A DNA stretch of 64,000 nt from Crossaster papposus (taxonomy: Eukaryota > Echinodermata > Asteroidea > Velatida > Solasteridae), in NCBI GenBank assembly GCA_037893245.1, contig JBAIAA010000749.1, positions 1,296,527-1,360,526 of the forward strand. The letters run 5' to 3'. The notes under the pieces were generated by a model. The model had not been told where the DNA came from. It saw only the letters and a program-made list of their open reading frames with translations, and did no database searches. Positions 1 to 64,000 of the stretch are shown here, piece after piece. The stretch's first letter is position 1. The number at the start of each line of letters is the position of its first letter. The position numbers were made by a program, and so were the translations under genes.

Positions 1-1132
1 TTATAGAAGCCCCCCCCCCCCCCGACAAACAAAAGGACAAAGTGTGCTCTCTTGAGGACAAATTGCTATAATTGATGGTGATATTTTTGGAAGAAAAAGA
101 AGAATTCTCCATCCATTGGTATAGGCAGTTTTGGCTTTGGGTGGTTTTTGCCTATCGCCGGTGTCGTTTAATGCGACTCGTTTTAGAGACTCGATCCTGG
201 AAAATATGGCTGTTGCTTCTGGGGTTCAGAAAGACGGAAGCGAATGGTGTCGTATTTTAGTCGGTACAGAAATGTAATTCGTTGATGCCTCCGAAGGGGA
301 ACAATGTAATTCCAATCTGCTGGTGGCTTTTTAAAATTGAAATTGAGAATTAAGCTCGACGATGTGCGGTGACGAAGCTAAAGTATATAGTTATGGGAAC
401 TTTGTGTGAAATAAGTGTTAAAATAGCTGGCAAAACTTATCCTATATTGTTGTCTATGTAAATAGGAAATGTGTAAACGGGCAAATCACTAACAAACAAA
501 AATGCAAACGGTTCAAACAGATTTACTTTGAAAATTGCTATTATCGATCTAAGTAGCACTTTATTTTTTACTATTAAAATAAAAACCATGCGTCCATTTC
601 AAAGCAGGAATGATCGATATCTTGAAAGAGCCTGACCGATTGATGCTAATTCACAAGCACCATTATAGCTTAATAACATTCCAAATATTGGAATCTTAAC
701 ACTGAACTATATATAACTTTATAATAATCATATGTATACATCCATTGTTTTTTACAAAACAATTCTTCCCAAAAGGTTTTAAACAAAACAATTAACATCT
801 AACTCATTAACTAATTGATTAATTTTGTTTTGGCAGAATAATGGTGCAAAACAAAATATGTCAACGATACATTGACTCAACCAATTACTGAAGACTACAC
901 ACTTCAGTGTCCCTCGAAACTGAGGGAATAAAGTAGACGATCGAACGTACATCCCACTTCATCCTCTTGGTGTCCTTGTGAAAATATTTTTGTTTTCTTC
1001 ATTTGTTTTAATGTATAAGCTAAAATATTGAAGACTGACAATTAAACCACAGATGGAAACACGCGCATTGAAAATAATAGAGAATGTTATATACAATCAA
1101 TAACAAAATTAAAACAGAACAAACAGCACATG
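1..1132. other. AT-rich flank, no gene recognised
   Basis: The window opens with a run of C (11-23). A stretch near 105-150 (ATTCTCCATCC, then TTTTGGCTTTGGGTG) recurs at about 15030-15120, so it is part of a dispersed repeat. Short open frames here have no recognisable domain. Nothing else is supported. Confidence 0.4.
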
Positions 1133-1309
1133 CGTTTGTTTATGGTGTAAATGGAGGACACATGCCTGGCGACACGAAGGTGAATTGGGGTTAGAATCGA
1201 GGACGACCTCGATTGAGATTCGTGTACAAAACCAATGAGAGCCGTCGGAAAAAGTACAAAGGAAATTATCGAGAGGAACAAAATAAATTTACACCATAAA
1301 CAAACGTGC
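1133..1309. mobile_element. Short MITE with GTTTGTTTATGGTGTAAAT ends, copy 1
   Basis: The ends are inverted copies of GTTTGTTTATGGTGTAAAT. A second, closely similar copy lies at 10011-10209. The interior carries the palindrome GAGGACGACCTC and no coding capacity. The symmetry and the second copy support a non-autonomous DNA element. I could not assign a superfamily. Confidence 0.7.
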
Positions 1310-2972
1310 ATGCACCCCTATGTGTATCTGTGTACCGTTGATGTACATGAGGTGCACATACAATGTACTTTGCGTATTTCTAAAATATGAACCGCATCCG
1401 CCTTGACTCGAAGCACCTTGTCTATCTTTAACAAGTAAAATTGTATTCCTAACATGGAAGTAAGTAAGACCAGCTTGGAAAAAAACGTCAGTAAAAAGTG
1501 TTAAGAAGAATAAAGGAAATCCAAGGTTTTATACACTCACAAATTTAAATCAACATATTGTACAACTAGAGTTGGCAGTTATAGGATCTAGTCTTAAGAC
1601 TGTTCTCGTTAACTAAGATGACCACAGAATCATTATACGACGATTATATTTGTGCGCAAGATATAGTCATTATAGCCTAGGCCTTAATATTTAAAAAATG
1701 CTCGTTTCAGGGCAAGAAGAGGCATTTTTTAGTAGAAGTTTGTATCCTTTAACTATCGGGGGGCACTATCCTAACACGATGGACACCAAGCCGGATTCTG
1801 GGTTTAAAGGGGCAATTCGGGTGAATAATTGTATTAACTGGATAAAAGCACAACTTGTTCAAATGTACATATATACAAATATTATTTTAACATGTTAAAA
1901 ACATCTGAATAAATAATTATAAACAACAAATACAGAGTCTATGTTATACTGTTCTATTATATGTTTGTTGCAGTGGTGGTATACTATGCTCTATCTTTAA
2001 GTGCACTCTGCAGTTTTCTGTTGTAATATAACTCTGTGTTGCAGATTTGTTTGTGTTAAATATTACTAAAATCGGGCCAAACGAATAAGAAAATGATTAT
2101 GAACAAGCTGGGTTTGTTTAATTAAAGGGGAACTATAGTATGAAAAAGAGGTGTGTTTTTTCTCGAACGTGAGGAGAAAATGCATATTTGTTTTGGTGTT
2201 TTTAACCTTACCTAATTGAGGGCTGGTGCACCCAGAAAGGCCATATCAAATCATTATTGTTCATCTGCCGTATAATATTGATTTGTTGCTACCTGTTACT
2301 AAAATAACTTCTCTGTCTATTCATAGATAAACATTACAAGTGGAACTCTGGCGATGCACTAACAGATGAGAAAGCACGACTTTAACAAAACAAATGCTGT
2401 GTTCAGCTTGGTATCCATCATTTTCGGATTTAGAGCCCCCAAATTAGTTAATATAGCTAGGAAACCAAATTCTACTAAACATGCCTCTTATGTAACATTT
2501 TCTGGAATATGGCGTAGACTTTATCCGAATTACAATAATAGGTTTACGCGTTTTAGCTATGCTAAATAACTCAACGTAAATTTTATATTTGAAAAACATA
2601 ATCGAAGTAAGTTAAAAGAAGTCTACTTTATACTTTCTTCTCTGATGTTATATTTACTATCTTTGCTATTTATTTGTATACAGTGTATAAAGAACTTTCT
2701 CTCTATATGTCTACATTTTTAATAAAATATATTTACACTTGCATATAAATAATACTGTACATAAAAATACACACACACGCGACTGATTTAATCATCTGAT
2801 GTAATTCAAGACAATTGCACTTAATTGGCAAAAAGTCCTAAAAGTAAAACTATAACGGCCGATTGGTTTGGTCATTTACTTCGACTTGGTTTCTGTTAAT
2901 TTTCAAACGAATCATAAAACCCCCAAAGTGTTGTGCTACATAAACATATAATATTATGTTCCCTGCTGACCA
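1310..2972. other. Intergenic, AT-rich, nothing recognised
   Basis: No exon with supporting splice sites, RNA gene or repeat with a second copy in the window was found here. The open frames are short and look random. Confidence 0.35.
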
Positions 2973-3455
2973 TTTAAAGGGATCGTATACGTTTGGTAAT
3001 TGGAACCCACTGTTTGTTTAAATCCTATATAGTTATAGATAGGCTATATAGCATAAAACTAACCTGTTAAAGTTTCATTTCAAAAGGTGCTAGCGATTTT
3101 GAGATATTGCCGAATAGAATATAGATATATAGCATAAAACTAGCCTGTTGAAGTTTCATTTCGAAAGGTGCTAGCGATTTTGAGATATTGCCGAAGATCT
3201 AGAGCGGTTATGTCCACGCAGGAGGAATAATCTGCATTAGAATACACAATCTGAGAAACGTCACTGCAGTAACGCTTCTCAGATTCAATTTTTTTGGGAT
3301 AAAAAGTGATATCTTTTTCTATAACCGCAGTACTTTGAAGTGAAAGGTTTCTAAAAATGCATTATACTATCCAAAGCTGCTATACTTCTTACCAAGTAAG
3401 TTTTTATTGCCATACATTTTTGGAGTAATTACCAAAAGTATACGATCCCTTTAAA
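2973..3455. mobile_element. MITE with TTTAAAGGGATCGTATAC ends
   Basis: The left end TTTAAAGGGATCGTATAC followed by a GGTAATT motif is mirrored at the right end (AATTACC, then GTATACGATCCCTTTAAA). The right end touches the start of another MITE at about 3450. The interior contains a direct duplication with an 81-bp period. Confidence 0.7.
3046..3196. repeat. 81-bp tandem duplication inside the MITE
   Basis: Two units share GCATAAAACTA, GGTGCTAGCGATTTTGAG and ATATTGCCGAA, starting near 3046 and 3126. The units differ at only a few bases, so the duplication is fairly recent. Confidence 0.75.
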
Positions 3456-3737
3456 AGTAGGACACACCATTGGTAATTGCTTGAATTATCATGAATGGGT
3501 GGATTTGGGGGTTGTAATTTATAGCAAATATCGTTTACCTGACTTGTTCGAAGATTTACAATCATGGGTGCCGAGGAAAGCAAGAAAAACGGCGTTCATT
3601 TTCAACCGGCGTCGGGCAGTGCATGGTTCTTATGTTGTTTTAGGTTTTACTATTTACTTTCAAATAAGTAAGATATTTCTTAATAATTCGGTAGTAAACA
3701 ATTTCGATATCTGCAAATGGTGTATCCTACCTTTAAA
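3450..3737 (+). mobile_element. MITE family B (AAGGTAGGATACACC ends), copy 1
   Basis: The element begins TTTAAAAGTAGGACACACCA and ends GGTGTATCCTACCTTTAAA, an inverted pair. The interior matches copies at 14058, 16685, 47388 (reverse) and 53330 (reverse), with shared blocks such as AATATCGTTTA and AACCGGCGTCG. It is non-coding and abuts the preceding MITE. Confidence 0.75.
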
Positions 3738-5455
3738 CACAGTAAACCCTTGTAAAATCGCTCTTTAATGGTTCTGGTTATGAATGATTGATATGTTTTC
3801 GTTTTGTTGAGTATGAAGCACGTATGAAGCAAACCATTGGATTTAGTTTATCCTTCATTTCAATACCTGAAATCAGAAGTAGGCCATTGCCCCCAATTGG
3901 TATCAATTGAGGGGAATAATGCTCATGGTGAGTTTTGGCAAGATATGCACCCCTGGTAGTTTGAAACTAATGTGATAGAATTGCAGTGGTGGCAACTTTT
4001 GGGGTGTTATCACCATTTTGTAGGACTTATGAGTCGTTGGGCTTACGAGCGGGCCCCGTACATATTTGTAGGTACCGTACCCGGTTTTATCGTTGAGAAA
4101 GAAGGCACGCTTATTGGTCTAACAATACGTTGCTTCTAAACAATGCTTCATTAAAGACAACTGAGTGATATAGCAGTATGAAACAGTGGTGTTCAGGTCA
4201 TCTGATGTTTCCATGCAACATTTAACGTCAACGACGCTCCCTTTTTGTACCAAAGTTCGCAGTATCTTTACAGCTACATGTACATGTATAAGATACCGCT
4301 ATCCGTTCGTATCATGACAGTGTTTGAATGCTTTATTATGTAAAGTACGCATTTGATAATTATAATATACGACTAATGGCTGCGAGGAAAACCAGACAGT
4401 GGTAGGCCAATCTTCCTTATTCCCGACAAGTTTGCAACAGGAAAACAAATAACTGACATTTAACAGCCGTAGACTTGAATTATAATGGCTAAAGCTCCAG
4501 GCCTGAACTTATAGTATACCTTATCCCTGCTTATTAACGTCACCTAATACATTACATGTACAACAAAATACTAATTGAGTAAACTGCAATATGCAGTACT
4601 CAGCCTATGAGAATTGAGTAGTATTTTGTAGTACAATATCCCCAACGTTAGGGCTGAAAGGGCTAGTATACGGGCTAAACATGAATGATAAAGATAACTT
4701 GAATTAAAAGCAGCAGAAATGTGCGAATACCCAATTCATACTATAGTATAGGTGTGGCAATTTGCAATTTTTATGTTCACAAAAAGTCATTATAAAGCAA
4801 GAAACATTTCATTCTTTATTAGCACAAAAAACCCTAACCCTTTGAAAGTTCCTGTTGATCTGACCGTCAGACCGTCATGTGGGTAGTCATTATTACCCAC
4901 ACCAACTTCCTCTGTCGTTTTTTTTTTGTCTACTGTGCTGTGCTGGTGAATACAATACATGCACAAAAATGTGGTCAAGACAATAGGACCTAGATCAACA
5001 CCCGGCCATGAAGAATGTATACAGGAAACGGGCGCCCGTTACTGGTCCCCTGGACACCTGATGTAGTAATTTACATACAAAAGCTTGTAAGATTCCAATT
5101 TATAACAACGTATGCTGCCTTCGATAACAGGTGTCCTTGCTGAACAGATGTAGGCCTATTGTTTTGAACACCGTACCTGCATATAATCCACGACTCTGGG
5201 TATGACTTCCGCATGCTTAATTGAAAACAAGATTTTTGGTTTTGATTCATAGGTACTGGCCATAAAATTACCGTATCGGTTCACATGCTCTGTGTCTGGC
5301 TTTATGCACGAATACAAGGCATTGTAGTACATTATGATTAGGCCTATGTGTTATTTCACTAATACCTATGAGGTAATTAATTAGCTGTGAGGTATTTAAT
5401 TATAACTTGACTAACCAATCTCTGTAGACCTTGATAACACACGAATTGTCTTCCG
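3738..5455. other. Intergenic, nothing recognised
   Basis: There is no supported exon or RNA gene. Single-copy AT-rich sequence predominates. TACATGTA octamers occur near 4274, 4280 and 4554, and TAGGCCTA near 5152 and 5338; these belong to the octamer class described in the findings. Confidence 0.35.
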
Positions 5456-5627
5456 TGCTCTATCCGGAACATCATCCGAACTATAATATTTGATATATTA
5501 TAAACTATTACAGTATCAATGTTGAGGTATTTATTTATGGCGTGCTCTATCGGGAACATCATCCGAACTATAATATTTGATATATTATACACTATTATAG
5601 CATCAACGGTTGAGGTATTTATTTATG
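5456..5627. repeat. 86-bp tandem duplication (2 units)
   Basis: Two adjacent units each read GTGCTCTATC, then GAACATCATCCGAACTATAA and TTGAGGTATTTATTTATGGC. They differ at a handful of positions. The second unit carries TTTATT, which on the minus strand is AATAAA about 650 bases past the transporter stop and so is a possible polyadenylation signal for that gene. Confidence 0.75.
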
Positions 5628-6270
5628 GCTTGCATGCGAAATCAAACAGCCAATATGATACTCAATCAACATCCGGTATAACCCTGATGTGCAATTTTAC
5701 AGGAAGCATTTGTCGTACATGCTATTTCTACAGCAGCATATTTTCTGGCCAGCCAGCGCTGTCAAATTGTGTAGGCACTCTTATGGCGTATAGTAGCCTA
5801 ACGTAGGCTAATGTAGTGAATATGAAAACCTATTATTACGACAATCCGCTTACTGAAAATCAAAAAAACAACTGTAGAAAATCTATAAGACGCCGTGCAA
5901 GTTGGAACGACCTATTCTCCTTCTTGGGAACTCACTTCTCTCAAAGTATATTATGCACGCACATACTAGTTCACGGTGTGTATTTTGTGCGACAAGCATA
6001 AAGGAAGCATAATTCTGGTGCATTTCTTGAGAAGAGGCGAACCGAGTTTCTAATCTTCACTGTGGCTATTTACCCCTCATGTTGTATGACACCACGCCCC
6101 TACACTAAAGTGAACATAACAGGGGCGCGTCGGGACGATGTGTGACGCCCTTCCTTTCCATATAGTATCGGTACACTACTATACCATAGTAAAGAACTCG
6201 CTCTCGACGCACGTGCAGGTTGGGTCGAGGTAGTACGGAATTCAGTTCGGTATAAACCGACGTAAAAGAC

Positions 6271-6500
6271 TCACACTACCCAGATGTATTCATCCACGAT
6301 TTCCTCGCCGTCGTCCACCGTTTCCGTGCTGGCGGTAGCCATAGAGGAAGTGCTATCGTTCTTGGTGATGACCTGCGGTACCCATCCCTTGTGCTTCTGG
6401 ACGAGAGGAATAGCGACGGTGAGCAGAGACGCAACGAGGAACATGGCCCCTCCCACGTAGAATGCGATGTCAAACTTCTGTGTGTAGTCATAAGCCGCTC
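6271..6500 (-). CDS. Transporter coding exon 6 (TM11-12, C-tail)
   Basis: The acceptor is TTTTTCCTGTACAG. It encodes AAYDYTQKFDIAFYVGGAM (the D-x-T-x-x-[YF]-D-[IV]-[SA]-F segment of MCTs), the last helix, and a Ser/Thr- and Asp/Glu-rich tail ending EYIWVV. The stop is at 6273-6271. Confidence 0.88.
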
Positions 6501-9500
6501 CTGTACAGGAAAAAGAAACAGTGGCTTTGGATGTTACATTTATTTTCAAATAAAAAACTAGAAGTGTGTTTAATGGACGAACACAAGCTGCTTCGTGTAA
6601 GCATGTTTGAGTTGAACTCCGCGATGGCTGCGTGACATGTGACGACGAATCGACGATATAATGTGCTCACATTCGGTACCCTGTCTGTTCTGGGTTTTTT
6701 CTTCTATATAACACCTGCAAGTCTATGTATGTCCAATACCAAATTTAACCTAACTTGACGAAATGTCACTTCTAACTTCTTATCCGTTAGATTAGTTGTT
6801 CAGCCTTCAATTTCATTTCTTGTCTTGCAATACATAGTGCCCAATACGCAAGAATATCTGGCGATTTCGACCGAAAATTCTTGATATCGCTTGAACAAAC
6901 CAAGCATGGCTCAACAAAAACACATAACAAAACCCACAGTCAGAGATCGAGGTTTCCCCGTGGGACAAAATAAGACTTAACCCCCACCTCACCCTAAAAA
7001 TTAATAATAATAATAATAATAAACTGAAAGAATTATACGGAAAACGCTCGAGCTCTGAGGCTGCGGGAAGCAGCTTGACTCGAGTTGTTCCAACGAATGA
7101 GCATAAGCTCTCTTATCTCGTTGTGCGTAAATAAAATAATTAAAAATAGTAATACAAATAAATATACAAATAAATACTTTATTTTGTATATTTTATTACA
7201 TTCTCCCTTCTCCCGAAGTCACACTCTGTACATCTCGACCAGTTAATGTCAAAATCATACTGTCGATAAACTTTGTGCAGGCATTTGTATCTTCATTGTT
7301 ATAACGTCACACCTTATAATCAACACAAATTTCTTCAACAGCCATCTGTGGATGGTGACCAGAGAGCCCGAAAAGTTCTAAGTCGAACTAACTTTTTAAA
7401 GTGCCCAAGGTTGTTGTCTGAACAACCCTGTGTAAATCGAATGGGGGAAATCATTGAAACAGGAAAAAGTCCAGCCTTCGACAAAAAACAATAGTCACTA
7501 AAATAGATGCAAAATGCTAATATTTCTACACTGACCTGTTAAACGTTTCGTGTTCAAGGATAAAAACCAAGAACAACATTATTGCTGTTCTTGTAGTCTG
7601 GTTTCCTTACTATACAAGAAAATCTACTCCAACATATCCGTGGATTGTCAGGTCAGGGAACCAGACTAGCTAGCTTGCACCCGTTTACAGATGTGTATAC
7701 TGATTGCAAAGACCATAATTTTTATGGTCTTACTAAAATAGTGAATTGGAGGCAGTATTTTGAATAAAAAATCCTATACGTATACAACCTCAACTCGACA
7801 TTAACGGTTTGTTCGAGTTTTGAATATCATTTTAACATCAGTGAAATTTAAAGGACGGTGTTGTTGACAAGTGTAAATTTACAAGAGGATCACGGAAACG
7901 GCAACAATGAGCTAAAATGCATTATGAGAAGAAACGAAATTCAGATGTTCAAATTACAGAAAGTTATTGTTTTCAAATGAGGCTTCTCGTTTGTATTCAA
8001 ACATCTGCAAACTTAGAAGCATTGTGTTAAAAGTGAGTGAACCGCCAAGAAAGTTTAAGAAAACATTCCTTGATTTATAATGGATCTTGACGTAGAAAGT
8101 TCATCATAATTTTCCAAAATACAACTATTTTTTTTAAAAGCCAAACGTTTAGGAAGATTCAAAATTGCTGTCTAAACACTATTTTGTCACCACCCCAACG
8201 TCATTTTTAAAGGCTCTTGATTAAAATTAGGTTTTATTATCTGTCACTGGACTTCGGTACGCCTACCCACTCATATAATAGACAGTTATCTTTGTTGGTC
8301 AAATAATGATATTACACAAAGAGACCTCTTTATGTGGAAGTGCCAAGTGATCTTTAAAAAACAAGTGACGCAGCAAATAAACTCTAGCAGAAGAATCAAC
8401 TTTTCTTGTTGACAACAATAGTAAAAAACAAAAATGCGGCGTAGGCCTATCTGTGTAAGTTGAGGTATAATATTTTTTGTTCTACAAATTGTGTCCAGGA
8501 TATAATTTCTTGCTATCTTCATCGGGAATGTCGGTTATCAGTGTTTTGAAGAAAACTAAATTAGAGCAGTGACTTTGGAAGAATCGAAGGGTTGGTGAAC
8601 TTTGAGTACATAGCTCCCTGCCATGTTATGGCAGGACTGGGTCGACTTCGGCCCTCTATCTATAGTTTCGTAATCAGTTTTATTTGTTCACTATTGCGGT
8701 TGTTAGTAAATACCACTCAAAAAATATAAATAAGATAGGGGGTTTACACTTTGTAATACAAACAGGTGGCTTGGGCGCTATTGTTAATTGCGCGCCCTTT
8801 GAACCTTTAGTCGGCCTGTGGTCGGACTTTGTATGCCGCTGGTATAGATATATATATATATATATATCTCTCTCAAGATCCCCACGGGCCCCTGTTGTTC
8901 CAGAAATGCAAATATCGGGTTTATTTTTACTCTTGGGCACGTAAAGTCCCTATGCGAGCAATCACTAAAATATACAAACTTCTGTGTTACCAATACGTGC
9001 ACTCTCTTCAAAGTGGGTTTTCATGATGTCAATTAAGATTTTGGTAAGGCGATTTTGGTGATTGACAGTGGAAAATCAAACAATAAATTGTGGCATTGTT
9101 GTCACAGCACATGGCATTCTTTCCGATGACGTTTACCGCGTCGTGTTGTTTAGTGAATGACAGTAACAAAAATAATAATATGACGAAAGAGAAGTTATTT
9201 ACTGGTAGAGCTGAGCTGACAGCAGTCATCTTTAGAGGATTGTTTCACCCTTATAAAGATGAGCACTCCACTATAATTACTATGTGAAGATGGCTTGCGA
9301 AAAGTGCCTTGAACTACATATCTCTTCCATGTCAATGATTGGTAGCATCAAAACTCTGAGGTCTCTGGACTTTAGACCAGGCTTGAGGGTTAAACCTGTT
9401 CATGGCAGTGGCTCACCATCCGGCTTCCCTCAGAGTGAATAAAAATCACGACCAGTAGAGAGTACAGTTACTGTTGGTCATTATACCCAGCACGATATAA

Positions 9501-12500
9501 GACCGAAGGACTCCCCCATTAGTCACCCATACATATATACTCTATAGACTCTTTGTCGTCATCTAACGCACCCCCCCCCCCCCCCCCCCCCCCCCACACC
9601 TATCCCACCCCCTAACAAGAATTCTTGCGAAACCAAAACATTCCGCAAGCACAATGGCCACCACAAATGAGTAGGGGGGATCCCTCCGTCTCAGGTTTTG
9701 CTTGCTTCAATTTTATGCTTGCTTCAATTGAAGCTGTTATAGAAAAAGTTTAACGCAAGTGTACAAAATGACAGTTATACGTTTCCTGTTTGTATATCAT
9801 TTCCTCTTATGAGGCGTTAACCGCATTACACTGTCAAAGAAAATCTGTAATTTCACAGAGAATTTGTAACAGATCTAAATCAATGCTTTTTACAGCACTT
9901 TTGATGTTGAATTTTCCAAATTTTCAATTTTCCAAACATTACTGTATTTTAACGGAATTTCCTATATTTACAGTGTCCACGATGGAAGGTGTTTACACAC
10001 ATGTGGCTGTGCGTTTGTTTATGGTGTCAATGGAGGACACATACCAGGCGACACGAAGGTGAATTGGGTTAGGGTTAGAATCGAGGACGACCTCGATTGA
10101 GATTCGTGTACAAAACCAATGAGAGCCGTCGGAAAAAGTTAGAGTACAAATAAAGCAAATTTTCGATAGGAACAAAGAAAACTCCTCGATTTACACCATA
10201 AACAAACGTGTGTGTGTACGAGCCTCCGCCGAGTTATGGGGACAGGGTCTTTTGTTTGGAAAAGACAGACCGAGTAGTGGGGACATTTTCGAGTCCCCAT
10301 AGCGCGTTGGGTCTTCAGTAAAGGTAGAACAAGGTAAAATTGGGTTAGGGTATAATAACAGAAAATGAAGAAGAGGACAAATTATGGTAATCCTGAAAAT
10401 TTTAGAATTTTAGAGTGTTCTGAGTTTGAAATTAGAGAGATTTTAGTTTACACACAAACCCTATGGGTTGACCCCATAACGCAATGTACCAACATAAATT
10501 GTGTACATGTGTTGGAGGTGTGAGGGGGGTCCATTATACGCATGCGATTTTACGAGTACGGTGATGTATATACGTTGAATAATGAGGTACTATGTGCATT
10601 TACGCGTTCAAATAGTGAACGTGGGACAATTAAGGGCAATAGAACTGTTGAGATTCATGAACAAAACATAACTATGGCCGTCCCATTAAAATACAAACAA
10701 ATGAGGACAATAAACGATTGGAAGTATTTACAACTCTTTTCAGAAACCACGTACCTGCCACAGTGGGCCCCACTGATATCCCTACGCCGACGCCGAGTAA
10801 CGTAAAAGTCCACGACTCCGCTATAAGGTTGCTGCCGAACATATCCAAACTTGCCTTGAACAGCATGCTGTTAACCACACCAGTGCATAGACCAACAACT
10901 ACAGAAGAAGGAAAAACACAAAATACAGACAAATTAAAAGGAGGTTTTATATGCAAGGCACAATTTTGGTTCTTTTAGCATTGGCAGACTGGGGGTCCGT
11001 TAATTTTAGGAAACCGATATTTAAATGCTTAGGCCTATTACTCGGAAAGTACTATATAGGCTCAATGAATAATAGTAATTACTACCAGTTAGGTTGTGAC
11101 AGGGGTAAGCTTACACCTGTGTCATCACTAAATAAGTGTAATATTGAATAAAGGATGTTTTATTTGGAATTTACTGGTCTTTTTCTTTTTAAACATGATC
11201 GACACCGTGCAGATAAGACTACTCCTAATCTGGTGCAAAGGTATTTTGTAATGCTATCCAGTCAAACCACTGTTGTTCGGTCATTAACCAGTTCGCGCCG
11301 GATGACGTATATAAACGCAAAGTTCGGAAATGTATGTCAGCAGCGGGCAAGGCCGGAAATGCGTGGGTGTGCTTCCCGGCACTATCAGCCTGAACACGCT
11401 TCGGATTGAGTTTCGTTAAAAATAATCCCGCCCGTGGGCTCGGCGATGTTAAAATAATCCCGGCGCGAACTGGTTAAAGACATTATTAAACCTCGATTAG
11501 TTGCTGTTGAATGGAAAAGTAAACGACATGACGCAACATGGTCCCAAATAAACAATGTACTGTTCGAATAATGAGTATTTCAATCCCCGGTTTGTTTTTT
11601 TAAGACACATACATGCAATGCATCGAATCACTAAAATAAATGAATGATTATTTATCGAAACCATAACCAATCGTTGATTAGTTTGCAAAAAAAATCAAAC
11701 TTTGATTTAACCTTTTTCCGGCAGAGTTGTAATCGAGACCCTGCAAGTACATCACAAGCCCTTCAGTCTCAAATAAAGTCACTTGCTATTCAAATGAATT
11801 GTTAACAAAAGCATCCCTTTATAATTGTTCAACTAATAATACTTCCAACTGGCTTTATAAAAATGATTTGTGACTGGACTCGTGAAATGACTTGCAGGGA
11901 CTCAAATATCAACTCGGTTTTCCGGTACAAAATTGTTCATTGTTCATTTTGTTTTATCTTGAGATTAGGACTATGAAAAGTTTCGACGTATGGATAAATC
12001 GGGTCTTTATATAAAATAATTACAACAAAAGGACGATACAAATTATGAACCGGCTGAATAGCCACACAGCAACTACACATCTGTGTTGGAGCTTGATTTT
12101 ATACGAACAGCGCTGACAACTATAGGAATAGTATTATGTTCAGTTCGTAAAATCCTTCAAGATATAGTTTTCCCCCAAGAACAGACCAAATCAATTCACA
12201 AATCTTTGTATTGAACTCTAATGACGTGTGAACCGAGATTTCGTCTATACAGGAAACGAGCGAATTTCCTTGGACAAGATCAGGCGCGGTATAGATTCCT
12301 TCATCGTCCATGTCTAGTTTAAACATTTCAATAACATTCGGTTTCCGTCAGTGTCTGCCTGCACGGCATCATCGTTTGACACACCACCAATACCCAGTGT
12401 TGTTGACTGGAGTCGGTAACTTGGACTCGAGTCCGACTCGAGTCGCCAATTTTTGTGACTTGCGACTTGACTTGACTTGACAAAAAAATGATTCGGGACT

Positions 12501-15136
12501 TGACTTGACTTTGAGAAAAATGACTTGTGACTTGACTTGACTTGAGTAAATTTGACTTGAAGACATTCCAAGTCATCATGTATTTACAATTTTATGTTGT
12601 GTTCAATCCGGCCACGGCAGCCGATGCATTTTGGTGACGGCAAATTTATTTTGCCGCGTCGCGAATCTGTACATGTACTGCATGTTGTGTGTACGCACAT
12701 GCTATTTATTACGTTGCAAATAGACAAAGTGGGAATACTTTTTTAGCTTATGTCCTTTTGGTTTTGGTTTATTCAATAAGATGTGTCTTTCCAGGATGAA
12801 TAAAACAACAAAGTGACTGAGCTTTGATTGATTAATTGAATATCACTTGGCTAGTAACAGATTGTGGATATGTACTTCAAGTTTGTCATGATATTTCTTG
12901 AAAGTTGACTTTCATTCGAGACTATAAATGACTTGTGACTTGTGACTTGACTTGACAAAAAGTGACTTGTGACTTGACTTGACTTGAGAAAATTTGACTT
13001 GGTTGCAACTCCGCCAATACCCCACTCGGTCAGTTTCAAGGCGACCTTCCCAGGGGGTGGCGGTAATTACACAAACATCTTTACCCGACCTTGGCTATAC
13101 CACGAACCCATCGAAATAACACATTGTCCCTATATAAAAGCCTCGTATACTCCCGAATTGAAAAGCCGGTCACTGTCATATACATACAGCAATCGATGGA
13201 TGTAACATGCTGAGGGTTCAAGCCCAATTATTCCAAACTTTGCCTAGCCTTGTACAAGGCGTTCGTCGTTATCCGTCCGAAATCCACGCCCGAAATCTGA
13301 AATTGTACTTTTAAATGCTCTTTTCGATCAATATCATTTTGTTCAAAACGCGTTTTGTAGCCCAATTGGGCGCTTCTAAGATATAGTTTCCCTTTAAGAA
13401 TTTCCTACTATTTTTTCTTTACAAACTTAAGCCTCAACCGAAAAAGGACACAAGACCTCTTGATTTTTCCAACAAAAATGGCGTGATCTGTGATGTTATA
13501 TATTATATACATCTGTGATGTATATAACAAGGCGGTAATATCATATACTGATGATGTTGCTCATTTTTTGGGTGGTTCTGTTAACAAAAACATTTCACGG
13601 TGAGCGCGCTACGGGGTACGGTGAGCCCGTCGAACAGACTGCTCGGCTCCGCGTACACATGTTTGTAGTTTGCCTTACTTTATATAGCTAGCTGGAGACT
13701 AGACGTAATATTAAACTGTGAGGAAACGGGGTTTATAGGGCATCCCCTTTCGATCAAGAGATTTACGTGAGAGTCAGAGATGATTGTGCCAATGCACTTT
13801 TCCCGGGGTCGTGCCGCAAAGAAGTGGCGCGATCAAATTTGGAGGTAAAAAGTTCATACCAGACGTTGGCGTCAAAGATTCTGATGTGTCAATACAAATT
13901 GCGATGTGAAACTTGTTTACTGTAGTTCAAATGGGTTTTTTGTTACTTCCAAATGAATGCGGTTTTACAATGCATTTAAAATGAGGATGCAACGACAAGC
14001 GCTAGCTGCTTAAACAATGTGCGCTGTTTGAGCAGGGCACATGAACAACCCATGCTGTTTAAAGGTAGGATACATCATTGGCAATTGCTTAAATTATCCG
14101 GAATGGTTGGATTTTGGGTTTTTTATGTTATACATGTAGTAAATATCGTTTAACTGGCCTGTCCGAAGTTTTACAATCATAGATGCCAAGAAAAAAAAAG
14201 AAAAAAAGAGGGCGTTCGTTTTCATTCGGCGTTCGTTTTCAATCGGCGTTGGGCAGTTGTTCTTTGGTTTTTTTCGCGCCGTTCGGCAGGATGGCTTTAT
14301 TCATTATTTACTTTCGTTTTAACAGTGTACTTCATAATTTTGTACCGTAGAGATGTTCACGCACACGTATAAGTCTCCACAATCGTGAATTCAGAAATTA
14401 TCGAAAACCACCTGTTGGAATCTGACAGATCTTGGAATGAGTAGGCAGAACCGTAGTGGGGAAGTATATTCTACTCCGCCCCTTAAAAGGGCAAACCGGA
14501 TACACTAGCCGCCTGCTTACCGATCGAGAAGGCATACATTCCGTTGATAGACTTGATTAGAAGAAGGCAGAATGTAGCCACAGCCATAACCGTCGTACAG
14601 ACTGGATAGACAAGGACGCTCCTGATGGGCAGATAATCGCCGAAGAAAGCCGAGCCAGACCTCCCAATCAGATCGGCTACCCCCATTATGGTCAGAATGA
14701 AGCTGCCCTTCACTTCTGGAATGCCTATGGTCGTCATGAATTTGATCTGAAAGTAAGATTAAGTCCGATTTTATTAGGCGAACAGAATATACATGGTGCC
14801 CTCCAAAAAACAAAAAACAAATAATAATAAAAAACAATAAAAAAAAAACCAAAAAAAAACAAAACAAAAACAGTATAAGGCTTGCTTTTGCGGCACTGAG
14901 GCCGAATTGGTAAACGGATGCTAAGTCTTTCCGGAAGAAAAATGTACCAAGATAGGGGCTACAACTACTAAACTAAATCGGGATTTCCTGGTATCATTTT
15001 TCTTCAAAAGAAGGATTATCTATTAATTGGTATATTTAGTTTTGGCTTTGGGTGGTGGAGGTGTGCTTGTCTGGGATTCTCCATCCGTTGGTATAGGTAG
15101 TTTTGGCTTTGGGTGTATGGTGGAGGTGTTTGTCCG

Positions 15137-15178
<42 letters not shown>

Positions 15179-18100
15179 TTTTGTTTTTTTTGTGTGGTTT
15201 TTTTTTTTTTTTTGGGGGGGGGGGGTTGGGGGGGGCACCCTGTATACTCAGTGTGGCCGACATGTTTGATTCCATGAAAGGATTAGTATTAAATGTACTC
15301 GTTAGTAATAGGCAGATTGACTGTTTTCATTGATTTCTATTGCGTATGTAGGACACTGTTTTAAGGCATATGGCATATTATTCGAAGGTATAGCTCTGAA
15401 GCCGATTTCACCAAACCTTGCGCAATGGCGCAAGTCTTTTTGCAGTACATTACATAAGTTGAGCAACATTAATTTGCTTGCTGCGCCACATTTCGGTTAT
15501 GACGGTTTGACGGACGTTGAATAGTGCGCATAAAAGGTATGCTATTTGCGCAACAAACTATCATGTTCTAAACTGGATATAAGTTTTCGTCATGATTTCA
15601 TTTCTAAACGGTCGACAAAAGTTAACTGCGGTATTAAAAAGGCGAACCACGACGTTCCAAAACTGTAATGTCGGTCGAATTTGGAAACCAGGTAAACCAC
15701 GATGTTACACAACTGTCTCAGATGGCAACTTGTCTTTTTAGAACAATCCAGGGGAACCCCGACACTGGCTCAAATCGCATGTGTGTCCAGTCTTTATACG
15801 ATTTGTAGAGATCGGTGGTCTATACCTAGGCAGGCTGGGTTGGGACAACTCATTTATTTTAAAGAAAAGAAAACTACAAGAAAGGGCATATATTAATTAC
15901 CATGTTAACAAAGGGAAAGATGAGCGAGAGGTTCATGGCAATATTGGCCAAGAACCAAAGGAAGATCCCCGGGGCCTTGAAAGCTCTCATGAAGTTCCGA
16001 AGGTCGTGCTTCAGCGAGTGCTTCCGAGGGCTAGGGTCAATCTGCTGGATCTGCTGGTACTCGGACCCCTGTCCCCCATCAGCTCTCGGTCCTGACTCGC
16101 CGCCTTTGTCCCCTGATGCCGACTCGCCAGCCCCTGACGCCGACTCGCCGGCTGCCGTGCCACCCGTGGATTCTTTCCTCATCAGCTTCTGCAGCGCGCG
16201 CTCCCGCTCCATCTTAACGATCATGTCCGTGTACTTTTGGGGAGGCGGCCGAAAGGTGATTGCGCTGAGCATCCCGATGACGAACATCCCTCCGCTGCAG
16301 ACCCGGAAGGCGCCCCGCCAGTCGATGACGTCCGATAGGAACTCTAGACCGGGATTTAGGGCGAGGGAACCTGCAACGGAACAGACCGAATCGAACCAAA
16401 ATCATCACCTGTTTTGTGAAACCATGGTATAAAATCGACCGTTGTTAGAAATAATAAAAAATGTCAACTTTTCTTGGAAACGGCGGAACACCAGATGCCA
16501 TGAATTCACAGGGTGTTATTATTCAAGTAAGGTATTTCATAATAATTTAGTGTACTTTTTTATATTTGCAACCTTAACTTTTAAGAATTCGCACCATGCA
16601 ATTCCTAAATTGACAGCAAATTTGGATGACATGCAGTAAAGAATTGATATTTCTTCTCTTGAAAGTTTCTGTAGCACTTTTAACTTAAAGGTAGGATACA
16701 CCATTGGTAATTGCTTGAATTATCATGAATAGGTAGATTTGGGGGTTGTATTTTATAGTAAATATCGTTTAACTGACCTCTCCGAAGTCTTACAATCATG
16801 AATTCCAAGAAAAGCATGAAAAACTGCGTTTGTTTTCAACCGGCGTCGAGCAGTTATTCTTATATTATCTTTGTTTTTTCGCGATCCGGTGATCGCAAAT
16901 TTGTCTTTTTAAAATATAATTTTTCAGAATAATTACAGGAAATCTAGCGCAATCATTTTGCTAGATGACTAGAATCATTATTAACTTTCAAATAAGTAAG
17001 ATATTTTCTAATAGTTCGGTAGTAAATATTTCCGATGTCTGCAAATGGTGTATCATAGGCCTACCTTTAATGCGTTGACTTTTGGGGGTACATGTACTAT
17101 ATTTCAGGTTTTAGGAATTGTATGTTAGTTTCGTTAAGACGGGAAGACAACCCAGACACAATTATTGTCTGCTTACCGACGCTCCAGCCCAGGGTCGCCA
17201 AACACGTGGATCGGGCGCTGTTCTTCCTCGGGAAGTAGGCCCCGACCAGATTGAGAGAAGTGTTGTCGATGAAGTTACTCCCTATGCCGAAGAGCAAGCT
17301 GTAGGTCAGGAAGAGGAGATGCGGGTGAGGAACGAAGCTGGAGATGAGAAGGCCGCTGCTGCACATGATCACCCCGATGATGGTGATGATACGGTGGCCG
17401 AAACGCTTGAAGAGACAGGTGGAAATCGGGGAGGCGGCGAACATGATACCGAACGCTAGCGAACCGATCCATCCTGTGTCACATGGGAAAACATGTATAG
17501 AAGGAGCAGTTAGTTTGGCGGCAAGGTACACCAGAAGGATGTAATCCGAACACTCGACCATAGCTTGAACCTGAAAGGCTCCGATTAGGCTATTATAAGA
17601 GTTGCTCCTGCCAACTGTCAGTTATAGGTCCCAGCCCGAGTGGACGTAAGGCTAGCTTTTTGGTCCAATAAAATTGCACCGTGCAGCCCCCCCCCCCCCC
17701 CCCCCAAAAAAAAAAAAAAAAAAAAAAAATATAAATAAATAAATAAATAAATAAATAAAAAACAAATTAACCATAATTATTATACTCCGTTCAGAAAATC
17801 GTCTATTGCTCTATAAAGCTTGATATATAAATATTTAATTACCACGCCTTTCTATTTCATGGTCGAATTAGAGCAATTCGACAAAATCGGCAAATCGTAT
17901 TTGTGTTACCAATGGGATATTGAGGTTAGGAACTTTCTAAGGAATTCTAAACCCAATTGCCGAATTTTGTTAACATTCGTTAGAATTGAAAAATGATATC
18001 AAAACAGTTTTAGGTAGCCGACCAGTCAAGATTAATCAAGATTCATATAAATTGAGAAAGTCAAGATGCCGCTATGTCCACGAATTACTCGGATTTTGTG

Positions 18101-21100
18101 AATCGTATACAGGGTATAGTCGTCAAAATCGTGAGGGTGTGACCTAGGCTTTATGCTACGTTTACATTATGTTCCCGGCGGCCACGGCAATCACGTTTCA
18201 GGCCACCGTGGACCAAACGGGATGGACGTGAGACAACGCGGTGGACGGAATGGGCAAACGTGACAGGCCGTGATTGCCGTGGATGCCGGGCAAGATTTTT
18301 AAACTGTCAAAAAATTTGCCACGGCAGTCACGGTGCGGATGAGAAACCTAGTAGGCCGTAGTAAAACGGGGTGAACGCAACCAAACGCGACAGTACGCAA
18401 TAGGCCGTAACCAAACTTGGAGGCGGTCCGTAGTGTGACGGGAAGCATGTATATTCCCCGGCATCTCACGGTCCTTTCAAGTTTTACCACGTTCTGCCGC
18501 GTTTAGTGCGCGTTTTGTCACGGTTGCTTCACGGTTGCTGCGCGTTTTGTCCCGTTTTGCCACGTTTTGTCACGGTTCTTACGGCAAACTAGGGTGTATG
18601 GTAGCCGTTTCGTCGCGTTCAATCACGGCGCGTCCCGGCGTGTGACGGATTACGGGTCCGGCGCGCTACGGCGCGTTGTGTTCTACTACGGTCTGACACG
18701 GCGCGCGCGGTCTGGGAGGGAGTATTTAAAAGCCGGGCCAGGCAGTGGAGCTTCATTCGAGTCTGAGCAATCGACGTAACATTACTGCATCTACAATACG
18801 AAGAGAGAAGACCAAGCTTTGAAAAAAGAAGTCCAAGCTATGCCCCCGAAGAAGCCAAGACGTACGAAGGCCCCCTGTCCTGCACCACCACCACCACCAC
18901 CAGTAGAGGAGCAGGAGCAGCCTGAAGATCCTCGCCGTTCACCACCGCCAGATAAAGAGGATGGTGCTGCTGCTGCTGACCCAGTTCCTCAACTGGAACC
19001 TGAACCTAACGGTGGGGAGGCTGAAGAAGACGCACCTGCTAGGAGGAAGGCAGCCCCCATGTAGTCACCAACTTATCGGAGGATGAGAAGGAACTCATCA
19101 TTGACTTCCTCCAGCAGAATCCCACGCTGTACTCCAAGAGGCTGGCTGGTTACAAAGCGCGCGAAAGTTGAACCACGACGTTGAAGTACAACGTTTTGAA
19201 AGTTGAACCACGAAGTTTTGAAAGTTAAACCACGACGTTTTGAAAGTTGAACCACGACGTTTTGAAAGTTGAACCACGACGTTTTGAAAGTTGAACCACG
19301 ACGTTGCCTGTCCGTTTTAGACACCATAAGATGTTCGCCTCCGACTCCCAGCAACCTGACAAGCCCCAACCAAGAGAGAAGGACCAGCAGCACTAGCACT
19401 TCAGCCAAGGAGAAGCCACAGGACGACGACCAGACAAGACCAGACCAGACCAGACCAGTGAAGTTTTGTTTTCATCTCTTAGAAAATAAATGCAAACTTA
19501 TGTGTGCATTTTTTTTATGATAGGCCAGAATTCCGTAGAATATGATTTATGTAGGAAAAGAAGTTTGTCAGATTTAAGCCACAAAATGGGTATTCTTCTA
19601 TGAAAAATATTTTAGGTTTCAGTGAGTTATTAGTACTTCATCATGAGTAAAGCAGGTTTAACTTATGCATTCAGCCCTGATTTATGATATATGACAATCA
19701 TTTATGTATTATAAAAGAATGAATAGGAAGACAAAGAATTATTTAGATCAGAAAATCAAAGGTTCATTTATTGATAACAAAGTACAGCATTAAGTAACCA
19801 GTACTTTTACATGATTTGCATAACAGAAAATGGACAATAACCATTCACGCACCCACATGGATATTGGCCTTATCATCCGCCTTCTTCGCCTTCTTCCTGA
19901 CTGCTGCACTCTGGCCTTCCCTTTCTGCAACTGCTGTTGGCCTTCTTCTTGCTGGCTGTATGCACCCAGCAAACATGCAAACACAAAATCGTCTTCATCT
20001 TGGGCATTCATGATGTTGTCTCGTCGTAATCTCAGGATACAATGATTGCTATTGCTTGGGAGGCCTTCTCTTTATACCGTGGGCACAAACGTGCTCCAAA
20101 GCTGCCTGGCATCCACGTTTCATCCGTAGAAAGCCTTGACAGAACGTGAAAAACGTGTCAGACCTTGATCAGAACGTCAGAAACGTGAGGGACCCCATCA
20201 GAACGTGACGGGCCTGGAGGGAACGTGCTGGCATCCGTGGTAGACCGCGGGCCGAACCGTAGTGCGCCTTGGAGCATCCGGGACTCAGCAGCCCCTTCCC
20301 CCCACGGCATGTCACGGATACCGTGATAAGACCGTGAGAAAACTTGGCAAGACCTAACAAAACTTGAATACAGAGAAAAAGATGCCAAAATTCCACGGCG
20401 CACTACGTTTCGGGTAAACGGGGCTGCCGTGGCCGCCGGGAACATAATGTAAACGTAGCATAACAGGGGCTATATTGGTCAAGGCGTTCGACGATTTTAG
20501 TGTCGACTGTAATCACTTTTAAAACACCCCCATTGTGAACGAGTCTCGACCAATCAGAAGTTATCAACTCTATAACTTGTATAAGGTATTTATTAATTCA
20601 AAGTATAAAGTACTAAATAACAATCCGACTACGTCGCTGGAAATTCAGCGACAAAATGAAGTAAAACCTAAGCTAATGCGAACATTTGTGCCAAGGCGTT
20701 TGACAACTGATTTTGATAAATACACTGAACAAAGATATAAACGCCCACAAAAATAAAAACGCCCCAACAATGGTTATTTGTCTTGATTTGTAAACAACAT
20801 TTGTGTCCATCTCTGCCAGTGAGGAATTGTTCAGTCATGCAGTGATTGGTGAAATCGCTGCATGACTGAACAAAAAAACATTTTTGGGGCGTTTATATTT
20901 CTGTGGGCGTTTATATTTTTGTTCAGTGTAATAGCCGAGTCACATGAGGCCTAGTCTTTGCCAAAGACCATTGTATTCGACAGCGCGTCCGCTAACGACA
21001 CGAGTTTTAGTCCAGCTCCCTCGAATTGAATTCAGTCGTCTTTGGCAAAGAATACGTAACGTGTGACGTGAGTGCCATGCGCGCACCGGCTATTGTTTAT

Positions 21101-24100
21101 CGTGGCCGACCATGGATTGCCGGGCAAAATTGGCGAACGACTTGACCAAGACTAAAACTCAACTACAATGTACATGTACATGCGTGCAATTCATGCAGTG
21201 AGTATGCTCAGTGAAACGATACACATGAACAAAGATGGGTAAACGTATTACGATTCGTGATTGTACGCAAATAATGGCCTAGTACAGTAGGTGTCGCGGT
21301 TCGCACAATACAATAGGTGATAGAAAATCCGACACAAAGGAAACAAGCTTCATGCAAACGGTGAGATCTTCCCACGTATTTGGTCGCCGCACTATCCCTG
21401 AAACCCCTTTGTAGCCAAAAGAGTTGGGCAACTTGAACCATGTGTCTTATTTCTCCATGCTTGAACTATACAGTCAATTTCGTCTGTTCGTCGAAATTAC
21501 TGTTGAACATGATTCTCTCTAATTGAGAAAGAGTGAAAAACCACAATAGCGGACAACTCTTTCAGAGTGGTTTTTCACTCTTTTAGATATTTGAATCTTT
21601 TGGAGATAATTTGTGTCCCGGAGTGAAAACCACTCTAGTGAATAACGTTCACTCTTTTTTGTTTAAAGGTATATGGGAGATTTCTGGCAATGTCGATGTG
21701 TACTATCACGGTTGACAACGAGTACCTTATACACGGAAGTCACTGTAAGATATCTAATGTAGCGATTCTTGTATTTAACCCGGTTTTCTCTTCAGTCTTG
21801 CTCTATGGTTAAAATAATCCACAAGTTAAATTTGCGAGGAAAAAGATAAAAGTTAACGACAGCCGGATTGGAACCACAGACATTTCGATCCATAGCTTAT
21901 CTCTTTACCAACTATGATATTGGCGATTTGGTTGAAGACAGCCCTTGTTATCATTATGTAGGCCTATAGTTCTTTAATGTAGCTGATGTAAACATTCACG
22001 CCAAACCTAGCCGCTGAAGAAAAAAATCGCGAACCGCTATACGGGCTTGTATTACTATGTGTCTTCCTATCCTGTATAAACTAATTCCGGGTGGCCCCCA
22101 AAAACAATAGGACAAGCATATACTTCCACTACCCTGAATATACCAATGGGTCAATAATATTTCGACACATCTCCCTATTATTAAGAGTATTACGTGGTGT
22201 TACCGCAAACTACAATGTACTTTTCGTACATTTCCTCAGTTTTCGCCACGCAAACCTTCAAATCTCATCCAAGAAAAATGATACCACGATATCTCGACTC
22301 GGGCCAATATAGTTTTACTGGTATCAGAATATTATCATTTTGACATCGGATTGTTTGTCTGCTGGGTTTAATACTTTCTTGTTTGTTTGTTTGGTTAGGT
22401 TTAGTTGAATGCACACTGCACATAGTAATTCTGAAGCAAACAGCTGTCAGGCAAAATTGTTTTCTTTCGCAACGGATCAACGGATGATGCAATCACACTT
22501 CAACAACGTACCGTCCTCGCTTTACTGCACTTCAACAACGTGGTTTACCATCAAACAAATAGTCGGCGCCTTTTTTTTTCTAGTCGTAACAAGCTAAAAA
22601 GGGTGAACTTTTAAAAGTCCGTGAGTTATAAGTCGGACCGTGTTTATAAATTAGGATTTTCCTGCGTGAAAAAACTGCAGGATTTGCCATAAAGTAAGAG
22701 TGGTTTCTGTTTGGATTTTCGAAGAGTGAATAATTATTTGGGTAGTTCGATCGGGAGGAGCGTATAGTCTAGTTGAGTACGTGTTATCATTGAAATGTCG
22801 TCAACATATCGAACTGCCTGTATGGGTGGGTCTGTGTCAAATTTCACCTTGTGAATATATGTAGGCCCCTATATACACATGTACATACAATACTATTTTG
22901 TCCGCACGACAATGATGAAATGACAAGGGGCGTTTCACTGCGGTACAGACAATAATGTTTATTTGTGAATTGAAAAATTCTTTCATCACAGATAACCAAA
23001 CCTGACTTAGTTAGGTTGTTTTATTTTGTTAGTGGCCATGTTTAATGGTATACGTACGTATGCATCAGCTATTTTGTAGAGGTGTACATGTACATACTGT
23101 ATCGCAAATGCTTAATACCCGCCAGCATATAGCTTATTTGCATTATTGGTTTTTGTTCACCAGCATGACTATGATTGCATCCGCGTATCACATGCTGGGA
23201 GTTGTTTCGCAAGAAGTCCCGACAGCTTTGGAGTAAAAATTCGGTATATTCACAGCGTTTTCTAATCTGAACTGACGTTTAATTCAGTCCCGTTAAATTA
23301 TCTTTGAACAAAATACATCTATAGTGTATTGCATGTGCAAACGTTTTCTGATGAAAATGAATAAAGGGATATAAATATTTAGGTTATAGTAAACTGAATT
23401 AAGTGGGTTTCACGATTGATGGAACAGGGGTATATTTCCCGCATTACAGTAAGAAGAGATTTAGCAATTGTTTCCTAATTAAACAAAAGTCTGTACTGTC
23501 GTCTACATGACATGTCACCCTGTTATAATTCCAAGGTCTTACCCGCATTTCATATAGGGGCCTATTTTACATAAACCATGGCGCACGCATAGCATGTTTA
23601 CTGAAGTTGTGAAAATACCACCACAAAAAGAGATGGTGTTTTTTTCTAAATATTGTGCTGGATTCAAATCATCCTAGGAGTGGGTTCGAACAGTATACAA
23701 CAGATGCAACTTAATTAGCTTCTTTTTGAACCATGGTTTTTGAAATCGCAATGTGGTCTCAATATCATCATCACAATTACATTTAACACATAGACATTTG
23801 TTTGCGTGAGGTCGGGCAAGTTTTGTTTCCATTGTTGAATATCACGCTAATAATAAACATTAGCATAATTTCCCCACGCGCGGGAAGCATGCTGGAATAT
23901 CTGAAACTGCATTACATTGTGTGAGTATATCGACTGGGCCAGGTTGTACTTTTATGGATCGCTTGTGCGTGAGAAAACGGCACCAATATTCAATAAATCT
24001 CCAACAACTCTGCGAAACACTTCCCATTGTTAAGTACATATTGTTTAAACGGCAAAATGGCTTTATCAATAACATATCTTCCTAAGTGATTACAACAATT

Positions 24101-26311
24101 GAGTTAAAAGTTCAGCTATCGTTTTTTATCATGAAATACCAATGTGGCCGATGTGAATCCAGAAATGTCAAGATAAACAGCAGCCTTTTTGATTAAATTG
24201 TTGGTAACTCTACATTTGTCATGATATCATATCAGCCCAACATCCCAGGGTCCATTCACTAAAGATTTCCATACAATAGAGTTAAAGGGAATCCAGATTG
24301 ACCTATATGCAGCCATTTATTAATGATAAACCCGCATCGGAACGCAAACATAAACAGAATATGCACGCATGTTTATATTTTGTTTTAATAACTGAATGAA
24401 AATTAACTGTGAGGGTATTGCAGGTTATAATTTTCGCCACTGTATTCGATTTGGAATGGATAAAGCTGTAGGCCTACACGGACACTGGACAGTAAATATA
24501 TTGCTAAAGACTTTCGACAATCAGAATCTTGTATCATCGGGGTTGCTTGATTTAAATCACATAAATTTAAATTTGCGATTTAAATGACAGGATTTTTTTT
24601 TTTCCAAAAAAAATCACCGATTAAATAATTATTTTTGAAAATTTATATGTATTTTTTTATTTATTTTTTTATTTGTAACATCAATTTAGTAAATATAATC
24701 AACTGGATCATACTAATTGTTTTATGTAAAACAATGCGATTTAAATTTAAAAAAATGAATAAAGTATTCGTAACTAAGTACTCGACCGAGTACTTTTCAA
24801 GTATCTGTCCTAGATCTGTATGCATTCAAAGTACATGTACCAAGAAATTTGTTTTCTTCTAACATCAACTTCATTTGTTGTCTTCTGTAAAACAACATTA
24901 TCGCTTTGTTTGCCACAAACGGCTAAATATTGTGTAGTAAACAAAGTACTGGGAAAGTACTCGACTATTAAAATTGGAGGATTCGGGACTGCATATAGAT
25001 GCTACGCACTGAAACAACCAACGTGTCTTCCGTTCACTGACCCTGCGACCTGCCATACTTTGGCCAAGCACTGAAATCTCTCTGGTCAACAACAACTTAA
25101 ACAGGCGGGTGACCTTTCGATATGCTCTATCAGTAACGGGACTGTTTGGTCATGTCCGAAATAAAATAAAGAATGGGAGCAGGTCACGGTCAAAGCGGGC
25201 ACACCCAGTTGGGCGATCGATTAAGGTGTTTTTTAATTAGATTACGTGGTCGGTTCGTTATAGGCGACCTGGGATTTAAATTTACTAAAATACATGACGT
25301 GGTCAATCTAGGCTGCCTAAGGCTAAAGTAACACTGACCATAGAGAAATGACCCTATGCACTGACCATGCACTGATCACGGGGGATAAGTACTGCGCGTT
25401 TAGGGCTCACAGTCATTTTACAAAACTGTTGGTATAAACATACTATACCAACAAGCTTTATTTATGTAGGCCCTATACATGTTCAAATAATTTACTACAA
25501 CACTCCTATAGCCAAATGTTTATACTTAATCGCAATTTACATAATTATAATACTATCTAGAGCATCATCTAACTTACCCCAACCATGGAGGAATAAGAAG
25601 GAACTCCATGCCCCCACATAGAACATTTGCCTTTCAAAGCAATATTAATTTCTCTGGACCAAAAATATGGAATACTTTACCGCTGTCTTTCAAAAGATCA
25701 AACTAAAGTTATACTTTCTGTAATTTTTTTTATTAACCTATGTCATTTTATTATTTTGTTGTCATCTGTTTCAGATTAATCCCTTGCCAGGAGTTTGTTT
25801 GTTTGTTTTTGATTTAATTTGATTTAATTTAAAACAATTTAAAGGGTTTATATTATTATTACTAGTCCTATTTAATTTATGCTAAGGTGGATCATTTGGG
25901 ACTGTTTTAGAGTTAGAAGATCAAGAAAGACATTTCTTTTTAGGCCTAACATGCCAATAACTAAAATGAATAATTTGGCGTTTTGTAAGATGAAGAACAG
26001 TACCCACCGACTTCCAGATCGCTGATTTCAAACTCTTTCTGCAGTTTGATAAAGATGACACCGAAAGCGCTCAGGATACCCGTAACTGGTGTGATGACTA
26101 GAAATGTACAGAAGGTGACCAGCCAGCCCCATCTGTTCTTCACCTGAAGCTGTTCCGAGTTGAGGGCCTCCACTATACTGTGGCGCACCCGCCTCGGGTA
26201 CCTGGTGGCAACTGCCTCCACGATACTTTGTCTGATGCGGGAAGGGTATTCCGACTGGAAGATATCCGCCATACTCGCCCGCACTCTCTGAGGAAACCTG
26301 ATGGCAGACAT
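6271..26311 (-). CDS. SLC16-type monocarboxylate transporter-like gene (6 coding exons, 556 aa)
   Basis: This is a major-facilitator transporter of the SLC16 (MCT) group, expected in the plasma membrane. Members carry monocarboxylates with protons or other small organic solutes; the substrate here cannot be read from sequence. Coding exons on the minus strand are 26311-26008, 17473-17177, 16370-15901, 14746-14521, 10898-10755 and 6500-6271. They sum to 557 codons including the stop, and every junction agrees in phase. Family signs are WGW just before TM1 (residues 61-63), a GW-IGS turn into TM2, an RFGHR loop, YFPRK before TM5, DWRGAFR at TM6, a long Ser/Gly-rich cytoplasmic loop (about residues 245-330), LIGR after TM7-8, GPTVAG before TM11 and an acidic C-tail. 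The N-terminus holds three 16-residue repeats. Neither the paralogue nor the 5' UTR is resolved. Confidence 0.88.
6501..10010 (-). other. Transporter intron 5, distal part
   Basis: This is mostly AT-rich single-copy sequence. It holds (TAA)n near 7007, a GTAGTCTGGTTTCC / GGAACCAGACTA inverted pair (about 7595-7665), a short (TA)n run near 8850 and a 25-base C run at 9571-9595. No further exon is seen. Confidence 0.4.
9571..9595. repeat. Poly(C) run, 25 bases
   Basis: An uninterrupted C run lies inside a transporter intron. It is one of about nine long C or G runs in this window. Confidence 0.95.
10011..10209. mobile_element. Short MITE with GTTTGTTTATGGTGTAAAT ends, copy 2
   Basis: It has the same ends and interior as the copy at 1133-1309, including GAGGACGACCTC and AACCAATGAGAGCCGTCGG, with a few small insertions. 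It lies in transporter intron 5. Confidence 0.7.
10755..10898 (-). CDS. Transporter coding exon 5 (TM10 and GPxxAG)
   Basis: The acceptor is TTCTTCTGTAG and the donor GTACGT, phase 1/1, 144 nt. It encodes VVGLCTGVVNSMLFKASLD, a loop and a helix ending GPTVAG, which corresponds to the GPPxAG motif before TM11. It joins exons 4 and 6 without disturbing the frame. Confidence 0.9.
11284..11477 (+). mobile_element. MITE family A (TTAA / CCAGTTCGCGCC), copy 1
   Basis: It is bounded by TTAACCAGTTCGCGCC and its exact inverse GGCGCGAACTGGTTAA. The flanking TTAA fits a piggyBac-type target duplication, leaving a 12-bp terminal repeat. Near the left end lies GATGACGTATATAAACGC, which combines a CRE-like and a TATA-like motif. 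It sits in transporter intron 4. Confidence 0.85.
12404..13025. repeat. ACTTG-rich repeat element
   Basis: Two blocks (12430-12560 and 12915-13005) consist of GACTTG / TGACTTGACTTG runs separated by single-copy sequence. ACCAATACCCA at the left edge and GCCAATACCCC at the right edge may be a target duplication. Apparent SSQVKSQ-type open frames are products of the repeat. Confidence 0.6.
14058..14330 (+). mobile_element. MITE family B, copy 2 (right end lost)
   Basis: It starts TTTAAAGGTAGGATACATCA and matches copies 1 and 3 through AATATCGTTTAACTG and AATCGGCGTTGGGCAG, with an A-rich expansion near 14190. The mirrored right end is not found. It carries a 6-bp CATGTA gain relative to the other copies. 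Confidence 0.65.
14131..14138. other. TACATGTA micro-insertion in a MITE copy
   Basis: The sister copies read TTTTATAGTAAA (16685 copy) and AATTTATAGCAAA (3450 copy). This copy reads GTTATACATGTAGTAAA. The difference is exactly CATGTA after the TA. Confidence 0.7.
14521..14746 (-). CDS. Transporter coding exon 4 (TM7-TM9)
   Basis: The acceptor is CTTACTTTCAG and the donor GTAAGC. It encodes IKFMTTIGIPEVKGSFIL, GVADLIGRSGSAFFGDYL and a further hydrophobic helix ending in YAFSI. The GxADLIGR motif matches the TM8 region of the family. Confidence 0.9.
15030..15236. repeat. TTTTGGCTTTGGGTG repeat, (GTT)n microsatellite and T/G runs
   Basis: Two copies of a GGTATA..TAGTTTTGGCTTTGGGTG segment are followed by about twelve GTT units, a T run and a long G run. 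The same segment occurs once at the window start. The poly-Q, poly-T and poly-C open frames here are artefacts of the repeat. Confidence 0.8.
15901..16370 (-). CDS. Transporter coding exon 3 (TM5-6, central loop, TM7 start)
   Basis: The acceptor is CCGTTGCAG and the donor GTAATT. It reads through DWRGAFR and TM6, then a charged amphipathic helix (MERERALQKLMRKE), a low-complexity loop with repeated GESASG, a basic stretch (RKHSLKHDLRNFMRAFKAP) and the first half of TM7. The loop is the large cytoplasmic loop of MCTs. Confidence 0.9.
16685..17070 (+). mobile_element. MITE family B, copy 3
   Basis: It begins TTAAAGGTAGGATACACCAT and ends with the inverse, interrupted by a TAGGCCTA octamer. It is the longest copy and includes a GCGATCCGGTGATCGC palindrome and CTAGCGCAATCATTTTGCTAG. 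It lies in transporter intron 2. Confidence 0.8.
17056..17063. other. TAGGCCTA micro-insertion in a MITE terminal repeat
   Basis: The expected terminal sequence is GTATCCTACCTTTAA. This copy reads GTATCATAGGCCTACCTTTAA's equivalent: GGCCTA has been gained at the TA, with one C-to-A change beside it. Confidence 0.7.
17177..17473 (-). CDS. Transporter coding exon 2 (TM2-TM5)
   Basis: The acceptor is GTGACACAG and the donor is GTAAGC, in phase 1/1. It encodes WIGSLAFGIMFAASPISTC, the RFGHR loop between TM2 and TM3, then TM3-TM4, YFPRK and the start of TM5. This arrangement is typical of the N-terminal half of MCTs. Confidence 0.9.
17687..17760. repeat. C-run / A-run / (TAAA)n
   Basis: A C run passes directly into a longer A run and then TAAA units. 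The same C-then-A order occurs at about 15195-15236 (reverse strand), 50509-50525 and 55585-55609. It could be a retroposon tail or a slippage product. Confidence 0.85.
18723..18731 (+). promoter_or_regulatory. TATA-like box of the Harbinger plus-strand gene
   Basis: TATTTAAAA lies about 110 bases before the ATG, followed by GC-rich sequence and a leader without an ATG. The position suits the promoter of the MADF-type frame. Confidence 0.45.
18840..19064 (+). CDS. Harbinger accessory protein N-terminus (Pro/Glu-rich)
   Basis: It starts MPPKKPRRTKAP and continues as a Pro- and Glu-rich acidic tail, 74 codons to TAG. Directly after, in another frame, comes LSEDEKELIIDFLQQNPTLY, which resembles the start of a MADF domain, so one frameshift separates the two parts. 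In Harbinger elements the MADF/Myb-like partner helps nuclear import and DNA binding of the transposase. This copy is a remnant. Confidence 0.55.
   Translation: MPPKKPRRTKAPCPAPPPPPPVEEQEQPEDPRRSPPPDKEDGAAAADPVPQLEPEPNGGEAEEDAPARRKAAPM
19068..19170 (+). pseudogene. MADF domain start, frame-shifted and cut short
   Basis: It reads LSEDEKELIIDFLQQNPTLY then SKRLAGYKARES and a stop. The (I/L)xxxxxNPxLY(S/D)K pattern is the first helix of MADF domains. The rest of the domain has been replaced by a 22-bp tandem repeat. Confidence 0.55.
19161..19304 (+). repeat. 22-bp tandem repeat inside the Harbinger element
   Basis: About six units of GAAAGTTGAACCACGACGTT plus two T, nearly identical. It replaces the middle of the MADF-type gene. 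Confidence 0.85.
19790..20011 (-). pseudogene. Harbinger transposase N-terminal fragment
   Basis: It reads MNAQDEDDFVFACLLGAYSQ, a Gln-rich stretch, then RRRRRRMIRPISMWVREWLL. A run of Arg followed by [WI]xRPW-like residues is typical of the N-terminus of PIF/Harbinger transposases. The DDE nuclease region is absent, so no active enzyme is encoded. Confidence 0.6.
20723..20928. mobile_element. TA-flanked MITE with CACTGAACAAA ends
   Basis: TA flanks both sides. The ends are CACTGAACAAAGATATAAAC and the inverse of CACTGAACAAAAATATAAAC. A second internal hairpin pairs GTTCAGTCATGCAG with CTGCATGACTGAAC. TA duplication suggests a Tc1/mariner-like or related transposase. The termini CA...TG would leave TA-CATG-TA if both ends were kept on excision. 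Confidence 0.75.
20931..26007 (-). other. Transporter intron 1, proximal part
   Basis: No exon is recognised. It includes a TTTGCCAAAGAC / GTCTTTGGCAAAG inverted pair (20955-21050), repeated GAGTGAAAAACCAC motifs in both orientations (21530-21660), a stretch saturated with ATTTAAAT (24545-24755), an AAGTACTCG / CGAGTACTT palindrome near 24776 and TAGGCCTA octamers near 21958, 24470 and 25941. Confidence 0.4.
26008..26311 (-). CDS. Transporter coding exon 1 (N-tail and TM1)
   Basis: It starts at ATG 26311 and ends ...DLEV plus one base before GTGGGT. Residues 6-53 are three 16-residue units of the form [FY]PxR[VI]RxS, followed by RWGW and the hydrophobic TM1 (about 61-90). The first in-frame Met is used as start; an upstream non-coding exon is possible. 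Confidence 0.85.
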
Positions 26312-27269
26312 GACGACTGATGAACGTTCGTTCCTCGATTTTTACCGACACACGTACAAAGCGACGAATTTCGCGGCGAACAAATTCAGCAAATTTGTCC
26401 AAGATCAGTTAACAGTGTTCTCACCTATTTGCCGCATTTGGGGCAACTTTGCCGGCACAACAAAACAGGTCTTTGCGATAAGCTTCCCATACAAAGACTA
26501 CCCAAGCCACTAGTCCGTGTGCCCTATGCATTAAAAACCACGATCAGCTGTTCCACTTGGCGGTTGCAACATACTATGTTGATGATTGCAACACTCCCAG
26601 GCTTTCCCAAGCCCGTGCATTGCAGATGACCTTGCAATTGTTACTGGTTTCCTGCTGAAACACGCGTCAACCCATGCCTTTGCCACGCAGCCACCAGCGC
26701 AAAAGGTAAATAATATCTCACAATTATGATAATTCATCATGTATTATGCTGACGTCATGAGGTGCGCGGTCACTGAATAGCCAATCATTATCCTCGTCTT
26801 CCTCGTTGCCCACCAGATCTGTTTACGCATTCACCATTGTTTGTTCAGGGGCCTGGGTCCTTGCGCGATTGGGAAATCCGTCATGTGACTGACTGCGCTG
26901 ATAAACTTGAGTTCTTTGTTCGCGCACAGCTGGGAGCGAGAGAGCTAGAGGGAGAGAGAGAGAAACACAGGAATATAAATCAAATAATAGTGCGGGCGAT
27001 TACAGCAGATATGATGAATGAATTGAGGATTTCAACCAGATAACCAAAAGGCCATTCAATTAAATTTGGTATATGGTAAACAATAATAATTAAAGTCAAG
27101 CCCGGCAGGCCTAACGTAAACGGATAAATAACAGTTCACCGTTAATATTTTGAGTAAAAGAGGAAATTGTGTAAGAACCAAATAAAAGGGGCAGATGTTA
27201 AAGAAAATATGGTAGAAGTCCATAATTTTATGATCTCCTCAGTTGGAACACCTGTTATCAATAGCTTTT

Positions 27270-27385
27270 AAGCTTAAATGTAGTAACTCATAGTACACCA
27301 TTTGCAAAAATCTAAACTACTAAAATTGTTTAGCTTAAATGTAGTAACTATTATACACCATTTGCAAAAATCTACTAAATTAATA
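27270..27385. repeat. Two tandem units related to MITE family B ends
   Basis: The unit reads AGCTTAAATGTAGTAACT, then TACACCATTTGCAAAAATCT, twice. It resembles the family B terminus followed by its subterminal ATTTGCA. Confidence 0.55.
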
Positions 27386-27607
27386 TACAGTGTGTCTTCT
27401 GTAAGTATTAAATGACAGTGTAAGGCATCCTGTGAAAAAAACCGTGAACGCCGGGCACCCGTTGTGTTGTGAGTTTCAAGAAAAGTACAATTTTGTATCA
27501 ATTCTAACGATTTTTGTCGGCAATTCTAATGTAGCAATTCTACACAGTTTTGAAATACGGTACACAGTGACATCCGTGAATATGTAGTATGGTTGAATTT
27601 CTAACCT

Positions 27608-27830
27608 GGGGCCAATTTCATAGAGCTTTTTCAAAATTGCTTAAGCACAAAATAGTATTGCTTATTAAAACCAGCTTACCAGCCACAACTTCATGTGATG
27701 TATATTATTTGTGATTGGAAATTGGCTGTTGTTAGCTTAGCATAACAATCGCATGTAATTTCGGCTTCCTATCTGAGGGTTTTTGTGCTTAAGCAAACAT
27801 TTTTGCTTAAGCAGCTCTATGAAATTGGCC
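27608..27830. mobile_element. MITE family C (GGCCAATTTCATAGAGCT ends), copy 1
   Basis: The ends GGCCAATTTCATAGAGCT and AGCTCTATGAAATTGGCC are inverted, followed inward by GCTTAAGCACAAAA-type sequence. Two other copies lie at 31674 and 58293. Confidence 0.8.
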
Positions 27831-28274
27831 ACAAATTGTATTGTTCTGTTTCGCAAGGAAGTCAAGGAACCAGACAAGAACAGCTTCTTCTTTTTCTTTG
27901 TTCTTATTTGGGGGGTCAGGATTTATGACACAAAATTTAAAAACAGGTTAGTGTCACAATATTTCCCTTTAAATCTCACAACCCAGTTCATATTTGAAAA
28001 TTACAGCTAAAGCACATTACTATATCTTCATGATATGGATCTGTACAAATTGTAAACTGTTGAATGAGATGGTGACAGACTATTATTGCAATCTAGCCTC
28101 ACTTTCATTTTTGTTTTAATGTGGCCTAAAACATTAAGGTATGTTCAATCACAATTTTATAATAATTTATCATAGAAGAGTGGTATTAATTTGTATTTGA
28201 GTTTAGATCATAGATTTCAATTTTCTAGCCGGAATTTCCAACAATGAAGATTTTACTCCACACAAAAAGTCGAA

Positions 28275-28548
28275 TATTTAATAATATTTAATAATAATAA
28301 TAATGATGTATTTGTATATAGCGCACGTATCTACCAGGACTGGTACTCGATGCGTTGGGTCATTATTATCCTTGATCAATGGGCTCACGAAACATTCCAA
28401 ATACCATCTCAGCTCCACTTTCTTCAAATTTGTATCCTTGGGAGTATACATCTCAATGCTGCTATTTCGGCGAAGAGCAGATATCAACCATATCTGCCCT
28501 CACAGCTGTACCCTTTTACTCCTGAGTGGAGAGAAACAACGAGTTAAA
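28275..28548 (+). repeat. AAT-repeat-headed dispersed repeat
   Basis: It starts with (AAT)n and ATGATGTATTTGTATATAGC, then GCACGTATCTACCAGGACT, and ends in TTTTACTCCTGAGTGGAG. It looks like a SINE-like or other interspersed repeat by composition. No second full copy is present here, so the call rests on its layout. Confidence 0.4.
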
Positions 28549-29149
28549 ATGAATTACGGATTTTCTGACAAAAGTGTGCATTAATTTGGATTTATTTTCT
28601 GGTTTTGGCATTGCGCGAACGTTTTATGGGTATTTCCGTAAGAAACACAGTGCATACTGAGCTGATGGGACCCACGTCTGGCCCAACTCGTAAATAAAGC
28701 CCAGGGTGTGTACATATTGAATTCCTATTAAAATAAATCATAGAAAAACAAAGGGGGGAGGGGTTTCATGAATGTTTAAGTCAGTGTTCATTTGAAATTT
28801 GACGAAATCGTGTTTGTGATTAAAGGTTTTAATTAAAGGTTGTGGTTACAGTTTTTTCTCGATAAGTGTAATATCTAATCAATGAGCTAAACATTCAGCA
28901 GGTCATTATTCTTCTCTGGATTTTTAGTGGTTTTATAATTATTAGAGATAAACAAAATGTATACAAAATTAAAAAAATCAATGCTGTTGGATCATACGCG
29001 CAGCTCATAAGATTAAAAATATTGTGTAATTAAGTGCGTTTGTTGAACGAAAAAGAAAATGTAATAAATTAACCCAAGTGCAATCCGAATATTACTGATT
29101 AGGAAATGATATTTTTTTAAAAAGAAAACAAATGAAAAAATTGTGCCGA

Positions 29150-29238
29150 TCCTTCGAGCCGGATTCGAACCAGCGACCTATGGATTACATGTTTGTATCA
29201 TCTACAGTCCACCGCTCTACCAACTGAGCTATCGAAGG
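29150..29238 (-). tRNA. tRNA-Tyr (GUA) with a 16-nt intron
   Basis: Read on the minus strand it starts CCTTCGATAGCTCAGTTGG and ends in TCGAAGG plus A, giving a seven-pair acceptor stem. A box (TAGCTCAGTTGG) and B box (GGTTCGAATCC) are intact. The loop CTGTAGA holds anticodon GUA (complement of 29203-29205). A 16-nt intron interrupts the loop one base after the anticodon, the usual place in eukaryotic tRNA-Tyr genes. Removing it leaves 73 nt. It appears functional and lies about 245 bases before the first ZNF839 upstream ATG. Confidence 0.93.
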
Positions 29239-29439
29239 TTGGATGCACAAGCAGTAAATTCTATGGTATATAAAGTACAAACGTAAAATTATTGAGTTTT
29301 CTTTGTAATCTTGCTTGTAAGTTTAAGTTTTGTTTATATTTATTTGTATTATTTAAATTAGAGATGGCCAAAAAGGCGAAGCATATTAGAAAAAAGCGAA
29401 AGATAAACCACACGAAACGTGCACTACACTAATTACCCA

Positions 29440-29583
29440 TGGTGCATTGTAATTCCCGCTCTCTTGATCTTGAAATGAAAACATGGCGGAAGATGTGAGA
29501 CGGCGCGTTCGGAAATTGACGTCCTGGACGTGCCGTGTATTATTGCAGTTTCATTGAAAATATTGCGAGGTTTACAGCCAGCA
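29440..29583 (+). promoter_or_regulatory. ZNF839-like promoter/leader with upstream ORFs
   Basis: The GC content rises here. AACATGGCGGAAG resembles a YY1/ETS composite common at housekeeping starts, and TGACGTCC is a CRE-like site. Two upstream ATGs occur: 29475 (7 codons) and 29483 (24 codons, MAEDVRRRVRKL..., ending at 29557), both out of frame with the main ATG at 29584. They could damp translation if transcribed. The transcription start itself is not visible. Confidence 0.4.
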
Positions 29584-31472
29584 ATGGACGCGTCGGATGT
29601 GAACAAAAACCCGGGTGACAGTGCGATGGATATTGTCTCCATGGCATTTTCGAATGTGACGGAAAACAGTGATTTAATGGAGGTTGTGAGCGCCGGCCAG
29701 GCGAGTGCTGGCGGCAGTGCGTTACACGACTTGCACTTGCAGCACGATGTTCAATACGAGAACATGGAAGAGGAAAATGGTGTGGATGCACCGCAACAAA
29801 TTGACCAGGTCCAAGATCATCCCGGTCATATAGAAATCCCGCTGCCACCTAATGCCATTATCACCGTCAATGAGCAGGGGGAACAAATAATCGAGTTGGC
29901 CCAAGTTGTTGATGTAGATCTAGAAAATGTCGCAAACATCGATCAAACCTGCTTGATAAAACAGGTTGAACAAATCGAACAAGTAGACATTGTGGAAACC
30001 ACCATATCGCCGCCTCCTGATGATGGCCAACCTGGCCCAGCTGGGGATGTAGTCCCAATGTCTGTAGGGGGAGATGGGCTTGAAGCCATGACATTCCAAG
30101 GCTCGGAGGAGGTTGGAATGGTTTGTGACGAGGCGTGTGTTGTCCCAGTGACCATCTCTCTGACGGATGTACAGAATCTCCAGCAAGTTGTTGGTGGAGT
30201 GCATGTTGGTCCTGGTGGGGAATCTGTTCAGGTTTCATCGGGACACATTGCAGTGACGTCGAGTACACCGGCATTAACTCCAAGCGCCACATCTCTCTTT
30301 GGCTCGCTGACCAGCATCATAGACACCAGTTCAGTTTTAACCAATACTAACATGCCCAGTAATGCTGCTTATTCTGCTAATGGGGTGACGTTTGTCAGTG
30401 GAGCCGGGATACCAATCCAGGCAGTGACGAGTGTTTGTAATTCTGTTGGGGCACAGCCTCCAGGACTTGGCATTGGTACAGATGACTTGAGCAGCTTGAA
30501 CAGCATCAACAATTCAGCCCGTTTTGTCCATAATGGAACAAATCTGCAACGACTGGACTTTAAAAATGGAAGCTTGAAAAATCAATTAATAAATACGACA
30601 GGCGCTAAAAGTAAAACCAGTTTTGGTGCACGGCCAGTAATAAGAACAGACCAAGTGGGTAGCCTGCCAACAACAGTTCAGAAGCCAGAAGCATCCAACA
30701 CGATTGGGAACCGCAGTGTCTTCTCCCCAATGACTTTGACTATTCGGACTCCTCCTGGGGCGCCTGCTGTAAATCAAGCCCTGATAAACAGCATAGTAAA
30801 TAATGCCGAAGTCCAGGCCCTCCTCAAGCGTAATCCGGGGCAGCCAATCACGATTGTGCGGGTGCCTGAGGACCCGACAGAAAAAAGGCGGCACATTCCC
30901 GGTGTGGTCACTGCCAAGGTTGTGACCAGCAGCAGAGGTCCTGGTGGTAGCATACCACACAGGCTTCCTCCTGGCCGACCAAGAAACGAACCAATAGCCA
31001 CAAATGATGGCCAGGGTAACCTCCCAGTAAGGAGACGTGGTAGGCAGCCAGGGACGTTTATACGGAGGAAGGAGGAGGAGGAATATGTACCCCCAGTGTC
31101 GTGGCAACCGGTGAAATCCCGCACCCGGTCAGGTCGGATATCTAAGCCGCCGGTTTATCACACAGAGAACTTCAAGACTTCGTATTCCATGGAAAGGGCG
31201 AACACTCCGTCGTCGGATGCAGACGGAGGTTCGGATGCGGAAGCTGAGTTGAGCAGCAGAGTTGCATTCACACACACTGGCCGTGTCAAGAACTATAAGT
31301 GTAGGAACTGCAGCAAAGCATACATCGGCAAGGGCGGACTAACGCGACACTTTCTGATGGAACCATCACATGGCAATATTGACGAGTATGACCTCTCCGA
31401 GGTGTCATTGCACAAACCTGAACACCCAACGTCAGACGATGTGCGAAAATCTCCAGTTGAAATGGCAGAAAG
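29584..31472 (+). CDS. ZNF839: ZNF839-like exon 1 (acidic N-terminus, C2H2 finger)
   Basis: It starts MDASDVNKNPGDSAMDIVSM. The first 200 residues are acidic and rich in Val, Gln and Ile; the middle is Ser/Thr-rich and probably disordered. Near the end come PPGRPRNEP, RRRGRQPGTF, a conserved-looking SGRISKPPVYH segment and the C2H2 finger. The donor is AG/GTCTTC, phase 2. An open frame continues past the donor to 31551 but is intronic by the phase match to exon 2. Confidence 0.9.
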
Positions 31473-34400
31473 GTCTTCTTTTCTTAATTTTTTTGCTGTA
31501 TTTTTATGTACATGTAGGCAGACTAAGGCTATGCCTGAAACGAGCTTCTAGCGCTGCGGCTATAGCTATTGTCAGCATTTCCCCATATGTTGTTATGATT
31601 GAACACCTACCGGTACATGTAGACAATAGCCCTAGACAAGAGTTTGGGATGCAGCCCTAATTACCAGTGACCAGGGGCTAATTTCATAAAACGTGTAAGC
31701 ACAACAATTTGCTTAGCATGAAAATTCTTTCTCGTCAAAAACAGGGTTACAAACCAAATTTTCAGGTAATGTTTATTGCTTGTGACTGGTATTCAGCTTG
31801 TTTTTTCTTAGCAAAAAAACAACATGAGTTTTGGCTAGTAACCTGTTTTTACTGAGCAAGACTTTGTTTGTGCTAAGCAAATGTTTGTGCTTACATGTTT
31901 TATGAAATTGGCCACAGGAGTTCTGTTGTTATTTACCTGAAAAGAGCCACACATGAATTTAAAACATCTTGAGTGATTTATTAACCAGTTCGCGCCGGAT
32001 GACGTATATAAACGCAAAAAATTCCCAAAATTCAAAACGGATGACGCATAAACACGCCAAGCTCAAGTTCGGAAATGTATGTCAGCAGCGCGCAAGGCCG
32101 GAAATGCGTGGGTGTGCTTCCCGGCACTATCAGCCTGAACACGCTTCGGATCGAGTTTCGTTAAAAATAATCCCGCCCGTCGGCTCGGCGTTGTTAAAAT
32201 AATCCCGGCGCGAACTGGTTAAGAACATTCCAAACTCTTCCAAAAAATGCACAATCCAGCCCCGTACGGCAACTCGTCAACCAAACTGTTGGACTCTGAT
32301 CTTATTTTGGTACTGCTATGCCTGACCTAATGTTAGGCCAAATTTATAAGTTTGTTGTCTCGCACGCATTTTATTTTGCTGCCGCATCCAAAAAAGTTTC
32401 TATCATATTATTTGTTATTTAAAACAAAACAAAAAATTCCACAAATTTGAGTCATTTTCACAAAGACACAATTTCTCCTGATCCGATCGTAATATTTCTC
32501 TTTCGCAGTCTTTGGGAAGATTCTGCTATAAGGCCAAATACAAAAAAAACATGTTTAGCGTCATGCCTAATCTGCCATAAAGTACTATACAAATACATCA
32601 ATCAAAAAGAACTGAAAAGAAAAGTGGTCCTCATTCTTCTCCTCTGTGTCAAACGTTTAGGTTCATTTTCATCTTGAAAATTTAATTAAAAAAAACCAAT
32701 TATTTTGGGCTTCTGTACATGTATATGTGAAGCTTTCCTATAAGATTCACTATTTTACATAATTATGACTTTCCTCAATTCTTTTTCGGTACACTCGCTC
32801 AGTCAAGAACAAAATATACACAAATCTATGTCCTAGAACTTGGGCAGAAATGTGGCAGTTTTTACATTAACCACTGCAAGACATACTCAAGTTTGAATTT
32901 CTATAAAACTTATATATTTTCACCTTTTTTTAGGGGGGGGGGGGGGGGGGGCGGGCACTATGCAACTCTTCAAAATGCTGCTGCTAGGTTTAGTATATTT
33001 TCATGGCCATGTTTTTTTTTATAGGAAAAACAAGCTTTGTACAAGTAATACTAAACTCAAAATATCCTCATCAAATTTATAAAAGTGCACCAACGTTGAA
33101 AACTGCCTCATGCAAGGATCAGTCAACGACCACTGTTGCTGTGTATGACAAAAGAAATAACCTTGTTAAAACATAAACTAAATACCCCATAGAACTGACA
33201 TCTTTTGAATTCACTATCTTCACAGTGAAAGGAATGACAAGGCTACAGAGAACGAGGACACCAGATCCATCGAAAGCCCCACCATAGAGGGAGGGGACCT
33301 GCCCAACTCATCAAAGGTTATTGACCTACCCAACTCATCAAAGGTCATTGACCTGGACTGTGATGGGTCACCATCAGTCACGGACAAGGCCGTTGAGGAT
33401 CCAGCAGAGCCAGCGCCATTGGAACCGGTGTTACGACTGAAGCGAGGGCGGCCGTCCAACCCCAGCAAAGAAGATCCCGACTTCAGGCCCAAGATGCAGA
33501 CAAACAAGGTCCCTGTGAAGTCCAAAGACAAACGCAAGGTCAACATGGAACAGGTTAGTTTAAATCTGGTCAATTCTTGCTATTTTAACCAGCGAGACGA
33601 CCCTCGGTAGTCAAGTGGTTTGGGGCCGATTTCACGAAACTCGTTTAACGCTCGGTTCAGACAGGCGTTCCACAGTCGCGCCGAACCAAATTGAAATCAA
33701 GTCGCTCCTGGGTCGCTCTAACAACTGTAGCAGTCGATCGTTCGCCGCCTGGCGCGCCTTGTCGCCCTTATTCGTTTCAGACGTCGGACTCAATTCACTC
33801 ATTTGGTTCAGCGCGACTGTGGAACGCCTGTCTGAACCGAGCGTTATACCCTCCCTAGGACACTTTAGTTCTCCAGCCTACAGGTCTCCTATACTCTTGG
33901 CAACCTTTCCTTCCGCCCCCTTCCTTTACACTGACATGCCTCAGTGATCATCCAGCATCCTCCACGTCTCGCATTATCGCTTCCAGGCTCCATATAACCC
34001 CGCTTCAACATTGAAATCATTTCAGTCTTCTGACGACGGGCAGAGCATACTGTCCGAAATGTTGATTTCCCTCCGGTTCCTTTCAGAAGCACACATCTCA
34101 CTAAAGAGTATTAACGCGGTTTTACCGCAAACTACTCATCTTATCTTTTACAGTATTTCTGTAAATTCAATATTGAAAGATCATAGTCGAAAATTACATT
34201 TGCTGTGGCAGTTTTACAAGTTGTTGTTGGATGTTTTGGGGTTTTTTTCAGGCTCTGAGATTCTTGAATCATGACGACTATATCGACGTCTGTCTGCCGC
34301 GCCTTGCTCGTCATGTTTCTCTCTGGGACTTTCTTGTCACCAAGGCAGAGCTTCTGAAAGAGGACACCCCACAGGTCTTGAAGGTTCTACAACTGTTTGA

Positions 34401-37400
34401 GGAGCTTATGTCCGATGTCCGGGAAATGGCTGTTAACTGCCTGGAAAAGGTCAGTATTGCAAAACGTTACGACATAGTCAAATCTCTCTGCATTCAACAC
34501 GCTGGGTTCAATTAGGGATGTGCATTTATGGGTAGTTTAGGATCCGGGTACCCATTTAATAAAAAAATCCACGGATATTTGTTAACCAGTTCGTGTTGGA
34601 TGCCGTGTATACATGCAAAGTTTTTCCGTAATTCAAAACGGATGACGGATAATCAGGTCCCGAGCAAGATCGTGAATATCTGTCAGCGACTGGCTCACAG
34701 TGAGCAAGGTCGGAAATATCAGGGTGTGCTACCAACAGATGCCAGTTTGAATCTGTCTCGGATCGAAGTTTGTGAAAAACAATTCCTCGTCTAGTACGTC
34801 CAGTCAATGTCAAAATAATCCCTATGTGAACTGGTTCAAGAGATAAGATAAGTTGTTTGCGGTAGCACCATGTGGTAATTCTCTTTAGTTTGTTTGTGTG
34901 GTTCTGAAAAGAACTGGAGAGAACTCAAAGTTTTGGACAGTATGCTGTAGACTGAGGGATGAAGTGGGGTTATAATGTAATATAATATTGATCAAAGAAT
35001 GCTTGCAGTCGTGTTTAATCCGGTGCAGGGAGAAGTGGGACGCCGGTAATACCGGCGTCAAGGGGTTACATTAATTTGTTAACCTGAGTGTAAAGCAAAC
35101 CTTTTCTTGGCTTGTTTCCAGGTGGAGGATGATGATGAAGATGCTGGTGCATTATTCCTAGATGAAGACGATGATCTCTCCAGGGTCTTGGAGTTTGACA
35201 AGGGATGGTACAAGGTCAGCGAGCCTCCTTCTGGAGCGGCTGATATGCCCTTCAGGTTAGTCTCTGGGTCTCACTCAAGTATAGGTCGATTTCAAAACCC
35301 CAGCTTAGGCTCCGTCTCCGTCTCCAGCTTCGTCTCCATCCCCATTGACTGCATTAAACGAAGCCAAAGACATTTTTGAGACGAAGCTTGGGTTTTGAAA
35401 ACAGCCATAGTCTGAAAATGGGCATTACAGTACGTCATTGTCAAAATGACCTCTGGCATGGAGTCAACTTACATTCACGTTCAAATGTTGACATATTCTT
35501 GAGTAACTTTCAGAAGATTTTGAGAGCAGCTCCTGTTTTGATATGCATGTTTGATTTGAGATGACCTCTCCAGTCTACATTTCTGTTGTAACCAACTTTA
35601 CAAACTACATAGTAAATTCTCTCTCAGACGATGAAAGAGAAAGGTTTTGAATGTCATTTGTTAGTATTTTATCAAAATATAACTAGGCTACATAACGAAA
35701 CAAAATACATTTCACGTTCATGACGACCGTAAAAAATGTAGTTTAACCGTTAACCCGAACCCCCTCACTGCTTTTTCTAGAAAGTATCCTGAATCCGCTA
35801 CAATCCACCAAGTTTGGTTTGCAAAAACTGCTGGTGTCCTGAGTCCATCAGACTCCACCCGTATGCATTCTGGAGAGATCCTGAGTCCATCATAATCCAC
35901 CAGCAAAAGTTTGATGGACTGTGACGGATTCAGGATACCTAGGTGGCATACAAAAAATTGCAGTGTGTTTCTCCATTGAGTCCATCACAGTCTATCACCT
36001 AAATTTCTGAATCCTGAATCCATCAAACTCCTGCAGTAACGCTAGGCTTAAAATCCTCAATCCATCACACTCCTCCAGTTTGTTCAATATGGAGGTATCC
36101 TGAATCCGCTAAAATCCTCCAAAACAGGAAATGGGTTTTGATGGACTCGGGGTGGTTAGGGTTAAACCTTAACCAGTTCGTGCCGGATGACGTATATAAA
36201 CGCACATTTTTTCACAGATTCAAAACAGATGACGCATAAACACGCCACGAGCAATGCCGGAAATGTCTGTCAGCAGCGAGCAAGACCGGAAATGCGTGGG
36301 TGTGCTTCCCGGTACTATCAGCCTGAACCCGCCTTGGATCGAGTTTTGTTAAAAATAATCCCACGGCGTCGGCTCGGTGATGTTAAAATAATTCTGGCGC
36401 GAACTGGTTAAAGCTAAACAACTCACTGTACACATGTAGCTTTACCTTACATACGCACTGTGGACATTCCTTTGTATTCGTGTAGTTAACAAACTTTGAC
36501 TAAATACTCATTTTTCTCGCTTTCCCAAAACAAATTTACCCTAAAATCAAGGTCTTAGGCAGGATTTTGTGAATTGGGTGTGTAAAAAAAAAATGTGGGT
36601 GTGTAACAATTTTAGTACATGTAACTGCGGAGCATGTGCGCGAAGCGCACATCACGAGCGCGTAGCGCGAAGTCCCTGCGGCCGGGGTTCAGGGCCCGCT
36701 TAAGGGCCCTGAAATTTTTGGGTTTCTTAGGTGCTCTCTAGTGCAATCTGAGGCCAATTTCTACCTATTTTTTGTTAATGTTGTGGCAATATGAAGCCTG
36801 ATTTTTATACAATTCTTTTGAAATAAATTTTGACCATGGATATTATCATGGATACCGGTATTGAAAGTTTGGATTTAAAAACAGCGCACACTGACTCACA
36901 CTACGTGTAAAATGAGGTAACGGTTAATTGGCCATAAACCTGTAAACAAATAAAAACACCGATAGGAAGAAAGGAAGCACAATTTTGACATTTCGTATAA
37001 GTTACTTTGTCTTTATTTCAGTCATACCCTACTAATACTATACATAAATAACTAAAAAAGTGCAATAACTAAACATGGCACAGAGAAAAAACTAGATACA
37101 TTTTTACTCTAGAACCATTTGGAAAGACTGGTCATGACTTATTCACTAAATACCATGGTGACTATGTGACAAGTCTGTATGGCCAGCGGCTAGAGCCATT
37201 TATAGGACTATAACAAAAACGTAACAAGTCACCATTTCCCAAGAATTATTGGTGGATAATTACCCACATCAAAAATAAACCATCCCATAAAAAAGAAACC
37301 AATCAGGTCCTTCTAACAACTTATTTTAGGGACAAAGTAAATAATTATGGTTTTATTAAATATAACCCAGCAGATTATTTATTAAATTTGAATAACAACT

Positions 37401-40400
37401 TCTTAAGATGGTAGAAATTCACTTTAGGATTGAAGTACATGCTTCTGGGAGTAAGTTGCTGGGATAAAACCTCAGCTCGTGCATTTTAGGGACAATGCAG
37501 GACAACAAATAATCATACCCATTTATGAAGAGAATCATGCCTTGGTTTTGGGGTCTTAATTTAAAGTTTTTTTTAAATATTAATGGTTCAGTTTTGGTAT
37601 CCTGGGGTCCGCCATCGGGATTTGGTACCACCTCGATTTTATTCTTGCTTATTTATTCTTGGCTCGTATAGGTTTGGTAAATTTTTTTAAAAGCTAGCCT
37701 TGTAATTTACGGGCCACAAAATAGAACGTTTTTTGTCAAATACAAGAAAAACGGAAAATAAATCGTATTAAATTTCCCCCTCAAATCTGTTGGAAAAATG
37801 TTTAGGAGCTCAAAATATTAGGTGTTAAGGTCCCGTTTCTTTTCTTTTTTCTTCTCTTTTTTAAACTAGAAATAAATTGTATTAAATAAACCTGGAATTT
37901 ATTTTGCTAGTCTCGTAATTCAATGGTCAGGTGTTTGTCGATTTTATTAGATACCAAGAATATATTGTATTATTATTTACTCCTGAAATCGGTTGGAAAT
38001 TGTTTAGGAGTTCAGACAAGTCTTTAAGTACCCTTTCTTCTTCTTTTTTTATAAAAACAAAGACAATTTCATAATTTCACAATTTCATAATTAATATATA
38101 TTAATTTTTGTATGACTAGGGTTTCGTAAATAAACAGGCTCAGGGTTTTTTAACACCTTTTTATTTGTACATCGAGGCCAGTAGATAAGAAATTCTTAAT
38201 CCTAAATATGCTTGCGCGGTGAAAAGTAGCTTAACTTATTCCACCGAGGTTACGCAACTGCATTGTACATGTACCTGCCTGTACGACTAGCGAAAGCGCT
38301 GGAAAATTTTCCTAACGCGTCACAGCACGGCACGGCCGGCAGCCCAACTGCTTGTCGTAATCGCTGATGTTGCGGGAAGATTTAATTTGCATCCGTCACG
38401 AAAGCTATCAAAACTACCCGAGTTATTTTAAAAGCATTTTTTTAAATGGAGAATGTAGTAGGCCTATTCACATGATCTGACCACTGCGTGTGCAACAATT
38501 GAACGGACCGCAGGAAATTAACATGCCGCGGTACGGTGAATTTAGAAACATTTTGCGAAAAAACACGCGGCGCTGTATCGCTCAAGGACGAGCGTTACTA
38601 CCTCGAAATAAATACATTAAAACAGAAAATACGAACACATAAAAGGGTGAACATGATCTGAGAATTAACCTGCAGGAAATGACTTTCTTCATCGACGTTT
38701 GTTTGCCGGGCATTTTTACGTCTTACGATGTCAAATTCGACCAGTTCGTGTGTACATGATCTTGTTCGTGCAACGGAAAAATACATGCGTGTCGGCCATG
38801 GACTGGTTCCAGTCCTTAACTTTGTATATTGAAGCGTGCGGCGGGAACCATTCCAACAATGCTGCGTGTATTAGGTTGCATGGCTTGCATATATGGAGCG
38901 GGCGAGCGAGCACATGGTTTTCTGCCAATATACATATCACCGTACCAGCACGCAAAGCCTTGTTGATTTATCAGGGCATATTTGGGGCAAAAACAGCGGA
39001 GTTTTGCTTTCGAAAATAGCAATTGTAAGTAAATAAACAAAATACACCGACAGCAGAAATATAACAAGCGTTTTAACATAACAAAAAGTGCACGGCCGGC
39101 GTATTGAATCTTGGGCCGTGGTAATTGAAAATCGGCCGCGTTATTTCGAAAGTGGCCGTGTAAAACACGGCCAACACGGCTGGCTGGCTAAGACCTTGCC
39201 TCAAATTAGGATTATGGGCCTCTCAGCTGTCCCTTCTATCTTTTCTATATATAACCCTAACCCGTTTTTCCTCTAGCGCTCTTTTTCGGAAACTGAAAAA
39301 CGGATTGTGGACGTGTGCAAGTCCACACACCGTAACCTCTTCCCGCATCGTGTGGACCTATATTGTTCGGAGGTCCACAGTGCGTATGCAAGACTAACTC
39401 ACATATACCAGTATCTTGCTGTATTGGCTCACTAATGTGGCAATATTATCGTGTGGACCTTTATGAACAAGCTGAACAGAAACTTCTGAGAGTTGAATTT
39501 TGGGGTCGTGTTTCTGTGACTTGTGAGTTTCCTGAACAGAGTTCAACACACCAAGTTGTTGACACCAAATGACTTGCCTGCTAAATCCAACAGGATCCAA
39601 CTGTGTCTGTTACTTTTCTGTTTTCTGTTTTCTGTCGAGTCCCACTTGGCATTACATGAAATTGACCAGTAACCCAACAGAATGGTATTCCGAATGCTTT
39701 ATGGAATACCTAAAATGGGTTTACTGCTCAATTCTACAGGGCCCAATGAAAATGTTCAATAGTTTAATCCTGTTGGATTAACCCTCCTATATATAGTGCA
39801 GTTGCCATATAATTGTCTGACCTTTCAAAACCTTTCTATAGTTTCCTGGACTGAAAGGTTTTGAAAGGTGAGAAAACTGTCTGACAAAAGAAACCTATGA
39901 AAGATTTCTAAAGGTAAAACAACTTTCTGAACAAACTGGTGTGAAAAACACACCATTTTGTCAAGTGAGCAGATTTTAAAAAAGGTTTTGAAAGGTAAAA
40001 CCATGGAAGGGTTAAGCAGGGTTAGGATTAACAGATTGTTGCCTGAAAGAGGCCACTTTTCATCCTTACAATTGACTTCAGGATGAAATTCCTCAAAATC
40101 GACTTCACAATCGATCAGAAGACTAAAAAGTATAAAACAGTTACTCTAAGAAAAGAACACAGTTATTGTTACAAACCGAGTAACATTTGACTGTTGACTA
40201 TATGAACAATTAAAACTAAAATTTGGGACAATTTTAGCACATTTTTTTGACCCAATATTTATTTCAAAATCACAACACTAAATATAATAGTATTTTACAT
40301 TCCAAGTTTGATGTCGTATTATGGACAAACTTTCATTTCTTGAGGGTAGACTCCAGCGTTTTTGAATAACCAAGCTCAATTTCTCCTCTGTTCTCTTTCG

Positions 40401-43400
40401 TGATTCTCCATGATTTAGTGTTTCAAGTCTGCTTAAGAGAACATCTGATATGATCACCAAGGGTGAATTGACTGATGAGTATGTGACGCCCGTCAAGATA
40501 AGAAAAGTGCAATCGCAAGACCAGGTAAAATTGAAAACTGAAGCATAAGTATAGTTTGAGAAGCCTTGCATTTGCCTTTCAAAACTCCTGGGGTGGTTAA
40601 ACCCATTCCTTCGTGTACTGGATTGAAACCACATTTTAATCACAACCGAGTAGTGCTTGATGGCCTCATTGCCGTGTGCTGTACACTATGTACCATGCCA
40701 CATGCTTAACAGAAATGATACAATTATGCCAATTTATTTGTTCACTTTTGAAAATTTATTTAAAAATAAAGGGCCAAATTCATAAACGGTGATTTTCCCT
40801 TGATCACGATTATCTAGGCTAAACCCTGTATAAACAGTTGATGATCGAGCGTACAAATCTAGGCCCGAATTCATAAAGAGTGCTTAGATCAGCTGTTGTT
40901 TATCAAACGTACATGGTTAGTGACATGCGTCTAGGTAACAAGAGATATTATAATCGTCCCAAGGGGCTTGTTTATCTCGTGTACAAGTTACCAATTTTAT
41001 GTTGGCTTGCTTGTGGGGACGGACGTATGGCCATGGACCTGCTGCGTATCATTGAAATAGCACAGAAAGAATTGTTTTCCCACCTTTTACACACTCAATG
41101 AGACCCATTTTCTGGTCATGAGTAAAATTATCAGTGCGTTTTTTTGACATGGCGACCCTCCCACTAGTGTCAACTGAGCTGATTAGCAGAGCACAGCGAT
41201 AGGCATGTTTTCGAAGATATGCCCTTTTATTCAACATATTACGTAATCCGTTACATAATTTCGTCTTCCAAATAACTGATAGCCCAAATCATTTGTCCTC
41301 ATTCAAAACAAATTTTCTGCACTGAATAGTGAATTAAATGAAAAGAGGTACATACACGCACACCACTTACTCAATGTACCACCTAATTGACATCAAAACC
41401 AAATTACATGTACATGTACCTTCTACAGTAAAGACAATACAAGTCTATTAGGTTTGCCAAACCTGAGGTCGTCAGAGAAAGGATGAAATGTTAGATCGTT
41501 TTTGTGGTTTTTTTACTACCCTAACCCCCAATGGTTCCCCAACAGTGACTCGTATGACTTTACTGCTAAATTCAACACAGTCCAACTCACCAAGTTGTTG
41601 GGTACCTGAACCTTTAAAATGACTTGCCTGCTAAATCCAACAGGATGCAACTGTGTCTTATTAATTTTGTTGCTGTTGAATCCAACAGGGTCCAACTTGG
41701 CGTTATTTATCAGTCACCCCAGAGAATGCGATTCTGAATGCATCCCGAAATATATCAAATGACTTGCCTGCTCAACCCAACAGGTTCCAGCGGAAATGTC
41801 AACTGGTTGGATCCGGTTGGATCCGGTTGGATCCTGTTGGATCCTGTTGGATCCTGTTGGATCCTGTTGGATCCTGCAGGGTTAGGGTTAATGTAGTCAA
41901 TAAGTTATGTCCGTGTATTAAAACCAGTCGCAAACAGCTATGTAATTACACATACAGATGCATGACGGGGTTAATCCTAAATACTTAACTCTCTCGCATA
42001 AACTTTTCTCCTCTAGGATACAACAAGCAAGCCTGCTCAGGACAGATCCAGTTCCCAGCTGAAACCTACCTCCAAGCTAGGCCCACTGCCGTACCCAAAG
42101 TCCATCACCGTTCACGTCCACGACGGGAAGGTGACAACGGAACAAGGGTCACCCTCCATCGCCACCCTTAAGGCTCCCCTCAGAGAGAATGTACCCTCTG
42201 TGAGCTTGCCCGACACAGAAATGGTAGGTTTTGGTTTGATCTTGTTAGTCCCTAGCTCCAAGGCATAGAGCCTTTGTTGTACCGAAACCTTCAGTCGGCA
42301 TCATACTCCTACACATTTTTTAAAATTATTATTATCATTAATTCTTTCTAGTAATGAAACCAAGGATCCCTCAAAAAGCACCCTAAGCACTGTAGCTCAA
42401 AAGCCTGAAGAAACCTGTAGAGAGAAGATAATGAGAAGCAGTTTCAGAGGTGGGAGGAAAACCACATAAGGAATATTCTGGGGGAAACTAACGAAGTCAG
42501 GCGGGGACTAAAAACCCAATCCACATATTAGCCCAGGCCGGATTCAAACCCGGGTCACAGCGGTGGAAGGCGAGAAAAGAACCGCTACGCCAACCTGACC
42601 CCGTTTTTGTATTATTTATGTGTAGGTTTCTACAGTAGACACAAACAACGAGCAACAAGCAAGACAAAGCCAAGACTCTGAAAAGACACCATTGGACACC
42701 CCACTAGTGTCCAACCAGCTCTCCGACTCCGGGACCCTAGCAGACCCACAACAGCAACCCCTTGCCCCACTGGTACAAAAACAGCCATCCCTTAATCTTC
42801 CGGATTCAAAACAGCCACCTGTGGCAACAGCAGCTGAGGAATCTCCAACAGTCGAGGAACAGTGCGCAGATGAGGGCAGACTGCAAGAAACAAGGCAATC
42901 GTTGGAAACCAAGGCTACTATGGACGCGGCCGCGCCTAACACAGAAGACACCCCTGCGCAAGAAGACACCCCTGCGCAAGAAGACACCGCTGCGCAAGAT
43001 GACACCGCTGCGCAAGAACACACCGCTGCACAAGAACACACCGCTGCACAAGAACACACCGCTGCACAAGAACACACCGCTGCGCAAAAACGCACTAGTG
43101 CGCAAGAACACACCGCTGCGCAAGACCACACCGCTGCGCAAGACCACACCGCTGCGCAAGACCACACCGCTGCGCAAGACCACACCGCTGCGCAAGACCA
43201 CACCGCTGCGCAAGACCACACCGCTGCGCAAGAACACACCGCTGCGCAAGAACACACCGCTGCGCAAGAACACACCGCTGCGCAAGAACACACCGCTGCG
43301 CAAGAACACACCGCTGCGCAAGAACACACCGCTGCGCAAGAAGACACCGCTGCGCAAGAAGACACCACTGGGCCTGATGAGCAACTGATCCAGGCTTGGG

Positions 43401-44796
43401 ATGCTGGGGCACAACCTGATGATCCTTCTACAGCTGGAACACAGTTTGTGCAAGCAGCAGAGCAACTGGCGTCGATTGCAGCTACCGTGGGCTTACACCA
43501 GGCTGATATGAAGGTAGACATTCCAAATTCTTGTCAACGTGTTTGTAATCAATCTTCTTTCGTATGATGATGAGGAGCAGCTTAATGTTTTACTGCATAC
43601 ATCGGTCTGATGACATTAGTGGAAACAGGGTGGACCGCGTGAAGGTTGTTATCTTTCACCCCTTGTAATCAATGACAGTAGTTCACAAAGTGAATGAAAA
43701 AAAGTTGGTTTGTGTATTATTACAAAATGCGGATTTTTGGTTTCAGGAATACTGATTTTGAAATTTGGCAGCTCTGAACAAGGAACACTAAGTTTTGCGA
43801 TACTCCGAAAGGAAAATAGCATTTCACGCGCACCATTAGCGCAATATTAACCAGTTCGCACTGGGATTATTTTGATATTGCCCGGGCCCAGGTGTGGGAT
43901 TGTTTTTCACGAACCTCGATCTGAGTCGGGTTCAGGCCGGCATATGTGGGTAGCAGCACACCCTGATATTTCCGGCCTTCCTTGCTGCGAGCCAGTCGCT
44001 GACAGATATTTCCAGCCTTGCTTGTGTTTGTCATTCATTTTGAATCCTGGAAAAACTGTGCATGTATACACATCATCCGATGCGAACTAGTTAAAACCAA
44101 TTTTTAGAACTAAAACTACTTTTCCTACTTTTTTCTTGAAATTGTTACTTTTTTCTTGAAATTGTTACTTTTGTCTAGCTTTTTGTCCCACTAAAAGAAA
44201 AAACTCATCAAAATCTTATCGAATATTTTTCATAAAAGTGTTACACACTGTACACTGTACTGTAACTGTACTTTCATGAGCTTAGATGAGCTTAGATGCA
44301 GGGAGCACAAGTACAGAACTTGCCAAATGAGGTTTTAAATGATGCTGTGGATATTAGTAAAACCAAAACCAACTCCTTAAAGCCCACAAAAATCCTACTT
44401 TTATCTGGATTTTGTTTTTCAAATTCCTTTTTGAAAATATAGATTCTACTTTTGTTGCGCATCTTACGCACTGATTTGTTGCGCAAGTGAGCTACACCAT
44501 TGCGTAAGGCTTTGTGAAATCAGCTGCTGGGTCTACTTGAAAGCCTGATAGTGATACCGACTCTGAGGAAACTTACAATTTAGTCTTTTTGGAATTGGCA
44601 GGTGGATCCGCCCGACCCCGCGTCTCAGCAGGAGACGTCGGTCACGGTCCCCGAGGGCAGCACCATCATGCAGATGCAGGATGGGACCTTCCTGGTGCAG
44701 AGACCTGACGGCACGGCCATGCAGATCCACACACCAGAGGGAATGAGCATTGAGACGGTACAGGAGCTGTTATCAATGGAAGCTGGGCAGGGCTGA
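29584..44796 (+). CDS. ZNF839: ZNF839-like zinc-finger protein gene (8 coding exons, 1314 aa)
   Basis: A probable nuclear protein with one atypical C2H2 finger. Exons are 29584-31472, 33226-33553, 34252-34449, 35122-35255, 40419-40524, 42017-42223, 42626-43513 and 44602-44796. They total 1315 codons including the stop, with all phases matching. The finger is C573-x2-C576-x12-H589-x6-H596 in YKCRNCSKAYIGKGGLTRHF, which I recognise as the YIGKGGLxRHF finger of ZNF839. Basic AT-hook-like patches flank it (RRRGRQPG near 483; LKRGRPSNP in exon 2). Exon 3 is a helical module (SLWDFLVTKAE...). Exon 7 carries 23 six-residue repeats. The C-terminus repeats a QxxDGTxxVQxPDG pattern. At 1314 aa it is longer than the human protein (under 1000 aa), largely from exons 1 and 7. 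The biochemical role of ZNF839 is not established. Confidence 0.88.
31527..31657. mobile_element. TAA-flanked MITE (family D), copy 1
   Basis: TAA flanks both sides (31524-31526 and 31658-31660), as in PIF/Harbinger insertions. It aligns over its length with 57120-57237, sharing TAGCCCTAGACAAGAG. It carries a 12-bp gain, CCGGTACATGTA, relative to that copy. Confidence 0.75.
31608..31621. other. TACCGGTACATGTA double micro-insertion
   Basis: The other copy of this MITE reads GAACACCTTGACAATAG. Here it reads GAACACC, then TACCGGTACATGTA, then GACAATAG. The length difference is exactly 12, two hexamers. Confidence 0.65.
31674..31914. mobile_element. MITE family C, copy 2
   Basis: It begins GGGGCTAATTTCATAAAACG and ends in the inverse TTTTATGAAATTGGCC. 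Inward lie TTTGCTTAGC-type inverted blocks. Confidence 0.75.
31981..32222 (+). mobile_element. MITE family A, copy 2
   Basis: A full-length copy with exact 16-bp mirrored ends including TTAA. It carries the GATGACGTATATAAACGC block plus an additional GGATGACGCATAAACACGCC block missing from copy 1. Confidence 0.9.
32933..32951. repeat. Poly(G) run
   Basis: A run of G in ZNF839 intron 1, broken only at its right end by a C. It could form a G-quadruplex on this strand. Confidence 0.9.
33226..33553 (+). CDS. ZNF839: ZNF839-like exon 2 (AT-hook-like)
   Basis: The acceptor is TATCTTCACAG and the donor GTTAGT. It opens SERNDKATENEDTRSIE, has a ten-residue direct repeat (LPNSSKVIDL twice) and then LRLKRGRPSNPSKE, whose RGRP core is that of an AT-hook. 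Confidence 0.87.
33647..33845. mobile_element. MITE with AACGCTCGGTTCAGACAGG ends
   Basis: Terminal inverted repeats of about 45 bp start AACGCTCGGTTCAGACAGG and run through GCGTTCCACAGTCGCGC. The total is 199 bp. The open frame through it is incidental. The target duplication is unclear. It lies in ZNF839 intron 2. Confidence 0.8.
34252..34449 (+). CDS. ZNF839: ZNF839-like exon 3 (helical module)
   Basis: The acceptor is GGGTTTTTTTCAG and the donor GTCAGT, phase 0/0, 66 codons. It encodes ALRFLNHDDYIDVCLPRLAR followed by SLWDFLVTKAELLKED and a Leu-rich helix ending NCLEK. Its predicted helices and position after the finger match the second conserved block of the family as I recall it. Confidence 0.87.
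34582..34838 (+). mobile_element. MITE family A, diverged copy 3
   Basis: It starts TTAACCAGTTCGTGTTGG and ends GTGAACTGGTTCA. The interior resembles the copy at 54190 (CAGCGACTGGCTCACAG...), so the two form a subfamily. It lies in ZNF839 intron 3. Confidence 0.7.
35122..35255 (+). CDS. ZNF839: ZNF839-like exon 4 (acidic)
   Basis: The acceptor is CTTGTTTCCAG and the donor GTTAGT. It encodes VEDDDEDAGALFLDEDDD, then RVLEFDKGWYKVSEPPSG and MPFR. A second in-frame donor (AAG/GTCAGC at 35214) is possible, but only the 35255 donor joins exon 5 in frame. Confidence 0.85.
35750..36165. repeat. TTAACCC-bounded element saturated with AGTCCATC/GATGGACT
   Basis: It begins TTAACCCGAACCCCC and ends GGGGTGGTTAGGGTTAA. 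Between them AGTCCATCA, AATCCATCA and their inverses recur many times with irregular spacing. It is non-coding. Confidence 0.55.
36169..36411 (+). mobile_element. MITE family A, copy 4
   Basis: TTAACCAGTTCGTGCCGG at the left and GGCGCGAACTGGTTAA at the right. The interior has both GATGACGTATATAAACGC and GATGACGCATAAACACGCC blocks. It lies three bases from the TTAA end of the preceding element. Confidence 0.88.
36620..36725. repeat. GC-rich hairpin block (GCGCGAAGCGC / GGGCCCGCTTAAGGGCCC)
   Basis: Nested palindromes GTGCGCGAAGCGCAC and AGCGCGTAGCGCGA are followed by GGGCCCGCTTAAGGGCCC. I recall near-identical blocks dispersed in several invertebrate genomes; that is memory, not a search. The function is unknown. 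Confidence 0.5.
39252..39782. repeat. TTAACCC-type element saturated with TCCAACAG
   Basis: It begins TAACCCTAACCC and ends at TTAA (39779-39782). It contains GACTTGCCTGCTAAATCC and repeats of CAACAGG and its inverse. The same phrase recurs in the element at 41518-41891. Confidence 0.5.
39779..40015. repeat. TTAACCCTCC element saturated with TTTGAAAGGT
   Basis: It begins TTAACCCTCC, sharing its TTAA with the previous element, and ends GGAAGGGTTAA. The interior repeats ACCTTTC / GAAAGGT at least eight times in both orientations. Confidence 0.55.
40419..40524 (+). CDS. ZNF839: ZNF839-like exon 5 (short)
   Basis: It is a short 106-nt exon found from phase: exon 4 ends in phase 2 and exon 6 starts in phase 0. 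The acceptor is CTCCATGATTTAG and the donor GTAAAA. It encodes SVSSLLKRTSDMITKGELTD then EYVTPVKIRKVQSQDQ. Confidence 0.8.
41518..41891. repeat. TTAACCC-type element with GTTGGATCCT tandem
   Basis: It begins ACCCTAACCCCCAATGG and ends GCAGGGTTAGGGTTAA. CCAACAG and TTGGATCC motifs fill it, ending in seven near-identical 10-bp GTTGGATCCT units (41809-41880). It lies in ZNF839 intron 5. Confidence 0.6.
42017..42223 (+). CDS. ZNF839: ZNF839-like exon 6
   Basis: The acceptor is TTCTCCTCTAG and the donor GTAGGT, 69 codons. It encodes DTTSKPAQDRSSSQLKPTSK, then LPYPKSITVHVHDGKVTTEQ and a Pro/Ser-rich end. It is probably disordered. Confidence 0.83.
42322..42604 (-). mobile_element. tRNA-headed SINE, copy 1
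   Basis: On the minus strand the head reads GTCAGGTTGGCGTAGCGG (A box) and GGGTTTGAATCCGGCC (B box). The body ends in CCTTGGTTTCATTAC and an (AAT)-type tail. The body-tail half matches 57541-57660. It lies in ZNF839 intron 6, antisense to the gene. Confidence 0.75.
42626..43513 (+). CDS. ZNF839: ZNF839-like exon 7 (HTAAQE repeat exon)
   Basis: The acceptor is TTATTTATGTGTAG and the donor AAG/GTAGAC, 296 codons. Low-complexity Gln/Thr-rich sequence surrounds 23 tandem six-residue repeats (residues about 1062-1199). After the array comes a helical segment (FVQAAEQLASIAATVGLHQA). Confidence 0.87.
42947..43360 (+). repeat. 18-bp coding minisatellite, 23 units
   Basis: The unit is CACACCGCTGCGCAAGAA (HTAAQE) with variants DTPAQE, DTAAQD, HTAAQD, HTAAQK and RTSAQE. 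The sequence of variants is blocky: six HTAAQD in a row, then seven HTAAQE, which suggests segmental expansion. Because 18 is a multiple of 3, length changes keep the frame. No frame on either strand has a stop within the unit. Confidence 0.95.
43847..44094 (-). mobile_element. MITE family A, copy 5 (diverged)
   Basis: It begins TTAACCAGTTCGCACTGG and ends TGCGAACTAGTTAA. It is in reverse orientation relative to copies 1-4. It lies in ZNF839 intron 7. Confidence 0.75.
44602..44796 (+). CDS. ZNF839: ZNF839-like exon 8 (C-terminus)
   Basis: The acceptor is TTTTTGGAATTGGCAG. It encodes VDPPDPASQQETSVTVPEG, then STIMQMQDGTFLVQRPDGTA and MQIHTPEGMSIETVQELL, and ends EAGQG. The DGT/PDGT pattern is the conserved C-terminal block of the family as I recall it. 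Confidence 0.87.
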   Translation: MDPPDPASQQETSVTVPEGSTIMQMQDGTFLVQRPDGTAMQIHTPEGMSIETVQELLSMEAGQG

Positions 44797-44861
44797 GAGA
44801 GAAAGAAAGACGTCATCGCGTACGAGGATCCGACTTGGAGAAGGTAGAGAGGACTTCCAGT

Positions 44862-45175
44862 CGCAAAATCCTCTCCCTACATGTACCTGAGTACCTGGCC
44901 ATTAACCTGCCAGATACAGCACAGTGCATCAGGTGGAAAAATCTTCTACACTTTGATGCATTCAGTCGTTAACAATAGTGCATAAAGTGTCAAGTCCAAG
45001 ACTAATGAAAGCTAGAATACCAATGAGAGCTAATCCCTACAAACTCTGAGGCAGTTTGGCCCCAAGTGAGATTTTTGACCAGATTGATCTTGCTGCACTG
45101 GCATGGGCAGGCTAGTCATTTTCACAAATGGTGCATGTTGCTGCAGGGGACGGGTTTCTAGCCGGATAGGGTTAA
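44862..45175. repeat. TTAA-ended element rich in TGCAGCA/TGCATT motifs (copy 1)
   Basis: It ends GATAGGGTTAA. Phrases such as CTGCCAGATACAGCACAGTG and CAAGTCCAAGACTA reappear in inverse orientation in the element at 56180. It overlaps the ZNF839 3' UTR. Confidence 0.45.
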
Positions 45176-45388
45176 GGCAGCGGGTACAAGGTACCAACCT
45201 TACCCATAAAACCATAGAATTAACTTGAGGCCAAATAGAAAATACCTTTGGTTTGGATCACATGGTTAGAAAAAAATTGCTTCGGTCAGTCGGTATTTTA
45301 TTTTATGTGAGAAACCATTTTTGTTTAGACATGTTTATCGTAAGAAGTTTGTAAGTTCAACCATACCGGTACGTTAAGGCAAGGATTG

Positions 45389-45394
45389 AATAAA
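45389..45394 (+). terminator. Candidate polyadenylation signal of ZNF839-like gene
   Basis: AATAAA lies about 590 bases after the stop, followed by TGTTC and TGTTGACGTTC, which are U/GU-rich in RNA. It is the first plain AATAAA seen downstream on this strand. Confidence 0.5.
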
Positions 45395-45425
45395 CACTGT
45401 TCAACCACTGTCATGTTGACGTTCT

Positions 45426-45873
45426 TTAACCCTAACCCCCTAGGCCTTACTTTGGGCTAAAGAACTGCATACTACAGAATACTACTTAGTATTTTGTAGC
45501 ATTGGGTCTCTCCGTGACTGATGATTGGGTGTGTACTGACAGAGTACAGATACTGCCAACTACAAAATACTAATAGTGGCAATACAGGTCAGTAATACTT
45601 ACCTGGCAAAAAATGCAGTAGTCCAGCCTTGACCCATTGTGTCCCAAGTGACAATTTTTGCTGTAGAGTTTACACACCTTACACAGCATACATGGGCCAT
45701 GCACACTCAGCAAGCAGAGGGGCCCAATGCTAAAAAGTACTACGAGTGCAATAAGGGGTGAAGTACCAAATACTAAAAATTATTACAGGCATTACACACA
45801 AGTCAGTGAGAGTACTGCATACTACTTTTTACTACTAGTAGTAAAAAGTAGCATTAGGTAGGGTTAGGGTTAA
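45426..45873. repeat. TTAACCCTAACCC-bounded element saturated with TACTA
   Basis: The ends TTAACCCTAACCCCCTA and TAGGGTTAGGGTTAA are inverted. TACTA, TAGTA and AATACTA recur throughout. Its right TTAA is also the left TTAA of a family A MITE. Confidence 0.65.
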
Positions 45874-46049
45874 CCAGTTCGCGCCCGGATTATTTTTAAC
45901 AAAACTTGATCCGAGGCAGGTTCAGGCCGATCGTACCGGGAACCACACCCACACATTTCGGCTTTGCTCTAGGCGTGTTTATGCGTCATCCTTTATTAAT
46001 CTGGGGAAAACTTTGCGTTTATATACGTCATCCGGCCCGAACTGGTTAA
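45870..46049 (-). mobile_element. MITE family A, copy 6
   Basis: TTAACCAGTTCGCGCCCGG at the left and CCGGCCCGAACTGGTTAA at the right, reverse orientation. It is shortened internally. Confidence 0.85.
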
Positions 46050-47165
46050 TGTTACGGTTCTCAGTGGTTCGTCAGGTCAGCCTCTTGCGGTGATATAAAT
46101 TGAAAAAATGTCATCAACTTTCCCACAAATCTGAATGTCATTTTTAAATTTCATTGGATAAAATTGCCACTTTCTTTTTGGAAAATGTTCACAAGTTATC
46201 CTAATGTCTAGAGCAAAATACAGTTATTACATTCAAAGCGCTCGTGCATGAAGTCAACAGAAAGTAGGGAGAATTCAAATCGTATTTCGTATGGTACACG
46301 GTATACTCTACTAGCGCTGCACTTTCACGATCGTAAAATCAACAAATTCTCCATTGCATTCATTGTCGATGTCTCAGACAAATCTGACCACGTCCAAAGT
46401 AATAATAAGCTACACCTGGAAATAACACATGGCTATAGAAGCATCTGTAGCCACTTGCCATTGACTTGTATGTTATTCTCAAATGTAGCCATGTATTCTG
46501 GTCGCAACCGTACTCATTGCCCGAGTAGGCATCGGTCCTAACTTCAGCACAGCATGCACGTGTATTCTGTCCCTCGGTCGTTAGACCGCGATGATTTTTT
46601 TCGAAAAAAAAAATTCACTGGCTGATAAAATGCCTATGAAATTGTTTGGCGGTCAACGATTTTGACCTGTTATGATCGGAATTTTATCGCTTTCAAAAAT
46701 AGGTTGGTCAGGTGACCCGAACCAAAAGTACCGGTACATGTACATGAATGTATTGGTTTGGCCTATAATCAATCACAAGCAGTCTCATTCAATAGACACT
46801 GTCATTTAAATCATACAATGAAGGGCTTTTGGGCGTAGGAATACTTCCAATAGCTTAGATGCAGACGGATAAATATATGGCTTTTTATTCTGTGGGCATA
46901 TCAACACAAATTACTTATTTTATTCTGATGAGTTTGTCTTCCAAAGTCCTACTTTTGTCCTGCTTTAAACAAAAAAATTGATGTTATTTTTTTTTCAAAT
47001 TTTTCATCTGGATCTGCTTGAAAAGCCTGAAAGTGCATTTATGTTTGCACAGATCAGGTGATTTTCTTGTTTTTCAATTCACACTTATGCCATTGAAAAA
47101 GAAAAACACTACAAAGTCGTGTGAAGAATTTCCTTGTTTTGTTATGTGTCACTGAGCCCGACGCA
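46050..47165. other. Intergenic between convergent genes, nothing recognised
   Basis: No supported exon. A TACCGGTACATGTACATG cluster at 46731 belongs to the octamer class. The rest is AT-rich. Confidence 0.35.
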
Positions 47166-47351
47166 CAGGATTATTTTAAACAAAACTTGATCCTAGGCGG
47201 GTTGAGAGCGAAAGTACCGGGAAGCACACCCACGCATTTCTGGCCTTGCTCGCTGCTGACAGACATTTCCGGCCAGGCTCGTGACGTGTTTATGCGTCAT
47301 CCGTTTTGAATCTGGGAAAAACTTTGCGTTTATCCGGCGCGAACTGGTTAA
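47166..47351 (-). mobile_element. MITE family A, copy 7 (left end lost)
   Basis: The interior and right end (GGCGCGAACTGGTTAA) are present; the left terminal repeat is missing. A short deletion removes the usual TATATACGT segment next to the right end. Confidence 0.8.
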
Positions 47352-47446
47352 TTTGAAGTTGCAAGCCTCAAAGTACCAATGTAGTTTAGAGGTAGGATAC
47401 ACTATTTGCAGATATCGAAAACATTTACTGCCAAATTATTAAGAAA

Positions 47447-47454
47447 TACATGTA
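47447..47454. other. TACATGTA micro-insertion in a MITE copy
   Basis: Copy 5 reads AGAAATATCTTAC; this copy reads AGAAATACATGTATCTTAC. Exactly CATGTA has been gained at the TA. Confidence 0.75.
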
Positions 47455-47605
47455 TCTTACTTCAGTAAATAATGAGTGTAGGCATCTAGCAAAATGTTTG
47501 CTCTGGATGTCCTGTAATTATTCCAAAAAATTTAAAAACGAGAACAACATAAGAACCACAGCCCAAAGCCAGTTAAAAACCGTTTTTGTATTGCTTTTCT
47601 TAGCA

Positions 47606-47613
47606 TACATGTA
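47606..47613. other. TACATGTA micro-insertion, second in the same copy
   Basis: Copy 5 reads TTGACATCCATGATT; this copy reads TTAGCATACATGTACATGTTT. The length differs by six, which fits a CATGTA gain after a TA. Confidence 0.6.
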
Positions 47614-48072
47614 CATGTTTGTAAAACTTCGGACAGGTCAGTTAAACGATATATTCACTATAAAATACAACCCCCCAAATCCACATATTCTTGATAATTC
47701 AAGCAATTACCAAAGGTGTATCCTACCTTTAACACTGGCACGCTACTCTGGATGTATAGACTTATTAAACCTGGCACAACCACCTTTTACAGGGCTGAAT
47801 TCAATTTATTTTGACAAGGAAGTGGCACAGCATTTAGAGCAGGCCTATGGCACATAAGATCATGACAAAATATGGGACTGACAAGGTTTACAAAACTTGT
47901 GTGTATGGATATACTTTGAAACACTAATGTTTTTCATTCTTACATTAACAGGAATATGTACAAATATGTGGGCAGTGACTCTTTTGTACATAATGCATGG
48001 CGTTAAAGCGAAAATGTGGGCTCAATATGCTTTGTGCCATATTATGTATTATTTGTATATTTCTTGTGATTA

Positions 48073-48276
48073 TTAACCAGTTCGCGCCAGGATTATTTTA
48101 ACATCACCGAGCTGACGCGCGGGATTATTTTTAACAAAACTATATCCGAGGCCGATAGTACCAGGAAGCACACCCACGCATTTCCGGCTTTGCTCGTGGC
48201 GTGTTTATGCGTCAACCGTTTTTGAATCTGGGGAAAACTTTGCGTCTATATACGTCATCCAGTGCAAACTGGTTAA
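48073..48276 (-). mobile_element. MITE family A, copy 8
   Basis: TTAACCAGTTCGCGCCAGG at the left and TGCAAACTGGTTAA at the right. The interior contains the GCGTCTATATACGTCATCC block. Confidence 0.87.
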
Positions 48277-48980
48277 TGTTCAGTAGTTTTGTTGGGATTG
48301 CATTGTGAGTTTCGATCTACACTCCATGCTCAGACCACCAACTTGCATTTCGCTGAGAATTGTGTTTACAGAGTTGATATTGATAACCATCGTGACACTT
48401 GGTGTTCGATGCGTTTTTTGAGAACCTGCATTAAAACCTGCATTTCTATATTCTCAAATCTCACTCTCAATCTTGCCACTAAGACTTGAAATCAAGTCGG
48501 TGATTGGCCTGGTTTTTACTGGCTTAGCATAGACGGATAAAAGTATACCGTTCTGGGGTAGTACGTGTAGCATGCAGTATGGCACAAACTTGTGGAGATC
48601 TTTGTAGGTCAATACCAACTACATGTACCAATTTAAATAATCTGTTCTCGACTTTGTACACAGCATGGGATGGAGCAATCTGCTTGAGTATCATGACAAA
48701 ATTAATATTTATATTACACCTTACTTTAGGGGTACAAGTGAGCTTTCATTGGCCCTCTATGGAAGCATAATGCACCCATTTTGCTCCCCACATGAATGAA
48801 TACTGTCCTGGAATCATATTACACACTATGCACAGCGCCATGCTGGCAAATATTCGGGGCACGAACAGACGAAACGCGATTGTCTGGCTAGGTTGGGCTT
48901 GTAAACAAAGTGTGACACTATGACATAATTTATCTAATGTCAGCACAGACCATGTACCTACCTAGTTTCGATATGCACTC

Positions 48981-49462
48981 CTAACCACAATTCCTCCAAA
49001 ATCCTCTGCAAATAGCAGGATTTAGAACATTTTGGGTTTTGCCACTGGAGGATAATGCAGCATCCAGGTCATGAGGCCTAAACTAAAGCTGGATGATTTT
49101 GGAGGATTGAGGTTACTTGGGTATTTATCTAAATGAGGATTTTAGAGGATTGAGGTTATTTGCTACTTTGTACTTTTTACTTTTACACTGCTCATGCTCT
49201 ATGCACATTCTCCATAGAGCTTCAGTCAAGGTGTAAGTTACATGTATGTGTCAATGATAGGAAACATTTGCATACTAATAGAAATGTGTGCATATCCTTG
49301 TAGTAGGGCACTTACTGTAGCAGCTGTTTGTTCCATAGCTCAATGGTATAAACCCACTGCAAGATTTTGCAGGATTCAGGCAGTGTTTACCAGGAATACT
49401 TTTGGAAATTTTGCAGGATTTAGGTTATGTGTAAGAAAAATGGGGAAGGGAGTTAGGGTTAA
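48981..49462. repeat. TTAACCC-type element saturated with AGGATT
   Basis: It begins CTAACCACAATTCCTCC and ends GGGAGTTAGGGTTAA. GGATTTAG, GGATTGAGG and GGATTCAGG recur at least eight times, mostly in one orientation. Confidence 0.5.
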
Positions 49463-49544
49463 ATGATTTAATTGTAATGCAGAAATTATTTAAAGTTAAG
49501 AACAAATGCAGTGATTAAATTTCAAAGTAAACAAAAAAATTAGC

Positions 49545-49613
49545 AAGGCGGGACCTAAACTTGCGACCTCCGGAATACCGGACCGGTGCTCTACCAACTA
49601 AGCTATCCTGCCC
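49545..49613 (-). pseudogene. tRNA-Thr-like pseudogene or SINE head
   Basis: On the minus strand it reads GGGCAGGATAGCTTAGTTGG and TAGAGCACCGGTCCGGTATT. The anticodon position would be GGU, but position 33 is C instead of U and the T stem has mismatches. It is probably a dead tRNA or the head of a tRNA-derived SINE. Confidence 0.5.
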
Positions 49614-51286
49614 TATGTTGGCGGTTTTTCAAATTGTCAGAATCTTTGTTTGAGGGCGCTACTCGGAAGTCATAAAGACCAGAATGTCGTGTGGCCAGTG
49701 ATCATGACCAATTTTAAGATAAATTCTTATGGGGATACAAACCGAGTAATATGACTGAATTGTTGAAATATTGTTACTTTATATATTTTAGCTTTATAGA
49801 GGGATTCAATTTTTTTCAAGAATGTGAACCGAGTTGTTTAAGATCACTCCAATTATGCTTTTAAGACACGGTCAAGCATTCTTGATGAAACATGTTTGTA
49901 AATTTGTTGCAGCAGGTTGTTTTGCCATGGCATATTGTGTTCAATATGTCATTAAAAGATTACATCAACAGAACATCGTCTGTTATTTTATTACTAGATT
50001 CGTTTTACGGGAGGCAATCCTGGAGGTATCATCTAAACATTTGCAATTATGAAGGGTTCAGGCACAAAATCACTAAACACCACTTCCATGAAAAGCTATT
50101 TTTACTATATCAAGTAAAAGATCTGTGTCTAGTATACAATAATCAAATGTGTTTTTTGGGGGGCGTTTAGCAGCTTTTGCATCTAAACTCTTCATATGTA
50201 ATATAAATTAAAGTTATATAAGAACAGCCAATTTAACCACAGCGCCATTCTTTTTCGCGTGAAATTGAAGGCTGCTGAAAATGGTCATTCGATTTCATTT
50301 ACTGACTAAGCAAATGTACTGTTGTTATTTGATTCAACAAAATAACATTCAAATTCGGCAGGCATTTCCATCATTTGTGCAATCTAAAAAAACGATCTGA
50401 TGTTAAACTTTTGTATTAAAATGTTAGAGTACGGTTCACTTATTGGCACAAAAGTCGACATATAAACCAGGTTAACAATTTAGGTCTTGGTCAGGTAACC
50501 AATTTCACCCCCCCCAAAAAAAAAAATATATATATATATATAACTACAACCACTAGGCTACATATGAATTGAGAAAAACAAAAGTGAAGATACGAAACAA
50601 ATGTATAATTTGTTTGTTTATCTGTTTATTCGCATTTCTTTGTCGTGCTTATTTGAATTCTCATTTTAATAGTGAAATTGATTACCTCTTTACGAAATAA
50701 AAATATAAAAAAATCAGCAAATATCTCCTGTTGAACCAGTTTTGCTATTGAATGATGATTGTGCGTCACGAAAAAAACCGACGATATGCTAAATTGAACA
50801 CATTGCTAAAGGAATTTGAATGCCTCAAAACTAAAATTGAATTTGAAACACAGTTAAAAACTGTAGGCAAAATCGCTTTAATTCGAACAGACGAACACAC
50901 ACAAATTAAATTGGCTATTCACAGCAGTGACAGTTCTCAAAATCCAAAGAATGGTGCTTGACAACAATTAAACCCAACAAAGTTTTAGCTCTGTATTCTG
51001 AGAGAAAAAACAAATTCTAAAATTTAGATTTTGATCCAACTACTTGATGAAAATTTCAAAAATTGTGTCTTCGAGACGCATCATTTGACTTTTTATGTTA
51101 TTTTTTTCTCAAAATGACAGAATGCTATCAGGAATAATTTCACGAGGAGATTAGAGTCATTAATATCTTTACATCAAGTAGGCTTTTAAACATTAATACA
51201 TGTATACTTTCCCTTTACAAATAAATCCTTTGCCAAAGTGACGACACCACACTATTCTGCCTGGGCTGTTCTCTTCAGCTTCTTTC
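49614..51286. other. Intergenic, nothing recognised
   Basis: AT-rich sequence with a C/A junction followed by (TA)n at 50509-50540. On the minus strand TTTATT near 50638 is a distant AATAAA for CINP; no closer one was seen. Confidence 0.35.
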
Positions 51287-51373
51287 TGAACCCGCATCGA
51301 ATCGAGTTTCGTTAAAAAAAATCCCGCACCTCGGCTCGGTGATGTTAAAATAATCCCGGCGCGAACTGGTTAA
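51287..51373 (+). mobile_element. MITE family A, copy 9 (right part only)
   Basis: It runs from GAACCCGCATCGAATCGAG to GGCGCGAACTGGTTAA. It abuts the outer end of the 122-bp CINP-derived array. Confidence 0.8.
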
Positions 51374-51374
51374 T

Positions 51375-52430
51375 ACAATGGTATAAGTCATGACACTGCC
51401 ACCTGTGGCCCGTTTCTCTCAGCATGCTCTCCAAGAGGATCATCGCCTCATTGTCTATGTACGGCTGATGCAGCCAGGCAGAGGTGTAAGTCATGAGCAA
51501 ACTGTCTACGCCAGACCCTGTCACCTGTGGCCTGTTTCTCTCAGCATGCTCTCCAAGAGGATCATCGCCTCATTGTCTATGTACGGCTGATGCAGCCAGG
51601 CAGAGGTGCAAGTCATGAGCAAACTGTCTACGCCAGACCCTGTCACCTGTGGCCTGTTTCTCTCAGCATGCTCTCCAAGAGGATCGTCGCCTCATTGTCT
51701 ATGTACGGCTGATGCAGCCAGGTCGAGTTGTAAGTCATGAGCACACTGTCTACGCCAGACCATGTCACCTGTGGCCTGTTTCCCTCAGCATGCTCTCCAA
51801 GAGGATCATTGCCTCATTCTATGTATGGCTGTTGCAGCCAGGCAGAGATGTAAGTCATGTCACTGTCCTCGGCATGCTCTCCAAGAGGATCATCGCCTCA
51901 TGTCATGCCTCATGTCATGCCTCATGACAATAAGCCATGACCCTGTCATCTGTGGCCTGTTTCCCTCATCAGCATGCTCTTGTCTCCAAGAGAATCGTCT
52001 ATGTATGTCTGTTGCAGCCAGGCAGAGGTGTAAGTCATGAGCACACTGTCCATGCCAGACCCTGTCACCTGTGGACTGTTTCCCTCAGCATGCTCTCCAA
52101 GAGGATTATCGCCTCGTTGTCTATGTACGGCTGTTGCAGCCAGGTAAAGGTGTAAGTCATGAGCACACTGTCCATGCTAGACCCTGTCACCTGTGGCCTG
52201 TTTCTCTCAGCATGCTCTCCAAGAGGATCATCGCCTCGTTGTCTATGTACGGCTGATGCAGCCAAGCAGAGGTGTAAGTCATGAGAACACTGTCCATACT
52301 AGACCCTGTCACCTGTGGCCTGTTTCCCTCAGCATGCTCTCCAAGAGGATCGTCGCCTCGTTGTCTATGTACGGCTGATGCTGCCAAGCAGAGGTGTAAG
52401 TCATGAGCACACTGTCTACGTCAAACCCTG
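51375..52430 (-). repeat. 122-bp tandem array derived from the CINP last exon
   Basis: About nine units lie directly after the CINP stop (read on the minus strand). Each unit repeats the last 33 codons (VLMTYTSAWLHQPYIDNEA then ILLESMLRETGHR), the TGA and about 20 bases of 3' UTR. Six to seven units are full length; two near 51860-52010 are shortened and carry a small ATGCCTCATGTC repeat. Units are nearly identical, so expansion is recent. There is no pyrimidine tract before the unit start, so the units are unlikely to be spliced exons and probably form part of the 3' UTR. Confidence 0.85.
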
Positions 52431-52627
52431 TCACCTGTGGCCTGTTTCCCTCAGCATGCTCTCCAAGAGGATCGTCGCCTCTTTGTCTATGTACGGTTGA
52501 TGCAGCCAGGCAGAGGTGTAAGTCATGAGCACATCACGGCTGCTAGCATGTGCAACATCCTCTAGAATGGCCTTTTTGAGAGACAGTTCCTTGCTGTACA
52601 TGTCCCCAAGACGAGAAGATGTTTCCC
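52431..52627 (-). CDS. CINP: CINP coding exon 4 (C-terminus)
   Basis: The acceptor is CATTCCTTGTTCAG. It encodes WETSSRLGDMYSKELSLKK, AILEDVAHASSRDVLMTY, then WLHQPYIDKEATILLESML and RETGHR, followed by TGA. Human ends LESMLLETGHRAL, two residues longer. Residues 177-209 are the part that is repeated in the downstream array. Confidence 0.93.
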
Positions 52628-55600
52628 CTGAACAAGGAATGTGTGTAAAGATCAAAATGTGTTCAGTCATCGGCAATGACTGTGAATACTCGCGTGCACT
52701 ACGCAGCTGGCAGCTGGCATGTGATATACATGTGAATGGACCAGTGAGAATTCAGCTCTTGATTACGATTACATGTATAGTATACATCGACTATCCACCT
52801 CAAATAAACCTTTTTTTACTATCTCATATACATGTACATGTATTCAACTTGTTTTTAAGTTAGAAATCAGTTATTACGGCAAACGGTTCTGTGTGTACTG
52901 TATGCTACCCACTTTTCGTGTGGCTAGGGCAATGTAATGTGCACTATCCCTGTGTAATATTTCAACAAATGCTTAGTATCAAAAGTGCTCGGTTTGTGAT
53001 GAATACTTGCACATGTCCAAAGCAATGATTTGTTTTTCACAAACTATATGACTAAGAACTTCTTTAACCAGTTCGCGCCGGGATTATTTTAACATGACCG
53101 AGCCGAGGCGCGAGATTATTTTTAACGAAACTCGATCCGAGGCGGGTTCAGGCCGATGGTACCGGGAAGCACAACCACGCATTTCCGGCCTTGCTCGCTG
53201 CTGATAGACATTTTCGTCCTTGCTCGTGACGTGTTTATGCGTCATCCGTTTTGAATCTGGGGACAACTTTGGTGTATATACGTCCTCCGGCACGAACTGG
53301 TTAAACTTATCGAAAATACGCTTTTATGTTAAAGGTAGTATATTATATACCATTTGCAGATATCAAAAATGTTTACTACCGAATTATTCAGAAATATCTT
53401 ACTCATATGAAAGTAAATACTGATTCTAGGCATCCAGCAAAATGATTGCGCTAGATATCCTGTAATTATTCTGAAAAATTGATTTTTATAAATCGCGATC
53501 GCGAAAAAACACAAATAACATAAGAATAACTGCTCGACGGCGGTTAAAAACAAGCGTTGTTTTTCGTGCTTTTCTTGACATCCATGATTATAAAACTTCA
53601 GACAGGTCAGTTAAACGATATTTACTATAAAATACAACCACCCAAATCTACTCATTCATGATAATTCAAGCAATTACCAATGGTGTATACTACATGTACC
53701 TTTAAGAAAGCTGGAGCGATTTAATTTACTTGTAATCTTGGCTGCTCGCTTGGCATACTTTTACCCACAACAGGCTCATCCCCCCAAAAGGTTTTCTAGC
53801 AAAACTTTGTTTTTGCACATAATGATAATCTCGGAAATTCTTTGACATAAAAGAATGCTGGGCAACTTACAGAAGAGGTGGGCAGGCCACGTCTGGAAGA
53901 TCGGCTGTTCTTCGTCAGTCCTGGATAGACTTTTCTTCATTTCGCTGACACCTTGTAGATGTCTGGTGATATTGGCCATCTTCTTAACAAGTTTCTCCTA
54001 TGGAAACCAAAGTTTATAGAGACCATAATTCAAGTATTTTAGAAGACATGGTTCCTATGGAAACCCAGTCCTCAACAAGTCTCTTGTAGCAACAAGAAGG
54101 TGCATCTAAACATCGTAATACCCTGCTTTGAACTTTAAATTACATACAAAGTTAGCATATTCAGATGTCTGGACATCTGCCTGACAATGTTCAACAATGC
54201 TGTGTTGAATGCAACATTGGAATTCAAACGAATTTCGGAACAGATGACAGATAAACACGTCACGAGCAAGGCCAGAAATATATGTCAGCGACCGGCTCAC
54301 AGCGAGCAAGGCCAGAAATGTCGGGGTGTGCAACCCACAGATGCTGGCCTGAACCCGTATCGGATTGAGGTTCATGTAAAACAATTCCGCGCCTGGGTCC
54401 GGTCAATGCAATATAATCTCAACGCTAACTGTGCAATAGTGCAATAAAGGCCACTTTAAACAGACCCCCACCATTTTATTGCAGATACCAGTCAGTTCAG
54501 CACAGTGTTCTTCCATTCCATCTGGCATGTGTGTAGTTGTAGTGCATGGGGCCTCTGTCTCCATATTTGTCACCCTGTCTGTCATGGTAGCAACTTCTGA
54601 GGACTCGCTGTAATTAAAGGATAAGATGAAATACTTGCGTTACAAAAGCAAAACCCTTATTATATGTCAATTGTTAATCTTTGATATCATTCTTAACTTG
54701 AATGAATGAATGAAGTCAGGCTCTTGAAAAAAAGTGGGGGGGGATATGTACCTGTGTTATGCTGAAATTGTTAAACGGTAGCCGTCAATACCAAACAAAA
54801 AGCCCCCACCCCCACCACCACCACCAACAAACAAAAACAATGACAACAACAATGGCACTCTGGTCTTGTTAACAGTAACATTTTCAAACATCAAAACACA
54901 AAACTACCAAAATATTATACGATTCTTACTTGGCAGTGAATAATACTTAATACTAGTCTCCAGCATTCTGTGGAATCATGGCACCTGGTGTGCCGTCATT
55001 TATAATAAAGATTGTTTTGCTATTTTTGTATCAATTTACAATGATTCACTAAATTTAGTTACACGTAGTCAAACTGGCATCAGGCAGTGTTTCTTATGTT
55101 GTTTTTTGCTATCGACGTCTGGCGATAGTGATTTTTTTTTATTCAATTTTTTGAAACTCTTATACTAGTTATAGGATATCTAGCGCAATCATTTTGCTGG
55201 ATGCCTACAACAAAAGAGTTAGCCAAGTACCAACCTGCATGTCCTGGGCATATGAAGCAAGATATATTGGCAGCAAACCCTAACCCTAATCTTAACCCTA
55301 ATCTTAACCCTAACCCTAACCCTAACCCTAACCCCCCCCCCCCCCCCCCCCCCCCCCACAAGTGTGTAATGGCCTTCGATCGTGGACGGGGTATTGTCCG
55401 ACCGTCTTCCCTCTTTTGTTTATACTCTAACGTTTTTTGATGATCGCCATAGGATTTGTACACGGGAAAAGATCGTGGACGTTTTGTCAATCGTGGACCC
55501 ATTGTTTGACTCCCAATTCTTTTGTCCGACGACCACGATTGCCGGTCATTACACACGCCCCCCACCCCCCCCCCCCCCCCCCCCCCACCCCCCCCCCCCA

Positions 55601-56130
55601 AAAAAAAAAACCCATTTATTTCCCGGAATCTAAGGGGGGGGGGGGGTGGGGGGGGGGGATATGTTAGGTCAGAATAGTCTGTGGTGTATAGGGTATAGGT
55701 CGGGGCAGACATCCGGGAACGTTAATTCTCACGCGTCATAGTACACGTACACCGCACCGATGAAAACAATGCACAAATGAAGTTCGCGCGTACAGTCTTG
55801 CATGCTGCAGTGCAGTGTCGTCATGCATTGTTTTCATCGGCGCGCTTGGTTGTCATCGCTAGACTACCGACCTGCGACATTTGTCCGCCCCGACCTATAG
55901 GAACTAAAATGGGGGTCCACTCTGCCTTAACTCGTGCTGGGTATATTCCTGAGAACTCACTGTGCCTGTAGTTTGGCAGTGACTATCCAGTTCACCACAG
56001 CCAGGCCCTTGTCATTTAGCCCATCCCACCTCTCAATGTAGTTATGCCAGTCAGCACTGTGGTCTTTGATGATTCGGGCGCTTCCCTGTAGAGCTGTGGA
56101 TGGTGACTTTAGAGGAACACAGACTGCCAT
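52431..56130 (-). CDS. CINP: CINP, CDK2-interacting protein (4 coding exons, 209 aa)
   Basis: CINP binds CDK2 and CDC7 and also ATRIP, linking origin firing and the replication checkpoint in vertebrates. Exons on the minus strand are 56130-55961, 54607-54472, 53997-53871 and 52627-52431, total 210 codons including stop with all phases matching. Human CINP has 212 residues. Recognised blocks are SARIIKDHSADWHNYIERW (human SARKIKDNAADWHN), CAELTGICNKMEKLVKKM, EEQPIFQTWPAHLF (human PPLFHTWPTTHF), and YSKELSLKKAILEDVAH followed by WLHQPY and LESMLRETGHR. The coiled-coil-like middle is retained. It is a complete, single-copy gene. The last exon has been amplified just downstream. Confidence 0.93.
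53064..53304 (-). mobile_element. MITE family A, copy 10
   Basis: A full-length copy, TTAACCAGTTCGCGCCGGG to GGCACGAACTGGTTAA, in CINP intron 3. Confidence 0.9.
53330..53706 (-). mobile_element. MITE family B, copy 5
   Basis: It begins TTAAAGGTAGTATATTATAT and ends with the inverse terminal repeat containing a TACATGTA gain. The interior retains ATCGCGATCGCG and AGCAAAATGATTGCGCTAG. It lies in CINP intron 3. Confidence 0.82.
53691..53698. other. TACATGTA micro-insertion in a MITE terminal repeat
   Basis: Expected GTATCCTACCTTTAA; found GTATACTACATGTACCTTT. The gain is CATGTA at the same TA that received GGCCTA in the copy ending at 17070. Confidence 0.75.
53871..53997 (-). CDS. CINP: CINP coding exon 3
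   Basis: The acceptor is TTGGTTTCCATAG and the donor GTAAGT. It encodes EKLVKKMANITRHLQGVSEM and EEQPIFQTWPAHLF. The FxTWP core is the most recognisable CINP motif. Confidence 0.92.
54190..54420 (+). mobile_element. MITE family A, diverged copy 11
   Basis: The interior matches copy 3 (CAGCGACCGGCTCACAG, AGCAAGGCCAGAAAT, GAACCCGTATCGGATTGAGG) but the ends have decayed. It lies in CINP intron 2. Confidence 0.6.
54472..54607 (-). CDS. CINP: CINP coding exon 2
   Basis: The acceptor is CTTTAATTACAG. It encodes ESSEVATMTDRVTNMETEAP, a short Thr-rich loop and EEHCAELTGICNKM. The donor ATG/GTGGGG was chosen because it alone gives the frame of exon 3 and keeps the alignment CAELTGICNKMEKLVKKM to human CEELQATLDGLTKIQVKM. 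Confidence 0.83.
55145..55207 (+). repeat. Fragment of MITE family B
   Basis: GGATATCTAGCGCAATCATT and TTGCTGGATGCCTA match the interior of copies 3 and 5. Confidence 0.5.
55275..55357. repeat. Interstitial telomere-like repeat followed by poly(C)
   Basis: About ten CCCTAA-type units, including two CCCTAATCTTAA variants, pass straight into a 26-base C run. The sense corresponds to TTAGGG on the minus strand. It lies in CINP intron 1. Confidence 0.9.
55558..55658. repeat. C runs and A run facing a G run
   Basis: Long C runs broken by single A bases, then ten A, a 26-base spacer and long G runs broken by a single T. The C and G tracts can pair as a hairpin. The proline- and glycine-rich open frames here are artefacts. 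Confidence 0.85.
55961..56130 (-). CDS. CINP: CINP coding exon 1
   Basis: ATG at 56130, donor CA/GTGAGT. It encodes MAVCVPLKSPSTALQGSAR, then IIKDHSADWHNYIERWDGLN and a helix. CTCTGCAG lies just before the ATG and could be an acceptor for a 5' UTR exon. Confidence 0.88.
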
Positions 56131-56179
56131 GGCTGCAGAGGTAGATTGAAGTGTGAGGAATTATTGCAATAATAATAAG

Positions 56180-56490
56180 TTAACCCTGCCAGATGCAGCA
56201 ACATGTACCATTTGTCAAATTGACTAGCCTGCCCATAGTGCAGCAACCAGCAAGACCCATCAGGTCAGAAATCGCAAGGGCCAAACTGCCTCAGAGAGTC
56301 TGTGACTGTGCCTGGTCACTAACCCAATGCAGCAGGATCCATCTCTGGCATTGTTCAACAGGATTTAGCTCTCAATTATAGTCTTGGACTTTGCTATTTA
56401 TGCACTAGGCCAGCGTTGATAGCCAAATGCATCAAAGTGTAGCACTAGCACTACCGGTAGTAGCACTAACCCTAGCAGGCTTTTCTACCT
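56180..56490. repeat. TTAACCC-ended element rich in TGCAGCA motifs (copy 2)
   Basis: It starts TTAACCCTGCCAGATGCAGC. It corresponds in inverse orientation to 44862-45175 (GGGCCAAACTGCCTCAGAG, AAATGCATCAAAGTGTAG). It lies upstream of CINP. Confidence 0.5.
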
Positions 56491-56539
56491 GGTGCACTTC
56501 GCTGTACATGATGATGTACTTTATGTACGAAGTTCTTCA

Positions 56540-56887
56540 TTGCAATACAATGGAGGAGTCCAACCTGGGCTAGTGCCTGATACTTGGTAATTAATGGTTA
56601 ATTAATGGTTAATTAAGGCTGTAATTAGGCAGGATCAAGACAAATTTAAGTTATTGCAATTCCTTCAAACGTTACAAAACTTACATTATCTGAGTGAGAG
56701 AGCTCGAACAAAAGGGAAAAACTGAAGGTCAACAGGTTGAACAGGGTAAAAAGGGGTGTTGGTAAGGAGTAAAACCATGCCATGGAGTCCTTCCTCCATG
56801 GTAAAACTAAGTTAGTCGGAGCTAGGAGCATGGTTGGTAGGAAACCTCCATGGCATGGTCGGAGGTAGCCGGAGGTAGCTTAATGCT
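56540..56887. other. Upstream of CINP: CATGG-rich sequence
   Basis: TTAATGGTTAATTAATGG repeats (56590-56620) precede a block with many CCATGG and GGAGGTAGC motifs (56775-56880). It resembles the motif-saturated elements but a matching terminal pair was not found. Confidence 0.35.
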
Positions 56888-57119
56888 GTTGTATTAGTCC
56901 GAGTAAACTTGGACCCCAAAATCACCTTTTTCAACATTTGGACATGGTCGGGTGATTTAGGGTCCAAGCAAGACCCGTTGGCATCGTTGTACGAAATGTC
57001 TGCACACGATCGATCTCCCATGACCTCCCACACTTTTCCCCAAAAATGTCACGGAAAACGGCCACTTACAAAAATGCTGCTTGTCCCCATTAGGCACTAA
57101 GGATCAAGAAAGACACTAA

Positions 57120-57237
57120 GGCCGTGTCCGAAACGGGGTTCCAGAGCTACGGCTACGTCTATGTCAGCCTGCTCGCGTGTAATTGTAATGGGAGAACACC
57201 TTGACAATAGCCCTAGACAAGAGATTCGGACACGGCC
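57120..57237. mobile_element. TAA-flanked MITE (family D), copy 2
   Basis: Ends GGCCGTGTCCGAA and TTCGGACACGGCC are inverted, with TAA on both sides. It aligns with 31527-31657. It sits inside the left arm of the foldback, so it is younger than that element. Confidence 0.85.
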
Positions 57238-57540
57238 TAACACTATCGGTGTGTTCTTACCTTTCAAAAAAGTGAGAAAATCGGGCCTCAAAATGTGGAG
57301 CAATGTTTGTCGATTCAAATGCACGTAGCCATTGTTGAGCAAAGTCAACGGCTGTTACCTGTTCCGTGCACTGTGCTATAGCCATCCACTAGACTGCACA
57401 GTGCACGAAACAGGTAACGGCCGTTGACTTTGCTCAACAATGGCTACGTGCATTTGAATCGGCGAACATTGCTCCACATTTTGAGGCCCGATTTTCTCAC
57501 TTTTTTGAAAGGTAAGAACACACCGATAGTGTTAGTGTCT

Positions 57541-57550
57541 TTATTGATCC

Positions 57551-57582
<32 letters not shown>

Positions 57583-57905
57583 TTCTGGTAATGAAACCAA
57601 GGATCCTTCAAAAGCGCTCAAGGCACTGTAGCTCGTAAGCCAGAAGAAACCCGTAGAAAGAGGCTGTGTCAGCCAGGAACACCGGGGCAAACCCCTTCTC
57701 TTAGCGATAAGTGTTCTGGGTTCTTTTACGTGCATTATACAATGTTATAATGTTATAATGGGAAAGATATATACACACATTATAAATTATACAACACACG
57801 GGACCTACAACTTTACGTCCCATCCGAAGGACGAAGCAATAGTGGTTTAATTGCCTTGCTTAAGGACACACGTGTCCCGGCCGGGATTCGAACTCACGCT
57901 CTTGG
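57541..57905 (-). mobile_element. tRNA-headed SINE, copy 2
   Basis: Read on the minus strand it starts near the B box GAGTTCGAATCCCGGCC and ends in GGATCCTTGGTTTCATTAC and an (AAT)n tail of about ten units. It is inserted in the right arm of the foldback. Confidence 0.75.
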
Positions 57906-58292
57906 TGCCTACTGGGGACAAGCAGCATTTTTGTAAGTGGCCGTTTTCCGTGACATTTTTGGGGAAAAGTGTGCGAGGTCATGGGAGATCGATGTGCAGA
58001 CATTTCGTACAACGATTCCAATGGGTCTTGCTTGGACCCTAATAAAATTTAGCACCCGACCATGTCCAAATGTTGAAAAAGGTGATTTTGGGGTCCAAGT
58101 TACTCGAACTACTGTTGTATATAGTTTCCCATAATGATACATATTACTGATTACACTGAATACAATTATACCTCTGGGTTTTCACAGACCATCAAAATTA
58201 CATTTTGTCTGTATTTCAAAATAATATTGTTCACTTCGATCCAACTCCAAGTCCAAGTCTAAGAGTAAGATATCCTCTCCTGGCAGTCTCCT

Positions 58293-58535
58293 GGGGCCAA
58301 TTTCACGGAGCTGCTAAGCACAAAAATTTGCTTAGCACAAAAAAGTCTTGCTCAATAAAAACAAGTTATCAGCCAAAATTCTACGTGTTTTTCATGCTAA
58401 GCAAAAAACCAGCTGATTATCAATCAAAAACAATAAAGATCACGTGAAAATTTGGTCTGTAACCTTGTTTTTACCAAGGACAAATTTTCATGCTAAGCAA
58501 ATTTTTGTGCTTAGCAGCTCCGTGAAATTGGCCCC
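58293..58535. mobile_element. MITE family C, copy 3
   Basis: GGGGCCAATTTCACGGAGCT and AGCTCCGTGAAATTGGCCCC are exact inverses, followed inward by GCTAAGCACAAAAATTTGC and its inverse. It is the best-preserved copy. Confidence 0.88.
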
Positions 58536-58639
58536 TGGTTCGGTCAGGTTTTCATTGTACGTTTAATGCGCGCGCCCTCGAGAGATTCGTTTTTACTATA
58601 CTACGGTGAATATAATAGGACATCTTAAAGTTGAGGAAA

Positions 58640-60770
58640 CCAGTGTACGACATACCTCTTTAATATTTTTCCCTGCAAAACAGTGTGGCCCTGAGGTTGA
58701 TATATAAACAACTGTACATCTTTAAAAACCATCTCAACCTGGGAAAAGCTACTTTGTACATAATGGTAACATTGTGTTCTGGTAAAAATGATTGGTCAAA
58801 GTTCTTTGTCATAAAAATTAACACCCGCTAATACTATACCGTACCGTCTGTAACACAACTAATTATCTAACTGAGCTTACATTATTCCCCTCGCAAACAG
58901 TGACCAAGAGGTTGTTATAAAAACAACCGAGAGAAAATCACGCGCTACTGCCTTCTGCATGAAACGCTCCAGTTTATTCCCGCAAATGGCGACGTGACCT
59001 GGAGGTACAACTGCATGGCGCTCCAGTTTGCATTATTCCCCTCACAAACAGTGACCCGGAGGTTGATATAAAACATTGTTACGGCAAAAAAAAAATACTA
59101 AAACCGGGAAAAGGATACTTTGTGCATATAGAAACATTGTGTTCTAGTCAAATCAAGTTTTTGTTTTGAGAGAAAACTTACGCGCTAACTGCCTTCTGCA
59201 TGGAACGCTCCAGTTTATTCCCCGAAAACGGTGACCCGCAGTTTGCATTATTCCCCTCACAAAGTAACAGTGACCCGAAGGTGGATATAAGACGGTTAAC
59301 GGTTAACATTAACAATAAGTGCCTGGCGCTCAAGTTTGCATTATTCCCCTCACAAACAGTGACCCGGAGGTTGATATAAAAACATTGTTAAGGCAAAAAA
59401 AAACTAAAACCGGGAAAAGGATACTTTGTACATATAGAAACATTGTGTTCTGGTCAAATCAATTTTCAAGTTTTTGTTTGAGAGATAACTCACGCGCTAA
59501 TACTGCCTTCTGCATGGAACGCTACAGTTTATTTCCCGCAAACGGTGACCCGCAGTTTGCATTATTCCTCTCACAAACAGTGACCCGGAGGTGATATAAA
59601 ATCATTGTACAGCTCCCAAAACCATCTATACCTAGAAAAAGATACTTTGTACATTATGGGAACATTGTGTTCTGGTCAAAGTGATTGGTCAAAGTTCTGT
59701 GTCAGGAGAATACAGCCTTTTGCACGGAATGCTCCAGTTTGTTTCCCCCAAAACGGTTAACGGTTAACATTAACAATAAGTGCATGGCGCTCCAGTTTGC
59801 ATTATTCCCCTCACAAACAGTGACCCGGAGGTTGATATAGAAACAATGTTACGGCTCAAAAAAAACCTCTAAACATGGAAGAAGATACTTTGTACATAAT
59901 AGGAACATTGTGTTCCGGTCAAATCAATTTTTCAAAGTTTTGTTTCGAGAGAAAATCACGCGCTAATACTGCCTTCTGCATGGAACGCTCCAGTTTATAC
60001 CCCGCAAACGGTTACCCGGAGGTACAAAACTGGGGCTCCGATTTGCATTATTCCCCTCGCAAACAGGGACTCTGAGGTTGATATAAAAATAATTGTACAG
60101 CGCCAAAAACATCTAATCCTGGAAGAAGATACTTTGTACATGTAATAGGATCATTGTGTTCTGGTCAAATTGATTGTTTAAAGTTTTGTTTCGAGAGAAA
60201 ATCACGCGCTACTGCCTTCTTCATGAAACGCTACAGTTTATTTCCCGCAAACGGTGACCCGCAGGTACTACTGCATCGCGCTCCAGTTTGAATTGTTCCC
60301 CTTACAAACACTGACCCGGAGGTTGATATAAAACATTGTTACGGTTCCAAAAAACCACTAAAACCTGGAAAAGAATACTTTGGTACACATAGACACATTG
60401 TGTTCTGGACAAATATTTTTTTCAAAGTTTTGTTTTGACAGAAAATCACGCGCTAATACTAGTACTGCCTTCTGCATGAAACGCTCCAGTTTGCATCCCC
60501 GCGGTGACCCGGAGGTACAATAACGCTCCAGTTTGCATTGTTCCTCTCGCAAACAGTGACCCGGAGGTTAATATTAAAACAATTGTACATCTCTAAAAAA
60601 AAAAACATATAAACCTGGAAGAAGATACTGTGTACATATGAGAACATTGTGTTCTAGTTATTAAATTGATTGTTCAAAGTTCTGTGTCAGGCGCAAATCA
60701 CGCGAAAATAGTACAATGACGCTCAGATTTGCATTAGTCCTCCCGCAAACAGTTATTAGTATTTTAATAA
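58640..60770. repeat. ~245-bp tandem array, 8 units
   Basis: Each unit carries TGACCCGGAGGTTGATATAA, GATACTTTGTACATA, CATTGTGTTCTGGTCAAA, ATCACGCGCTA and CTGCCTTCTGCATGGAACGC. The TACTTTGTACATA box recurs near 58752, 59117, 59420, 59642, 59886, 60130, 60374 and 60626. The GGTTAACGGTTAACATTAAC insert in two non-adjacent units suggests duplication of multi-unit blocks. No coding capacity is seen. Confidence 0.85.
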
Positions 60771-60866
60771 GATCGTGCAATGACGTCGGCCAGGACTCGA
60801 AGCAAGACGGTGGAACCCCGCAGACGAAGAGCTATAAACCGCTCGGCCATTTGACTACCAGTCAAG
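60764..60866 (-). pseudogene. tRNA-Ser/Leu-like remnant
   Basis: On the minus strand ATGGCCGAGCGGT matches a class II A box and GCTTCGAGTCC a B box, with GGGGTTCCACC between. The acceptor arms do not pair well. It is a dead tRNA or SINE head. Confidence 0.45.
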
Positions 60867-60914
60867 ATTGTTTCAAATCGATGAAATTGCTAATAAGCAA
60901 CTTTGGAAATTCGG

Positions 60915-60990
60915 GGGGGGGGGGGGGGGGGGGGAACTCTCCAAGGTGCTTGAGACACCGCTTGATTATTCCTCCCCCCCCCCCCCCCCC
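60915..60990. repeat. G run facing a C run
   Basis: About 21 G, a 38-base spacer, then about 17 C. The tracts are complementary and could form a hairpin. Confidence 0.85.
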
Positions 60991-61020
60991 AATTTTGTTT
61001 TATATATATATATGTATAAA

Positions 61021-61790
61021 TAAATAGTTTTTAGTTTAACTGTTTTGGCTTCGAGGATTTAGGCCTACTGCTTTGTCATTAATTTCCACCATCACATCAG
61101 CATGGGAGAATTAGTTGGTCTAATACTTAATATTATTATTTGTTAAATAGGAGCCTACTTTGTGGGAGCGGCTTCAAAAGATAGGCCTACGCCTTGATGA
61201 GTTGAACATGAAATGTTATACATTAGGTGAATTAATTCAGATGCATGAGTAACACACACAAAAACATTAAACGTACTGGTACAAAAGGGACAAATGGTTG
61301 AACATAATTCGAAGGGGAAAATAAATGTTTTGCAAAAATCAATATTTTTTCGATTACATTTTTTTTTGGCCGAAATCGATTAAGTGGATTGAAACGAACA
61401 TCTTAGAAAAGGTATTTTCTAAAGCTCAGATAAAAGTAATCGAGACCATGCATAAGAATTAATAAAGGGAAAGGTTTACATCGTCTTTTCAGTTGTTCTA
61501 TGAGGGCAAAACAGCGCGCATGTGGGACTTATTTTTGTTTTAAGTCACACAAATTATGGACTTAAAAACACATGCAACTTAAACGACACACAAACGGGAT
61601 GAGCACTCACGACCCTAGCCCTCCCAAATCCTTCAAATTCAAAACGATTTTGCACAGACCTTAGGGAGTTAGGGTTAAATGTACAATTATCCAGGGGGCG
61701 AGTCGGCTAAGAGGCGAGTCGGCGTACAACTGGCCGTATTGCTATCGCACAAGTGATCTGGCCAGACTTGAACTGTGGGTAATTTTGCGC
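61021..61790. other. Intergenic, little recognised
   Basis: Two TAGGCCTA octamers (61061, 61193) and a short CCCTAGCCCTCCC...GGGAGTTAGGGTTAA stretch (61613-61677) that resembles a small TTAACCC-type element. Nothing coding. Confidence 0.35.
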
Positions 61791-61794
61791 GTAA

Positions 61795-62150
61795 CGTGTG
61801 ATATGAATCACTGACCTCCGTCTACACCTGGACGGATCATTGTCCATATTCTGCTGTGCTAACACTTGAAGTCGGCGCGAACTGGAAGTGCAACATACAT
61901 GGCGGACCCGAGACGTCACTGCTGTGAGCCAATGAAATGTCCAGGTGTGGAGGTCAGCGGATTTATTCTGTACATTTTGTATTTATAAACATTACGTAAT
62001 ACGTATCGTACCAACACCTGGACATTTCATTGGCTCACAGAGTCACGTCGTGGGTCCGCCATGTTGCACTTCTCCGCATGCCGACTTCAAAATGAAACAA
62101 TGATGATCTGTCCATGTAAAGAGGTCAGTGATATGAATGGGTACACTCCA
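61795..62150. repeat. Imperfect inverted repeat (CACCTGGACATTTCATTGG arms)
   Basis: Left-arm blocks GAAGTCGGCGCGAACTGGAAG, GGCGGACCCGAGACGTCA and CCAATGAAATGTCCAGGTG are mirrored by CACCTGGACATTTCATTGG, CACGTCGTGGGTCCGCC and CCGACTTCAAAATG around a TACGTAATACGTATCGTA centre. This is probably an old DNA element. Confidence 0.7.
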
Positions 62151-62601
62151 CTGACCTCTATACCGGTAAAGAGGTCAGTGGTACACTCAATAGTGTTCTT
62201 TCGTTTTAGACGGGTTCATACGACACGGTAAACGGTGTACGTCTCATATCCAATCAAAAGCCGTGCAAACAATACGGCCCTCCTATCCTGGGGCCTCGTC
62301 CAATCGTTGGCCAGGTGACGACCGGTCGTCACCTTAGGCTTTTGTTATTAGTAATGCAAAGATAATTGTTACATATTCAGCATGACCTAATTTATTTAAA
62401 TTAAGGAAGCTTTGTCTGCGGTTTGTTATAACAACATGTACAGGGTACTAGCGAAGACGCTCATCCAGCCGTGGAATGTTTCGTCTTTGTTCAGTTTTTA
62501 TGGCTTGTATCGCGCCCGGCCGTAAGAGCCAGCCGGGAATTGAATTAGCCTGGACAAACGCGCCCCTGCAAGGATAGGCCATAGACATTTTCATTCATTT
62601 T

Positions 62602-63832
62602 AGTCCAGTCAATCTAACCAAATTAGTGGCTCAACCCACCACTAATTGCAACATAATTTTTTTCACTGCTATGCATTTGAGAAATGTCCCCTTAAAACCA
62701 TACTAAAAGTATACCGAAATATATTTGGTGGAAAAATGTTAAATTTGCATCAATCGTTAATCCCTGCTGTGTAATATGTTTATTCCCATATTTGGGTATA
62801 TATTTTATTTTAATTTATTTTAAAGTTTATTTTGGCGATTATACTTAAACATCCTTACTTCAATAACATTTTCTAAAGCATGTAAGTGACTAAATAATTA
62901 TGAAAATATAGTAATAGTCCAAAATGACTACAATTATACCCTATCATTTGCACGCATTTACCGTGTCTCCAGATATCATCAAGTAGTAAGTATTGAAGTG
63001 CTTCAAATTCACCAAGTTGCTTACTGGCACAGTTATCCCATTAAAACCTTATGAAAAATCATATGAACAATGATAACATTGTGATATTTAGCCCAGCAAA
63101 CAAAAACTTGGAAAAAATGATGTGTCCCTAAATTGGGCTAACAAGTAGGTGAAGGGTTGCCTAAGGTGAAAGACTTGAACAAGTTCAAGAAACCCCCCCA
63201 AATTTAAGATTTTTGTTGCTTACAATAATCATATCTACGTTAAAATGTATTTTGGGGATTTCCTTGAACTTGTTCAAGTCTTCCATGTTAGGAAACCCTT
63301 TAACTACTTTTTAGCCCAATTTATAGACACACCATTTTCCCCAAGCTTTTGTTAAATATCACAATGTTATTATTGTTCATATGATTTTTCATAAGGTTTT
63401 AATATGATAACTGTGCCAGTAAGCAACTTGGTGAATTTGAAGCTCACCAATACTGACTACTGATGATATCTGGAGACAGTGTAATATGCGCACATTTATA
63501 GGGTCACGAAGTTGTCATTTTGGATAATTACTGTGTTCTCATAATTATTCAGTCACTTATATGCTTTAGCAAATGTTATTGAAGTAAGGATATTTAAGTA
63601 GAATCACCAAAATAAACTTTTCAAATAATAAAAATAAAATATATACCCAAATATGGGAATAAATATATTACACAGCAGGGATTAACGATTTATGCAAATT
63701 TAACATTTTTCCACCAAATATATTTCGGTATACTTTTAGTATGGTTTTAAGGGGACATTTCTCAAATGCATAGCAGTGAAAAAAATTCTGTTGCAATTAG
63801 TGGTGGGTTGAGCCACTAGATTGACTGGACTA
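62602..63832. mobile_element. 1.2-kb foldback element with ~600-bp arms
   Basis: Ends TAGTCCAGTCAATCTA and TAGATTGACTGGACTA are exact inverses. Pairing continues through GTGGCTCAACCCACCACTAA, TACACAGCAGGGATTAACGA and CTTGAACAAGTTCAAG near the centre at about 63215. The arms differ by scattered changes and small indels. No coding capacity is present. Confidence 0.9.
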
Positions 63833-64000
63833 TTTGGGTTTGATGAAAGCCTGGGTGGGGGAGGTGGATGAGATGGGGGATTGGTGGAAGAGATGGGGGA
63901 TTGGCGGGCGGGGCGCGAATTTTTTTTTCCCAAACAGGTTTGCACAATTTCATGAATTATTCAGTAGTTTGGATGAGAAGTTATTTTTATTCATCGGAAT
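63833..64000. other. GGGGGATTGG-rich tail of the window
   Basis: GATGGGGGATTGG occurs twice near 63870-63905. No gene is seen. Confidence 0.4.

Follow-up and report, generated by a model that had tools for sequence, protein, structure and literature searches.

Excision of Tc1 in Caenorhabditis elegans leaves footprints of the form taCATGta, in which the TA target is duplicated and two bases of each transposon end are kept (PMC3520976, citing Eide and Anderson 1988); the excerpt of that source calls them rare. In ISY100, a member of the IS630/Tc1/mariner group, the rejoined junction is TATATA (+4, instead of the +6 discussed here), probably because its overhangs are self-complementary. The Tc1/mariner and pogo tools ZB, Passer, and Sleeping Beauty leave short TA footprints as well, for which excerpts of PMC7913693 and PMC9976928 give 0–3 bp (ZB), 0–4 bp (Passer), and 2–4 bp (superfamily). 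In rice, eight of 94 excisions left the duplicated target alone, and deletions or filler were present in most (PMC4423477, in excerpt), so that uniform clean footprints are not a universal rule. The octamers TACATGTA and TACCGGTA are also abundant as predicted promoter motifs of Phytophthora, where they are interpreted as binding sites (excerpts of PMC3520976 and PMC3597505); the authors of the former weighed, and then dropped, a footprint origin.

In the window (the whole 64-kb stretch of Crossaster papposus DNA analyzed), TACATGTA occurs 28 times vs. 1.56 expected from dinucleotide shuffles, TAGGCCTA 11 times vs. 0.49, and TACCGGTA six times vs. 0.60 (Table 1); the maxima in 100 shuffles are seven, three, and two. 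These are exactly the counts that the initial annotation had made by eye, and the excess it claimed holds within the window. The three classes amount to one octamer per 1.4 kb and are spread evenly (KS p 0.77). Where Tc1 footprints are called rare in C. elegans, the window has 28 octamers of identical sequence, two further classes, and chains. Among the literature matches listed, there is no genome stretch so dense in footprints. The flanks of the octamers appear by eye unrelated to each other, and a single dispersed repeat carrying the octamer is rejected on that ground. Outside the octamer clusters, the cores ACATGT (21 vs. 26.6 expected), AGGCCT (8 vs. 9.7), and ACCGGT (4 vs. 9.5) show no excess, and the signal therefore belongs to the entire TA-NNNN-TA unit. 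Half footprints are weakly raised for TACATA (30 vs. 19–22) and TATGTA (25 vs. 19–24), with no rise over expectation in the window for TAGGTA and TACCTA. Footprints with longer retained ends are ruled out by their counts in the window (TACACTGTA 1, TACAGTGTA 1, TACACGTGTA 0, TACAGCTGTA 0). Of the 16 TA-palindrome-TA octamers, the sole further one clearly in excess is TATATATA (17 vs. 2.9, order-2 Markov), a microsatellite-type word.

Table 1. Positions in the window of the octamers, chains, gains, and candidate donor
Feature	Position	Basis
TACATGTA, 6-bp gain, one family B copy	14131-14138	absent from 4/4 other copies
TAGGCCTA, 6-bp gain, family B terminal repeat	17056-17063	sister copies; one adjacent substitution
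TACCGGTACATGTA, 12-bp gain	31608-31621	vs. 57131-57230; polarity not given by two copies
TACATGTA, 6-bp gain, family B copy	47447-47454	sister copies; 6-bp loss nearby
TACATGTA, 6-bp gain, family B copy	47606-47613	sister copies; tandem duplication also possible
TACATGTA, 6-bp gain, family B terminal repeat	53691-53698	by eye from aligned rows
Chain TACATGTACATGTA	4275-4288	octamer count
Chain TACATGTACATGTA	41405-41418	octamer count
Chain TACATGTACATGTA	52829-52842	octamer count
Chain TACCGGTACATGTA	46729-46742	chain count; no sister copy
TA-flanked short inverted-repeat element, CA...TG ends (CACTGAACAAARATATAAACGCCC), candidate CATG donor class	20721-20930	inverted-repeat search
TACATGTA	4553-4560	octamer count
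TACATGTA	12670-12677	octamer count
TACATGTA	17089-17096	octamer count
TACATGTA	21171-21178	octamer count
TACATGTA	23085-23092	octamer count
TACATGTA	24832-24839	octamer count
TACATGTA	31509-31516	octamer count
TACATGTA	32716-32723	octamer count
TACATGTA	36616-36623	octamer count
TACATGTA	38266-38273	octamer count
TACATGTA	44878-44885	octamer count
TACATGTA	48620-48627	octamer count
TACATGTA	49239-49246	octamer count
TACATGTA	51197-51204	octamer count
TACATGTA	52770-52777	octamer count
TACATGTA in tandem array, part of excess, not a 6-bp gain	60137-60144	array comparison
TAGGCCTA	5151-5158	octamer count
TAGGCCTA	5339-5346	octamer count
TAGGCCTA	8442-8449	octamer count
TAGGCCTA	11030-11037	octamer count
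TAGGCCTA	21959-21966	octamer count
TAGGCCTA	24469-24476	octamer count
TAGGCCTA	25941-25948	octamer count
TAGGCCTA	38459-38466	octamer count
TAGGCCTA	61060-61067	octamer count
TAGGCCTA	61182-61189	octamer count
TACCGGTA	36853-36860	octamer count
TACCGGTA	45364-45371	octamer count
TACCGGTA, context a local TAGCAC-type repeat	56452-56459	octamer count
TACCGGTA, centre of short inverted repeat	62161-62168	octamer count

Eight of the 45 octamers have another copy in the window for comparison (the other 37 have none), and seven of the eight, at six loci, read as 6-bp gains (12 bp at 31608), some with caveats. At 14131, 53691, and 17056, the gain lies at a TA, which is doubled. At the first two, the octamer is the derived state, since it is present in one of five copies, and loss of an ancestral octamer by deletion is rejected there; the gain at 53691 (+6 vs. 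all four other family B copies) was read by eye because the aligner misplaced it. At 17056, the 6 bp are gained relative to B3451 and B47732r, and B53693r differs there in another way. As the initial annotation had it, the gains at 17056 and 53691 share a single TA target within the terminal repeat of family B; the two lie in opposite repeats. The other two of its five TA sites carry reservations. The copy with the gain at 47447 lacks 6 bp ∼14 bp away, so that an ungapped alignment to 53345–53462 without the gain is only slightly worse (77.97% identity vs. 79.66% with it). At 47606, the sister copies read TC, TT, or CC, not TA, and the gain is equally readable as a tandem duplication of six bases. 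The gain proposed at 31608 is exactly 12 bp, with an empty site that reads TT, not TA. At 60137, other units of the array carry TACATA-like words with no empty TA, and the octamer is therefore not counted as a gain. The initial annotation proposed that the pattern could be a major source of short indels. On this point, 11 indels in the family B alignment are unique to one of the five copies, with B14059, a truncated copy, accounting for three, and two of the 11 are 6-bp octamer gains; three further family B octamer gains were missed by this count or by the aligner.

We read the octamers as footprints left on excision by cut-and-paste transposons of the Tc1/mariner type, which target TA, with a probability of about 0.8. 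Such an element would insert at TA and duplicate it; on excision, the transposase would cut exactly at the 3′ ends of the element and two bases inside its 5′ ends, and the chromosome ends would then bear two-base 3′ overhangs derived from the element. If end joining retained and copied the two overhangs, the product would be TA, two bases, their complement, and TA, 6 bp longer than the original site. Ends CA...TG would give CATG, GG...CC would give GGCC, and CC...GG would give CCGG; each tetramer is self-complementary because the two ends of an element repeat each other in inverted orientation. What we infer is the class of transposase, the geometry of its cuts, the joining of the ends, and the donors with GG...CC and CC...GG ends. 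The octamer excess, the flank test, and the clean gains all fit, and TACATGTA matches the Tc1 footprint as described in the excerpt of PMC3520976; on the other side stand GGCC and CCGG donors not found in the window and some palindrome-free gains (below). The scars of ZB, Passer, and Sleeping Beauty are variable and were measured in cells, whereas those of the window, deduced from its letters, have mainly one clean length per class. The mechanism is already known; what is notable is the density, the three end classes together, and the chains.

As for donors, of the three types of ends that had been suggested, one is present in the window, CA...TG in a short TA-flanked element (Table 1), and no secure TA-flanked element with GG...CC or CC...GG ends occurs there. 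CA-ended TA-bounded inverted repeats have three matches, of which only that at 20721 resembles an element end, and the excess of TA-bounded inverted repeats over shuffles extends to nearly every end dinucleotide, with CA, GG, and CC not standing out. The element is not identified as Tc1, unlike the source of the C. elegans footprints. The TA-flanked element at 62601–63832 has GT...AC ends, yet TAGTACTA is absent from the window. Nine reading frames scanned against Pfam contain no transposase. The source transposons were probably for the most part short non-autonomous ones. The TTAA elements (families A and B) and the TAA-flanked MITE do not predict TA-NNNN-TA and were rejected as sources.

It is conceivable, if rather unlikely, that CATG alone marks Tc1-type footprints, and that GGCC and CCGG come from another superfamily with GG/CC ends or from local repeat or palindrome effects. 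Each of the two has one gain (17056 and 31608) and no secure donor in the window, two of the six CCGG sites lie within local repeats, and the TAA-flanked MITE, of Harbinger type, has the form GGCC...GGCC. Still, the excess of GGCC (11 vs. 0.49) is just as clean as that of CATG, and the lone GGCC gain, at a plain TA, is exactly 6 bp.

Quite improbable is a process of micro-insertion, slippage, or template copying at TA, with gains of varied lengths among which the self-complementary ones are merely conspicuous. Non-palindromic TA-bounded gains do exist (+5 at 53339, +7 at 27345, and +9 at 62615), an array site is unstable with +1, +3, and +9 forms, and the tandem duplication at 47606 and the three CATG-CATG chains point the same way. 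The initial annotation asked whether 6-bp gains at TA are confined to self-complementary tetramers: with 300 TA-N4-TA probes, none of the 6-bp gains that held up at TA outside arrays is non-palindromic. The sites recovered are 14131, 47447, 47606, the array sites 60454/60457, and 53302, the last an artefact at an element edge. Of 35 TA-N4-TA sites that might match an empty counterpart, four were kept (14131, 17056, 47447, and 47606) and 29 were discarded on inspection by eye because the match was weak, of low complexity, or at an edge, with 60454 and 60457 in neither set. TA-bounded probes with spacers 0–3 and 5–10 matched 32 further sites (31608 included), inspected for spacers 2, 3, 5, 7, 9, and 10; with 15 other dinucleotides, probes of spacer 4 had 28 matches, several of which are rotations of 47606 and the array site. 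The terminal repeat of family B that is hit at 17056 and 53691 is also where the gains at 53339 and 27345 fall, and it may, for that reason, be generally unstable and gain short DNA in several ways. Micro-insertion leaves unexplained why three of 16 palindromic tetramers rise 10- to 20-fold and the others do not, as well as the mixed CCGG-CATG chains.

Chains number five vs. 0.43 expected. The three of TACATGTACATGTA in the initial annotation are present, two of them one base away from where it placed them (true starts 4275 and 52829). An IMG/VR scan with TACATGTACATGTACATGTA matched three contigs, and L001, the sole one counted, has three TACATGTA, which are the chain itself; three repeat motifs had no matches in IMG/VR.

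With arrays masked, the one-mismatch relatives of TACATGTA, TAGGCCTA, and TACCGGTA number 38 (vs. 32–36), 17 (vs. 13), and 12 (vs. 12–15), beside 27, 11, and 6 intact octamers, which suggests little decay; this is a rough bound because the counts of 12 control palindromes range between 0.58 and 1.74 times expectation. With five to seven intact gains, divergence would be below about 0.05–0.07, a bound biased by a search that targeted intact octamers. Protein-binding motifs under selection would fit the scarcity of one-mismatch relatives too, and TACATGTA has been reported as a site that Irx homeodomain proteins prefer (PMC3520976, in excerpt) and, with TACCGGTA, as a predicted Phytophthora promoter motif, but an Irx or other binding motif is very improbable and is rejected for the window, given that the cores show no enrichment without TA flanks, that entire 6-bp gains occur inside MITE copies, and that the excerpts of PMC3520976 and PMC3597505 do not give TAGGCCTA as a motif.

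Going beyond the footprint reading, we tentatively suggest, as possible rather than likely, that cut-and-paste scars, being dense, young, and self-seeding, are among the leading sources of short indels in this lineage, with the octamer spectrum as a census of transposon ends. If so, CATG footprints would prefer G-TA-C sites and each would create new G-TA and TA-C edges, so that repeated events would lengthen CATGTA chains, and these chains would have a transposon-driven origin as hexamer repeats. The TA-palindrome-TA spectrum would list the terminal dinucleotides of all once-active TA-targeting transposons, vanished ones included, and a simple octamer count could expose such excision elsewhere, even for vanished elements. 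Abundant palindromic motifs in other eukaryotes (TACATGTA, TACCGGTA) may then, as a caution, include transposon scars. If the ∼42 surplus octamers in 64 kb hold, excision with end joining would be a sizeable mutation process in some genomes.

Exact counting in 64,000 bases gives 28 copies of TACATGTA (TA-CATG-TA), 11 of TAGGCCTA (TA-GGCC-TA) and 6 of TACCGGTA (TA-CCGG-TA), as the initial annotation had estimated (about 28, 11 and 6, with one or two of each expected). In 100 dinucleotide-preserving shuffles, the means are 1.56, 0.49 and 0.60 (maxima 7, 3 and 2), and Markov expectations of orders 1 to 3 range from 0.48 to 2.5. Of the 16 TA-palindrome-TA octamers, TATATATA is the only other one with a clearly high count (n = 17); it is a microsatellite-type word. 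The 45 octamers fall into 40 clusters, of which 35 are single and five have two units; the clusters are evenly spread across the window (KS p 0.77), with flanking sequences that appear unrelated. A short inverted repeat, CACTGACCTCT/AGAGGTCAGTG (62145-62185), is centred on one TACCGGTA.

Repeat families and candidate donor elements in the window
Feature	Positions	Remarks
Family A	31981-32222, 36169-36411, 53064-53304	~243 bp, ends TTAA-CCAGTTCG...CGAACTGG-TTAA; eight more copies, full or partial; presumably a piggyBac-type MITE, from its TTAA flanks
Family B	3451-3736, 14059-14232, 16685-17070, 47384-47732, 53329-53693	TTAA-flanked MITE, ends AGGTAGGATACACC; further end near 27335-27375; taken to be Kolobok- or piggyBac-like
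TAA-flanked MITE, GGCCGTGTCC...GGACACGGCC	57100-57236, 31528-31660	
Tandem array, ~246-bp units	58665-60710	variable site adjoining GCGCTA, with 0, +1, +3 and +9 forms; TACTAGTA at 60457
Short TA-flanked element, CA...TG ends	20721-20930	CACTGAACAAARATATAAACGCCC at both ends
Weak GG...CC candidate	22862-23564	match over ~11 bases
Weak GG...CC candidate	55694-55899	TATA on both sides, target duplication ambiguous
Long near-perfect inverted repeat, TA flanks, GT...AC ends	62601-63832	91 percent over 326-base arms

For eight of the 45 octamers, the window contains a further copy that allows a comparison; gains of 6 bp between MITE sister copies had been proposed. The gains are clean at 14131 and at 53691 (alignment rows judged by eye), each with exactly 6 bp absent from all four other family B copies. 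At 17056, the +6 stands against two family B copies with one adjoining substitution, while a third copy differs in another way; 17056 and 53691 do hit the same TA, each in one of the two opposite terminal repeats. Two proposed +6 gains have other readings: at 47447, 6 bp are missing ~14 bp away in the same copy, and aligning without gaps costs little; at 47606, the sister copies have no TA and a tandem duplication accounts for the site equally well. At 31608, TACCGGTACATGTA has the proposed size (+12 vs. 57131-57230), but the sister site reads TT instead of TA and two copies give no polarity. A candidate gain at 60137 was rejected, other units of its tandem array having TACATA-like words.

With insert-removed probes for TA-N4-TA (300 in a stricter second round), the surviving 6-bp gains outside arrays involve self-complementary tetramers only. 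The 17056 site was detected in the first round and lost at the stricter cut-off, and 53691, too close to the element end, is beyond reach of the probes; 53302 (AACT) was rejected as an artefact of the element edge. Nonpalindromic TA-bounded gains of +5 (53339), +7 (27345) and +9 (62615) tell against a strict confinement to such tetramers. Among the nine loci outside the array that were accepted as TA-bounded gains, six have gained exactly 6 bp or a multiple of it, in palindromic units; besides spacer 4, the inspection covered spacers 2, 3, 5, 7, 9 and 10. In the array, 60457 has a palindromic tetramer (CTAG) but is at most a possible 6-bp gain, since the units show 0, +1, +3 and +9 forms at the site. 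Both 53339 and 27345 sit in family B terminal repeats, which have received four different short gains (+6 CATG, +6 GGCC, +5, +7). The +5, +7 and +9 gains keep alive a general short-insertion process at TA, which leaves unexplained the 10 to 20 fold rise of three palindromes.

The enriched unit is the whole TA-NNNN-TA: outside octamer clusters, ACATGT occurs 21 times (26.6 expected), AGGCCT 8 (9.7) and ACCGGT 4 (9.5). Octamer sequences are also described as Irx sites and as Phytophthora promoter motifs (PMC3520976 and PMC3597505; in the latter, M93 = TACATGTA and M94 = TACCGGTA, identical to two of our three), but protein binding should raise the core whatever its flanks, and the 6-bp gains come as whole units, so that the evidence in the window speaks against octamers as binding motifs.

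In the favoured reading, as excision footprints of TA-targeting Tc1/mariner-type transposons, retention of both two-base overhangs, followed by a presumed end-joining step, would yield +6 and a palindromic tetramer. Such a mechanism is already known, and the main octamer class is a described footprint sequence: taCATGta is that of Tc1 in C. elegans (PMC3520976, citing Eide and Anderson 1988), and an offset of two is measured for ISY100 (PMC2170065). In rice, excision is mostly messier, 8/94 leaving the doubled target alone (PMC4423477). Table 1 of that paper gives the Harbinger end consensus; the flanking TAA and the GGCC ends make the TAA-flanked MITE look like a Harbinger element. Among the matches listed, as far as their excerpts go, no stretch this footprint-dense is reported.

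For footprints keeping two bases per end, the CA...TG element is a candidate donor, but those with GG...CC ends are weak and no convincing CC...GG donor was seen among the TA-bounded inverted repeats of the window. For most end dinucleotides, such repeats are commoner here than in shuffled sequence, so that the donor inventory by itself does not single out CA, GG and CC. The octamer matching the GT...AC ends of the long inverted repeat, TAGTACTA, is absent from the window, and no transposase occurs among 9 reading frames scanned.

One-mismatch relatives of the octamers show no clear excess, which suggests that the octamers are young compared with the copies of family B (pairwise identity 72 to 87 percent), but the control palindromes scatter widely. 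Two-unit chains, sharing a TA, number five vs. 0.43 expected if TAs were re-hit at random (P about 1e-4). Slippage could make the three CATG-CATG chains but not the two CCGG-CATG ones. In pure CATG clusters, C after TA or G before TA occupies 22/46 flanks (background 0.21, post hoc), and a G..C context surrounds 6/23 of these clusters vs. 246/4532 TAs (p 0.001, post hoc); two of the six (21171, 23085) run on into CAT and could be chain remnants. A preference for G-TA-C, we hypothesize, would make the footprints self-seeding.
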